Positions 1 to 64,000 of a DNA stretch of 64,000 nucleotides are shown here, piece by piece. The translations under genes were made by a program, and so were the position numbers. The DNA comes from Rhytidiadelphus loreus (Eukaryota; Streptophyta; Bryopsida; Hypnales; Hylocomiaceae): the NCBI GenBank assembly GCA_947034895.1, contig OX344764.1, positions 38,070,935-38,134,934 of the forward strand, written 5' to 3'. The notes under the pieces were generated by a model that saw only the letters and a list, made by a program, of their open reading frames with translations, searched no databases and had not been told where the DNA came from. Positions within the stretch are counted from its first letter, which is position 1. The number at the start of each line of letters is the position of its first letter.

Positions 1-1166
1 TGGGAAGTTTTAGATAAATTTATTTTTGGAGATGAAACCTACTTGTAATCATTAATCCCTCAAGTACAAAGTGGACACAATGAGTCCTCTTCAAATGGAA
101 AATTCTCGATAGGGTGAAACAAATCTCAATATTTTACAAACTAGTATCTGTAGAATTGAAATTTTACATACTTGTTGCATTATTTGATTTTGAAAATTTG
201 AATGTGAGAAATATTTACAAAAATTATTTAGAAAATGTGGTCTACTAGAAAAAAGGAGCACATACAATGTTTTTCCAATGAAAGAAATAGTAGAAATAGA
301 AAAAAAAAATTCTTAAACAATCCTAGTCTTTACTTTATACAAATAAATTGTGTTTGAAGAATTTTTTTTAAATTTGTATTTTTAGCAATTTAAAAAATAA
401 TAGGTTCAACCTAGTGTGATGAAGAACACAAAATATATAAAAATGAATCCAAATATTTTAAAGATGTCCCAAACAATATACAAATAATACAAGTTATTAA
501 ATCACAATTACAATATTGCATGTTTCACATTTACAACAAGATGAATTGAAAATATCATTTTTGATGTAGAAATACGTTACAAACATACATAAATAAGGTC
601 CATAAGACCATAATTGTGATACATGAGGGGTCATCATATTTGAAAGTCAATCATATTTTTCACTACATAAGCACCAATATTTTTTGTATGGGATATATTG
701 TTGACAATTTACATTTTAAGATGTAAATATAAGTATAAGGGTGTAGGAAAATATCAAAATAACTTCAATTACAATTTTTTTGTATAAATGCAATATTTAA
801 TCTTGAACTAAATTAAATTACATTAAATTGCTTAAAGCATTTTTTGTAACATCCTCTAATACAATAACAAAATAATACAATTGCTTGTATTATGTATATT
901 TTGTTGTTTCAAACTATTAATGCATTTTACAACAAAACTTAAAGAACACTTCAAGTTATAAATGTATGTTCCACATTTGTAAAGTGGCACATCATAATTG
1001 ATGTAGAAAAACTAAAAATACATTGAAAACATATATAAATAAATCTATGAGGTCTATACAAGAACATATGTTGTACATCATGATAATCACATCTTAAAAA
1101 AATAAAGAAATAAAAAATATTCCACACATTACACCAATGTTTTTGGTAACTAATGTAAAATTGAAA

Positions 1167-1193
1167 GTTTAGGGTTTAGGGTTTAGGGTTTAG
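1167..1193 (+). repeat. Interstitial TTTAGGG repeats in A'
   Basis: There are just under four head-to-tail copies of the plant telomere heptamer. The equivalent site in element B (42338-42368) has about one unit more, so this is a small length-variable array inside a mobile element and not a chromosome end. Confidence 0.9.
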
Positions 1194-2981
1194 AATGCAT
1201 ATTTAAATGTGAGAAAGAATAACTTGAATTACCTTTTCTTTAAAAACATTCTTACTACATAGGATGCTTATAGCATTAAATAGCAATCTTAGAAAGCAAA
1301 TCTGTACTTCTTAGAATACACTATTTCTGTACAAGTGGACAGCTGTGTAAACAAGTCAGGAGTCAACTGTCAAACAAGCCAACAGTCAACTGTCGAATAA
1401 CTCGACGAGCAGTCAACAATTACACAAGGTGGACAATTGTTTAAAAATAAGACAAAAATGGGCGTCCAAAATTTGCCGTCCGAAGTGGGCCGTCTGAAGT
1501 GGCCAACTGAGACCAACTGTCCAAATTCGGACTAGCTGTCCGAAATAAAATGTAAGAAAAGTCAATGTTCAAACCTCATTTTCGCATAGTAGAATACATT
1601 TTTTTGAAAAGCTTTGAACTAGAAAAAGTTTGGAAATCAAGCAAGGTTTCATCTCCAATAATCCGTTTCAAGTTTGGACCTTCCACCAAAAAGTTATGGA
1701 CAAGTTTCTGAGGGTGTGTGTGAGCCCCAAATTCGTCACTTGGGACTCATTTTTTTTTTTTTTTAGTTTATTACAAATTAAGGCATAAAGTAGTACAAAA
1801 AGCCCAAAAAAGAGTGTAGAACCAAAATAGGTATGTCACGTACCAGTATAGCATTTGGTCATAAATAGCCTTTTATCCATAGATTACCCATAAAACCCAC
1901 TTGTATATAGGTTAGAACCCGTAATTAGTGGGAAACAATAGGGCTACTAGGAACTTACCCAAAATAGCCCAAAACCTAGTGCATGTGACCATGATAGGCT
2001 AAATTAGTCTTAGGAGAATTAGGGGGGTCCCCACGTAAATCTCCAAAGATAGGTTCTAGTTTCCCCATTCCACCGACGAAACATTAGGAATCCAAATTGT
2101 TAGCTTGCAGGTGTTACTTGTCCCAAGACAGGCCGCATGGAGGAATCCACAGCCGCCGGATAGTGTTCTTGGATCTAGAATATGTCGGGGTGTCCACGGC
2201 AAAACCCATTCGCCAAGATTTCCTCACATGTGAAAGATTCCCTGACTGCCGGTAATTCAACCGAAGTCAATTTTCACCTCGCCACCAACTATGTGCCAGA
2301 ATAGCCCAAGACTTGGCACGTGGCTTGGGGGACTCCATGAGAGGTTCCCCCAAAAGTCTCGGTTTTCTCTGATTTCCAAAGGATCTTTTTTCGAGCGGTC
2401 AATCGCCAAAGGCCACGTTGGGAAATTCATGGAAAATACCCAGGCCGCGGTAAAATCTCACTAAAAATTAGACTAGCATCTTTTATGTTAATAACGCGCC
2501 CCGACAAATTTCATGGTGTTCCAATAGCGGGAAGCAGCCGAAACTGACAACATCCCCCCAATTAATAATTACGGCAAGATCTTTGCGGGGTTGACCGGCA
2601 TCCCGGGAGCGTACAAAGTCAGAACGAAGACATCAAGGAGCCTTTTCTTACTCCCTAGAGCCTCCCCAACAACCCTAGCTAGTTACCCAAGCCAAAAGAG
2701 GTAAACCCCAAAAGTTAGGTTTTTACCCTTTTAATTGACTCTGGTTGGCACTAGTTTCCGATGGGTTTTTTGTGATAGAAATAGGGGGTAGGGGATCCTT
2801 CAGGCTAAAAATGTCATTTTGAAGCCATTGGCGCAATCCATTTGCAATTCCGAGCTAAACTCCAAAAGTTAGAGGTTAGGACCAGCGTAAAACCCAAAAT
2901 TAGGTGAAAATCTCAAATTTGGATGAAAATCCGGATGGATGAGGTTACTCGTCGAGGGGGGGGAGTGGGCCCTTGGAAACC

Positions 2982-2989
2982 TATAAAAG
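2982..2989 (+). promoter_or_regulatory. TATA box of LTR A
   Basis: TATAAAAG is followed by a GC-rich stretch and then a TC-rich stretch typical of a plant start-site region. The same box is at the same place in LTR D (54579-54586) and LTR C (25303-25310, minus). It implies a U3 of about 1.3 kb and a very long R-U5. Confidence 0.75.
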
Positions 2990-3656
2990 GGGGCCCTTCT
3001 CTCTCCCAAAACACCCCCAATACTTGTTTTGGGTCCGTGGATCCAAGTTATCTTGGAATTTTTGGCATTTAGGCCAAAAAACCTCTACGGTGTTTTTGGA
3101 GCACTTTTGGCTTCCGTTGTTGTTCTATTTGCAGCTTTTAAGGTTTTTGGAGTCTTTTTTCTTGTACATATGTACTTTGTGTGTCTTCTTTTGAATATCT
3201 TTGGGTCACGTTTGAAGAGTTTTTAGTGAAGTCACTACCAGAAGAAAACAATCCAAATGAAGACAAATTCAACAGAAAATGTGTTGGTTTTCTCTGTGGG
3301 TTAGGAACACTTGGTTCGGACTCCTTATTAACACATTTTCTGCTGATTTTCTCTTGGATCGAACACAATTAAAAAAATAAAAAAATAAAAACAATTTTTT
3401 TTTGGCTGCCCGAAATTTCCGGGCAAGGAAAAAATAATATTTATGGAAACTGCCCGGAATTTACGGGCAGCCTTGCCATTAGGCCATTGCCGCCATGGGG
3501 GGTCGAACTTGAGACCTCCCATGTACAAGCCCCATGAACTAACCACCACATCTCCCATTGCAACTATATATCTATTTAGAAATAAAAAATATACTTAACC
3601 ATTTAAAATTCTATGTTTCTTAGGTCAGCTGACTTTGGTAGCCGTTTAGGCATAGC

Positions 3657-3955
3657 AAATTAATTTTTTTGAAAAAACTTTGAACTAAGAAAAGTTTCTA
3701 AATGAAGCTAAGATTCATCTCCAAAAATCCGTTTGGTATTTCAATTCTCCAATCAAAAGTTATGGAAAAAATCAGAGAGGGTGTTTGAAAATGTAGAAAA
3801 AAATGTCCATTTGAACCCCCCTCTGATGTTTTGTCCATAACGTTTGATTTGAGGATTGAAATATCAAACGGTTTTTTGGAGATGAAACTTAGCTTCATCT
3901 AGCAACTTTTCTTGGTTTGAAGTTTCTTGAAAAAAGTTATTTTACTATGCCGAAA
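3657..3955. repeat. Imperfect inverted repeat inside the small CACTA element
   Basis: The left arm has AACTTTGAACTAAGAAAAG and AAGTTATGGA. The right arm has the reverse complements of the same blocks in reverse order. The arms are a diverged relative of a module of about 190 bp that recurs in hAT elements A' and B (for example 7450-7615 and 42766-42940). Confidence 0.7.
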
Positions 3956-4017
3956 TGACTGTTGAAATCTGCTGAAATTAAAGAAACACCAAATTTCAAA
4001 GTATTTCATTTTTTTCA

Positions 4018-4420
4018 TTTTTGAGTTGTTTTTTGGGCACTTTTAAGTGCTGATTTCCATTTTCGAGTTGTTTTTTGGGCACTTGGGAGTGTTATTTTGC
4101 ATTTTTGAGTTTTTTTATGGGCACTTGGGAGTGCTGTTTTGCTTTTTTGAGTTGATTTTTGGGCACTTGGGAGTGCTGATTTTCTTTTTTGAGTTGTTTT
4201 TTGGGCACTTGGGAGTGCTGTTTTGCTTTTTTGAGTTTTTTTTGGGCACTTCGGAGTGCTGTTTTGCATTTCTAAGTTGTCTTTTGGGCACTTGGGAGTG
4301 CTGATTTCCATTTTTGAGTTGTTTTTTGGGCACTTGGAAGTGTTGTTTTGCATTTTTGAGTCGTTTTTTGGGCACTTGGGAGTGCTGTTTTGCATTTCTG
4401 AGTTGTTTTTAGGGCATTTG
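4018..4420. repeat. Tandem array, unit about 43 bp, about 9 copies
   Basis: Units centre on GGGCACTTGGGAGTGCTG followed by a T-rich stretch. Open frames on both strands here are by-products of the repeat, since the unit lacks stops, and are not genes. Confidence 0.9.
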
Positions 4421-4498
4421 TAGGTGGTGTTTTTAAATTTTTTGAGTGTTTTTTTGGTGTTTTAAGGTGATGTTTGCAAGTTTTCTAGTATTATTATG

Positions 4499-4552
4499 GT
4501 ATTTCAAAAGATTCCAAAAAGATTCCAAAAGATTCCAAAAGATTCCAAAATT
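4499..4552 (+). repeat. Short tandem repeat AAAAGATTCC
   Basis: Four to five head-to-tail copies of AAAAGATTCC lie near the right end of the small CACTA element. Confidence 0.8.
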
Positions 4553-4899
4553 CTAAAAAATGTAACAAAATTATGTTGGTTTTTATTTAACCAACACAAA
4601 ACGTGTTAATGCGGTCTAAAAAATTGTGTTTGATGAGGAAAAATCATTTTCATGTTGATTCCAATAGAAATTTGTTGATTTTGTCTTGGTTTTCACTACT
4701 TCTCTAGTAGTGAGTTTATCTTGTGTCGTGCACTAACCCCAGAGTAACCCCCCACCGTACCTTGGCGATGCCGCTTTGGGGGGCCTTTGGTGCATAAGTC
4801 TCTTAACGTTACTATCTTGCGTGTACGTGTGCCTTGGAAGAAAAATCTAACTATAGTAACCCTCTTCTTTGTTGTTGACGTGTGGACCCCACCCTTCGG

Positions 4900-5205
4900 G
4901 GGACGGCGAAGCTTTGACCTTGTGACCCCTTAGTCCTAAAGAGTGTGTTAAAACGAGTCCTAGACGGCGGAGCTTTGAACCTCAACCCATTGCAAGTCCT
5001 AAAGTCGGTGTTAAAACCGATTCTACGGCGAAGCTTTGGACCCCGGTAGGTCTAAGTTCCAAAGTTTAGTTTCCAAGATTTTCTTGGGAAAAATTAAAGT
5101 TTAGCTCCCAAGATACCCCCTAGGTGGTAGAAAGGCGGAAGAACCCCCCCCGCCTTGAGATAGCTTGGTTAAACGTCCAGTCATCCCCCAACGGCGAAGC
5201 TTTGA
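4900..5205 (+). repeat. Spaced motif ACGGCGAAGCTTTG in LTR A
   Basis: ACGGCGAAGCTTTG or a one-base variant occurs near 4902, 4962, 5024 and 5190, at irregular spacing. The same motif recurs in LTR D (55011, 55074, 55134, variant 55298), in LTR C (minus strand, 24757, 24818, 24880) and in the diverged LTR E (minus strand, 29803-30125). Confidence 0.75.
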
Positions 5206-5329
5206 CTTCGAAAACCTTACATTTAGTCTAGCCTTGTTTCACCTTGTCCGCAATAAGTAATATCCAGTTTAGTTTTAGTTGAGTGGGTTCCCATACGGGA
5301 ACCCGAGGTTAAGGAGGGAAGTGAAAAAA

Positions 5330-5582
5330 ACCCAGGGCCAGCCAACTAGAGCCAGGTACCAGCCAGGGCCAGGTACCGGACCCCAGCCAGCGGGCACCCA
5401 ACAGCAGGCGACCCAGCCAGCGGGGCAATTCAGCAGCGGGAAACCTAGCCAGCCGGGCGACCCAGCCAGTGGGCACCCAGCCAGCCTTCGGGGGGTTGGA
5501 CAGGGCCTCAGGGAGTTGGTCCAGGGCTTCGGGGAGTTGGGCAGGGGCTTCGGGGAGTTGGTCCAGGGGCTTCGGGGTGGTA
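5330..5582 (+). repeat. GC-rich degenerate minisatellite in LTR A
   Basis: CAGCCAG/CCAGGGCC-type units grade into GTTGGTCCAGGGGCTTCGGG-type units. The open frames here on both strands are low-complexity and not conserved in the other LTR copies, where the same position holds a different GC-rich minisatellite (24260-24480 and 55500-55665). Confidence 0.7.
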
Positions 5583-6520
5583 GAAAGAAAGAAAAAAAAA
5601 AGATTCAAACAAAACATACATCCAAGGGAGGGTGGGTCAGTCAAAGGGAGGGGGGGGGGAAGAAAGACAAGCTCCAAGCGGCGCCCTGCAAACCACATCC
5701 TCAACCTCTCAAACTAAACTGCACACGCCATGAATGAGGCACAAGCAAGCAAGGGTGTGATATAGGAGAAGGAGAAGAAGGAGAAGATCAATAGTTTAGA
5801 GATAAGATAAAGGGGGAAATCTAAGGAAGGATTAGTGACCATTGGTGCAAGGTTTAGGATGACGCAAAGGAATGACGATGTAAGTGGGTAGTTAGAGTTG
5901 CCATGGGTTAGCGTCATAAGCGTAAGAGAAGATTAAGAGTTGGTGGAATAGTGTGGGAGTAAAAGAGGGGAAGATAAGGAGAAAGAAAGGGACCATTAAG
6001 GGTCTTTAGAGTGTACTACTTCGCCAAGGACTAAGCTGTAGGCATTTTACTACTTCAAAATACGTGTCGACTATGGAATACGAGCACGCGGCCGGAGGTA
6101 TGGAGGAAAATGTCGCGCATACCAACAACGATCAGGTGAGTCAGTAAATTAATCCCCAATGTTTTTCTTTTAATTTACGCTAAATTCTGTTAAGTAGTGA
6201 TTAATTTTGATTAGCAAATCGGAATTAGGGTGGACCTTGAGTTTAGACATAGAAGTTTATCGATAGGGCTAGAAGTATCTAAACCCCTCTCATACATAGA
6301 AGTTGACCGTAAAAGTAGCCAAATTAGATAGGATAGGACTAGGAATTAGTAACCGTTAGGGTCAAAACTCAACCAAGAAGTTAAACATTAGATTAGGACA
6401 AAATAATCCAATTAGGAGTTAAGGTTAAATTAGCAAATCAAAATTACCTTAGGCAATAAAGACGTAGGGTTAAGGGTAGAAAGTAAAAAGATAAATTAGA
6501 TTAAAAGGTAAATTAAATTA

Positions 6521-6745
6521 GGAGGTCAATTAAATTAGATTAAAAGACAAATTAGATTAGGAGGGAAATTAAATTAGAGGATAAATTAAATTAGGAGGTC
6601 AATTAAATTAGATTAAAAGACAAATTAGATTAGGAGGGAAATTAAATTAGAGGATAAATTAAATTAGGAGGTCAATTAAATTAGATTAAAAGACAAATTA
6701 GATTAGGAGGGAAATTAAATTAGAGGATAAATTAAATTAGGAAGA
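6521..6745 (+). repeat. 73-bp AT-rich tandem repeat in LTR A
   Basis: Units start at 6521, 6594 and 6667, each beginning GGAGGTCAATTAAATTAG. LTR C (22960-23310) and LTR D (56520-56790) have AATTTAATT-type arrays with other periods at the same position. Confidence 0.85.
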
Positions 6746-7278
6746 AGATTAATTAGATTAAAAGAGTAGCAAACAACCGGTTAGGTTAGGAAACCAAAGA
6801 GGAAATTAGGTTTAGCCTAAACCCGAAAAGTTAAACTAAGGGTCTACTTAAGTTGGAATTTAAGTTGAATCACGAGTTAAGGTTAGATAGAGAAGAAACA
6901 TTAAGTTTAGGAATCCTGTTAGCCAACCACCTCAAGAAATTAAGCACATCCAATTGACATAGGAAATCATGGACGGAACTTAGGCATCCTCCCTCAGTAC
7001 TAGGAAGGGTTAATTAGCCTAGATTCCCATAGATTAGGGTAGATTCGGTAGTAGTCCGCATAGGTTACCGTTAGGGGACGGTCAGCCCGGACTATTTCCT
7101 CGCCAATCGGGGCAACTCCGTTGTCACTTGCGAAAATTAGGAACTTAGGAAAAAAGATCCATTGCTTGGAAGGCACAATGGACCTACGCTTAGTCACCCG
7201 TTAGGTTAGAATTTAGTTAACCCTTAGAACCTGGTTGTGTCCGATTAATTACCAAGGGTAGGTAATTAAGCGCCCACA

Positions 7279-9000
7279 GGGTGTTAGGAAATTTGAAAAA
7301 AATTAGGCGTCAGAAGTGGCTGTCGGTAATGGGCCGTCAGAAGTGGCCGTCCGAAGTTTGGCGTCAGAAGAATCCAAGTGGAACCAGGCAACTAGCCTTC
7401 CCCCCTTCCAAATTCCGACTAGCCATACGAAATAAAATGTAAGAAAGTCAATGTTCAGACTTCATTTTCGCATAGTAGAATACATTCTTTTGAAAAGCTT
7501 TGAACTAGAAAAAGTTTGGAAATCAAGCAAGGTTTCATCTCCAACAATCCGTTTCAAGTTTGGACCTTCCACCAAGAAGTTATGGACAAGTTTCTGAGGG
7601 GGTGTTAGGAAATGTGAAAAAATCTAGGCGTCCAAAGTAGGCCGTCGGAAGTGGCCATCGGAAGTGTCTATGGTCAATTGGTCATATTCTTAATAATATA
7701 AAACTAATCAAGCGTATTAAGGTTCTAACAATACAATTGCAAGCAAATCTCACGTTTAACTCCTAAACATCCAAACAATGTTTTTTGGCAACATAACAAT
7801 TTTAGGCAGCTCATTATAGACGAAATTTTTATTTTTTCTCTTTGGAAATTTTACACAATGTGTGGCCAAGGAGTAGCTTTAAGGCCCAACAATTTTCATA
7901 ACTTTTGACTAAATGGTTTTAAAGTTATTGCATGATATATAATTTTCAGTGTTCGATGGGCAACGCGAGCAGAAAAAAAATTCTTTGAAGATCACTTTAA
8001 AAGAAATAAAAATTTGAAATTGGTTCTCTAGATTTTTATATATATATTAAGCTTTGAATCATTTTCTACTGCTTTGAATCATTCCATTTTGATTAATGAG
8101 ATGAAAGTTATGAGGAATTTTAGTTTAGATTAGTTTGTGGTTAGATATGGAATCTCTACTCTAAAATAAACTTTGAAGTCTTTTATTTAACTCAATTTTA
8201 AATATTCTTGAAAAAAAACCCAAACATTAGGTGTATATTGTTTATTAAAACATTACAAACATTGGGATTGGCATTTTTCAATTCTATAAATAAATTGTTA
8301 ACAATTTAGTATTTTTAATCATTCTCTACTGCTTCCTACTTATCATTCTTTTCCTATATATTGTACAATTCCAAATGATCTAAAATTTTTCAAGCACCTA
8401 GCGAACTTGACTTACGGAATGAATCCAAAGAGTACTACCATTTTGGATATTTTTTATACAAATGTAACGTTGTGAAGTGCAGCTACCCATATGTTTTACA
8501 AGGCCAAAAAAAGGGTTTTGTCATTTCAAATGTTAATATATCACAATCTACATGATGGAAAATTCTAAAAAAAAATTCACAACTTTTCAAACTATTTTAC
8601 TACAAGGTCCTACGGTTTTATGTGTCTAAAACTGTTTTTCATCTAAAATTTGGTGCTTATAAATGTAAGGATACTTTTGGAGCAATTTTGGTGAAAATAT
8701 AGTCTCTAATGTTTAGTAGTGAACTAAATAATGACCAACTTGATCTTTTTGTGTGAAGATAAGGGATCTAAGAGTGTTGAAGATTACAAAGTAATATCTA
8801 GCACCTAATCTTTTGGAGAAGTCCCACACTTGGAGTCTTTGTTCAAATCAAACGTATAATATACCATTGAAAAGCTCTCAACAATACCTTTCCAATGATA
8901 TATTATAAGGCACACAAAATGATCAGACAGGGCGTCCTATTCCGACAGCCTGTTCAATCAGACGGGGCGTCCAATCAGATGACTAGGCAGACTTCAATCT
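7279..9000. other. AT-rich interior of hAT A', no gene
   Basis: This non-coding stretch is nearly identical to 42927-44640 in element B. Apart from the module of about 190 bp (7450-7615), I see no coding frame, RNA gene or other structure in it. Confidence 0.7.
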
Positions 9001-9427
9001 TTGGAGAAGTCCCATAGTTGGAGTTCTTGTCTGAATCGGATGCATTATATACCGTTGGAAAGCTCTCAAGAATATCTATCCAATGATATATTATGAGGCA
9101 TAGAAAAGTCGACGGGGGTGTCAGATGATACTGGATGACAGTGCGGACGGGCCTTTTGGATCCGACACTGCGGACGGGCGGGATTGTTAAACCATCGGAT
9201 CGGACGGGCCGTCGAAATCGGACGCCCGATCTGATCGAACGGGTCGTCGGAATTGGACACCCTATCTGATCGGACGCTGCGAACAGGCGGACATACCGGG
9301 CCGGGCGGACGTTGGAGATGCACTATATTTTGGGCCTGTAAATGAAACTAGATGTCCGGGGGGTTCCGAACGCGGACGCTGGATGTCCAAACGGGCGTCT
9401 GGACGTCTCGGCGTCCTGGCAACCTTG

Positions 9428-10397
9428 ATGGAAAACAACGCCGCTCCTCGTCTTAGTACCTGCAACCTCCACACTTGGGGCACCGTAGCTCTTGCTCATA
9501 GGGCCCTCGAAAAAGCACACAGCCTCGTTCACATGCGTGAATGGTATTATATATCAACCCCAATTTCCTCGTCAAGGCGTGCGCGGCGTAGTAGTTTCGA
9601 GGCAACTTATTGTTCCTTGGTAGGAGATGAGAGTGCAAAATACTGAACAATTCGTTGGCGCAATGGTTGCTTACACCATGCACAGTGCACAAATTCATCA
9701 ACAACACCGTAGCTGCGAGCTTGCTCGACGCAGCTTCATCGTACAGAGGCTCCATGCACTCTTGCAACACCCTGGCATCAAAGTTTCTGTCATTGTGAGA
9801 TCCGTCAGTGACTGCAGCTGGAGGGTGCTGGTCGTCATTGCCAACTCCGTCAGTCCCTAAGGAGGGAGGAATGGAGGATGCTGCTTGTCACGACATTCCT
9901 CAAACTCCGCTACGTCACCGTCGAACACTTCCATGCACTCGTCGTGGATAGAGTCTGCTGTTGAAAACGCATTCCTCACTTCTTCTTGAATTCTTTCACC
10001 CAAAAATGGTGGAGCGTCCACTGGATGCAATGCCTGATTTAGCATGCCCACTGTGTCAACATCCGCATCTAGGCCGTCCATGCCTTCTGCTGCCTCTCGT
10101 TCCGGCTGCCAGAATTCATGCTCCCACTCCTCAAGTCCTCATCAGAGGAATCCCTTGCGTAGTTGCGCCTGGGCCTCTCCAAACGCGGCAATCTGTATGC
10201 CTTCCATGACGTAGAAGGTGAGCGTGAACGTTGTGCACGAGAAGTCTCTTACGACCCTTGCAGAGAGTGCAAGGACAATGCAGCTTCTTCACATTGTATT
10301 CTCTGGCTTGTTGTAACTCCCTCAGCCAGAGGCGCTCATCTCTAAGTCTCTGTCTGCCACTGTTGGACAATGGAAGCCGAGCGGGAATCATCTTCAA
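9428..10397 (-). pseudogene. CACTA TNP2-type transposase, 5' part, broken
   Basis: This is the transposase gene of G. Three minus-strand blocks fit the N-terminal half of plant TNP2 proteins in order. The first (10397-10131) has CPCTLC and a following His-rich stretch, as in the transposase-associated domain. The second (10120-9857) is an acidic linker. The third (9795-9453) has an LPRNYYAAHAL stretch, IHAC and CPKCGGCRY, as in the region before the transposase_21 domain. The blocks are in different frames: there is a frameshift near 10135, a frame change or intron near 9860, and a stop at 9453. The frame then runs on to 9428, where hAT A' cuts it. The catalytic half would lie beyond A', outside the window. 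Assignment to TNP2 is firm at family level. Confidence 0.75.
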
Positions 10398-12506
10398 CGG
10401 GTTGGAAAATTTGTTACCACGTCATGCATAGAGCCGAAAGCGGGAGGGTGATGGAGTAGAACCTCTGAAGGGTCGGCCCTATGTGGACTTCCTTAGCCTC
10501 CAGCGGCGATACTTTCTGTTTCTGATAAATGTGAGCCACAGTGCTGCCTTCAGCACTGACTTGCATCTCTAGTAACCAGACTGCTAGTAACTCCTGAATG
10601 ACTCTAGAAGTCACTGCATAGTCGAAAAAATACACAGGTAAATGACTGACATATGACTCAGGTGAATGAATTCAGTGTAAGACATTCCACCTAACAGGCA
10701 ATTGGTAATGGAGTCAGGGTAACAACGGACTCTGTCCACAAACATGCAGAGACAAATTTGATGAAAGGCAATGAATGGAAAGTGACAGCATCATTGGCAA
10801 AATGCACATGAACAACATTACAAAGCAAGCATGGCCCTCGGTTGCAACGAGACGCATTGCAGTAGCCACACGAGGTGCCACATAGCATACTATGTGTTGG
10901 GTACGCCATAAGCCTCCTGAATGACATGAAAATAATTTGGTGGCGGCTGAACATACTTAGCCTTGCTACAATCTGAAACTTCAAATTTAACTACTGAAGG
11001 CCTGTGTACATGACTAGGAAAGCCACCGGTACATTCTCATAAGTAGTGACGGACCTTTCTCTGGAATTTCCTAAAGACAAGTTAAATGACTATTAAGCGA
11101 CTTGCACTGTGCAATAGTTCCATAAAAGACATTTACCAGTCACTGATCTTCACGGTCGGGATTACTATTGTCAGAATCCCCAATTAATTGATGCGCCGCC
11201 GAACCGCAACAACGCTCATCATGAGAGGGCGTTGCATGATCCGCAGTAATCACCAATTTGCCTACTATTGCCATGGTAGCTCATTTCCTGCTTCCCAGAT
11301 TGCGCTTCCGGCTTCGCCTCACTCTCTCTCTCGAACGACTGCAAAGCAAGAAGAGCGGCCGCCCTCCAACAACAACAGTATTGAAGCGCCGGACCTCATC
11401 GGCTGGAAATTGACAGAAGATCACTGCCTTACGTGAAGCAAAGTGTGACGGCCGAGCAGTGAGAAGACTTGCAGCGGACCATGGAAGCGCAACTAGATAG
11501 TCCACCGCCAGAGAAGGGAGCTTACGAGTTGCTGTGGGACCAAAACGTCCTCCGGTTGCGACAAATGGCGGCTCCAGCCGAGGCAGCAAGAGTGGAGCTG
11601 TAAGTTTCCGACCCTTTCCCCTCAACAGAGCCAAATCATTTTCGAGGAGTCAGTCCTTGACTTTCATGACTGGCGGAATTGTTCCTGCTAGCGTTGGAAT
11701 TAGAGCTCCACGAGTTTGACATCAGAGTGTGCTTATGCACGAGTCCAGAGATGCAAAGGACTCCTTAGTCAACCCGTAGGTGAGCGCTTTAGCAGTTCTG
11801 TCCCTCCCTGTACCTTGCACTTTTTTCGAAACACGAAGGCGGCGCAGTCGTAGGGTTTTCTACACCCAATGCTGTGTCCCAAGGATTTGTTTGCTCACGA
11901 GAGAACCACCGGAGTTGCATTGTATGACTGTGGACTTGTCGGTGACTTTGTCAGAGTCACATGGAAGTCACTTGCAAGTCCGTCAGTAGTCACTAGATAG
12001 GAACATTCTAGAACAAGGCAATCATGTACTCTAAAACCGCCACATAGGATCCGCCATGGTCGTCTTCTTCCCTTGGAAACTATGTCCTGTGTTTTATGAA
12101 AACACTTACCTGACTCCGCCTTATCGCTCAGAGTATGTATACACCAGTGTGACGTGATTTGTCCCGTAAGAGAGAACGTGTTGCTTAGAGTATGTACGCA
12201 CCAGCGTGACGTGATTTGTCCCGTAAGAGTCCCCGTGGTTGCTTGTGTTTTAGTGCCGATTAATGCCGAGGCCGTGTCAAATTTTCTGGATGTTGGGGCA
12301 GGGATAGCTCTATTGCGAAGGCCCAAGGTGGTAAACTGCCTCCCACTTGCAACAAGAGAGGCGACGGAGTTGTGCGCAGGAGTTCACGGCGGGAAGGCGT
12401 TCTAGTTAGGACAGCAAGGGAGGCAAAGGGAGGCAAGGGGAGCTGCATGATGAGGTCCACCAAAGACTCATCGTCGGAGGCGACAAAATTTGATGGCGAT
12501 GCCATC
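10398..12506. other. Central intergenic region of CACTA element G
   Basis: This lies between the leftward TNP2 gene and the rightward gene; the other part is 36811-37024. It has several AGTCAC/GTGACT words (for example 10600-10620 and 11945-12000), matching the motif of the right subterminal region. A duplicated block contains CACCAGTGTGACGTGATTTGTCCCG-like sequence (near 12140 and 12200). The open frames on both strands are GC-driven and resemble nothing I recognise. It probably holds the divergent promoters. Confidence 0.5.
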
Positions 12507-12529
12507 CAGGGTTGACGAATTTTAACGTC

Positions 12530-12800
12530 CGGGGCAAAATCACGTCTATTTTTCGGACGTCCACATTTTTGGGACGCGCGGACGATGTGGACGGCATCCG
12601 TCGGCCGTTCAGACGACGCGGACGGGCGGGCGGCACGGTCAGCGCGGTCGGCACGGTCGACTGGCGGACGGGTGGACGGCGCGGACGGTGTGGACGGAAG
12701 CTGCGGACAAACGGGCGAACGTGACCGCGCGGATGGCGAACAGAAGGCGCGGCCGGCGGTCGCGACCGCGTGGACGGTGGACGGAAGCCGCGGACGGGTG
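12530..12800. repeat. GGACGG/CpG-rich subterminal island, left end of F
   Basis: It is densely packed with GGACGG, GCGGACG and CGGTCGGC words starting just inside the left terminus, and includes GGACGTCC, a palindrome present near the ends of all the hAT elements here. Open frames across it on both strands are artefacts of GC-rich repeats. Confidence 0.75.
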
Positions 12801-13244
12801 GACATCCATAAAACAATAGTACATGAAGCCAAATTTGATGCATTATACTATTACATTTTTGTAGGTAATACTTGATCCAGAAAATCATGCACACAATGTA
12901 ATTTCAGTCAATAGTGCTTGACTATTGAAAAACAAAAAAACCTTGATGATATTTTGAACATCATTAAGTTCATGTGCATTACAATGATAGGTTCAAAAAA
13001 TAAATTGCCGTTACATGCTTCCATGTAACAATTCATCATGAACACTTGAATAATGAATTATACATCCCTTTCATCCCGAAGGCTGGTAATCACTATCTCC
13101 TTTCACCTCTGCTCCACAACTATGACCTCTAGTATCCCATCCCGAATCTTCATCTTCATCGTTGTCTGACTTTTCCATATCCTCTGATAAAGATTGTACA
13201 ATTGCCCCTCCTTGTACTTGCTTGGATGCAACTGACCTCGTTGG

Positions 13245-16200
13245 TCAGCCCTTCCTCTGCTCCTGTTTGGCTCTTAGTATAGACTTTCCTATGCCTTCTT
13301 TAAGGCCATGAATCGGTTTTAATTTCCTCGCTGAAATTGGTTGACATACATCAAGAGGGGTTTTACCAAGACTTTGTCTCTTTGATGGGGAAATTGCAAA
13401 AGCCTCCATTAATCTTTTATTTCGAGCTTTGTGGGACTCTTTCACCATTGGTGGTTTTACTTGCGATCCTCCTTGATTGGGTATCTTTGCTCCATTCATC
13501 TGGTGCAATGTTCCATCAGATGATTTGAATGAATCATGTTTTGTTTGGCCAGAACGTTGACCAAACATTGATGCCAATGTCTCGTCCTTCTCATCATCGC
13601 TACATGATGAATTGAATGGATCTAGATTGACACGAAGGTGCATTCCGGTCGGACTGCTCAAATGTTGTTCAACTTGTTTCCTGAATCTTGAGCCTCCGGG
13701 ACCATTCAAAGTTGTACTACCTCTTGTATGTAGTGCTGATGGACGATCACTACGTGGTTGTAATTGGAGATCTTGCACAATCTGCTTCTGGGCTTTGACA
13801 TTGTGAACTAGCATTGGGCGACCAAACTCCGTCACACGTGCATCTACATTTGATGGTACTTCCACACATTCAACACTTGTATTATCCACATTCATGTCAG
13901 ACTTCACCCCACACTCTCCCATGTCATTGACTTCGGGATTTTCTTCTACAAGTGCCATTGTCATGGGTAGACTCTCGAGAATTGGAATCACTTCATCTGT
14001 TTGGGGGATGCAATCATTGACAAACATTGCCTCATTTTCCTCCACTATTTGCGCATGAGTGTCCTCCGTATTTGCTAGAATCCTTTCGCTAGTCAACAAC
14101 TCGGTTCCATCTACAAATTTAGCTATAGAAAGGCCACCTTCATCATATTCACAATTGTCCTCATCCAATGGAAAGTTGTAAATGTCTTCCGCATTTCTAT
14201 CCCCGTCTTCATTGTTCCAATTTGGGCTTCGGAGCGGTTCATCATCCAAATTGGTGATGTCATCGTTCATAGCATCTTCGTCATCGAATAGAGGATCACC
14301 ATCTTGACCATCTTCATCACGCTCGTCCTCCGACATAGAATCTTCCGACTCTACATTCTCAGTGTACCACTTCTTCTCATCGTTTTCCTTTGATGCAGAA
14401 AGGACTTTGGAATTGGTGTACACATACACCAAATCTTGGGCTCTCTGTGGCTTCAACTTGTTTCGAAATTTGTTGTGAACAAATGAATAGCTACTCCAAT
14501 TTCGTTCACATGAAGACGAAGATACCGGTTGGGCCAAAATCCTCTTAGCAATTGAAGCAATGAGCTTCCCACACGCACCTTCAAAATCCCACCAAGCGTG
14601 CGCCGACAATTGTTGCTCGTCCAGGTTCAACATGTTGTGAAATGGAGGTTCCCTATGGCGGAAGGCTACAAATTCTTTTACGACCGAGGCGTACTCCCCT
14701 TGTTTGCAAATTTTCATTAGAACACATTTGCATGCATCCATTGCATCTTGGTCGTCGGCTAGCTCTTGATCTTCAAGAAGGTAGGGGTTCAACAAAGCTC
14801 CTGCATAATGTAGATCGGTCTCCACCAATTCCCGTCGGGCATAATACGGTTGCACTAGTGGAATGACAAGGTCTGAGGATAAACGAAAAGGCGGTTTATC
14901 TAAAGAGAGGACATGTTTATCTAATTTCCTCATTATGTGCAGCACCTTGCCCATGCATGGCCTCTTTGCATCCAAGTCACGTAGACCATTTACAACGGGA
15001 GCCGACAAGTCCTTGAAATTTTGACAACGGCGCCAAAAATGCTCGCTCAAAATTATCTTCTTCACCATCCGACATTCATTGCGGGATTTGGAGTTCCGCC
15101 CAAACTTCCTTGCGTATTCATCCCATTGCGGGTTCGTCACCATTTGTTGCAACTTCCCATTGACCTTCAACATGCGCCCAATCATGTTGTAATTAGAGGC
15201 AAACCTTGTTTCCACTGCCATCAACAAATTATATTCCGGTGAGTACTTCCGAAATATTGCAAGTGGCATGTGCCGCTTCTTGAAGAATTTCACCACGATA
15301 CGGGCATTTTTCATGACCTCTTCAATCCATTGTTCATTCCCCCAATCTTTTAGCAACAAATTGAGGACGTGCACCACACAACCTTGAAAAAAAATGTGGG
15401 GATATTTACTAGATATCAAATTCCATGCTGTAGGGTTCACTTATGCATTATCTGTACTCACTTGCACCACATTGTTGGGGCCTACTTGTTCTATGAAGCT
15501 CTCAAGTATGCCAGCCAAGTATGTTGCATTTTTTTCGTGCCCTGTCGTATCCACCGCTCCCAAGAATTGCTCACCCGCAGAAGACACGAGCATGGCATTT
15601 ATCAACGGCCGATTTGTAACCGACGTCCATCCATCAATAGACAATGTTGCTCCAAACTTCCTAATGCTGTGTTCGGTCCGCTTTCGGAGATTGACCTCAA
15701 TGTCTGCCTTTGCTTAGTCAAGCAATTTATGGCGTAAGTCGTGATAAGACGGTGGGATATAAGGCCGTTGAAACTCGGCGGTTCGCTTCACCGCTTCTTT
15801 GAATGCTGGGTTCCTCGCAACAACAAATGGTATGTTTGCAGCATAAAAGAAATTGGCCCACACCGCATTCAACTTGCGTTTATTTGCTTCTTCAAATCCA
15901 TTCACTAGACTACTTTGCTTTTGACTAATCAGAGGCCTACTGCTTGATCCCCGTGGAGTACCACGTTCACTTGATCTTTGTGTACTGACTACTGAGGTTC
16001 ACTTCAGAAGACAATGGATCCAAATCCTCTGGTGCAGTACATGAGTCGGAATGTGTAGACCGTGCCATGTTTCTTCCATTTGAATTATCGCATTCCCGCA
16101 AAGCCATAGGTGTGCCACTGCCATCCACATTGTTTAGAGACGATCTTCGTGGGATCACCCCTTGGCAACCTAAAAATAAAGCTCAAACTTGAGATGTCAT

Positions 16201-16374
16201 TTTTGCACAAAGGCTAATTCCTTTGTCACGAGACCCCGATGTGCCTTGGTATCCTAAGTGGCTAAACAACCGGCTTACTTTCTTGGCAAACACCAAGTTG
16301 CAAAACCGGCATTGCACTTTACCAACCTCCGGGAAGCCATACCAAGAAGACCAATCCTTGCTGATAGTGATCAC
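13245..16374 (-). pseudogene. hAT transposase with BED zinc finger, broken
   Basis: The N-terminal exon (16374-16183) has a BED-type finger: CRFC near the start, then HLGYQG and a downstream Cys. A second exon follows (about 16165-15967) after a minus-strand acceptor near 16167. The main frame (15905-13245) contains the DUF659-type SIDGWTSVTNRP and VSTDNA, then the hAT C-terminal dimerisation region around residues 280-345 of the last block (WWDFEGACGK, SSSCERNWS). A Ser- and acid-rich tail of about 385 residues follows. The main frame is continuous except for TAA at 15714-15716 and 15441-15443, plus a frame change near 15905-15970. No ATG opens the BED exon, so the true start is probably in an upstream exon. 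This is presumably the transposase that moved F and can act on related ends such as those of B. Confidence 0.88.
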
Positions 16375-16679
16375 CTCCGATTCCGTAAATTAGATTGAAA
16401 TTAAAAATGTAACCGTTGGATAAGATTTGTAAAATATATTAGAAACAATGTGTGAATGAAGCCTTAGAAACCAAAGCCCCCTTGTCCACTGAACTATGCA
16501 TTATCAAGCAAGGGACACAAAATAAATTGCAGCTCCTAGCCTTTAGAAATCTTAGCGTTCAGTTTCTCAAGAGTGCTTGTTAGTTTGAAATTCTAAGAAC
16601 TTATAGAATTCAGATCAGGCCCATTCCTCATGACCGTTGAGCAGCAAAAACTAAAACATTTCTAAAGCCCCAACGATTC
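16375..16679 (-). promoter_or_regulatory. Upstream region of the hAT transposase gene
   Basis: On the minus strand a TATAAG sequence lies near 16600, between the GGACGG island (16680-17030) and the BED exon. This matches the island, TATA, gene order of the three cargo genes but is less clear-cut, because the first exon is not resolved. Confidence 0.4.
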
Positions 16680-17030
16680 CGAGAACAAAAATGCGGACGG
16701 CAGCGACGGAATCGCGGACGGCGACCTGCGACAGGCGGACAGCAGCGTCGGAATCGTGGACGGCGACCTGCGACAGGTAGACGGCAACGTCGAAATTGCG
16801 GATGGCGACCTCTGACAGGCGGACGGCAGCGACGGAATCGCGGACGGCGGACGGCGGACGGCAGTGACGGAATCGCGGACGGCGAGCTGCGACAGGCGGA
16901 CGACAGCAACAGAATCGCGGACGGCGAGCTGTGACAAGCGGACGGCAGCGTCGGAATCGCGGACGGCAAGCTCCGACAGGCGGACGGTAGCGTCAAAATT
17001 GTAGGCGGGTGGCGGACCAGCGGACGGCTG
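16680..17030. repeat. GGACGG island upstream of the hAT transposase
   Basis: About eight imperfect units of roughly 30-40 bp are built on GCGGACGGCAGCGACGGAAT and GCGACAGGCGGACGGC. They give open frames on the minus strand that are repeat artefacts. The island sits just upstream of the transposase gene, in the same relative position as the islands of the other F genes. Confidence 0.75.
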
Positions 17031-17512
17031 CTGGATTTTGACTAATTCTACAAGTTTTAATTTTAGGGACTTAGTTTAGAGATGCGTGATATCTTAGGAA
17101 TTCAGAAATTAATGAGATAAAATTATGTTGAGAGATAGGCATGTCCAAAATCATACTTGACAAAAAAGTATCGCATAAAATATCAAAAACTTAGAAGAGT
17201 AAATTCATAAACATTTGAGTAACCCACATATTTTTATATTAATGAAAAGCAACTCATAGCATACTATGAATGTTGTGAATTAATAGTATTGAATCCTCTC
17301 GAGATTCAAAATAAACAACACTCCATAATGTCATATTGAAATACAAACAAGGTGTAACTACCCTATATATTATCATTGCTACCTCCCTCAGAAAGATGCG
17401 ACGAACCCTCTTTATCCTTCAGCCTTGCACTTGCGCGGCGTGTTTGAGGACCAAGACCTCCGCCACTCATGGGCCCCCTGGACGCAGGTTCCATGTCTAC
17501 TGTGGAAAAGTG
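17031..17512. other. Spacer between hAT transposase promoter and RING gene 3' end
   Basis: AT-rich and non-coding. The plus-strand open frame that starts here and runs to 17866 is antisense to the RING gene and has no recognisable domain. Confidence 0.6.
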
Positions 17513-20500
17513 TCATTTGGTATCCGGAGAGTAGTCATCCTCGTCTTCAATCTTCCGTTTATTCTTCCGTTTTGGAGTCAAATCCACGTCTTCTGCCTTC
17601 AACGCTCTCAAAGTAGCATCCACTTTATCTACCAAAAAGTTGACCACATCATCATCATTTTTCATGGAAAACCACTTCGGTTCTTCTCCCCCACTAAAAA
17701 TGCCCTCCAATGCATTATGATTTCGCCCATCCTCTTATCAAATGCCCCCGCCACCTCCACCATTGAATTTTCTGTGCTTGATTGCCCATCTAGTTCCACA
17801 AAGGCACGAACTTTTGCAGCTTCCTCCAACTTTGATAAAAATAGGGCCCTCCCTAGTAAAGTGTGATTGTAATCCCCGTATTGCTCATTAAACTCTTGTG
17901 TAGGCTCCACCTCTATCCAATTGCCATCTAGTCCTTTCTTCACTTCCTTTTTGGGAAATCGAAAGAATTTATGGTGTTGCATGCTCCAATGGCCCCCCAT
18001 ACTACGACAAAACACTTCTCGATCCTCCTCGTTGGCAATACCTCTAGCTCGCAACTCCACCTCTTGATCATGGGTCATCCACACCAAGGAATCTATCGGC
18101 ACCTCCGATGATTCGTATAGCCCATGTGTAGAATTTACCGAATCCCATTTTAGACTTTTTCCCCAATGCGCATAATTTTGAAATTTGAATGGCGCTTGGT
18201 CTAACGGAAGGGTCCATCGATTGTATTCATGGCCAGAGGGCATAGCTTCCAAGATCCCGAGCATTTCGTAGAACCTAGGAGGCAAGGGAGAACAACACTC
18301 GGGGCACACCGAACGAACAAGGGATGCTCTGACTATGCATGTGATGTGGAAAGTGTGGGGACATTGGCCCATGGTGAGGGCTCCTTTGGGCCCAAAATGA
18401 ACTCGACAAAGGCTACAATGACCCTCCAATATTAAGGCCAAAGGATCACAAGCATGCACCATTGTCTTGTCATTCTTCTTGATGTGTGCCGAAAGCGTGG
18501 GATAAGGGACCCAACCTTCTTCTAGTTCCAAGGCCCAATTAATGGAGGCCACCTCTTCCTTCTTCGTGTGGTTCAAACGCTCGAACATTGCATCCATGTC
18601 TCCCCAATATGTGATTTCGGTGGACCCCGTTGGATGTAAATCAAACATCTTCTTCAAACGCCAAAGAGAGGACTCCACACTATCGCATTCTTCATCCGAC
18701 TTCATTGCCAATTTGAGTAGCCCTTTCATTACTCGTGATACTACAGACGGTTTGTCTTCAAGTTTTTGCACCCATGCCAACCATCGAGAGTCCAAAGTGC
18801 TCTTCGGCATACATTCATCCAATTGCACTATCCGTTGCAGTCGTTTCAACTCGGCCTCCAAACGCGTGTTTTCTTCGGTGACCTCGTTCAATTTTTGCTT
18901 CAATTCTTCGACCTCATTGCTTTCTGTTTGCATGGAAGCATCGTGGAATGTGGAGTTAGTATTACCGATGGGGGTCAAATATAACAAATCCGGATTGTTG
19001 TTTTCCTCAATGCCATCTAGTATGTCCTCCACTTTCTCCTTTCCCTTCTCGACATCCACTTCACTTTCTCGGATTTTCTTCTTCAACGCTACAATTTCGT
19101 ACTCCAAGTCTTCAATAAACTTCCTTTGGAAAAGCAATGTATTATGTCGACGCTCTGATTGAGCCTCCAATGTCTCTAGCTTCTCTTTCAATTTCGAAGC
19201 ATCCGCCGCCAACTTGAGATTCTCAACATCTATACCCTTATACTTCTTGATCTCCTCTTGGTATTCACTCAAAACCTTCAAGTCTGTAATACACTCGTCG
19301 AGAAATGGTGTCATAGATTGGCTGAACTTTATGAAGTCCAAGGCACCACTCAACAATTCAAGCACTAATTTGGAAAAATCCGTTGCAACTTCTTGCAACC
19401 TTGGAGCAACTTCAGCTACAAATTGAGCCGTAACTGCCAATTTTGATGCGGTCAAAACAAAATCAGCCCATTGACTTTCGGAAGGCTCATGTTGGGTTTC
19501 CGCGCCTCCGTTACTCATGCCATCCTCATTGGTGGGCTCCATGTTCTTTAAACGTTCTTCGTGTGAGTGTGTGACCGCCACAAATGTGAACCTTTACACA
19601 AAGATTCTAATAATGCAACCGAGGGCATCTGACGAACAATTTGCCATTTTGATGTCCTCAAAGATGACAAATGTGGATACTTGGAATCGATAAATCCGCC
19701 AAGAATGGTCTCATTTGGCAGCATGCCATCTAATTGTTCTCCATGATGAGGTGAAGGATGCACCTCAACTCCTAGATTCAATGTCGGGCTCGGTGTCTTC
19801 GGCAAACTTTGCTTCGAAGTACTTGCCAAATGATTTAAAGCATTGCTCTCTATAAGATTCTAAATGGCAATATTAGTGTTAGCAACTTCTCCCTCAATGA
19901 CATCATCATGACGTTCATGTGGTGCGGATGGGGCCACGTGCTCCACCATTGTTGTTGTTCCATTTGGTGTGCATATCAAATCCGTTGGAGGAGATAAAAA
20001 TACGTCGCCTTCCACATGCTCGCCTTTGAAATCTATCATTGCCGTACGGTTTTGTGTTGAAGCCAATTGCATTGCCGAACTTGTGACCTCCACGTCCTTG
20101 GCCATAGTCATTGTCATTGGTTTGACCTCTCTTTTGGATTTAAATGCCTCACTTGGCCTTGCCTGTGGATTGTACAAATCGGGAATATCTTTCCGATTAC
20201 ATTCAAGTAGACGTGGAGCATTCGCTGTCGTTGGAAACGTGCTCCAATCCACCTTGCGTGCCAATATCAATTCTGCATACACCATAGAAGCCAAGCTGTA
20301 GTTTATATACCCCTTGGACATTGCTTTATCCCCGAAGAGGGCCCGCCAAACTTCATGTGCTCGATGAATGAAATGTGCATTGTTGCAATTCCCTGGTTTG
20401 CAACAAAAGCCATGAGTATGGATGATGTGGGCCTTCCTAGGCTACAACTTGTCGATGTGGTACATCTTCACATACTTCTTGCACGTTTTGGAGGACCAAT

Positions 20501-20660
20501 ATTCTGCTTCCTCTGCTTCCCAACCCCCCTCTGCTTTGATGTTGGGATCATCGAAAATCTCATAGTGGAGCTTATGGGCGGTCCCCTTTGGTTTAGGCCT
20601 CCTACTATTGTCACCTCCGCCGGTCAACCCACCACTACCTTCAACGCCTTGACCACTCAT
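17513..20660 (-). pseudogene. RING-H2 coiled-coil protein with novel N-terminal Cys/His domain (cargo of F), broken
   Basis: The likely start is ATG at 20660. The N-terminal part (20660-19548, one frame) has a Gly-rich leader, then TCKKYVKMYHIDKL, a Cys cluster HGFCCKPGNCNN and NYSLASMVYAEL. This domain is shared with the gene at 35051-36181. The C-terminal part (19581-17662) has heptad-rich helices around residues 105-175 and 222-252 and a RING-H2 finger around residues 389-430: CSLC, then CPHTFHITC, then CPEC, with all eight ligands present. That suggests an E3 ubiquitin ligase role. Damage is TAG at 20442-20444 and 19860-19862, a frame change near 19580, and another near 17690, after which 55 residues ending in a basic KRKNKRK tail continue in a new frame. 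Substrate and role are unknown. Confidence 0.8.
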
Positions 20661-20884
20661 GGTTGTCAACTTGAACTTGTCCCCAATTTAATTTAAATAG
20701 TCACCAAAAGTACGTATCTTCAATCCACCCAAGTTTCAATGAATGTTTGTATGTGAACCAATAATGAAAGATGAATGACCCCACCTCTCCACCATGTAGG
20801 AGCAACTGGCACAATGAAGCAACAGTAGCACATCCAACACGGTTGTGAATCTTAGGAAGGAGAGGGAAGTGAGAAAAAACAAGA

Positions 20885-21195
20885 AGGTCGTCCGCCCTTA
20901 TAGCCGTCCGAAACCAAACCTAAAATCGTCTGCCACCGAGCCTCCTCCGAACGTCGTGAAGTGGACCCAAATGTCCGCTCAATCGGACAGCCCATCCGTC
21001 TCCAAATCCGACGCTGCCGTCCGCCTGCTGCCCCCCATCCGCGATTCCAACGCTGCCGTCCGCATTTCCGACGGGCCGTCTGCCCGTCAAAGCCGCCGTC
21101 CGCTTGCTCCGACGGATCCGTCCGCCTCTTCGACGCTGCCGTCTGCATTTCTGACGGGTCCGTCCGCCCTTCCCTCCTCGAGGTCCGCCCAAGCA
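20885..21195. promoter_or_regulatory. CCGTCC island with TATA box, promoter of the RING gene
   Basis: This CpG-rich block holds many CCGTCC, GTCCGC and CGACGCTGCCGTC words. On the minus strand CTATAAGG (20896-20903) lies at its gene-proximal edge, about 240 bp upstream of the ATG at 20660. The kinase gene has almost the same TATA-to-ATG spacing once the LTR inserted in its leader is removed. Confidence 0.6.
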
Positions 21196-22588
21196 CACTT
21201 TGGGGAGTTTGGGCCTTGTTTTCACCCTCTTGAGTCCTCTAGTCCTCTCTTGATTTTCAGAAGCATAGGATTCTTTCATTTGGGAATGTAGAGATGTTGT
21301 ACTAGTACTGGGTGCTCATTGATGAAGGAATGTTTCAATGTTCGAAGCATTGACTTGGTTTTCATAAATGTCAAGGCAATCCACCGACTCAAAAGTAGTA
21401 TTTTGAGTAATTCAATGCCTCTAAACCCTTGTTAGGGTTTAGGATATAGGGTTTAGGCCTTTCGTTGTCAAAATGGGGGTGACAATCACAATCCTTTGTC
21501 TTTGATTTTGGATAAACAAATATGCCCTCCAAAATTCCAAATAGAACTAATAACAAAATGGAAAGGAGTTATTGAATTGCAAACAATTCCGAAGGTCCAA
21601 TTCATGTAATATTCAAAGTTGATTCATTTTCCAATGGATCAAATCTTTTAGGGGTTTGAGTGCCCAAGCCATTCAAAGTGTGTTGTACGTATGAAAAAAA
21701 AACATAGCCTTTTAGTATCCACAATGAAAGAAACATTTGTCCTTGCATTCCCTAACCATGTAGATGTTTAGACTTTAAAATTTTGCTTGAATGCCTAGTA
21801 GTGTGCACATGAACTTGGAGAGTGAAATGACCATGGACTTGTGAGGTTATAAGAAGACAAGTGTATGCACTATTTTCATAGCACGTTGTCCCACCCTAGT
21901 AATTGAGCAAGTTATAATTTCATACTAGAATTAATTTAACTTGATATTTTTGGCGCTAATATTTTGGCGCTAATATTTTGGCGCTAATATTTTGGCACCT
22001 TATGATTCTTTAAAGAATGGAAATCAATACATTTGAAATCAATAAATTCATTCAACTCAAAGGGGGGGGGAGACTTCTAGAAATCTACTTCCACACATTT
22101 TCATGCTAGAGTATCGAAACCTTTGTGAGCCCCTAATATCCCCTAAACCCAAAATACCATTTAAAAGATTTTTTGTCTTTGGTTTTGAAATGACCATTTT
22201 ATGAGGTGTTGACATACAAGAAAAAAACCTAGTAGCTTCATTTGAACAATGAGAAGCTTTAAGTTTTTTCTCGAAGTTCGAATAAGTAGAATTAAATTAC
22301 CATGTGTTAAATTCTTTATTTCATTTAAAAGTTTATTTCATAGGAAACTCAATTCCATCCCTAGAAAATAAGAGAAAATTATAAACTCAATGCATACATG
22401 TAAAAACAACATACAAAAATATGTGAATCTTTTAGATAATTCCTAAATTCACACATCCATTTTTTTATTTATTTATTAACTTTTAGATCAAATGAAATCC
22501 CAACGCCATTGGCACAAAGGAACCACATTAAAAATGAAATTGAACCGGAGGGCCTGCCAACTGGTGACATCAAGGATTCAAAGACCCC
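21196..22588. other. Intergenic spacer between divergent cargo genes of F
   Basis: AT-rich, with no convincing gene. It holds degenerate TTTAGGG units near 21425-21455 and a 14-bp tandem repeat at 21953-21999. It continues at 26573 after the LTR C insertion. Confidence 0.6.
21953..21999 (+). repeat. 14-bp tandem repeat TTTTGGCGCTAATA
   Basis: Three full copies and one partial copy, head to tail. The TTTGGCGC core resembles an E2F-type site, but nothing more supports a regulatory role. Confidence 0.8.
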
Positions 22589-22954
22589 TGTGGGCGCTTA
22601 ATTACACACCCTTGGTAATTAATCGGACACAACCAGGTTCTAGGGGTTAACTGAATTTTAACCTAATGGGTGACTAAGCGTCGGTCCATTGTGCCTTCCA
22701 AGCAATGGATCTTCTTTACTAAGTTCCTAGTTTCCGCAGGTGACAATGGAGTTGCCCCCAATTGGCGAGGGAATAGTTCGGGCTCACCGTCCCCTAACGG
22801 CAGCCTATGCGAACTACCACCGAATCTATCCTAATCTATGGGAATCTGAGGCTAATTGACCTTTCCTAAGACTGAGGAGGGATTACCTAAGTCCCTTCCA
22901 TGGTTTTCTGAGTTGATTGGGTCTTTTCCTAATCTAAGTTATCTTTTTCCCTAA

Positions 22955-23315
22955 TTTAATTTTCTAATTTAATTTATCTTTTCTCTAATTTAATCTTCTA
23001 ATTTAATTGATCTAATTTATCTTTTATCTAATTTATCTCCTAATTTAATTTCTTAATTTAATTTATCTTTGTTCCTAATTTAATCTTCTAGTTTAATTTA
23101 TCTTTATCTCCTAATTTAATTTCTTAATTTAATTTATCTTTTTTCCTAATTTAATCTTCTAATTTAATTTATCTTTTATCTAATTTATCTCCTAATTTAA
23201 TTCCTTAATTTAATTTATCCTTTTTCCTAATTTAATCTTCTAATTTAATTGATCTTTTATCTAATTTATCTCCTAATTTAATCTTCTAATTTAATTTATC
23301 TTTTATCTAAATTTT
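22955..23315 (-). repeat. AATTTAATT-rich tandem tract in LTR C
   Basis: Repeated TCTAATTTAATTTATCTTTT-type units of variable period, at the position of the 73-bp repeat in LTR A. Confidence 0.8.
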
Positions 23316-24259
23316 TTATTACCTAAGGCAAGGTCCATTTTGCTAAATTAACCCAAGCTCCTAATTGGATTGTTTTGTCTTAATCTAGTGTTCGCTTCTT
23401 GGTTGAGTGCTAACCTTAACGGTTACTAATTCCTAGTCCTATCCTACCCTAGTCTAATTTGGTTGCTCTTATGGTCAACTTCTATGTACGAGATGGGTTT
23501 GGATACTTCTAGTCCTATCGATAAACTTCTATGTCTAAACTTAAGTCCCACCCCTAATCCCTATTTGCTAATCAAAATTATTCACTACCTAACAGAGTCT
23601 AGCGTAAATTAGAAGGGAAAAAAACACCGGGGATCTGTTTAATGACTCACCTGATCGTCGTTAGCATGCGCGGCATTTTCCTCCATACCTCCAGCCGCGT
23701 ACTCGTATTCCATAGTGGACAAGTATTTTGAAGTGGTCAAATGCCTACGGCTTAGTGGTGGAAATTGTTACACTCTAGTACCCTACGGCACTCTCTCCCC
23801 TCCTTATCTCCCCCTTTTCTTTTGCCTTGGTACTATTCCCACCAACCCCTTAATGGGGGTCTTACGCTATGACGCTAACTCCTTGCAAATTCAACCCCCC
23901 CTCTTACGTTGTCATCTTTGCGTCATTCTAATCTCCCTTCTAATGGCCGTGGAAAGCTTTGGGGATTCCCGTGCACTCTAATCGAAGTAACTATGGATCG
24001 TCTCTCTCCTTCTCACTCCTATTTCAACCTCTCTTCCTAATCTCCTACCATTCTTGTTTTGTCGTTTTGGTGGTGATGAGAGAGTGAGAGGTGCGTGTTT
24101 TGCAGGTGTGGTCGTGGAGATGTCACCTCTATTCCTTCCTCCCCCTTTTCCTCGTTGACCTTACGGGCCTTAGCTTCCTCCTAAGTCTCTCCTAATCCCA
24201 ACTTTTAGTCATTCCCCCCCCCTAATTGCGGTTATGGGCTGGGTTTTGTTTTGGGCTAC

Positions 24260-24480
24260 CCCCTTTCCCAAGCCCTGGACTCCCTGGACTCTCTGGACTC
24301 CCCCCTCCCACAACGACCTCCCCTCCCACAGCGATCCCCCCCCCACAGTCCCGACACCCCAGACCCGGACTCCCTAATACCCGACTCCCCAGTACCCCGA
24401 CTCCCCAGTACCCGCAGCCCCAGTCCCGACTCCCCAATACCGGCGCCCCAGTCCCGACTCCCCAGTGCCCGGCGACCCTG
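24260..24480 (-). repeat. GC-rich minisatellite in LTR C
   Basis: GACTCCCCAGTACCC-type units of about 14-20 bp. Open frames on both strands are artefacts. It is the counterpart of the different GC-rich minisatellites in LTRs A and D. Confidence 0.7.
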
Positions 24481-25302
24481 GCTGGCTGGTATTTGAGGGT
24501 GCTGGCTGGTGTTTTAAGGGCTTGGCTAACTTTGTTTCTTGGGGGTGGTCTTCCCTAGGACTAGACTTTCTTTTCTAAAAGGAACGGGGTTTTTGTTGTC
24601 AAAGCAAAGGAAAAAGACTTCACTACTTCTAACTGGGCCCGGGGGCCTGTCAACCACTAAAAAAAAGGAAAATAAACACACTTGTCTTGGGGGCTAAACT
24701 TTGGGCTTTCCCAAGGTCTTGGGAACTAAACTTTGGAACTAAAGTACGTAGGAGGTCAAAGCTTCGCCGTAAGGTTGGTTTTGACACCAACTCTAAGACT
24801 TGCAATGTCCCTAAGTTCAAAGCTCCGTCGTCTGGGCCTATTTTTGACACACACTCTAAGACTGGGGTAAGTTGTAAGTTCAAAGCTTCGCCGTCTCACG
24901 GGCGGTGGGGTCCACACACAAACAACATGGAAGGGGTGACTATGGTCAGGGTGTACACACGAGGCAACCGTACCCACAAGGTAAGCATAAACCAGACAAT
25001 ACTTTATACACTAAAGGCCCCCCAAAGCGGCATCGCCAAGGTACGGTGGGGGGTAACTTTAGGATTAGTACAAGATGCACAAAAAGCAAGTGAAACCCTC
25101 TTGACTCGCAACAAGTACAAGGTAAGATGGAAAGACCTCAAAGGACCTTCAAAGAGCTTGAGATAGAACAACAAAGGGAGCCAAAAGTGCTCCGAAAACA
25201 CCGTAGAGGTTTCTTGGCTTGAAACGCCAAAAATTCCAAGATAACTTGGACCCACGGACCCAAAACAAGTATTGGGGGTGTTTTGGGAGAGAGAAGGGCC
25301 CC

Positions 25303-25310
25303 CTTTTATA
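25303..25310 (-). promoter_or_regulatory. TATA box of LTR C
   Basis: TATAAAAG on the minus strand, about 1.26 kb from the LTR start at 26572. Its surroundings match those of LTRs A and D. Confidence 0.7.
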
Positions 25311-26572
25311 GGTTTCCAAGGGCCCACTCCCCCCCTCGACGAGTAACCTCATCCATCCGGATTTTCATCCAAATTTGAGATTTTCATCTAATTTTGGGTT
25401 TTACGCTGGTCCTAACCTCTAACTTTTGGAGTTTAGCTCGGAATTGCAAATGGATTGCGCCAATGGCTTCAAAATGACATTTTTAGCCTAAAGGATCCCT
25501 ACCCCCTATTTCTATCACAAAAAACCCATCGGAAACTAGTGCCAACCAGAGTCAATTAAAAGGTTAAAAACCTAACTCTTGGGGTTTACCTCTTTTGGCT
25601 TGGGTAACTAGCTAGGGTTGTTGGGGAGGCTCTAGGGAGTAAGAAAAGGCTCCTTGATGTCTTCGTTCCGACTTCGTACGCTCCCGGGATGCCGGTCAAC
25701 CCCGCAAAGATCTTGCCGTAAATATTAATTGGGGGGATGTTGTCAATTTCGGCTACTTCCCGCTATTGGAACTCCATGAATTTTGTCGGGGCGCATTATT
25801 AACATAAAAGATGCTAGTCTAATTTTTAGTGAGATTTTACCGCGGCCTGGGTATTTTCTATGAATTTCCCAACGTGGCCTTTGGCGGTTGACCGCTCAGA
25901 AAAAGATCCTTTGGAGATCAGAGAAAACCGAGACTTTTGGGGGGACCTCTCATGGAGTCCCCCAAGCCACGTGCCAAGTCTTGGGCTATTCTGGCACACA
26001 ATTGGTGGCGAGGTGAAAACTGACTTCGGTTGAATCACTGGCAGTCAGGGAATCTTTCACATGTGAGGGAATCTTGGCGAACGGGTTTTGCCATGGATGT
26101 CCCGACATGTTCCAGATCCGAGAACACTATCCGGCGGCTATGGATTCCTCCATGCGGCCTGTCTTGGGACAAGTAACACCTGCAAGCTAACAATTTGGAT
26201 TTCTAATGTTTCGTCGGTGGAATGGGGAAACTAGAACCTATCTTTGGAGATTTACGTGGGGACCCCCCTAATTCTCCTAAGACTAATTTAGCCTATCATG
26301 GTCACATGCACTAGGTTTTGGGCTATTTTGGGTAAGTTCCCAGTAGCCCTATTGTTTCCCACTAATTACGGGTTCTAACCTATATACAAGTGGGTTTTAT
26401 GGGTAATCTATGGATAAAAGGCTATTTATGACCAAATGCTATACTGGTACGTGACATACCTATTTTGGTTCTACACTCTTTTTTGGGCTTTTTGTACTAC
26501 TTTATGCCTTAATTTGTAATAAACTAAAAAAAAAAAAACAATGAGTCCCAAGTGACGAATTTGGGGCTCACA

Positions 26573-27003
26573 ACCCCTAAGGCTCTAATGACCAATTTGG
26601 GCGGGATGCACTTCAAGATCCCTCCCCCGTCCGCTTAGGCGGACCTCGCCGTCCTCCGTTCCCACGCAGCCGTCCGCCCGTCAGAGCCGCCGTTCGCCTG
26701 TCGGGCCCCCCGTCCGCCTGCTGATCCCCATCCGCGTGCTGCAGGCCGCCGTCCGCGATTTCGACGCTGCCGTCCGCGTCGCGGAGTCGGCGTCCGCCTG
26801 GGTGGTCAGTTCTGGCCGTCCGATGAAGCGGACTGCCGATCCGTCCGTTTGATCGGACGGCTGAAGCGAGACAGACCGTTGGCTGTCCGCTTTGGGGTCC
26901 GTCCGCTCGTGTGGACTTCGAGACCGTCCGTCTCATATAAGGGGGCGCGGACAGCCCGTCCGCTCTCACTTTTGCCTTCCCTCTTTTGCTTTGCAAGAGA
27001 GAG
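26573..27003 (+). promoter_or_regulatory. GGACGG/CCGTCC island and TATA box, promoter of the kinase-like gene
   Basis: The island runs from about 26625 to 26965, rich in CCGTCC, GCGGAC and CpG. ATATAAGG lies at 26935-26942, followed by a pyrimidine-rich leader. Removing LTR E, which sits between 27003 and 32403, puts this TATA box about 230 bp upstream of the kinase ATG at 32570. Confidence 0.6.
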
Positions 27004-29924
27004 TGTGAGTGTTTCTAACTCCACCCTTGAGTCAGAAAGTTGCACACAGGTTCTAGCGACATAAGTTAATGGTTTAATTGGGTGAATGGTAAACTCAGTG
27101 TTCTTTGGCCTTCCAAGCAATGGACACTTTGTTATGTTGATTTTTACCTACTTTAAGTACTTCAAAACACTCTAATAGTTAAGAAATAAAGGTTGTTGAG
27201 AGTTAGTTAATCGTGATTTAACTTTCAGCTAAACTAAAATTCTACCTAAACTAAATCAAAGAATACAATTTGCCATTTCCAAAATGGTAAAGCAAGTTGG
27301 ATTCTGATATACCTAATGAAAGTTATGTGTGGATGAAATTCGTACCTAATTCTATCCTAAAAACTTCATCCGTCAACTAAAAATAGCAAAATAATGTAAA
27401 TAAATTTAAATTTCAGGGTTGAAAGGTTAATTAAATTAATCTAATGGAATTTTTAGAGAAAACCTAGTTTTGACCTATTTTAGGACTTTTCATCCAAAAT
27501 TAGGTCAAATCTTCATCCACCCTTTTATCCTTCCAAATTAAAGTAATTTAAAAAGTAAAGGGTGTATTTAGAATCTTCAAAAGATTCTCTAAAAGATTAT
27601 GGTTTCAAAAGATTCCCTAGTCGTACCTTGAGAATATTCCTAATTGTTCTTTAATTAATCCTAATTCTAAGTTATTATTCTAAATTTAGTGATTTTTTAT
27701 GGTTTTATGGTTTTTATGAGTAAAGTGATTAATTAACTTCTTGTTAAGATAAAAAGTAAGAATTTAGAACTTTTAGGTGAAAACTTTTAAATGGATGAAA
27801 ATTCCCCTTGGTTGGATGGAATTCCTTCCTTTAAGAATTTTCAAGAGAATAAGTAGATAAATTAGGTTTTGACTTTCCCTAATTATTCTAATATTCCCTA
27901 AGTTCATAAATTAAATTAGATTCCTTTTGAGATTCTTTTGGATGAGATTACTATTTCGTTTTCCAAATTAATTCAAAGTTAATCTAATTATTACTTTTTA
28001 CGATTTTAGATAAATTTTCAACAATTTAAATTCTACTAGCTATTGGATTCTCAATGGTTAATTTTGTTAGTTTTAATTTTCTAATCTAGATTTTAAAAGA
28101 ATGAAAGCAAAAGAAAAGACAAAAGATAAAATTTGAAATCATACCTTGGTGTCGAGAATGTCGATCGTCCCATTGTCGCAAAACACCATCATAATCGTCT
28201 CCTCGAAATTCTCCATTGTCTTTCATGAATGTGGAAGAAATCTTAGTATTCTTGTTTTTAAACCTATCTAAAAAGTCCAAATTTGTTAGTTTTGGCAATT
28301 TTAAAACTAATCCTTTGATTTTAGGAATTTAAATTAAATGATAAATTTAATTCATATTTCCTAAGTTTTCAATGAATAGTAGTTTTATTCGATTGTCAAT
28401 TTTTTAATAGTTGTTTTGTTAAATATTCCAAGATATTAGTTGTTGTTTGTTTTTATTGTTTTGGCTTATTAGGCCTAATAAAACAAATCCCCCAACTACA
28501 AACAAACAACTAATTTGGATTTGGAATCCTAATTAATAACTAAAACCAAATGGATGAATAGTATCCTAATAAAATAATCAAAAACAATCAAAAACAAATC
28601 TATCGATGAATAGTAGAAAGAATAAATTGAATAAACAAACCAAAACAATTAGCCCAATGAATAGTTAGATTCTCACCTTAATAGTTGTTTAATTGTTGAA
28701 TTCCTTCACGTGTCGAATTCTTCCTTCTTATTCTCCTCCTTCTTCCAATTGTTGGTTTATTGTTGTTGTTGTTGAATTCTTGGCTATGGCATTTGAAAGA
28801 ATTTGAGAGATCCAAGAGACGAGATGAATGGTTAGTTCTACACTCTTAGTGTTCAATTTTCCCCAAAACACCAAAATGTTGAGCGTGGCAACAACCGCCT
28901 ATGCTTGTAGATTATTTTGATTTTTTCTTCTTCAAATGTTCCAGTCAGATTGTGGATGAACAAAACACTTACTGAAATTATGTTGGACTTGGTTCGTAAT
29001 GGTTTTGAGCTTCTGGTTCAATGTTCTGTTGGACCTCCTGGTTCCAATGGTGTTTCAACTGTCTGCTTCCTTGTGCTGATCCTCCGTCTTCAAGCTAATA
29101 CCCGCCTTCGGTGGTTGATACCCGGCCTGCCTCGTCAATCGATACCCGGCCTGCCCGTTAGTCTCCACCTCGCAGCCAGTCCGTCGTCCAGCAGTCTTGT
29201 CGGGTCGTTGACCTTACAGGCAGTCCGTCGCACAGCAAGCAGTCCCGTCCCCCCGCCGGTCCACCAATCAGAGGGAGCCACGTGTCGAGGCGCAATTGGC
29301 CTTCAATCCGACTCTTCTCCTTGTTCCCCCAGTTCCTTGTTCCACAGCTCGTGACTGCTTGTCGTTGGACTGGTCCAACTCTCTTTTCCCGTGGAGACTG
29401 GATGGTTAAACAAGCCAAACAAACAAGGAAACAAAACTGAACTTTGCGGTTAAGCTCATTTACTGAAGTTTAAACTTACTTGTTGGAATGCTAATTTCCA
29501 ATTCTGAAAACTAGGCACTCAATACTAAATTCAAGAGGAAAATAGTCTTTTCTTTTTGAAACTGACAAAACAAAACAAAGATGATTAGTTTTGATAAAGG
29601 ACTGACACAACCATTTTACATGAAACAAAGCAATAAGTAATGAATTTAAAAGTGAAATAGTAACAAGTGGCGTTTTTGGAAACAAAATACCTCCACCACG
29701 TGCGCCACGCAAGAGAATTAAAACAATGGGAATTTGGACTTTAAATGCAATTCACAAAAGAATCATTTTTCGCATATTCTTGTTTTTTAAAGTCAAAATT
29801 TCGCCGTACGAGATAATTCTATGTTTCCAAGGGCAAATCTTTAAAAGTCAAAGCTCCGCCGTGCAGGGGCTACCCTAGGCAACACCAAAGATTTACAAAA
29901 TTAACTGTCAAATCAAAGTTTCAA

Positions 29925-30320
29925 GTACCCGTTTCCAGGTTTCAAAATCAAAGCTCCGCCGTGTGGGAGCAACCCCAGGAATTAACAGTCAAATCAAAGT
30001 TTCAAATACCCGTTTCTAGGTTTCAAAGTCAAGCTCCGCCGTGTGGGAGCAACCCCAGGAATTAACCGACAACTTTAAATCTCAAGTACCCGTTTCCAGG
30101 TTTCAAAGTCAAAGCTCCGCCGTGCGGGAGCAACCCCAGGAATAACCAGTATCCAAGGATCCAAACTAGTATTTTGAAACTTAATTCTTAAAGGAGGTAC
30201 ACATGACAGTGTTTAACTGAACATTAAAAACTAATTTCCAAAATTCAAGGCAAAGTTTTAGTTTAATCACTAAAGGAGGTACACATGACAGTGTTTAACC
30301 GAACATTAGCAACTATTCAA
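29925..30320 (-). repeat. Two tandem repeats of about 80 bp in LTR E
   Basis: Three copies start near 29929, 30009 and 30088 (CCCGTTTCCAGGTTTC then CAAAGCTCCGCCGTG). Next to them are two copies with AAAGGAGGTACACATGACAG near 30192 and 30272. The first contains the motif conserved across all four LTRs. Confidence 0.8.
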
Positions 30321-30832
30321 ACCAAACACCCGTTATACAACGAGTTTTGGCACGTGATGATTCTTAAAACCTTTTGGCAAAGTCCAGCCTTGCCGCTTTA
30401 AAGTTTTAAGTTCACAGACTAGTATCAATTCACACAAATAGTTGGTTAGTATCCAAAAGAACAATAAAATCAAAGTAGAGTTTGGGCACTACTCCCACAA
30501 CTCCCAAAATATCAAAGTTTTGGGGCTTGAAGCCTCCAAATTCAAGAAATAAGTTAGTTAACACAAACAATACTAGAGTTAGGGGATTTCTTCCACCTAA
30601 ACTCTTGAAAAGCGAAGTTTTGGGGCTTAAAGCCTCCAAATTCAAACAAGAAAAGAAAACAAAGCTTTGAAGGGGCCCTCCGGACCTTCAAAGTACAAGA
30701 GAATAGAAGAAAATAGAAGAAAAGAGCCAAAATTTGGCTTAAAAAGTGCTCCGACAAGTGTCGGTAGCACGACAAGAGCAACAACAAGAATGAAACAAAG
30801 AATGAGGGCCACGAACAACCTCGAGGAAGGGC

Positions 30833-30840
30833 CTTATATA
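30833..30840 (-). promoter_or_regulatory. TATA box of LTR E
   Basis: TATATAAG on the minus strand lies just downstream of a C/G homopolymer run, 1.56 kb from the LTR start. Its position corresponds to the TATA boxes of the other three LTRs. Confidence 0.65.
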
Positions 30841-32569
30841 CTTGCTCCCGCCCCCCCCCGGTAAGTTGTTCGTAAATTATCTTTTACTTTCAATCTAGAT
30901 ATTTTGCTAAACTACCTAAACGTATTTTCAAAATAATCTTTGTTTAATGGGAAGGAAGGTTCTCAAGTGAGTTCCTTCTAGGCCCTAAATGGCCTTAGAA
31001 TCTTTTCCCAAATCAAATATTTGATTTTCCCAAAGATATTTTGAAAACCTACCTAATTAACCAAGATATTTTCTGTTTTAATCTAGGGTTAGTTCTAAAT
31101 TGTCTTTCTTTAGTCCAAAAGATGGCTTCTTACGCAAGACAAGTATCTTGGGCAAATCCAATCTTCGATTTTACAAGAGATATTTGCAAAATCAACCCAG
31201 ATTAATCAAAAATTACCTTTTAAAAGTCAAACTAAGGGCTGACCCTCTCTATCTTTTGAGGGACAACTCGAAACTGAAAACAAACTGCGCCATCGCGTTC
31301 AGAAGACCCCAATTAGCCTCAAGGACCCCTTACCCCTACCTCTCCAGCCGTTTTAAATCGCAAATTTGAGTCACGGTAACTCAGAACAAAAGTTAAAAAG
31401 CTAACTTTTGAAGTTTGCGTATTTTGATGAAACTGTCGGTCCTGAGTGGTTTAGAATATTCGTGGGAGTAGGAATTGACCCTTGAAACGCTCCGTTCGGA
31501 CACCGCTAGCTCCTGGTTTGCCGGTCAACCCGCCGCCAAGTTGTAAATTCTTGTAAAATTCGCTGTCGGTTCTAATTTTGGTAGTTGGGAATGTCGGAAT
31601 GTCTTCAAACTTGACAGGGCTCTTTATTGGCACACAAAACACTATCCTAATTTTTAGTGAAATTTTACCGCAACATTGGTAATTTCTAGGAATTTACGAA
31701 TGCAGTTTTAAGCGGTTGACTTTCCATGGAGTCATCGTGGAGTTTTGTAAAATCCCGAAACTTTTGGGCAATCTTCTACAAGATGTCCATCAACTAAGGG
31801 CAAAACCAAATCTCCAATAAGAATGCTATTTTTAGCAATTCTTTAATAATTTCCACCCAGGGGGGAAATTATTCTTGATACTGGGGGAATCTTGGATGAT
31901 CGGGCTTCTATTTGACCTCCTGGCATGCTTTGACCTAGAAAAGCACCTCTCTGTATGTTCCAATCATCATTTCCTCCATCTTGGTCTGCGAATGAATGTA
32001 TTTCTCAAAATTACCTGCAAACAATAAATCTAACTTTTTCGAGTTGGATTTGGACTGACTCGGATTAGACTCTAACTTTTAACCAGTTTGTTACATGTAT
32101 ACTTATAGCTGTTGTATTACATGAACAAGACACTAGGACTGGTTAACTCTCAAATTCTCACATCGCTCGGAATTACTGACTTAACTACTTATTTATACTA
32201 ATAAGACCTAAAATTAGTGAAAATGTAACGTCTTACGTGTTTCACGCATTTAAGGCCATGACACACCCCTTTGGTAGGGACTTCTACCAAAACCCACAAT
32301 AATTGTATTTTTATATATTTTTTTCCTATTTTTCACTCAAAAATTAACTAAAAATCGCGAAAAATAAGTTCAGAGTTCCAAGTGCCAACTTGAGGGCTCA
32401 CAGAGAGCGGAGAGCTTGGTGGTTTATCCTCCATTGGCTCCTTTCGTAGGGAAGGTAGGAGTTGGGTTTTGGCGGCCTATATTTTGCCTGTTTTTTCTAG
32501 TTTATGTGTACTTGGTGCACTTTAATTTTTTATGAATTAAATTGGGACTAAAAATTCATACTTTTTACG

Positions 32570-34054
32570 ATGCCGAGACCGAAGAGAGCGACGAAGGGGA
32601 AGAATGTGGTGCCTGATATTGACTCAGCACGTGAACTTCCTTCCAATGCTTGCAAAGCATTCTTGATTGAATACATTGTGAAGTTTTATGAGGCGGAAAC
32701 TACTGTGTCTCTTGACACTAAATATGTGAGATACCAAGAGGAATGTGTAGACAAATTCAAGATGGATATGACACAGAAGTTCACGGATGCTCTAAACGTT
32801 CCAGAATGGATTCATGAAATGGAGAAGAAGGGCTTCCAACAATTTCTAAAGAACAGGGTGCAAGACGCATTGTGGAATGCGAAGGTGATCCTAGAAAAAT
32901 ACGGTAGGGAACACTGTGCAAGTGATGAAAGCTTTGAACAAGTCATTTTCAAAGCTGACTTGTTTGTTCGTCGTTGCGCTCCGTTTGCAAAGAGACGGAA
33001 TTGGCGAGGGTCATTGGGTTGGTGGACTTCGAATGAGGGAGATGTAGAATTGCAATGTGGATGACAGCATCTCATAGCACTACCAAACACAACAAGGGTG
33101 ATTCTACAAGATGACAAAATCTTGAAGGGCGGATACGCAACAATTCGCAGGGTTCGAATTGAAGGATGTCATGAGATTCCGTCATTTTGGGAATTTGCTG
33201 CAAAGATATCTCATCAACAACGGATTCGTCCTCAACTTGCGAAGTTGGAGCACCAAAACGAATCAATGGCAGTGAGGATTCCACATGACGGAGTTATTCG
33301 GTTTGCCGCTGTCCATGCAACAAACAATGAAGGGTATGCATATTGGTGGAATGGTGGTACATTGCGGCAAATGTTGATCCTCGATAATGATTATCCAGAT
33401 AACATTGCCATTCAATTGTCTTATTCACGACCAACGCCCGAAGAGGTGATTCAAGCTTTCCGTCTTGGTCGATGGAGAAAGAAGCGCACCGAGTTGGCAT
33501 GGGCATTGGTGCATATCATGAATGCGGTCCACAATGCGGGTCATCTACACAATGATATTTCTCCCGACAATATCATGTTTCACTTTCCTGAGGATGAATC
33601 ACATGTTTACATTGGAGTTTGCGATTGGGGCATGTCTACGGTTCGTACTGAACCAATGAAGTCTTTGTATACGTTCACATCCGCGGTAGATCAGGATGCA
33701 GCTTTGAACCGAAGGTGGTGGGTGGACCCTTCAATTGCATACGTGCACCGCAAAGATGCGGATGTGGAAATGATTCCAACTTTGTCACGTAAATCGGAGG
33801 AATATGCCGTTGGTTGAATAGCTCAACGGATCAACAAACTATGCATGTCAGAGGCCTACACATCGCTTCATCGTGAAAATGAAGGACATACGAGGTTTAG
33901 CCACCACAATTTGGCAAGGGTATTTCACCTCTACTTAGATCGCCTTTGCAATCCAATGATTGCGGAGCGCGGAAGTTTTTCCGAAATCATCCAACGATTT
34001 ACTAATTCTTACAATTGGCCTATTCCAGATGACCACTTCCGTCACTCATATTAG
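32570..34054 (+). pseudogene. Protein-kinase-like gene (cargo of F), two in-frame stops
   Basis: A single-exon frame of about 494 codons starts at ATG 32570 with basic MPRPKRATKGK. The N-terminal 170 residues are unrecognised. The kinase-like fold follows: glycine-loop-like KGGYATIRRVRI (near 33128), FAAKIS as a possible VAIK lysine, a catalytic-loop-like HNDISPDN (33548-33571) and DWG in place of DFG (33623-33631). The catalytic Asp and Asn are kept, while the HRD Arg is replaced by Asn. Stops are TGA at 33062-33064 and 33815-33817; the frame is otherwise open to TAG at 34052. It was probably a divergent serine/threonine-type kinase. The 5' leader is split by LTR E. Activity and targets are unknown. 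Confidence 0.78.
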
Positions 34055-35050
34055 TATATGAGTGTGCTACATAGTACTATAGATTATAGAAGTAATCGAT
34101 AAATGTATCAGTGAGGATGTACGTTACTATGTGTGCTAACTATAGACTATATATGCACCATCAATGTATGCCAATATATGTGAAATTGGCTTTCCGTTTT
34201 GAACATTTTGTATTTTTCGGAACACAAACTATTTATATACAAAACATCTTTTTCGGGTGGATGAGAAATGTAGACTTGGAGTTCTTCTTCTTGATGGATC
34301 ATTGATGTTGGATTGTTGGGTACCTAGCCACCTAGGTTGGCAAGGTGGTGTGCTAAATTGTATGATCTATTATGTAAATGTACATGGCACATGCAAGAGA
34401 ATCCCTCGTTAAATCATTGGGGGGCAACAAAGTAACAACACCATTTGTATTGAAATAATACAATTATACAATATGTTATTTTGCAAAGTTGATTTTGTTT
34501 AGGAGAAGCTTAAGTGCTGAACTCCTTGAATCAATTTTCTGTTCATTATTCTAGAACCCTAAATGAAATTAAAAATCCAAAGCATAATTGGGTTATGGTC
34601 CTGTAAATTAAACCAAAATTGCAGATTTTAATTTGTAAAAAATTCTTTACTCAAATTTTGTCTGAGATTAAAGGCGTTCTCAATTTCAAATGCAGTGCTT
34701 AGAATGCCATATCTTTCAATCCATGCGGTCAAAAATTTTGAAATTTTTGCGCCATGCTCTCAAATAAGTTATGTACAACATACTTTATTTAAATTCCCCC
34801 AAAAAATTGATGTTTATGTTTTTCTACGGTATATAAAGTAGAAGTGGTCCGAACAAATCCATTTTTCTAAAAACATCCATAGGGCTTTAGGGCTTAATTA
34901 CAATATATTTTATTCATAATTTACAAATAGGAAAATACTATTTGTTAAGAGCCAACATCTTTGTATCGTGCTTGTCACTTTCTATATTATGTGGCAAGAG
35001 ATTACAAATTTACAATCACTTGATTGTATTGTGAGACAACAACTACAATC
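34055..35050. other. AT-rich 3' spacer between convergent kinase and UIM genes
   Basis: No open frame of note and no repeat structure that I can see. It serves as the shared 3' region of the two convergent genes. Confidence 0.6.
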
Positions 35051-36181
35051 TTACAAATGTCCAATAGTCCAATCTACTTCACTCAGATTCTGATTCGGTG
35101 TCATCTTTTTGGCTTGGGCCTGTACCAGTAGACCTATAAACATTGAAAAATGGTCCTCCGCCATAGTAGTCGTCTCCATATCTGTTTTGCCCACTTGCTT
35201 ACAGTCCATAATTTCCTTGGTATGGACCTCCAAAAGTTGGAGGAGGAATTGAATCATTGTGAGTAGATGCTCCTTGAGTTGAACCGCCATAAGAAGGGCC
35301 TCCTTGAGGTTCATGAGAACCACCTCCAGTAGACGTAAAGTTGTATTGAGAGCCTCCCTGGTTACCTTCAAAATGATGCGTGGTTCCGTGGCTTGTCCTT
35401 GAGCTGTGATACCCCCTTGAGGGTCATTATCGTAGTGTGAAATACTTCGCGTATCTTGCGAGCCATATACACCACGATCGGGTTTGTACACCCCATGATG
35501 GCCATATTGTCGACCACGGTCCTCTAGGCTTCTTTGCATTGCCTCTCGCATTCCTTGTTGGTATTGAATGTCCTCCCGATCGACTGTACGCTTGTACCTC
35601 TCTTCCATCCTCGCGGGTGTTGGAGTGTCTTTCTCATCATCATCACTTGACCATTCATCTTCTGCATCCGGCAATACAACCGGTGGAAATCCAAACTGGC
35701 CTCGATTAGACCACTCTGGCATGCAATCGCTCGGTCCAGTTCAACTGGTATAAAGTACCGCATCATTGCAATTCAAGTGGATAACATCTTTTCCGTAAAT
35801 TGTGCGCCAATCTACATCTTTGTGGAGTACAATCTCCGCCCAAACCATGCTCATGTTGGAATAGTTCATTAAATTCGGTTTGGAGTCCCGTATTTGAGCT
35901 GAACGTGTTACTTCCTCGTATCGATGAACAAAGTGTTTGCTTTGGCATGTGGAAATTTGTCCTTCCCAACGGCGAACTTGCACCTCTGCGCGTTCTCTTG
36001 ACCACATTTTGGAGAGGTGCGTCATTTTGATGTACTTCTTGCACGTTGTGCAGTCCTAAGATTTTTTGGATTCTTCTTCCCATCCCGGTTCAGCTATGCA
36101 CATTTGGTTTTCCCAATCATCCCAATTTATGTCTTGGGATTTGCCCTTCTTACTAGACTTCGATTTGTTATCGCGAGGCAT
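35051..36181 (-). pseudogene. Cys/His-domain protein with UIM-like motif (cargo of F), broken
   Basis: The start is ATG at 36181 with a Lys/Ser-rich leader. Residues about 45-145 match the N-terminal domain of the RING gene: TCKKYIKMTHLSKM, then a conserved His, NYSNMSMVWAEI and KDVDW. Further on, near 35520-35561, QQGMREAMQRSLED fits a ubiquitin-interacting motif (Ala, three residues, Ser, acidic cap). A Gly/Tyr/Ser-rich tail and an acidic end follow; the tail reads best in another frame, so a frameshift near 35390 is likely. Stops are TAG at 36056-36058 and TGA at 35741-35743, with the frame otherwise continuous from 36181 to about 35390. Function is unknown. The shared domain and the UIM suggest a link with the RING protein of the same element. 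Confidence 0.7.
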
Positions 36182-36348
36182 GGTAAGCTTGCTTAAATGA
36201 TTAATGATTCGCACTTACACTTGAAACAATTTAGGATTCGATCACAATCATTTGCACACCAAAACGGAAGAGGCGCACAGAGCCTTAGACATTAGATCAC
36301 CCACTCCGCAAGGGAAACGATTGTGGCAAAATAAGCCGTGCTCTCTGC

Positions 36349-36795
36349 TATTTATGCAATCGGACAGCATGAATCCACGTACGGGAGCATCGGACGGCAC
36401 ACAGGCGGACGGCAAGGTCGAGCGGTGGAAAATCGGCGTCCGTCACATCGCACGGTCACCGTCAAAAGCGGACGGGCCCCCGACGGGCGGATGACCATCC
36501 GGTCGCCAGTCCGCCCCTGTTCCGTCGAGCCGTCCGCTTCTACTCCATCGGGCTGTCCGCTCCTGCCTCGTCGGCTTGTCCGCTTCTGATCCATCGGGCC
36601 GTCCGCTCCTGTTCCGTCGGGCCGTCTGCTCTTGTTCCGTCCGGCCGCTTCTAATCCGACGGGTCGTCTGCTCCTGTTCCGTTGGAAGAATCGGCCATCC
36701 GCCCGTCCAGCGGTCGGACGCCATCTACTGCCAAATATGTCAAAAGACGTCCTGGGGTCAGCGTCCGCAGACTCTGGACGTCCGGACGCCCTGTC
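36349..36795 (-). promoter_or_regulatory. GGACGG/CCGTCC island and TATA box at the right end of F
   Basis: The island (about 36360-36795) is built of CCGTCCGCTCCTGTTCCGTC-type units. On the minus strand ATAAATA (36349-36355) lies at its gene-proximal edge, about 170 bp upstream of the ATG at 36181. The island also forms the right subterminal region of F, ending in GGACGTCCGGACG just before the terminus. Confidence 0.6.
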
Positions 36796-37024
36796 AACCC
36801 TAATGCCATCAGTACAGGTATGAAGCACCTAGCCGTTCGTTGTAGACATGTTGAGCAGCAATCCGACAAGGGGAAACTTTCTTCTTTTTGCCGGTTTAGG
36901 GTTTAGGGTTTTTTGTGTCATCAAGGGTTTAGTGTTTCAGAGATCTGGGTTGGAAATTGCGGGATTCACCTTCCTATGACACTTGCATTGTCCCTGTTGC
37001 ATACCCCGGCGTATTTTTTAATCA

Positions 37025-38111
37025 ATGTGGCAAGTTACGGCTTCCTTGGTAGGATCAGAGGAAGAATTCATGGACTCTTCAGAAGACGACCTTGACCTCG
37101 AGGACGAAGAACCTCTGGTTGATAAGAGGATGAAGAGGAAGAAGACAACGTCGATGCAATGTGCAGCAGGGCACATCGCACCACTAGGGCGTCCTCCTCC
37201 ACCACTCGAATCCAGGCAGCCAAACCTCGCATGGGTGCCGGACTACTACATGCCAGTGCAGCCACAATCCCAACCTACGTGGAGCTCAGGAGCTGTCCCC
37301 TCAGTCCCAGATGTGTGGGCTGGACAGAATGTAGATGCCCTTCAAAAAGACATTCTTGATCGCAGTGGTCGAAGGAAGCGGAAAGCTGATTACAATTTGG
37401 CCAATCGCCAACGTGCCACGTCGGGAGTGAAGCCAAACCGAGTGTTTGTGTCACCGGGCGGCGAAGTGGATGCCACTTGCGAAGGGAAGAACGCCTGGGA
37501 TGAAGCTTTGCGCTCCCTGGTCCCGAAATGTCTGGACATCAGTGTAGTGCACTGGTCCAAGCATGAGCCACATACGCTGCAAAAGCTCAGAGCCGCATTG
37601 GACAACGAATTCGAGTACTTGGGACAATCGCTGAGTATGGTGGGATTTAGATTGGTCGTGTCGAAGTACCTGAAGGCCGAAAGATGTCGCTTGAAGAGTC
37701 GATATTTGAAGGGATGTGATAGTCCTCCTCTGCATGTTGACAAACAGGAGTGGGACCGCCTGAAGGACTACTGGAGCACTGACAAGCAGAAAGACAAGTC
37801 CCGGAAGATGTTTGTTGCACGGCAGAGTGTGAAGAATCTGTCATCGGTGGGGAGGAGAGGCAAATCCGGTCAAGCATCCTCGACGATAAGTGTCCAATGT
37901 TCTTGTTCAGTCTTTTTTTTTCATCGTGAAATACAAGCGTCTGTAGGGTCGAGGTTAAGCTTGCTGGTTACTTTCCTTGGGCTTACAGTCCGAACCTAAT
38001 GAATACAAGTTCTTTGTATGTTGACAGGGAGGGGGGCCTGAAACAAGCAAGGGCATGATGGACGATGGCGAGGGGAGCCTTTCAACTGCACAGCCAAGAC
38101 TAGTAAGCCCG
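37025..38111 (+). CDS. Exons 1-2 of Transposase_24-type (Ptta/En-Spm) protein of element G
   Basis: Exon 1 is 37025-37891, starting at ATG with an acidic N terminus (EDDLDLEDEE) and a basic patch. Near its end is the Transposase_24 signature: W..L..YW, then a Lys/Ser-rich stretch and R..V..L..VGR. Exon 2 is most likely 38028-38111, with acceptor CAG and donor CCG|GTGAGT, and reads GGGPETSKG onward. Both junctions are phase 0, although another GT two bases upstream of the first donor is possible. The gene continues at 39323. This family is the DNA-binding partner-type protein of plant CACTA elements. No disabling change is visible in these two exons. Confidence 0.7.
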
Positions 38112-39322
38112 GTGAGTAGCTCTTCCGGTTGTTTGGTGCACCTTATGTGCTTGCATTTGCTCATTCTCCATCATTTGCACTGGCCACGTTCTGCCAAGCA
38201 GTTTTGTAATGCCATTGCTTTGGCCGACTTCTCTTATTGCAATTGGTTGACTGGGGGAACAATGTACAAGGTGTTTTTAGTAGACACTACAAGGGGCTAC
38301 ACTTGTGAAGCCTTGTTCTCTGAGAGTTCTTAGGCTATTTGATAAGAGTCTTCAGTTGGAAAAACTGCTTCTCACGCGAGTGGATGCTCGTGTTCCAAAT
38401 GCAGGAGAATTGGCATAAATGAGAGTCAGTTGAAGCATGACCCACCATTGTGCTATGTTTTCGGATTCCCTTGCAGTTGCATTGCTGTACGTACTCAGGC
38501 GCGGAGCAGTCAATCCGGAGTCATCTTTCAGTCATTTTCGAGTCACGGGAGAGTCATTTTTGAGTCATGGTGCTTAGAATCAAAAGTCTTCCGAGCATGG
38601 AGTGGGGGATTGAATTCCGTTCCTTATTTTCGTAGGCTGCCTTTTTTCTTCTAGTCATTTCACGGCACTATGGAGTTGTCCTTCCACGTCTCTAATTTGC
38701 ACTTGGAGTAGGGTCTACATTGATCAGTGACCTATGCCATGGAAAATGAAGTCAACTGTAAGGGATCTGTATTTGTGTGCGTCTTCGTGCCCGAAGATGC
38801 ACACTCAGGATTTGCATATTATTTTGGTGGCGGCACACTCAAGATTAGCAATTTTTTTTGGTGGGGGCACACTCAGAATCTGCATTGTTTTTGGGTGGCG
38901 ACACACTCAGGATTAGCAATTTTTTTTGGTGGCGGCACACTATATCTATTGCATTTTTTTCTGGTGGCGGTATAGTGTCACCCTAAACCGCAATTTCCAC
39001 TTAGCTACAGAATATTGGGAGTATGTGTGTTCAGTAACGCATCTCCATGTTCCTCTTTCTTCTCTCGATTTTGACATGCCGCTTTCACATCATGAAGTTG
39101 CTCAACCTAGCTCTCATGGTACACCGTGTATGGCAAAGTTTGGCATGACTTTCCATTGTCGACAGTTGTAGCTTAGTTGTTTCTTAGTCACGAGGATGCT
39201 GCCAGTCACATTTTGTGTCTTCACGGTGACTCGGGATGTTCTGACCTCATTGTCATGTACATGCCTGTGAATAGTTGGAGGAGACAGGTGATTCAAGTCA
39301 TTGGGAGGCCATGGACTTGTAG
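38112..39322 (+). other. Intron 2 of the G gene, with AGTCA-rich stretch
   Basis: It contains a series of AGTCAT/GAGTCA words at 38510-38570 and a 34-bp tandem repeat at 38800-38970. No coding block I can recognise lies between the donor at 38112 and the acceptor TAG at 39320-39322. An additional small exon cannot be excluded. Confidence 0.5.
38800..38970 (+). repeat. 34-bp tandem repeat, 5 copies
   Basis: Each unit begins CACACTCAGGATTTGCA (or close variant) and ends TTTTGGTGGCGG. The last copy is degenerate. It lies in an intron of the G gene. Confidence 0.88.
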
Positions 39323-40029
39323 AGGAAGGACGTGGACGTGAAGATGGAGCAGTTCGTAGCAAATTCGACATCAACATCAAAGGCCATAGTGGAGCTGTGT
39401 TCAATGTTCTCCAGCTTCATGAAGAATTCATCACATGGGGATGAATGGAGCCCATCGGGAATTGAAGAGAGAAGAGGGAAGGGGGGCAAATCACGAAGGA
39501 GAGCTGCCAAGAAGGTGACCGCAGAGGCTGCTGACATCACCTTGTCTGATGACAGTGAACTTCCGTTCACCCCATGTGAAGGCAAACGGGGGATCCCACC
39601 TGAAGCTACAATGGTTGACCTTGAACACATTCCCAAAGAGTGGAAGGTGTCTGAACGGGTTGTCATTGACTCCCTCCCTGAGAATCTTTTGATCTATGAA
39701 ACGCAGGTGGACCCGGTGGTACTGACAAAGGCGCCGTTGGAGTCCACTGTGGAGCAGGTGTGTGAATGTCTGCCTCCAACGTCAGCGTCAGCTCCTTCGG
39801 ATAGAGTTTCACGTAAAACGCAGGAAACTGTGGAAATCAGTAAGCCCAACTTGCCCGAAAGACGGGAAGACATCGCGGCACCCGAGACTGAAGCGGGGGT
39901 GGGTGAGGACACCGAAGCGGGAGAGTGGCGTCCGGGTACGCCTGATAGTGGAGGACCGGAACCGGCCCATAGTGGCGGCGTGGAAGGGCAAGCACATGAA
40001 GAAGACGGTGAGGCCCCATTCTCCACAAG
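39323..40029 (+). pseudogene. Exon 3 (first part) of the G gene, interrupted by hAT B
   Basis: The frame opens at an AG acceptor ending at 39322 and runs to 40029, where hAT B begins. It encodes a low-complexity, Glu/Pro/Ser-rich linker, with a short basic patch (KGGKSRRRAAKK) near its start. Joining 40029 to 45115 (one TSD copy) keeps the frame exactly: codon AG|T, and the missing segment of 5085 bp is a multiple of three. Before B inserted, exon 3 was therefore a single exon of 1746 bp (39323-40029 plus 45115-46153). Confidence 0.7.
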
Positions 40030-43000
40030 CAGGGTTGACGAATTGGAGCGTCCAGCCCAAAATCGCGTCCAAAATCCGGACGTCCAGACTTAGCAGACTC
40101 CAACGTCCGCATTGAACGACAGCGTCGAAAAATTATACCGTGCGGTCCGCGCCACGGTACAGGGATTTTAGATGGCCCGTCGGAAAGCAGCGTCCGAATT
40201 CGGACGGTCTGTCGGATTTCAGACAGTGCGTCCGAAAGCAGACTCCGAATTCGGACGCCTAGATTTTTTTCACATTTCCTACCCCCCCCCCTCAGAAACC
40301 TGTCCATAACTTTTTGGTGGAAGGTCCAAACTTGAAACGGATTGATGGAGATGAAACCTTGCTTGATTTCCAAACTTTTTCTAGTTCAAAGTTTTTCAAA
40401 AAAATGTATTCTACTATGCGGAAATGAGGTCTGAACATTGACTTTTCTTACAATATATTTCGGATGGCTAGTTTGAATTTGGAAGGGGGGAAGGCTGGTT
40501 GCCTGGTTCCACTTGGATTCTTCTGACGCCAAACTTCCGACGGCCACTTCCGACGGCCACTTCGGACGCCTAATTTTTTTTCAAATTTTCTAACACCCCC
40601 TCATAAACTTGTCCATAACTTCTTGGTGGAAGGTCCAAACTTGAAACGGATTGTTGGAGATGAAACCTTACTTGATTTCCAAACTTTTTTTAGTTCAAAG
40701 GTTTTCTAAAAAAGGTATTCTACTATGTGTAAATCATGACTTTTAGGTGGAAGGTCCAAACTTCAATTGGATTTTTGGAACCTTGCTTGATTTCCTTGCT
40801 TTTTCTTGAAACCTTGCTTGATTTCCAAACTTTTTCTAGTTCAAAGTAATTTAGAAAAGGTATTCTACTATGTTGAAATGAAGTCTAAACATCTACTTTT
40901 CTTACATTATATTTCGGACGGTTCGTCTGAATTCGGAAGGCTGGTCCCATTTAGAGTTTTTTCTTTTCTTTTAATTCAATCGATATTGTAATCTCTAAGG
41001 TTTAGATTACGTAATTTGCTATAAAATCATTTGTACATGCATTATTTCTTATTGTTACTACAATTTTGTGGCTATAAGTTTGTAGCATACATTAATAATT
41101 CTATTTAAACTAATTTTGGGGGACTTGTTAATTGATGTTGATAGTTGTATTGAAATTTGTTTGGGAAGTTTTAGAAAAATTTCTTTTTGGAGATGAAACC
41201 TACTTGTAATCATTAATCCCTCAAGTACAAAGTGGACACAATGAATCCTCTTCAAATTTTCAATGGAAAATTCTCAATAGGGTGAAACAAATCTCAATAT
41301 TTTACAAACTAGGATTTGTAGAATTGAAATTTTAAATACTTGTTGCATTATTTGATTTTGAAAATTTGAATGTGAGAAATATTTACAAAAATTATTTAGA
41401 AAATGTGGTCTACTAGAAAAAAGGAGCACATACAATGTTTTTCCAATGAAAGAAATAGTAGAAATAGAAAAAAAAAATTCTTAAACAATCCTAGTCTTTA
41501 CTTTATACAAATAAATTGTGTTTGAAGAATTTTTTTTAAATTTGTATTTTTAGCATTTTTAAAAATAATAGGTTCAACCTAGTGTGATGAAGAACACAAA
41601 ATATATAAAAATGAATCCAAATATTTTAAAGATGTCTCAAACAATATACAAATTATACAAGTTATTAAATCACAATTGCAATATTGCATGTTTCACATTT
41701 ACAACAAGATGAATTGAAAATATCATTTTTGATGTAGAAATACGTTACAAACATACATAAATAAGGTCCATAAGACCATAATTGTGATACATGAGGGGTC
41801 ATCATATTTGAAAGTCAATCATATTTTTCACTACATAAGCACCAATATTTTTTGTATGGGATATATTGTTGACAATTTACATTTTAAGATGTAAATATAA
41901 GTATAAGGGTGTAGGAAAATATCAAAATAACTTCAATTACAATTTTTTTGTATAAATGCAATATTTAATCTTGAACTAAATTAAATTACATTAAATTGCT
42001 TAAAGCATTTTTTGTAACATCCTCTAATACAATAACAAAATAATACAATTGCTTGTATTATGTATATTTTGTTGTTTCAAACTATTAATGCATTTTACAA
42101 CAAAACTTAAAGAACACTTCAAGTTATAAATGTATGTTCCACATTTGTAAAGTGGCACATCATAATTGATGTAGAAAAACTAAAAATACATTGAAAACAT
42201 ATATAAATAAATCTATGAGGTCTATACAAGAACATATGTTGTACATCATGATAATCACATCTTAAAAAAATAAAGAAATAAAAAATATTCCACACATTAC
42301 ACCAATTTTTTTGGTAACTAATGTAAAATTGAAAGTTTAGGGTTTAGGGTTTAGGGTTTAGGGTTTAGAATGCATAATTATTTAAAGGTGAGAAAGAATA
42401 ATTTGAATTACCTTTTCTTTAAAAACATTCTTACTACATAGGATGCTTATAGCATTAAATAGCAATCTTAGAAAGCAAATCTGTACTTCTTAGAATACAC
42501 TATTTCTGTACAAGTGGACAGCTGTTTAAACAAGTCAGGAGTCAGCTGTCAAACAAGCCAACAGTCAACTGTCGAATAACTCGACCAACAGTCAACAGTT
42601 ACACAAGGTGGACAATTGTTTAAAAATAAGACAAAAATGGGCGTCCGAAATTTGCCGTCCGAATTTTCCATCTGAACAAGGCCGTTCGAAGTGGGCCGTC
42701 CGAAGTGGCCAACTGAGACCAGCTGTCCAATTTCGGACTAGCCGTCCGAAATAAAATGTAAGAAAAGTCAATGTTCAGACCTCATTTCCGCATAGTAGAA
42801 TACATTTTTTTGAAAAACTTTGAACTAGAAAAAGTTTGGAAATCAAGCAAGGTTTCATCTCCAACAATCGGTTTCAAGTTTGGACCTTCCACCCAAAAGT
42901 TATGGACAAGTTTCTGAGGGGGTGTTAGGAAATTTGAAAAAAAATTAGGCGTCCGAAGTAGCCGTCGGAAGTGGCCATCGGAAGTTTGGCGTCAGAAGAA

Positions 43001-45106
43001 TCCAAGTGGAACCAGGCAACCAGCCTTCCCCCCTTCCAAATTCAAACTAGCCATACAAAATATAATGTAAGAAAAGTCAATGTTTAGACCTCATTTCCGC
43101 ATAGTGGAATACATTTTTTTGAAAAACTTTGAACTAGAAAAAGTTTGAAAATCAAGCAAGGTTTCATCTCCAGCAATCCGTTTCAAGTTTGGACCTTCCA
43201 CCAAGAAGTTATGGACAAGTTTCTGAGGGGGTGTTAGGAAATGTGGAAAAATCTAGGCGTCCGAAGTAGGCCGTCGGAAGTGGGCCGTCGGAAGTGGCCG
43301 TCGGAAGTGTCTATGGTCAATTGATCATATTCTTAGTAATATAAAACTAATCAAGCGTATTAAGGTTCTAACAATACAATTGCAAGCAAATCTCACGATT
43401 GACTCCTAAACATCCAAACAATGTTTTTTGGCAACATTACAATTTTAGGCAGCTCATTATAGACGAAATTTTTATTTTTTCTCTTTGGAAATTTCACACA
43501 ATGTGTGGCCAAGGAGTAGCTTTAAGGCCCAACAATTTTCATAACTTTTGACTAAATGGTTTTAAAGTTATTGCATGATATGTAATTTTCAGTGTTCAGC
43601 GGGCAACACGAACAGAAAAAAAATTCTTTGAAGATCACTTTAAAAGAAATAAAAATTTGAAATTGGTTCTCTAGATTTTTATATATATATTAAGCTTTGA
43701 ATCATTTTCTTCTGCTTTGAATCATTCCATTTTGATTAATGAGATGAAAGTTATGAGGAATTTTAGTTTAGATTAGTTTGTGGTTAGATATGGAATCTCT
43801 ACTCTAAAATAAACTTTGAAGTCTTTTATTTAACTCAATTTTAAATATTCTTGAAAAAACAACCAAACATTAGGTGTATATTGTTTATTAAAACATTACA
43901 AACATTGGGATTGGCATTTTTCAATTCTATAAATAAATTGTTAACAATTTAGTATTTTTAATCATTCTCTACTGCTTCCTACTTATCATTCTTTTCCTAT
44001 ATATTGTACAATTCCAAATGATCTAAAATTTTTCAAGCACCTAGCGAACTTGACTTGCGGAATGAATCCAAAGAGTAATCACAATTTTGGATATTTTTTA
44101 TACAAATGTAACCTTGTGAAGTGCAGCTACCCATATGTTTTACAAGGCCAAAAAAAGGGTTTTGTCACTTCAAATGTTAATATATCACAATCTACATGAT
44201 GGAAAATTCTAAAAAAAAATTCACAACTTTTCAAACTATTTTACTACAAGGTCCTACGGTTTTATGTGTCTAAAATTGTTTTTCATCTAAAATTTGGTGC
44301 TTGTAAATGTAAGGGCACTTTTGGAGCAGTTTTGGTGAAAATATGGTCTCTAATGTTTAGTAGTGAACTGAATAATGACCAACTTGATCTTTTTGTGTGA
44401 AGATAAGGGATCTAAGAGTGTTGAAGATTACAAAGTAATATCTAGCACCTAATCTTTTGGAGAAGTCCCACACTTGGAGTCTTTGTTCAAATCAAACGTA
44501 TAATATACCATTGAAAAGCTCTCAACAATACCTTTCCAATGATATATTATAAGGCACACAAAATGATAAGACAGGGCGTCCTATTCTGACGGCCTGTCCA
44601 ATTGAACGGGGCGTCCAATCAGATGACTAGGCAGATTTCAATCTTTGGAGAAGTCCCATAGTTGGAGTTCTTGTCCGAATTGGATGCATTATATACCGTT
44701 GGAAAGCTCTCAAGAATATCTATCCAATGATATATTGTGAGGCATAGAAAAGTCGACGGGGGCGTCAAACGACAGTGGATGACAATGCGGACGGGCCTTT
44801 TGGATCCGACACTGCGGACGGGCGGGATTGTTAGACCATCGGATTGGATGGGCCGTTGGAATCGGACGCTCTGTCAGATCAGACGAGCCGTCGGAATCGG
44901 ATGCCCTGTCAGATCAGACGGGCCATCGGAATCGAACGCCTTGTCTGATCGGACGCTGCGAACAGGCGGACATACCGGGCCGGGCGGACGTTGGAGATGC
45001 ACTATATTTTGGGACTGTAAATGAAACTGGACGTCCGGGGGGGTCCGGACGCGGACGCTGGACGTCCAGACGTACGTCCTCACGTCCGGACGTCCTGGTA
45101 ACCCTG
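40030..45106. mobile_element. hAT-type non-autonomous element B
   Basis: The left terminus is CAGGGTTGACGAATT; the right terminus on the minus strand is CAGGGTTACCAGGACGTCC. The 8-bp TSD TCCACAAG is exact at 40022-40029 and 45107-45114. Length is 5077 bp. The first 57 bp align with the left end of F, so F-type transposase could mobilise it. Positions 41162-45106 match A'. The left 900 bp carry two or three copies of the module of about 190 bp in inverted orientation (40261-40900) relative to copies at 42766-42940 and 43071-43250. I see no coding gene; open frames here are short and unrelated to known proteins. Confidence 0.9.
42338..42368 (+). repeat. Interstitial TTTAGGG repeats in B
   Basis: Between four and five head-to-tail copies. 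The orthologous site in A' has about one fewer. Confidence 0.9.
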
Positions 45107-46153
45107 TCCACAAGTGAGGCACATGTGGACACATCGGAAGCGTCGGGTGCAATTGGGGAGAGGGCAAAGTCATAGGAAGCAGCACAGAAGAGGTCCCTAA
45201 AACCACCGAAGTCGCCGTTGAAGGTATTTACCCCGCCCGGCGTTTGTCCAGTGACGTCGAGTGAGGTGAGACCTTCTAGAACTTCTAGACTCATGCCTCC
45301 ATTTCGCGACTATGGTCACTCTAAATTAATTATTTTCAATGTACATGGGACATTGTTGGATTGTAGTCGGTTATCTGAACAGAACCCGAACCCTGGAATT
45401 CGAAGTACCTGCAAAACTGCGCTTCGTAGAGTAGTATTTCAACCATGGTTGAAGACCTTTTTCTGTCGTTGCTTTAGCAATTACTATGTGGGCTTTTGGG
45501 ATAGCGGCAGTTTGCTGCATATGGAGGACGCTTTGTCCACAGTATTGGCCGATATGAACGGGTTACGGTACGCAACCCCCTTGTTTGCTTGGTCAGGTCA
45601 AATTATTGAGGGTTCGGACATGGCAGATGGCTATCCAATGGACTGAGGTAAACAGTTAGAGTCAGTCTATGCAGCATGGCCTCGTTTTTGTGCAGCTAAT
45701 ACAGTGATAGTAGACAGTAAACACAGTAGGGTCCAGTGCAATCCGGAGGCTAATGTAATCATCAGTACCCCATTCTACGTGAAGTGGATTTGCTCATTGG
45801 CAGATGACAAGGAGTACCTCAAACGGTACATGTGGCCATTGTTGGAGGCTTTGCATGGCTGCGTAGACGTTGCTAAGTTTCGATCCAAATTCCCCGAAAT
45901 TGTCAACGAATCCATGTCAGAAATACTCTACAGACGCCGTGCTGGACATGCATATGAGTTTATGGACATTGTGGAAGGTGAGGGGATTAGCTGCCCTCGG
46001 GCTTGCACATGTAAAAGCACCCCTCACCTTCCTTTGATCTTCTTTTCTGATGATCAATTCATACGTGTGCAAGTCAAGGGACAGTCGCAGGATACCCGAC
46101 CAAAGACTGCATCGGCAGCAGTCAAGAAAGCTTCCCTTCCGTCCTTGAAATCA
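45107..46153 (+). pseudogene. Exon 3 (second part) of the G gene: NIF/FCP1-like HAD phosphatase domain, degenerate
   Basis: This is the continuation of the frame from 40029, ending at a strong donor TCA|GTAAGT (46154). The block from about 45325 to 45900 matches the NLI-interacting-factor/FCP1-like phosphatase fold used in plant proteins: KLIIFNVHGTLLD at the motif I position, VGFWDSGSLLHMEDAL, LFAWSGQ and later NTVIVDSKHSRVQCNP (motif III-like Asp). In motif I the nucleophile Asp is Asn and the second Asp is His (NVHGT, 45338-45352), so it is probably inactive as a phosphatase. Two in-frame stops interrupt it, TAG at 45173-45175 and TGA at 45644-45646; there is no frameshift. A phosphatase-like domain in a CACTA transposase partner is unusual and may be a captured host segment. 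Confidence 0.65.
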
Positions 46154-46464
46154 GTAAGTTCAACCCTGTGACTAGTCTTGAATTGTACAGTGTCCAGTGC
46201 ATCATTTTGAATTTTTCATCATGTCCTAGTTACAACTTCTAAAATGCAGAAGTCCTTTTTAGCAACGTCTGAATGAGAAGTGTCTCGTTGTCACATTTCA
46301 ATCATCTCGTAGTCACATCTGAGTCATCTCGCAGTCACATGTCAGTCATCTCCGAGACAGATGAGAGTCGGCCTACACTAAGACTATATTTGGATCTTAC
46401 TAGTTGAATGTATTGTATGCATCGTGCATTGATGTATGTTTTTTTATCGGTGGCCTTGTTGCAG

Positions 46465-46731
46465 TATCGCGTCAGAGACGAAGTATTTCTTTTGAACCCA
46501 AGAGCGGCGAAGCAAAGAGTGGCAGTGGGTAGGATCAGTGGATTACCGGACAAACACAAATACCACTGTAACGACATCCCTGACTACTGGTTCAAGGTGA
46601 ACGTCCATGAGGTTTTGCAGGGTAAAGTGGCACTCATGTTTCCTAATTATGTGGCTGAGGCGGAAGTGGTTCAAGATGTGAAAGGGTCATCTACTATATG
46701 GAACCAGAAGTACCTGAAGCTTACAATGTGA
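46465..46731 (+). CDS. Last exon of the G gene: C-terminal domain
   Basis: The acceptor is TTGTTGCAG (ending 46464); the exon is phase 0 and ends at TGA 46729-46731. It encodes a beta-rich domain of about 88 residues (VFLLNPRAAKQRVAVGRISG ... VALMFPNYVAEAEVV ... IWNQKYLKL). This resembles the C-terminal DUF8039-type domain of plant En/Spm proteins: V-L-x-N, VA-x-G, a central VxV strand and a final IxW. With the two upstream parts, the pre-insertion product would be about 987 residues. Confidence 0.65.
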   Translation, partial: YRVRDEVFLLNPRAAKQRVAVGRISGLPDKHKYHCNDIPDYWFKVNVHEVLQGKVALMFPNYVAEAEVVQDVKGSSTIWNQKYLKLTM

Positions 46732-47089
46732 GGGGGCCTTCCACACTCTATTTTTGACGTTGCGTACATATAGGCTTGTAGTTATATGTACAGTCTTCCG
46801 TCAGGAACGGAGTACTTTGAATGCATAATTTCTTTTGCACCTAAGGCCTTTCTTTTATGTTTGACCCCTTCCCAATTGCATGTGTGAACTGTGCAATGCA
46901 TGAGTTATGGGCATGTAGCCGTGTAGATGTCCAAGTCGTTTCCAATTTGAGTTACCAGATTTAGATTACAATGCAAAGGCAACCCAGCATTGAATTCCAT
47001 ATGTGCAACGCACATGTAAGTGGGTGCTGATTGACAAAAACAAAGGTCACTAATTAAGGAGTTCACTAATTAATCAGCTAAAAAAAGGC
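46732..47089 (+). other. 3' untranslated region and spacer of the G gene
   Basis: No open frame or repeat of note. TTTTATG and AAT-rich words could serve as polyadenylation signals, but none stands out. Confidence 0.4.
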
Positions 47090-47822
47090 GGCGAACTTCG
47101 AAATGACTCTGAGGTGACTAGAAGCGAGGAGAGTAGGAATAACTCTGTTCGAACTGCAGAATGACTCGTACCGTATCCAAATGACGACCTACAGATAACT
47201 AAAACGGAACTCGCAAATGACTCATAATAAAAACGTGTGAATAGGGATATTAGTCACCACCTGAAGTGACTGCAAAATAACTCCACAGCGACTGTCCAAA
47301 AAAGCCCCATTGCCACGTGTCAGATTCTGCTGAATTTTCCATATCTGCAGTATGACTCTTAAATAACTCACCGTAAACTCAGAAATGACTTCATGAAATT
47401 TCCACGAAAACCATCCGGAGCACTTTCCGTGACTGCAGAATGACTTAGCAATAAATGCAGAGTGCTGACGTGTCAATCCACAAGATGGTCTCTAAATGAC
47501 TCCACGGTGACTTCCACGTGACTCTGAACTTGCTGATGTCATGCTGCGTCATGAAAATTTTGGCTTGGAACGGGCAACTGCCCCCAATTTCGGCCTCCAT
47601 TGCCCGAAAATCCCCTTTGACACTTTGGACCCTGACACCCAGTTTTTCATCCAAGTACATGGCCATTGGTGATAATACTCGGAGTCATTTTTTAGTCATT
47701 ACGTGGCCACAATGACTTGGATCCCTGCAGTCATTTCCTAGTAAAAAATGTCCTAAATGACTCCTACGCAATCATTTTGTAGTCAAATGCGAAGTCATTT
47801 AGGACAGTGTTTTTTTGTAGTG
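47090..47822. repeat. Right subterminal repeat region and terminus of CACTA element G
   Basis: At least fifteen AATGACT, GTGACT or AGTCATTT words in both orientations (for example near 47102, 47162, 47216, 47352, 47442, 47498, 47688 and 47795) end in the terminal inverted repeat TAGTG at 47818-47822. Such arrays are the binding sites of the CACTA DNA-binding protein in known elements. Confidence 0.75.
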
Positions 47823-49132
47823 TTTGAAAATCGGGAGTACGGTGGAATCTGTACGTGTGAAAATTCCTTGCGCCACAATCAATGAAAAGAAGCGAGCGAC
47901 AATGGCTCTCCATCTACCATCTTCTTCACTTCTTCATTGACATAGTAAAATACATCCACCTTTGTTGTGTTCATGGATAACAATACCAAAGGCACTATGT
48001 TGTTGTCAACCTTCCTTCGTACTTGCCGGTGAGGTTGAGTGCATCCAGCTTCTTTCACAAATTCTTCAAAGCTCTGACGTGCTGCAGACATTTTTGCTCC
48101 TTCCCTCAAATGACATGTGTTTCCATGTATCGCAGACACTCTTCCATAAACTTGTTGTGATTGCTTCAACTGCTTGAACCGCCGTTGCGAATAACCCAAT
48201 GCTACTGCATAGCAAGCATTGCAAACATGGATGCCATCCAATTTAGTCTCATATTTGTCCCTCTTCCCTCCTTCTCTTTTGTAGAAAGCACTCAACATTT
48301 GTAGCATCCATGTTGATCGAACCTCATACTTCTGCCCCCATGCCATATATCTTTGATTCAAAATGTATTTTTCGTCTATCTTTGTCAAGCAGTTCTGTTT
48401 GCATCCGCCTTCATTTTTGGCTGTTAGTACACTTTACAAAGTCACTTTCTGAGTCAATGATTCTCCTCTTAAACGTGGTCCTCGTTCTCTTCTTCTACGG
48501 GTACCCATTGAATAACTTCAGGTACTTCTGCATTCCGGTAACCCATCCCTCACTTCTCCACTATCTCCAGAATTGTTCAGCCGTTCAATTCTTGAAGATC
48601 TTTCATGATGGGTGCTACTAGTACCGGGAGTATTGTGAGATATCTCTGATGGACTGGGACTATTGTTGCTCTCGTGGAACTCGAACTCCAGTGTTGCTAC
48701 TGGAGAAAAGGTAAAATTGTGTCCTCCTCCTGCTTGCATGTTAATTGGCCTCCCCCCTCCTTTAATACGAATTCTTGATATTTTCCAACGAATCACCAAC
48801 CCCAGACACTGCTCGAGACGCTCCCCTACCAATTCTCCAGTCCACACAGTTCTATCCACAACATGCAATACTCGCACAGCAACTTCATGAGGGAACAATT
48901 TAACATGATGCAACTCCATCCTACAAACAATACTCTCCTCAATGAGTCCTGTTCCAACAATTGCTCCCAACTCTGAGATGAGTTCTACGGTGTCTTCCCT
49001 CATCCGTGTTGCCACTTCATGCCTTTCAACATCACTGTCTCCAAATAGAATTGCTCGACGAGCTTGAACTATTCTGTGCCCAACACTTCCTGGAGTAGGC
49101 CCTCCTATTGTTGCATTTGTTGGTAAGGCCAC
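47823..49132 (-). pseudogene. Transposase-like gene H, cut at its 3' side by element G
   Basis: One minus-strand frame runs from 49132 to the G insertion point, broken by TGA (48518-48520), TAA (48434-48436) and TGA (47879-47881). The middle has CKQNC, R-rich and W-containing helices, then VCNACYAVALGYSQRR and IHGNT. After the last stop the frame continues WRKEFSHVQIPPYSRFS up to the junction. This pattern (Cys block, C-x2-C with ALG-S, HGN, then W...F-V-IP...FS) resembles a family of eukaryotic DDE-type transposon proteins in which FSKC..C follows; that part would lie beyond G, outside the window. The N-terminal 200 residues are unrecognised, with MALPTNATIGG as the likely start. The family call is tentative. 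Confidence 0.5.
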
Positions 49133-52100
49133 TGGACTACCGAAACCTCAAGCATCCATATTTGTCATTTCTTTCACCCAAGGTTTCTCCTACAATACCA
49201 TTTACATGTAAGATTCACAGTACCACAAAAAACAATTCAAAAAATAAAAACTTCATTTTCATACTTCAGAAACTTATCAAGTAGAAGTAAAACCAAGATT
49301 GTAAGAAACACTTCATTGTTAAGTGCCTTTAGATGGGATTGAAAGAATATAATTCCAACGATATGATTGTTCTAGCAAGCACACTTAACCATTTAAAAAA
49401 AAATGGAAAAAATTTTCAATATTACATTCTGCAATGAATCATATAAGTTATTTTTCCAAAAAAATGCTTACATTGCCCAATAAATAAGATTGTTCATAAC
49501 TTTCACATCACTAATCCAAATGGAATGAATCAAAACTTCAGATGTAGACAAAACATAATCTTCTACAAGAAAAAGCAAAAAAATTAATTAATTAATTTTT
49601 TTTCAATATTTTTTGTGTTGCCATCCGAGTTCAATTCTTGCCTTTTTTTGGTATAACTATTGCTACCAAGCACCGATGGGAATAAAAAATGTATTCCTAC
49701 AAAGCTTATTTGCTTTTCTGTCTTCAATAAAAGTTTCAAAACATTCAAAAATTATCCCACAAGGAGACAATGGGACTTCAAGGGTTCACTAAAGATATTG
49801 CATGTAAAGTCAATTCATGTGTGTTTTTACCAATTCTAATTGCATATTAAAGTGTATGTCCATCAATCAACCACTTAAGAGTTGGATTTGAATATTTGAC
49901 TAGTAAAACTTATCAAAAGTTTATTTAGTAAATTTACATTTGAGGCATTCAAGTGGAATTGACATGTATGCTTCGGTTATTCATATTTTGTGAAGCTAAT
50001 AATAATTCATTATGAATCATTAGTTATGACCTCCTGCCATGTATTCCCTTTGCCCCAAAACGATTTTCTTCTATTTGGTTGACATTTATTTTATGCCAAT
50101 TTCATTAATCATATTGAGAAATCTTTCTAATTTTATATCACTAGAATCAATAAAGAACATTTCATGTATTCATTTCATCCTGCATGAAAAAAGCCACAAG
50201 GAAGTGTCCACATGACCTACTCGAAACCCTTAAAAGAACATGAAGTCTCGCATGAATTTCAAATTGAACTATCATTCATTCATAATCTGACTTGTAATGC
50301 TTTTATTATTCATGGTTTCCAGCTCATAACTCATTTCGTGCCATTGTTGAATCTCCAGAACAATTGCCATAAGATTACTAATGAGTACAAAGCACGCTCA
50401 CCATCCATCAAAAAACAGTATTTAAGGGGAAAAATTCGAATTCAAAATAATATTTTTGGTACTCTAATAGGTTATCTAGCTATGATTTCTATAATGAGTT
50501 CATTTGAAATCTATTTGATATTTCAAAAACAAACATGCCAATAACCACAAACATGAGTGGTCCTACTTTGGTAACAAAGCTACGCTAGTGAAGTAGGCTG
50601 CAAATTCTGCCCAATAAGGCAGAAGCCATTGTAATGAACGCCTCGAGCCTTCAAGGTCACTCCTTAGCACAAATATTTTGTGATGTATTGGACAGTCACA
50701 TAAAAAAATTCTTTTTGTAATACAATTGAAGATTCAAGAATGTGCTCAATTAGGTTTTAATTATAATATAAAACTTAATAAGTTAACTAAGTGTGAAATT
50801 GCATCAATTATATGATTTATATCTCAATATTGCTCTTGGTTAAGGTTCAAAAATACATTTAATTTTGTGTCAATTATTTTGATTTCAGCATTATATTGTA
50901 GCAAGCCAAATTACACTTAAAACAACAGCTAAACAAGTTCAGAGACTCTCGTAAAGCAATTTTTCCCACTTCATGCACTAACTTTGTAGAGGTAGAGGTA
51001 AGTTTACTTTCTTAAATACGAACCACATGGCTCTCTAGCAAAATTGTATTACTCCATTATAAATTTCAAAATTGTGAAGGAGGAGAAAGTTTTTTATTAC
51101 CCCGACATAAAACACTATTCTTTTGGGTATTTACAACCATAATCAACAATGCCCCAAATGTTACACATACACTTGGTTAAAAAAAATGTCAACATCATGG
51201 AGATTTCGGTTACAAAACATGTACACAATCAAACTAGGAGAGTTTAACATGGTGCCTACTGTTGTTTCTTGATTCACCTGTAAACAACATTTTGAAAATT
51301 CATAACTTATTCATATGGAGTCTGTCTAAATTTTACTTGTTATGATTTCTTTTCAAAGTGCCAATCATATCCAATGTTTTTTTTTAACGTTTTTCATGTA
51401 ATGGCAAAGTGGCAATATTAAATGTTCTGGTGGTGCTCTAAGTTTCAACAATCATCCACGTATTGAAAAGAAAATGTGATATTACGTATCTATGATTCTA
51501 TTTTCATTCACAATGTAGTGATTTCATCCAAGATTTTCCTTGAACTTGAAGTTCTATTGGTGATTTCATCCAAAATTTTACTAAACATTTTCTATACCTT
51601 GCTGCTCATCTAAATTTTTTGGTGCTTCTAAGCACCAAATTGCCAAAAAAAAATAACACTTATCATATCCATTAAATAATGAATATAAGTAAAATAAAAG
51701 TAACATGGGTAGATAAATGCAGCCTCATGGTGAAGGACTCTCTATTTTAATCTTTACTGATGCACATATGACAAAAATTCAAGAACTTTTAATTTTGTCT
51801 TTTATTCTGTCTATGTGCAATTAAGATAATTGATTCAACATTGCACAATTGTTAATTTGTATGTTCGTTGTTGGTTCTCATATTTGTACTTATGGAAGCA
51901 AGTTAAATCTTCATTCCGCTACGTGCATTCTTCCTAACTCCAGTCTCATTGTCTTGCTTGAAATTGGCAGAATAATTAGCCCTAGAACGCCTGGAATGTC
52001 ATTCTTTGGCATTCGGAGGGCAATCGTTTGAACTTCTTCATCCATTCTAGAGCTCCGTGTTTCCCGTTTTACTCGTTGACCTTTGTTCTTGAGTTATAAA

Positions 52101-52330
52101 GAGTATTCACCTCAGTTTGTAGTGTAGCCAATGTTTGTTTTCACAAGAATGATTATTTAAAAAAAAAATTGGATCAAGAAATATGATTTTCTTGTGTCCT
52201 ATGGAAAGTTCTTATAAGTTGCTCTAAACTTAAAATTGCTCCACGTAAATGATGTTTATTGAGTGTGAGCCCAACTACATAAATGTACTCTAATTTCTAA
52301 TCCATTTTCAATTTTGTATGTATTTTCAAT
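49133..52330. other. AT-rich non-coding stretch
   Basis: No convincing gene on either strand. The longest open frame (50212-50544) is AT-driven, without a domain or codon structure. No tandem repeat stands out. It may be the interior of the transposon that carries genes H and K. Confidence 0.5.
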
Positions 52331-52334
52331 GTCT

Positions 52335-52452
52335 ATTGACTCCAAGTCCAAGTTCAAGGCCAAGGCCAAGGCCAAACCCAAACCCATCCATCAAATAACA
52401 TCCATCAAATAACAAATAACATCCATTCAAATAACAAATAACATCCATTCAA
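52335..52452 (+). repeat. Short tandem repeats AAGGCC and ATAACATCCATTCAA
   Basis: AAGTCC/AAGGCC hexamers are followed by three to four copies of CAAATAACATCCATT-type units. Confidence 0.85.
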
Positions 52453-53315
52453 CAAGGCTGAATGGATAATCCAGACCCCTCGCAGCTGCGCGGGGGCGAC
52501 AACACGGGGCGACGGAGAGTATACCTGCGGAGGGGAGTTCCGTCAGCTCTTCTCTCCTCCTGCGCTGCCCTGTTCCACTCGTTGGCTCTCCTACTATCGG
52601 CGCGGGTCCTCGTTCGGGGTTGCTGCTGTGCTTGCGAATGCTTGCTTTTTGAGATTGCCACTGCTGCTACTCCTCCGCCACTGCTGCTGCTACTCTCCTC
52701 CACCACTGCTAAGCTCACAGGGCCGCCACTGACTGTATGTGGTGCTAACCTCATGCTGCAATATATAGGGTGTATATTTTAGGGTTTTAATTGAGGGCCT
52801 GTTTTTCCTTTCGGATTTGCTTGCGTTGTTGTGGTTCTTTAACTATGTGCTTACTGGAATGACAATCGGTTTGTCAAGTTCTGAATGTTTGCATGTTTAC
52901 ATGACGTATCGATTTGGAGCGCCGTCTGCTTGTCGCCACCTGCCGATTTGCAATGACGTATCGATTTGCAGTGCCTGCTTGCAGCGCCGACGCAGTGCCG
53001 TTCAAAAAAAATTAAGTTCGATGTGCAAGTCTCCTGCCCCGATGCTGCGGCGCCTATTCCGTTAAGATCTGCAAGTCGTTTTGGGGAGTGTTGCTGTCAT
53101 CGTCTCCGCGGAAGCATTGGCTTCACCGGCATCCTTCATCGGATTCTTCTGGAAATCTGGGTTGCACTTCCAAATAACCTGATTTCCCTGCACATCAGGA
53201 GTGCTTCGAAGCAGCGAGGAAAGCTTAGCAGTGCAATTTTGAAGAAGAGCGGTAGGTGTAGGACTCGTTGTAGGTGTACTGTAGTGCAGATTGAGGCGCA
53301 TGGTCACTTGTTCCG
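52453..53315. other. GC-richer patch interrupted by LTR D
   Basis: It contrasts with its AT-rich surroundings: CTGCTGCTACTCCTCC repeats (52640-52700), CGCCGACGCAGTGCCG near 52985, and open frames on both strands. None resembles a known protein. It may be the promoter and leader region of gene K, continuing at 57163 beyond LTR D, but this is only positional inference. Confidence 0.35.
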
Positions 53316-54578
53316 TGTGAGCCCCAAATTCGTCACTTGGGACTCATTGTTTTCTTTTTTTTAGTTTATTACAAATTAAGGCATAAAGTAGTACAAAAAG
53401 CCCAAAAAAGAGTGTAGAACCAAAATAGGTATGTCACGTACCAGTATAACATTTGGTCATAAATAGCCTTTTATCCATAGATTACCCATAAAACCCACTT
53501 GTATATAGGTTAGAACCCATAATTAGTGGGAAACAATAGGGCTACTGGGAACTTACCCAAAATAGCCCAAAACCTAGTGCATGTGACCATGATAGGCTAA
53601 ATTAAGTCTTAGGAGAGTGGGGGAGGTCTCCACATAAATCTCCAAAGATAGGTTCTAGTTTCCCCATTCCACCGACGAAACATTAGGAATCCAAATTGTT
53701 AGCTTGTAGGTGTTACTTGTCCCAGACAGGCCGCATGGAGGAATCCACAGCCGCCGGATAGTGTTCTCGAATCTGGAACATGTCGGGATGTCCACGGCAA
53801 AACCTGTTCGCCAAGATTCCCTCACATGTGAAAGATTTCCTGACTGCCGGTGATTCAATCAAAGTCAGTTTTCACCTCGCCACCAATTGTGTGCCAGAAT
53901 AGCCTAAGACTTGGCACGTGGCTTGGGGGACTCCATGAGAGGTCCCCCAAAAAGTCTCGGTTTTTTCTGATCTCCAAAGGATCTTTTTCCGAGCGGTCAA
54001 CCGCCAAAGGCCACGTTGGGAAATTCATGGAAAATACCCAGGCCGCGTTAAAATCTCACTAAAAATTAGACTAGCATCTTTTATGTTAATAACGCGCCCC
54101 GACAAATTTCATGGTGTTCCAATAGTGGGAAGCAGCCGAAACTGACAACATCCCCCCAATTAATAATTACGGCAAGATCTTTGCGGGGTTGACCGGCGTC
54201 CCGGGAGCGTACGAAGTCGGAACGAAGACATCAAGGAGCCTTTTCTTACTCCCTAGAGCCTCCCCAACAACCCTAGCTAGTTACCCAAGCCAAAAGAGGT
54301 AAACCCCAAAAGTTAGGTTTTTACCCTTTTAATTGACTCTGGTTGGCACTAGTTTCCGATGGGTTTTTTGTGATAGAAATAGGGGGTAGGGCGTCTATTA
54401 GGCTAAAAATGGCATTCTGAAGCCATTGGCGCAATCCATTTGCAATTCCGAGCTAAACTCCAAAAGTTAGAGGTTAGGACCAGCGTAAAACCCAAAATTA
54501 GGAGAAAATCTCAAATTTGGATGAAAATCCGGATGGATGAGGTTACTCGTCGAGGGGGGGAGTGGGCCCTTGGAAACC

Positions 54579-54586
54579 TATAAAAG
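54579..54586 (+). promoter_or_regulatory. TATA box of LTR D
   Basis: TATAAAAG with the same surrounding sequence as in LTR A, about 1.26 kb from the LTR start. Confidence 0.75.
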
Positions 54587-55390
54587 GGGGCCCTTCTCTC
54601 TCCCAAAACACCCCCAATACTTGTTTTGGGTCCGTGGATCCAAGTTATCTTGGAATTTTTGGCGTTTAGGCCAAAAAACCTCTACGGTGTTTTTGGAGCA
54701 CTTTTGGCTCTCGTTGTTGTTCTATTTGCAGCTTTTAAAGGTCCTTGGAGTCCTTCTTCTCGTACGTATGTACTTTGTGTGTTTTCTTTGGCCTTCTTTT
54801 GGTCCCATTTGAAGAGTCTTTGGTGAAGTTTATCTTGTGTCGTGCACTAACCCCAGAGTAACCCCCCACCGTACCTTGGCGATGCCGCTTTGGAGGGCCT
54901 TTGGTGCATAAGTCTCTTAACGTTACTATCTTGCATGTACATGTGCCTTAGAAGAAAGATCTAACCCTAGTAACCCTTTCCCTTGTTGTGTGGACCCCAC
55001 CCTTTGGGGGACGGCGAAGCTTTGACCTTGTGACCCCTTGAGTCCTAAAGAGTGTGTTAAAACGAGTCCTAGACGGCGGAGCTTTGAATCCCAAACCCTG
55101 GCAAGTCCTAAAGTCGGTGTTAAAACCGATTCTACGGCGAAGCTTTGGACCCGGGAAGGTCTAAGTTCCAAAAGTTTAGTTCCCAAGATCTTCTTGGGAA
55201 AGATTAAAGTTTAGCTCCCAAGATACCCCCTAGGTGGTAGAAAGGCGGAAGAACCCCCCATAGGATAGCTTGGTTAACTCTCAGTTCATCCCCCAACGGC
55301 AAAGCTCTGCCCTCAAAAACGTCACATTTAGTCCAGCCCTTGTTTCACCTTGACCACAAAAAGTAATATCCAGTTTAGTTTTTAGCTGAG

Positions 55391-55410
55391 TGGGTTCCCA
55401 TACGGGAACC
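55391..55410 (+). repeat. Conserved hairpin in the LTR transcript region
   Basis: GGGTTCCCATACGGGAACCC forms an 8-bp perfect stem with a 4-base loop. The identical hairpin is at 5284-5303 in LTR A. Confidence 0.7.
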
Positions 55411-55499
55411 CGAGAGGAAGGATTTAGAAAGGAGAAAAACCAGACCAGCCAACCCGGCAGCCAGCCAGGCCACAGTACCAGCAGCAGTACCGGCACAGT

Positions 55500-55665
55500 A
55501 CCGGCACAATATCGGGGGAGTCCAGGAGGCTTGGCTGGGGAGTCGGGGAGTCCAGGGAGCTTGGGCGGGGAGTCGAGGAGTCCAGGGGGCTCGGGCTGGG
55601 GAGTCCAGGGAGCTTGGGCGGGAGAGTCCAGGGGTGCTTGGGCTGGGGATCGGGGGAGTCCAAAA
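55500..55665 (+). repeat. GC-rich minisatellite in LTR D
   Basis: GGGGAGTCCAGGGAGCTTGGGC-type units of about 20-24 bp. Open frames on both strands are artefacts. The unit differs from those in LTRs A and C. Confidence 0.75.
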
Positions 55666-56519
55666 AGGGGGGGGGAAGGAGAAATCCTCACCTCAACTAA
55701 ATTCAACACTATGGGACGATGCCCTGCGGGGCCCCACCACACCTTTTTTTTGGGTTTTCATCACACTAAGATTGAAAACCGGGGGTCTAGTAGAAGACTG
55801 ACGAAAGACCAACTCAAGGCTAAAGGAAGAAGGGGAGAAGAGAAGTCGCCATCCTACGCGTCCAAACCTGCACAACCTCTCAAGGTTCCTCACCAACAAG
55901 CCACCTCACACAATGATGACAAAATTAGGAAGGAAGTAGTTATAGGAGAGGAAGAAGGGAGAGACGATAAATAGTGTTGCGTCATAGGATTAGGTAGGAA
56001 ATCTCAAAAGCTTCTTACAACCATTAGGAAAGAGATTAGGATGACACCAAAATGACGACGTAAGGGAATAGGTGACTCTTCTATTAGATTAGCGTCATAT
56101 GGTGTAAGGTCTCATTTAAGGGGTTGGTAGGAATAGTGTTGAAGTAAAAGAAAAAGAGACAAGGAGAAAGGAAGGGACCATTAAGGGTCTTTGGAGTGTG
56201 CCACTTCGCCAAAGACTAAGCTGTGGGCATTTTACTACTTCAAAATACGTGTCAACTATGGAATACAAGCACGTGGTCGGAGGTATAGAGGAAAATGCCG
56301 CGTATGCCAACGACGATCAGGTGAGTCAGTAACCCAATCCCTGGGGCTGTCTTTCTTTTAATTTACGCTAACCCTGTTAGGTAGTGATTAAGTTCGATTA
56401 GCAAATAGGAATTAGGAGGGGGGGGGGCCTTGAGTTTAGACATAGAAGTTTATCAATAGGACTCGAAGTATCCAAACCCATTTCATACATAGAAGTTGAC
56501 CATACAAGCAACCAAATTA

Positions 56520-56790
56520 GGAAAATAAATAAATAAAATTAGAAGATTAAATTAGGAGGTAAATTAGATAAATTAAATTAGAGATAAATTAGATAAAAGA
56601 GAAATTAAATTAGAAGATTAAATTAGGAGGTAAATTAGATAAATTAAATTAGAGATAAATTAGATAAAAGAGAAATCAAATTAGAAGATTAAATTAGGAG
56701 GTAAATTAGATAAATTAAATTAGAAAGTAAATTAGGAGATAAATTAGATAAATTAAATTAGGAAATTAAATTAGAAAGAAAAGGATAAAC
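56520..56790 (+). repeat. AAATTAAATTAG-type tandem tract in LTR D
   Basis: A unit of about 62 bp (AGAAGATTAAATTAGGAGGTAAATTAG...) repeats three times, then degenerates. Confidence 0.8.
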
Positions 56791-57162
56791 TAAATTAGGG
56801 AAAAAGATAACTTAGATTAGAAAAGAAAACCCAACCAACTTAGGAAATCATGGAAGAGACTTAGGTAATCCCTCCTCAGTCTAGGAAAGGTCAATTAGCC
56901 TCAGATTCCCATAGATTAGGATAGATTCGGTGGTAGTTCGCATAGGCTGCCGTTAGGAGACGGTTAGCCTGAACTATTCCCTTGCCAATTGGGGGCAACT
57001 CCATTGTCACCTGCGGAAACTAGGAACTTAGTAAAGAAGATCCATTGCTTGGAAGGCACAATGGACCGACGCTTAGTCACCCCGTTAGGTTAGAATTTAG
57101 TTAACCCCTAGAACCTGGTTGTGTCCGATTAATTACCAAGGGTGGGTAATTAAGCGCCCACA

Positions 57163-59974
57163 TTCAGCAGCCAACTAAGTGAAATGATTTTGCAAATATT
57201 TGGAAATCGACGTTGCAATGCAATTTTCTACTTTCATATTCTACAAGTGTTTGGTTAGGATGTTCAACCTGGCTTCTTTTATTGTGGGTTAATTGGCTGC
57301 GTTTTCTGTTGTTCTGTATACAAAAGAATCTTCTTGGGCATTCCCAAACTGTTGTTTGAAAAAGGAGAGGAGGAGGAGAAGGATCAGTAATTTCATAGAG
57401 CTTGCAAGATGTTATGAACATCTAGAGAAATTGCTGTAAGTTATGCTTATCATCTCGTTCTTCTCTTTCATACACCTTCTCCTGATTTTTGTGCCACAAC
57501 TCAGCACAACAGGAATTGAATGCAAAAATTGTCTTCCCATTCGAAGTCCTTCACTTCCATTTCTAGAGGCTGTTTACTATGTTCATCTGTATTAACAGGG
57601 TTTTTGCTTGTATTGTCGGCTTGTCGCTCCTTGGTCCTGCTGTTTTAGGATTCTACGATTCCCTGTTTTTCGACCGTTGTGCATGTAGTTGGCGTGGTCA
57701 TTTTTAGGATATTGTAAACTGCTTGGACGATTTCGTGGTTGCCCGTGCTCTTGTGTTGGAACTCGTGTGCATTACATTTCTGATCTAGCGTTTCTGTATG
57801 CAAAATTACAAGTTTCATGACTACATTCTGAGCTCATATGAACGACATAATTGAGATAGTAAAAGAATACCATTACCTCAGATATCTAAATTGAACAAGA
57901 AGTCAATAGTAACCACAGAAATTCAAACTAGACATGATTAAGACTATGGACATTGGAAAAGAAAACACAGCAGTATTACTCATAGATCAAAGGATTATAA
58001 CTTGAATTGTAATGACTGATCATGAGGATGTTAACTCTATGAAACTATTTGATGTCTTTCAATTCTATTTTCATTTGCCAAATTTTAAATATTGGTCACC
58101 AAAAAAATTTGAGTTTGTAGCTTATAACATGCATAACTCCAATCAATTTACAACTTCTTAAAACCTATTTTAAATAAATAAATAAATGAATTTTTAATGT
58201 GATTTTTCCTCCAAGATTTGGTGTATTTGAGGCTCATTTCCAAGAACTCTCAACACTTAAAAAATAAAGATTTGCAATGGACACCCTTGCATAAAATCTT
58301 GAATAGAAAAATAACATTCAATTATTTTCAGATTTGGACTTTTGATGCTAAAACTAAACTTTGAAGAATGTTATTCAAAAATATAAACTACTAAAAAAAC
58401 AACTTGGTTAGGTTTTATTTAGCTTCAAAGTACTGTCGACACCAGAATTTTGTGCCTAAGGCATTCAAGGGTTAAATCCTTAATGCCTCAATCCTTTTTC
58501 AAATTTTGAAACATTATTGATTATATCTTTGTACAGTAATACCATTTACCAAAATTTCATGAAATTGGGCATAAAAGGAAGTTGTCTTTTCAAGATTCAA
58601 ATGTTACATTGGATGAATGAGAAGGTAGTTCGATGAAATAGCGCCTACAAGCCCTCTGTTCATCGTCCACAATATGGACGTCGAAGCACTTCAGGGTTAA
58701 AGTGTTGAAAGGCAATAGAATATAGAGAGACAAACAAACGAAACAGAGAATAGAACATCAACGCTCATAGAGACAGAGACATCAAGTGATTGAAGTCACA
58801 CTCAAATGCAACCAATTGAATCTGGAACCAAATACATAGAATAAGACTATATTTCTAGAACAATTTGAAATACCTAAATAAAATAAAAGCAATTAGGGGA
58901 GGCTTTGTCAGTTTGTAGTGAACAACACAGGTACTACACGGTGCTCCATGCATAGAGTGCATAGCCCCCAAATCACCATCTTTTTCTACTTTGCCCAGTA
59001 GCTATTATTAGAAGTGGGCAAATTTTCATATTTTCTTATTGACGATTAACAAGTGAAAGAAGGTTCCAATGCATCAAAGAACCCAAGTAAAAGAATTTTC
59101 TTTTCATTAACCATGTATGGAATCTTCATATTTATAGAATTTTCTTATTAAAAGTTATAGTAAAAGGTAAGTTGCAAAATTAGGTTTGGAAGGAATCCTA
59201 TAAATGCAGTCAGTAATACTTGGAACATTTAGTAGTAATAAACCAAAATATAATTTGATTCTAGATTCATTGTTTGTGTGCTAGAAGAAATATGTTGTAT
59301 TTGAATATTCCATTCAATTTTGTATTTATGAACATAAAAAATGTCACATATATGACAAAAGTATTGCTCACTAAATAGAAGAAGGTAATATTATGAATTC
59401 ATATGAATTTTTCATGTAATATGACTTGAATAGATAAGGTACGGTACAACGTGGTTGATTTCTATTGTTCTAATGGAGTTTTTGTAGTTCAAAGTTTGAA
59501 AGCTCATTCCTTATACAATGTTTTTTAGATTCCGTGGTATATGAAAATTTTATATAATTATTATGAGTGAGTGCAATGCGTATGCCTTATGTGGTTTGTG
59601 AAGTAACTTTCTTACAATCAGGCTTTTTTTTTTGTAGTCAAATGTTGTTTACTTTTTGTGTAGTAGATATTCTTTTAAAGTAGAAGATCTAAATTGTACT
59701 AATGACTTTTGAATGTGAAGTATGTGGGAAATAAAAAATTTCTTCTGAAGATCAATGAACTGACTTTCTACATATATTATGGAAATAGTATGCATTCCAC
59801 ACATGCTTGTACTAGTATACATAATAATTTTATATGTACATGCAATAAAAAATTAATTTGTGAATTTCAAAAATGAATGCATCCAGAAGGCATTTTTTGC
59901 TTTCCAAAGACACTTAGCAGTGTATTCTTCAAAATATAGGAGACAATCATTGCTTAGTTCTTGTACTTATACTT
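57163..59974. other. AT-rich stretch between LTR D and gene K
   Basis: I see no gene or clear repeat. The first 260 bases resemble transcribed leader sequence (pyrimidine-rich, no long frame). The rest could be a long intron or spacer of the element carrying K. Confidence 0.4.
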
Positions 59975-62900
59975 TTGTATTTGATGATGATTACCAACAG
60001 AACCATTATGGCTATCAAAACATACAATGAATGGGTTGAACACGGATGGTGGCTTGTGGCGATTGACATAGCAACGGACGCAGCAACAAGCACTCCGACA
60101 GGAATGTTGTGGATCACAGAGCACCCTATGCAGGAAGGGAGGCATTGGACAGCTTTGGGCATGGAACGTGGGAAACTGACATCTATTTCCACTGCACCTG
60201 ACGATTTCATATTTTTGAATGTTCAAATGGAAGTAGGCAACAATGCGAGGTACAAGCTGTAGAGGAATTTGATGATGGCACCAATTCCACCTTCTTGTTT
60301 GGAGGTAGAGCAACCCATGAGGGTCATACAAAAACTTGCAGAGCATTGGAATATTATGCCAGAATTGCTTCAGAATGCACGTAGTGAAGCAGTGCAAAGG
60401 ATCATGAAATTGAGTCCAGAAGATGTTTTAAGAGGGAGGCGATATGTGGTGGATGCCTTGGCTTATGTAGAGATGCAGAATACAGATCCCTCCAATGTCA
60501 GAGATAAAACTCCACCACGTGAACCTGAAGAAACGGATCTTGTGTACAGTATACTTGCAGCTCCGTTAAACGTGCACTGGTTGCCTGTTCAAGACCGTGG
60601 TAGAAGGCGTTCACCACTAGGAACAGTTCAAGAGAATGAGTCCTCTCCTATTTCCGTTGAGCAACGAAGAGTGAGAACCAAGCATGGGAAGAGTCCACAC
60701 GGTGGAATAAGAGGGAGGTCATCATCTAGTGCAGACACATCTAGGGGTGCTGTTGAACATGGTGGTTTAATCTCACCACGTGTTGGACCAAGCACAGTGA
60801 TATCTACAGGTGCAGCTATCAACACCTTTCCAGTTTTAGCATCCACAGGAGGAGAGTCATCCAAAAGAGCTGCCTAGTGGAAGAAAGGACCACAAGGTTC
60901 TAAAGCATCCAGAGTTGTTAATCCACGTGGAAGAGGAAGAGGAAGAGGAACTGTGAGACAAGTAGATACTCAAATGCCACCAAGCACCAAACATGGTATA
61001 GGAGAAAGGAGTACACGCGCAATAGAAGAGCATGTCGAACACGACGAAGCATTTGAAACTGTGGAAGAATCCGGAGAAGAAGAAGAAGAAGAAGAGACCC
61101 ATAGAACTCACGTATCTGCAAGTGTTGGTCCATTTGTAAGATTTCCTTCGAATGATGAATTTCTAGCGGGATACATATGGGGTATGGACTTGGTTTTCAA
61201 TGCGAGGATTGAAAACATCCGAGCTGTTGGACACGTGGAGACGAATCACCGAGCTTTGACTGATAGGCGTGTGTCAACCACATATAAGCGACTTTGTGGA
61301 AGGGAAGAACCTAATATGTCACCTCTAACTTTACGTCCGATTGCTTATATTGTGGGAGGAGTGAACATGGAAGGTGTTGCCCAACAAAGGGAGATCCCAT
61401 TTTCAGACACTGATGCAGTGAAAGAGTTTGACGCTGCATACCTACATAATGCTCGAGCTGTTCCAGGAAATCCCGACATGTCGAAGATCAATTGGTTGGA
61501 AAACAACATCATTTGGGAGCTAGTTGATGGTCAACATGTGGTTGCAGCTTGCAAACAAGGTGAAAGGCAGCACATAGCAGGGTTGTTGGAGGATGAGGAG
61601 TACTTTAACATATTTTCCAGAAGGAAAGCACGATTTGTTGTGTACAATGATTCGAAGGTGTATATCAAAGCGTCTGTGCAAATAAATGCTAAAGAATTTG
61701 AGAGAGAGTTCTACACAACAATGGAAGAAGATCTGGTGAAGCTACGAGCAATTTGGGAAGCTTGTGGGAGACCTAATCCACAATCATGAGCAAATGATGC
61801 GCAACGAGCTAGAGCAGTAACGATGGCAGCAAGTGCGTTGCATTGGACAAGGTCATATGTGCAGAATGTATCGTTGGGGGGTATTTCTAAAAGGATGGCA
61901 CAGTACACCCGCCATGCATGGCAGGAAGACGAAGTTGCGTATGAAGTTGTTCTACAAGTTTGCCAAGATTATGAAGAAGGACTACTTTGGTATAGCAAAG
62001 ATGATTTGAAGAAGTGGAAGAAATATGCAAATCAGAAGTCGTTGGATGCAAATGTTGATGTGAGGGAAAATAGAAAGATTGAAGATGGAGAGGCTTTGGC
62101 TGAGACCACTGGTGAGGGTTCCTAAAGTACATTACTTGCGGTTGGCAAAAGAAATGTCTGCTAAACCTCTTGTTGATGGTGAACGTCTACAACAAAGATT
62201 TTTCATCAACAGTGCTAGCAGCAACACTCCAACAAAGGGTACTTTGGCTTGGGCAACTGAGCGTATTCAACAAAGGGAAGCAGTGCGAAACGCAATACGG
62301 TGGTTGATGGTCAAATCAGGGCAAACACATCCGAAGACTATGGACAGTTTTTTCCTTATAAATGTGCGAAAATTTGAAGGACATGACCGCAAGCAGTTGC
62401 AAGTGCTTGTTGAAGTAGTTGACAAGAAAATGAAGATAGCTTGGTCATCTCCAACAGTGAAGACTATCGAAGCGTTGCGAAGGTTTGAAGCTCTAATACC
62501 TCCAATGATCAAAGATCATTATGTGAATATTGAACGTGGTGGATCAGGGTACCACGGGTATAACAGAGATGTGACGAACTTGGATGAGGCGAGCTGGGAT
62601 TGGCAGTTGATTGCACCATGTAATACACATGAAGTGAATGTTGGAGGTGTTTCAATTCGATGCGGAGGATGTTTTTTTACAAAAGGTGTTGTGGAATTGG
62701 GAATGCCTTGTTTGTGGATATTTGATTGTAGACAGTGCGGGGCAAAAGGAGAGGATGAAGCTTGGACAGACGTTGAGTACAATATTGCATTGCAAATAGT
62801 GCAACAGTGGATGACAGGCATTCACAAGTGGACAACAATATTTTTGTTTCCACCAGGAACGTATTTCAAGGAGAAGATGAGAGAGAATATGGTATTGCCA

Positions 62901-63692
62901 TTAGAGTGTACATGACAGAAAGGAGTTTGGGTGTTTCAACCACAAACAATGTCAACATATGTATATGACCTACGACACGAAGGCCGAGCTGATCGAAGTG
63001 TACAAGCGGTGGGTGACATTGCAATTGTAATGGTACATCCTAATGCATCGAGGGTGGCAGATAACGTACGAGGAGGTCTTCACCAAGTACCTGTAGTATT
63101 TACAGATGCATGGAAGGAAGGAAGGATGCCTTCTATTGTGGATCCAGTGGAGAGGACCCCTATGGAGTTGCAAAGGTTGGTTGCGTCATATTTACCTGAG
63201 AAATGGGGGCTTGTTACAGTGGGCATTACATCAGCCATACCAAGTATACTGCAGTCAGCTTTTGTGGGTACGGAACTGATTGTATTGGATGGTTCAATAG
63301 ATCAAACACGTTTTCTATACAACACATTGCAGGAACAATTTCATGCAGGAATCCAAATGCGACAAGCTGCAATGCTAGTGAATGAAAATACAGAGATAGG
63401 AGACCCTCAAATCAATAGTGCACCATCTTCGCAACGTTCTACAACGCGTGTACAACAATCTATGGCAGAAGAGGAGGAGGAAGAGAATCTTGGAGTTGAG
63501 GAAGAGGATGTCGAAGACGGGGAAGATTTGCATTCAGAAGATACGCCGATATGAGAAGGATATGAAGTAAGGCAACCTCGAAGCCCAAATGATCCAGAGT
63601 ATGTCGAAGGGGAGGAGGAAGAAGACGACGATGAGGTAGAATCACTAGAAGAAAATGAGGGGTTTTGCAACTACAGTATGCAACTCATTTTG
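59975..63692 (+). pseudogene. Gene K: long protein with ParB-like and degenerate methyltransferase-like segments, broken
   Basis: One frame runs from 59975 to about 62120, then a +1/-1 change near 62079-62125 leads to a second frame to 63692. In-frame stops are TAG 60260, TAG 60875, TGA 61787, TGA 62913 and TGA 63552. The first 300 residues are unrecognised, followed by a basic/Ser-rich linker (RGRGRGRG) and an acidic EEEEEE stretch. About 61130-61785 reads like a ParB/Srx-type domain, with WELVDGQHVVAACK at the expected DGxH position. The segment after 62500 has a Cys pair (CGGCFF), then FDCRQC where a methyltransferase DPPY-type motif would lie, and ERTPMELQRLV with a following hydrophobic strand, as at the C terminus of N6/N4-type methyltransferases. 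The tail is acidic. The family call is tentative; it could equally be an undescribed transposon protein. Confidence 0.5.
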
Positions 63693-63870
63693 TAGTTGCA
63701 TAGGATGTTTGCAACTAGGTGACAATGTAGAGTCCGTAGTTGCAGTGGACAAGTCGCATTAGTTGCAGTCTAGTTGCAACTTGCAAGGTTTTTTGTCATC
63801 CGACACCATACAAAGAACTTCATCCTTGTGTGCAACTTGTTTGCAACTTATTTGCAACTTGCTTGCAACT
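63660..63870. repeat. GCAACT/AGTTGC motif cluster downstream of gene K
   Basis: About a dozen GCAACT or AGTTGC words in both orientations fall within 210 bp, several as TTTGCAACTT in tandem at 63825-63870. The first copies overlap the end of the K frame. The layout resembles subterminal binding-site arrays of DNA transposons. Confidence 0.7.
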
Positions 63871-63879
63871 TGTAGATTT

Positions 63880-64000
63880 GTAATTTTTAAAATATAAATC
63901 TCAATGATTTGTAGATTTCAAATTTTCAGATCTACCTCCTTTCTAGATTTCAAAATTTCAGAACTACCTTTTTCTTAGATTTTTGAATTTCAAATCTACC
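63880..64000 (+). repeat. Imperfect tandem repeat AGATTTCAAATTTCAGATCTACC
   Basis: Three imperfect units of about 40 bp (GATTTCAAA...TTTCAGA...CTACCT) run to the end of the window. Confidence 0.6.

Follow-up and report, generated by a model that had tools for sequence, protein, structure and literature searches.

A giant hAT element in Rhytidiadelphus loreus is a now-dead copy of a large transposon family that carries three accessory genes beside its transposase: a RING coiled-coil gene, a protein kinase gene and a UIM-like gene (UIM, ubiquitin-interacting motif). The unit of 14-15 kb, comprising hAT termini, 8-bp target-site duplications (TSDs) and the four genes, has multiplied as one block. 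Among plants, hAT elements are known as small parasites that carry only transposase. The clade described here keeps RING-type and kinase genes beside the transposase through deep divergence, and many kinase frames are still open in the genome.

The element in the window

The window is a stretch of 64,000 nucleotides of contig OX344764.1 (assembly GCA_947034895.1). From its letters alone, an earlier sequence-only reading had proposed a giant hAT-type element of about 15 kb without later insertions, with matching termini, an exact 8-bp duplication and three non-transposase genes between the ends. Each of these proposals is borne out: ATGCCATC is present at both edges, subtraction of two LTR-like insertions and one TSD copy each from the full length leaves 14,903 bp, and the RING coiled-coil, kinase and UIM-like genes are present, though broken in this member of a multi-copy family (Table 1). 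The left terminus, CAGGGTTGACGAATTTTAACG, and the inverted right terminus, TAGGGTTGACAGGGCGTCC, match over about 10 bp and differ at the first base (C/T). Terminal inverted repeats are short and of the (C/T)A..G type (CAGGGTTGAC / TAGGGTTGAC).

All four genes of the window copy are broken. The transposase has four stops and a 7-bp insertion, the RING gene three stops and two frameshifting indels, the kinase two stops, and the UIM-like gene two stops and one frameshift. Insertion 1 is of the same family as the sequences at 1718-7281 and 53315-57162 in the window. None of the family's genes was recognised inside the second element. Scanning the window for Rfam families and for tRNA genes gave 0 matches each.

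Table 1. Features of the giant hAT element and its neighbor in the window
Feature	Position	Strand	Remarks
Left target-site duplication ATGCCATC	12499..12506	.	exact 8 bp
Giant hAT element, family I, window copy	12507..36802	+	24,296 bp; 14,903 bp without two later insertions
Left terminus and subterminal CG-rich array (GGACG/CGTCC)	12507..12756	+	
hAT transposase, broken	13197..16365	-	DUF659 and hAT dimerisation domain; projected from intact relatives
CG-rich tandem array upstream of transposase gene	16654..17041	.	
RING coiled-coil gene, broken	17366..20660	-	projected from intact relatives
CG-rich tandem array upstream of RING gene	20818..21288	.	
Later insertion 1, LTR-like (TG..CA)	22589..26572	-	TSD ACCCC
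CG-rich array of kinase gene	26573..27003	.	parted from kinase by insertion 2
Later insertion 2, LTR-like (TG..CA)	27004..32402	.	TSD GAGAG
Protein kinase gene, broken	32570..34051	+	projected from intact relatives
UIM-like gene, broken	35082..36181	-	projected from intact relatives
Right terminus with CG-rich array	36509..36802	-	array also upstream of UIM-like gene
Right target-site duplication ATGCCATC	36803..36810	.	exact 8 bp
Second element, family-II ends	40030..45106	+	5,077 bp; TSD TCCACAAG on both sides

A multi-copy family

Ten other family-I copies in the 407-Mb assembly were examined in detail. As support for its proposal, the sequence-only reading had asked for multiple copies in which transposase and cargo keep their order within the same pair of ends and 8-bp TSDs. 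Such copies exist: transposase, RING, kinase and UIM-like genes stand in one order in 6/10, and in five of these six the gene set is enclosed by one TSD-bounded pair of ends. In 5/10, a stretch of 20 kb showed no right end. The borders are not a product of chance, because 4/10 copies share them with an exact 8-bp TSD of their own (one more has a single mismatch) and because the genome has 201 occurrences of the 19-nt right terminus (at most one mismatch), whereas its reversed control gave 0; coincidental borders are thereby excluded.

Nor was the cargo seen to lie mostly outside such ends, the outcome that the same reading had named as contrary to it. Of the 113 kinase copies on four contigs, 54 are followed within 8 kb by an exact match to the 19-nt right terminus, and none is preceded by one; this is a lower bound that counts exact terminus matches only, the other 59 kinases being without one that near. 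For 60 of the 69 RING copies, a kinase lies no more than 40 kb away on the side and strand expected of it, and in no case on the wrong side. No listed kinase occurs within 40 kb of 9/69 RING copies and 11/61 transposases, and 43 of the 100 right termini listed lack a listed kinase within 25 kb.

Insertion is further evident at one locus for which both filled and empty sites are present. Copy e6 lies inside a family-III kinase gene and is flanked by the TSD TGCGTGGA, while locus e9 is the same family-III kinase gene with a single TGCGTGGA; the flanks are identical at 48/48 bases on the left and at 95% of 298 bases on the right. Many copies are broken. Intact frames, which had been proposed as a further check, were found, in that each of the four genes can be read as one uninterrupted frame in one or more better copies.

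Transposase and accessory proteins

The transposase of an intact copy is 1062 aa long and ends in a long acidic C-terminal extension. It has the hAT C-terminal dimerisation domain (PF05699, 39.8-42.6 bits; cut-off 21.4) and, in an intact copy, an RNase-H-like core of the DUF659 form (PF04937, 118.4 bits; cut-off 34.7). Of the earlier BED/hAT designation, the hAT part has this Pfam support; for a BED zinc finger, a C..C ... H-like spacing is visible by eye at the N-terminus, and Pfam gave no match. The 8-bp TSD of hAT elements is exact in the window copy, in 4/10 other family-I copies and in one family-II copy.

The RING protein (1095 aa in an intact copy) is a coiled-coil protein with a RING-H2 domain whose eight Cys/His zinc ligands are invariant in two alignments (A1, A4). 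Its profile matches the RING of RNF24 (PDB profile, E 1.5e-6) and also APC11 RING domains (E 0.001-0.0016), and the protein is likely an E3 ligase. Protein kinases rely on a catalytic Lys, Glu, Asp (HxD), Asn and Asp (DxG). In the 494-aa kinase of an intact copy, K212, E231, N334 and D352 are invariant and D329 is nearly invariant among 39 relatives; D329 is invariant in the 16-sequence alignment A2. Pfam scores of the kinase and RING proteins fall mostly under curated cut-offs (25.1 against 31.7 for the kinase). The UIM-like protein (366 aa in an intact copy) consists of an N-terminal domain followed by a motif that resembles a ubiquitin-interacting motif by eye and gave no match in a Pfam search. 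The N-terminal domain is common to the RING and UIM-like proteins (37% identity over 113 aa, E 4e-20), in agreement with the suggestion that two of the three cargo genes are paralogous.

CG-rich arrays

Families I and II have a CG-rich array at each end of the element and in front of every one of the four genes, so that the shared promoter type noted earlier was right in substance. Across seven elements, GGACG/CGTCC density is 11-26 per kb at the ends and upstream of genes versus 0.6-1.2 elsewhere. A few arrays occur outside the expected places, and families I and II do not share their commonest array motif (positions and motifs read in four elements). The arrays could be simply GC-rich promoters.

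Related families and selection

Two further families encode transposases 57% and 41% identical to that of family I. In families II and III, similar ends enclose transposase, RING-type and kinase genes, arranged in other orders; one family-II copy has an exact TSD (CTCTGCTA), and one family-III copy has a TSD matching at 7/8 bases, its right end having been found only with that one-mismatch TSD. Transposase, RING-type and kinase genes are thus common to all three families with borders. Since no UIM-like gene was recognised in family III, this gene may not be universal. A right end of family IV was looked for and not found.

Between families I and II, dN/dS is 0.31 for the transposase, 0.31 for RING, 0.20 for the kinase and 0.30 for the UIM-like gene, the transposase and RING genes of the family-II copy used each having one stop. 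By this measure, all four genes have been under purifying selection between the two families. Pooled pairwise values within family I are 0.43-0.72, highest for the kinase, and include the decay of dead copies. The between-family ratios, and the joint presence of transposase, RING-type and kinase genes in bordered family III, support the earlier view of a dedicated, co-inherited cargo.

Relatives in the databases comprise 66 kinases, 6 RING proteins and 9 transposases. Two of the kinases are from Ceratodon purpureus (M758_3G001500 and KC19_VG055000; 49% and 41% identical), and one match is labelled as a Bacilli bacterium MAG. Lanisha transposons are linked to Ceratodon. Among viral contigs scanned with the RING alignment, nine pattern matches appeared and none was confirmed.

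What the accessory genes may do

We consider it rather probable that the accessory genes are the transposon's own co-regulated module, plausibly for anti-silencing or transposition control, and we infer that they serve the transposon and not the host. An element-encoded protein, either the transposase or the N-terminal domain common to the RING and UIM-like proteins, would bind the arrays, and this binding would make one regulon of the ends and all four promoters. The RING, UIM-like and kinase proteins might then act at these arrays of the element, altering or eliminating silencing factors of the host; alternatively, they would set the level of transposase.

There is a small but appreciable chance that the accessory proteins act in transposition itself, through assembly of the transposase complex, excision or the choice of repair, or cell-cycle timing via kinase and ubiquitin, and not against silencing. 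A transposase-centred circuit like that of TnpA/TnpD of Spm would likewise account for arrays common to ends and promoters, and the APC11 matches point the same way. Nothing specific speaks against this role; most hAT elements, however, transpose with transposase alone. The sequence-only reading had seen a plant analogue of large cargo-carrying transposons. On a host-cargo account, the element would ship plant-useful genes for defence or signalling, as Starships do in fungi, and would be tolerated for its kinase and RING genes. We think this unlikely, even though the accessory genes are under purifying selection, RING and kinase proteins are typical of signalling, and one chromosome holds many copies, as host-retained genes could. 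Transposase, RING-type and kinase genes recur together in the families examined with no change of cargo, arrays at the genes are similar to those at the ends of the transposon, and many copies are broken. A transposon with its own accessory genes, as in VANDAL, seems likelier than a Starship-like one because the RING-type and kinase genes recur in the families examined, have arrays in common with the ends and resemble regulatory genes.

Two further accounts can be largely or wholly set aside. Plant DNA transposons often capture genes and the window copy is broken, as if host genes had been captured once in an ancestor and then copied passively without use, in the manner of a Pack-hAT. This is very improbable: full-length, single-frame genes and dN/dS of 0.20-0.31 between families I and II exclude Pack-type capture of host fragments, and the genes persist in families with different gene orders. 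Nested insertions are frequent here, yet the chance that separate transposons merely adjoin is negligible, and this artefact is refuted by the likeness of the four genes, their order and spacing in 6/10 copies, five of them within one TSD-bounded pair of ends, and by wrong-side controls of 0.

Overall, the family lends itself to the study of how host control may be overcome by transposons via ubiquitin and kinase signalling, and family-specific arrays at ends and promoters make sequence recognition a testable question. It would also carry a warning for annotation: in genomes of this sort, much of what is annotated as "protein kinase" or "RING" may belong to transposons.

Comparison with known systems

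The autonomous plant hAT elements Ac and Tam3 are a few kb long and encode only transposase. They resemble the present family in their 8-bp TSD, short terminal inverted repeats, hAT dimerisation domain and subterminal repeats, and differ from its 14-18 kb and three extra genes. In rust fungi, the TET/JBP-carrying hAT7 and the alpha-kinase-carrying IS3EU transposons are likewise DNA transposons, of the hAT superfamily and others, with a non-transposase gene, and the IS3EU kinase gene is also opposite in orientation to the transposase (PMC12730594). These elements are, however, fungal; the hAT7 TSD is 7 bp, TET genes pass between superfamilies, the kinase is of the alpha-kinase type, and a RING/UIM set is not seen in the parts of that description available to us (PMC12730594). 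Lanisha, a recently reported DNA transposon lineage, is excluded as the family's identity, being EnSpm-like and not hAT according to the portion of that report consulted (PMC12730594).

Starships are also large and gene-carrying, but as described in the sections consulted they move by a tyrosine recombinase captain (PMC12506042), in place of which the present family has a hAT transposase, and its RING-type and kinase genes recur. A Starship type is excluded: no recombinase domain of the kind that marks a Starship captain at its 5' edge (tyrosine recombinase, DUF3435) was matched among the proteins scanned, and the transposase has hAT domains instead. The 14-kb "ToxhAT" is not a precedent, as it is probably no hAT and, in the part of the source seen, was reclassified by its TA TSD (PMC12506042). 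No element of the present kind turned up in searches of an open-access library, a scope that excludes Repbase Reports and preprints and in which several result lists were mostly off-topic.

VANDAL elements are Mutator-like and not hAT, with a MULE transposase and a 9-bp TSD, and VANC is not known to be a kinase or a RING protein. VANDAL, with VANC, in Arabidopsis is nonetheless alike in being a plant DNA transposon with its own non-transposase genes. According to the abstract of PMC10398659, VANDALs likewise have fast-diverging noncoding tandem repeats, which VANC proteins bind in an anti-silencing role; our model would parallel this release from silencing. The present family differs in its hAT transposase and 8-bp TSD, which exclude VANDAL or Mutator-like membership, and in having arrays that accompany each of four genes as well as the two ends. 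Tentatively, and as something short of an even chance, a hAT lineage, probably of mosses, may have evolved a control module that is conserved and complete in itself. The module would consist of RING, UIM-like and kinase proteins, two of which share a docking domain, and family-specific arrays would connect it with the element's own ends and promoters; it would be a second, independent plant system of sequence-specific anti-silencing or self-regulation, beside that of VANDAL, acting via ubiquitin and phosphorylation.

The family-I element and its movement

The borders claimed for the giant hAT element in the sequence-only reading are real: the same 8 bp, ATGCCATC, stands beside both matching termini, with CAGGGTTGAC adjoining one TSD and inverted TAGGGTTGAC the other. 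Without its two later TG..CA insertions, each with a 5-bp TSD, the window's copy measures 14,903 bp. The left 186 bases were used as a query against the window's own genome (407 Mb, 489 contigs, five of 51-94 Mb); the best 40 of 227 candidates were scored, and 20 kb was taken at each of the ten best matches after the window's own (e1-e10). In four of these ten loci (e2, e6, e7, e10) the 8 bp that precede the left end recur exactly just beyond the inverted terminus, e1 has an 8-bp TSD with one mismatch, and an inverted right end with TSD was not seen in e3, e4, e5, e8 and e9 within the 20 kb examined. The five TSD-bounded copies are 14,319 to 18,534 bp long. DNA identity among family-I copies is about 93-98% across long common parts; some short pieces, arrays and ends among them, are less alike, the lowest value being 77%.

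The giant hAT unit moves whole. Copy e6 sits within the kinase gene of a related element, family III, with TSD TGCGTGGA, and e9 is the empty site for this insertion: the same kinase gene is uninterrupted there, with a single TGCGTGGA at the insertion point. All 48 adjoining bases match on the left and 95% of 298 on the right; further out on the left, beyond an indel, the outermost 76 bases match at 96%.

Giant elements also insert in one another, even in such elements' kinase genes (e4 and e6 loci; fetched stretches L015, L016, L019, L020, L032), and at e5 (L017-L018, joined positions 5658-11284) another hAT-like element, bounded by TAGGATTGTC/CAGGGTTGTC and flanked by an exact 8-bp TSD, CCCAATGC, lies within a family-I RING gene.

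Features of the window
Feature	Position	Details
TSD of family-I element	12499-12506 and 36803-36810	ATGCCATC; flanks window's copy on both sides
Insertion 2, LTR-like	27004-32402	
Second complete element, family-II ends	40030-45106	5,077 bp; TSD TCCACAAG
Partial copy of this 5-kb element	1-9427	right end 9427; 92-96% to 41162-45106
LTR-like element interrupting the partial copy	1718-7281	
LTR-like TG..CA element, third copy	53315-57162	5-bp TSD imperfect
Long open frames beside insertion site	37022-37996, 39323-40090	Pfam gave no match
GTTTAGG short tandem repeats, plant-telomere-like	1167-1193, 42335-42368	within both 5-kb element copies

The ends of the second complete element match family II over 60 bp at 90% and 50 bp at 96%, and no family genes were recognised in it. 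The LTR-like TG..CA units are 3.8-5.6 kb long.

Gene content and linkage

A check of other copies upheld the proposal of a co-inherited gene set: the order transposase (-), RING (-), kinase (+), UIM-like (-) recurs in six of ten (e1, e2, e5, e6, e7, e10), five of them TSD-bounded between the same ends (one TSD with a mismatch). Within 20 kb, e4 and e8 show transposase and RING only (RING partial in e8), e3 has just a diverged or remote transposase fragment described as distant, and none of the family-I genes sought was seen in e9. Better copies hold single long frames (transposase 1062, RING 1095, kinase 494, UIM-like 366 aa); all four genes are broken in the window's copy.

Genome searches scored the best 150 of 1076 kinase candidates (132 matched at 86-100%; the other 18, at 77-78%, belong to a sister group), 61 of 1393 transposases (93-100%), 69 of 1150 RING genes (92-100%) and 150 of 519 UIM-like candidates (152 matches, often two per copy). 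By our reading, 56 of these 132 close kinase matches are free of stops and lie in a frame that stays open for 480 aa or more. Among 69 RING genes, 55 have a kinase in the expected position and orientation at up to 12 kb and 60 at up to 40 kb (controls: 0 on the wrong side; 3 on the wrong strand, 40 kb), as do 35 and 50 of 61 transposases at these distances (0 on the wrong side, 1 on the wrong strand); among the matches listed, 9 RING copies and 11 transposases are without such a kinase within 40 kb. At least 32 of the 69 RING genes have one of the 61 listed transposases on the expected side within 40 kb. An inward kinase accompanies 34 of 40 right ends within 8 kb and 36 within 40 kb, and for 40 left ends the counts are 15 with one of the listed transposases within 8 kb, 30 with a kinase within 40 kb and 34 with either, with none outward at either end.

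The cargo might instead lie mostly outside such ends, and this was tested with the 19-nt right terminus, which occurs 201 times in the genome at no more than one mismatch (reversed control 0). Counting exact matches alone among 100 places listed on contigs C1-C4, at least 54 of 113 close kinases have it within 8 kb downstream and 59 do not, and the controls (upstream, wrong strand) gave 0. The linkage rate drops with kinase score (24/37, 18/37, 12/39).

Contig C3, 21% of the sequence of C1-C5, holds 61 of their 130 close kinase copies (binomial P 1e-10) and, among the matches listed, 14 of 15 kinase rows at no more than 91% identity; it is perhaps a low-recombination or sex chromosome. One Ceratodon kinase relative has a locus tag, KC19_VG055000, that reads like a V-chromosome gene. 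Near-identical or identical scores at C421 and C2:61.5 Mb, and at C5:48.07 and 48.10 Mb, suggest a duplicate contig and an inverted duplication.

Related families and proteins

In both transposase and kinase, families I and II are closer to each other than to the rest. The one family-II copy examined (18,135 bp, exact TSD CTCTGCTA) has the order transposase-, RING-, UIM+, kinase+, with a stop in the transposase and another in the RING gene; protein identity to family I is 57% (transposase), 47% (RING), 66% (kinase) and 62% (UIM). The accessory genes are under selection between these families: dN/dS is 0.31 for RING, 0.20 for kinase and 0.30 for UIM, and it is 0.31 for the transposase (dS 0.69-1.35). 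An approximately 100-aa stretch of the family-II transposase (L029-L031), nearly identical to family I against 57% overall, may reflect recent gene conversion or inter-family recombination.

Family III (locus e9) has RING- (two frames), kinase+ and transposase- between CAGGGTTGTC and inverted CAAGGTTGTC, separated by 15,454 bp, with TSD GGTTCCTT/GGTTCCTC in one copy; no UIM-like gene was recognised there. Its transposase is 41% identical to family I over 690 aa and its kinase 27.5% over 483 aa. Close relatives are present in other public sequence sets, since database proteins P0066 and P0081 match its kinase at 76% and transposase at 82%. Family IV (locus e4) has transposase-, a gene (-) bearing the RING-type N-domain, and part of a kinase (+), this last seemingly interrupted by another left end of family IV; the right end sought at this locus was not found.

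Pfam assigns DUF659 and the hAT dimerisation domain to the transposase. The kinase keeps its catalytic residues among relatives, its Pfam score is below cut-off, and its profile found no PDB relative at E <= 0.001. In the confident structure model of relative P0007 (pLDDT 84.9), an N-terminal part (residues 26-165) is helical and the order of subsequent strands and helices may be read as kinase-like. The RING profile matches RNF24 (E 1.5e-6) and APC11. What we take to be a UIM-like motif, assigned by eye against the UIM consensus, is conserved in family II; Pfam scans of two pieces of this gene gave no match.

CG-rich arrays

Across six family-I elements and one family-II element, GGACG/CGTCC density is 11-26/kb over the terminal 500 bp on both sides together with the 700 bp upstream of genes, versus 0.6-1.2/kb elsewhere. 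The window's kinase has no such motif in its own upstream 700 bp because insertion 2 shifted that array away. In family I the right end itself serves as the UIM gene's upstream array, and in family II the UIM gene is relocated inward with an array of its own; a few short arrays occur at other places, e6 and e10 having one each and the family-II copy one or two. In the four elements compared, CCGTCCGC and CGGACGGC are the most frequent 8-mers of family I, and CGTCGGAA, CCGTCGGA and CCGTCCGA those of family II. The four longest family-III arrays mark the left end and the upstream regions of the RING, kinase and transposase genes, the transposase array standing at the right end, with shorter ones at other positions.

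Comparison with known systems

Because RING-type and kinase genes recur, arrays are shared and the protein types are regulatory, our data point to accessory genes that act for the transposon itself, a function we infer. The nearest working parallel is VANC/VANDAL, in which an element protein binds the element's tandem repeats and removes silencing (PMC10398659). Fungal hAT7 carries TET and IS3EU an alpha-kinase (PMC12730594), a precedent for DNA transposons that bear chromatin or kinase genes as accessories. What looks new is which genes travel together, that they are conserved within a clade of plant hAT elements, and how the arrays are laid out.
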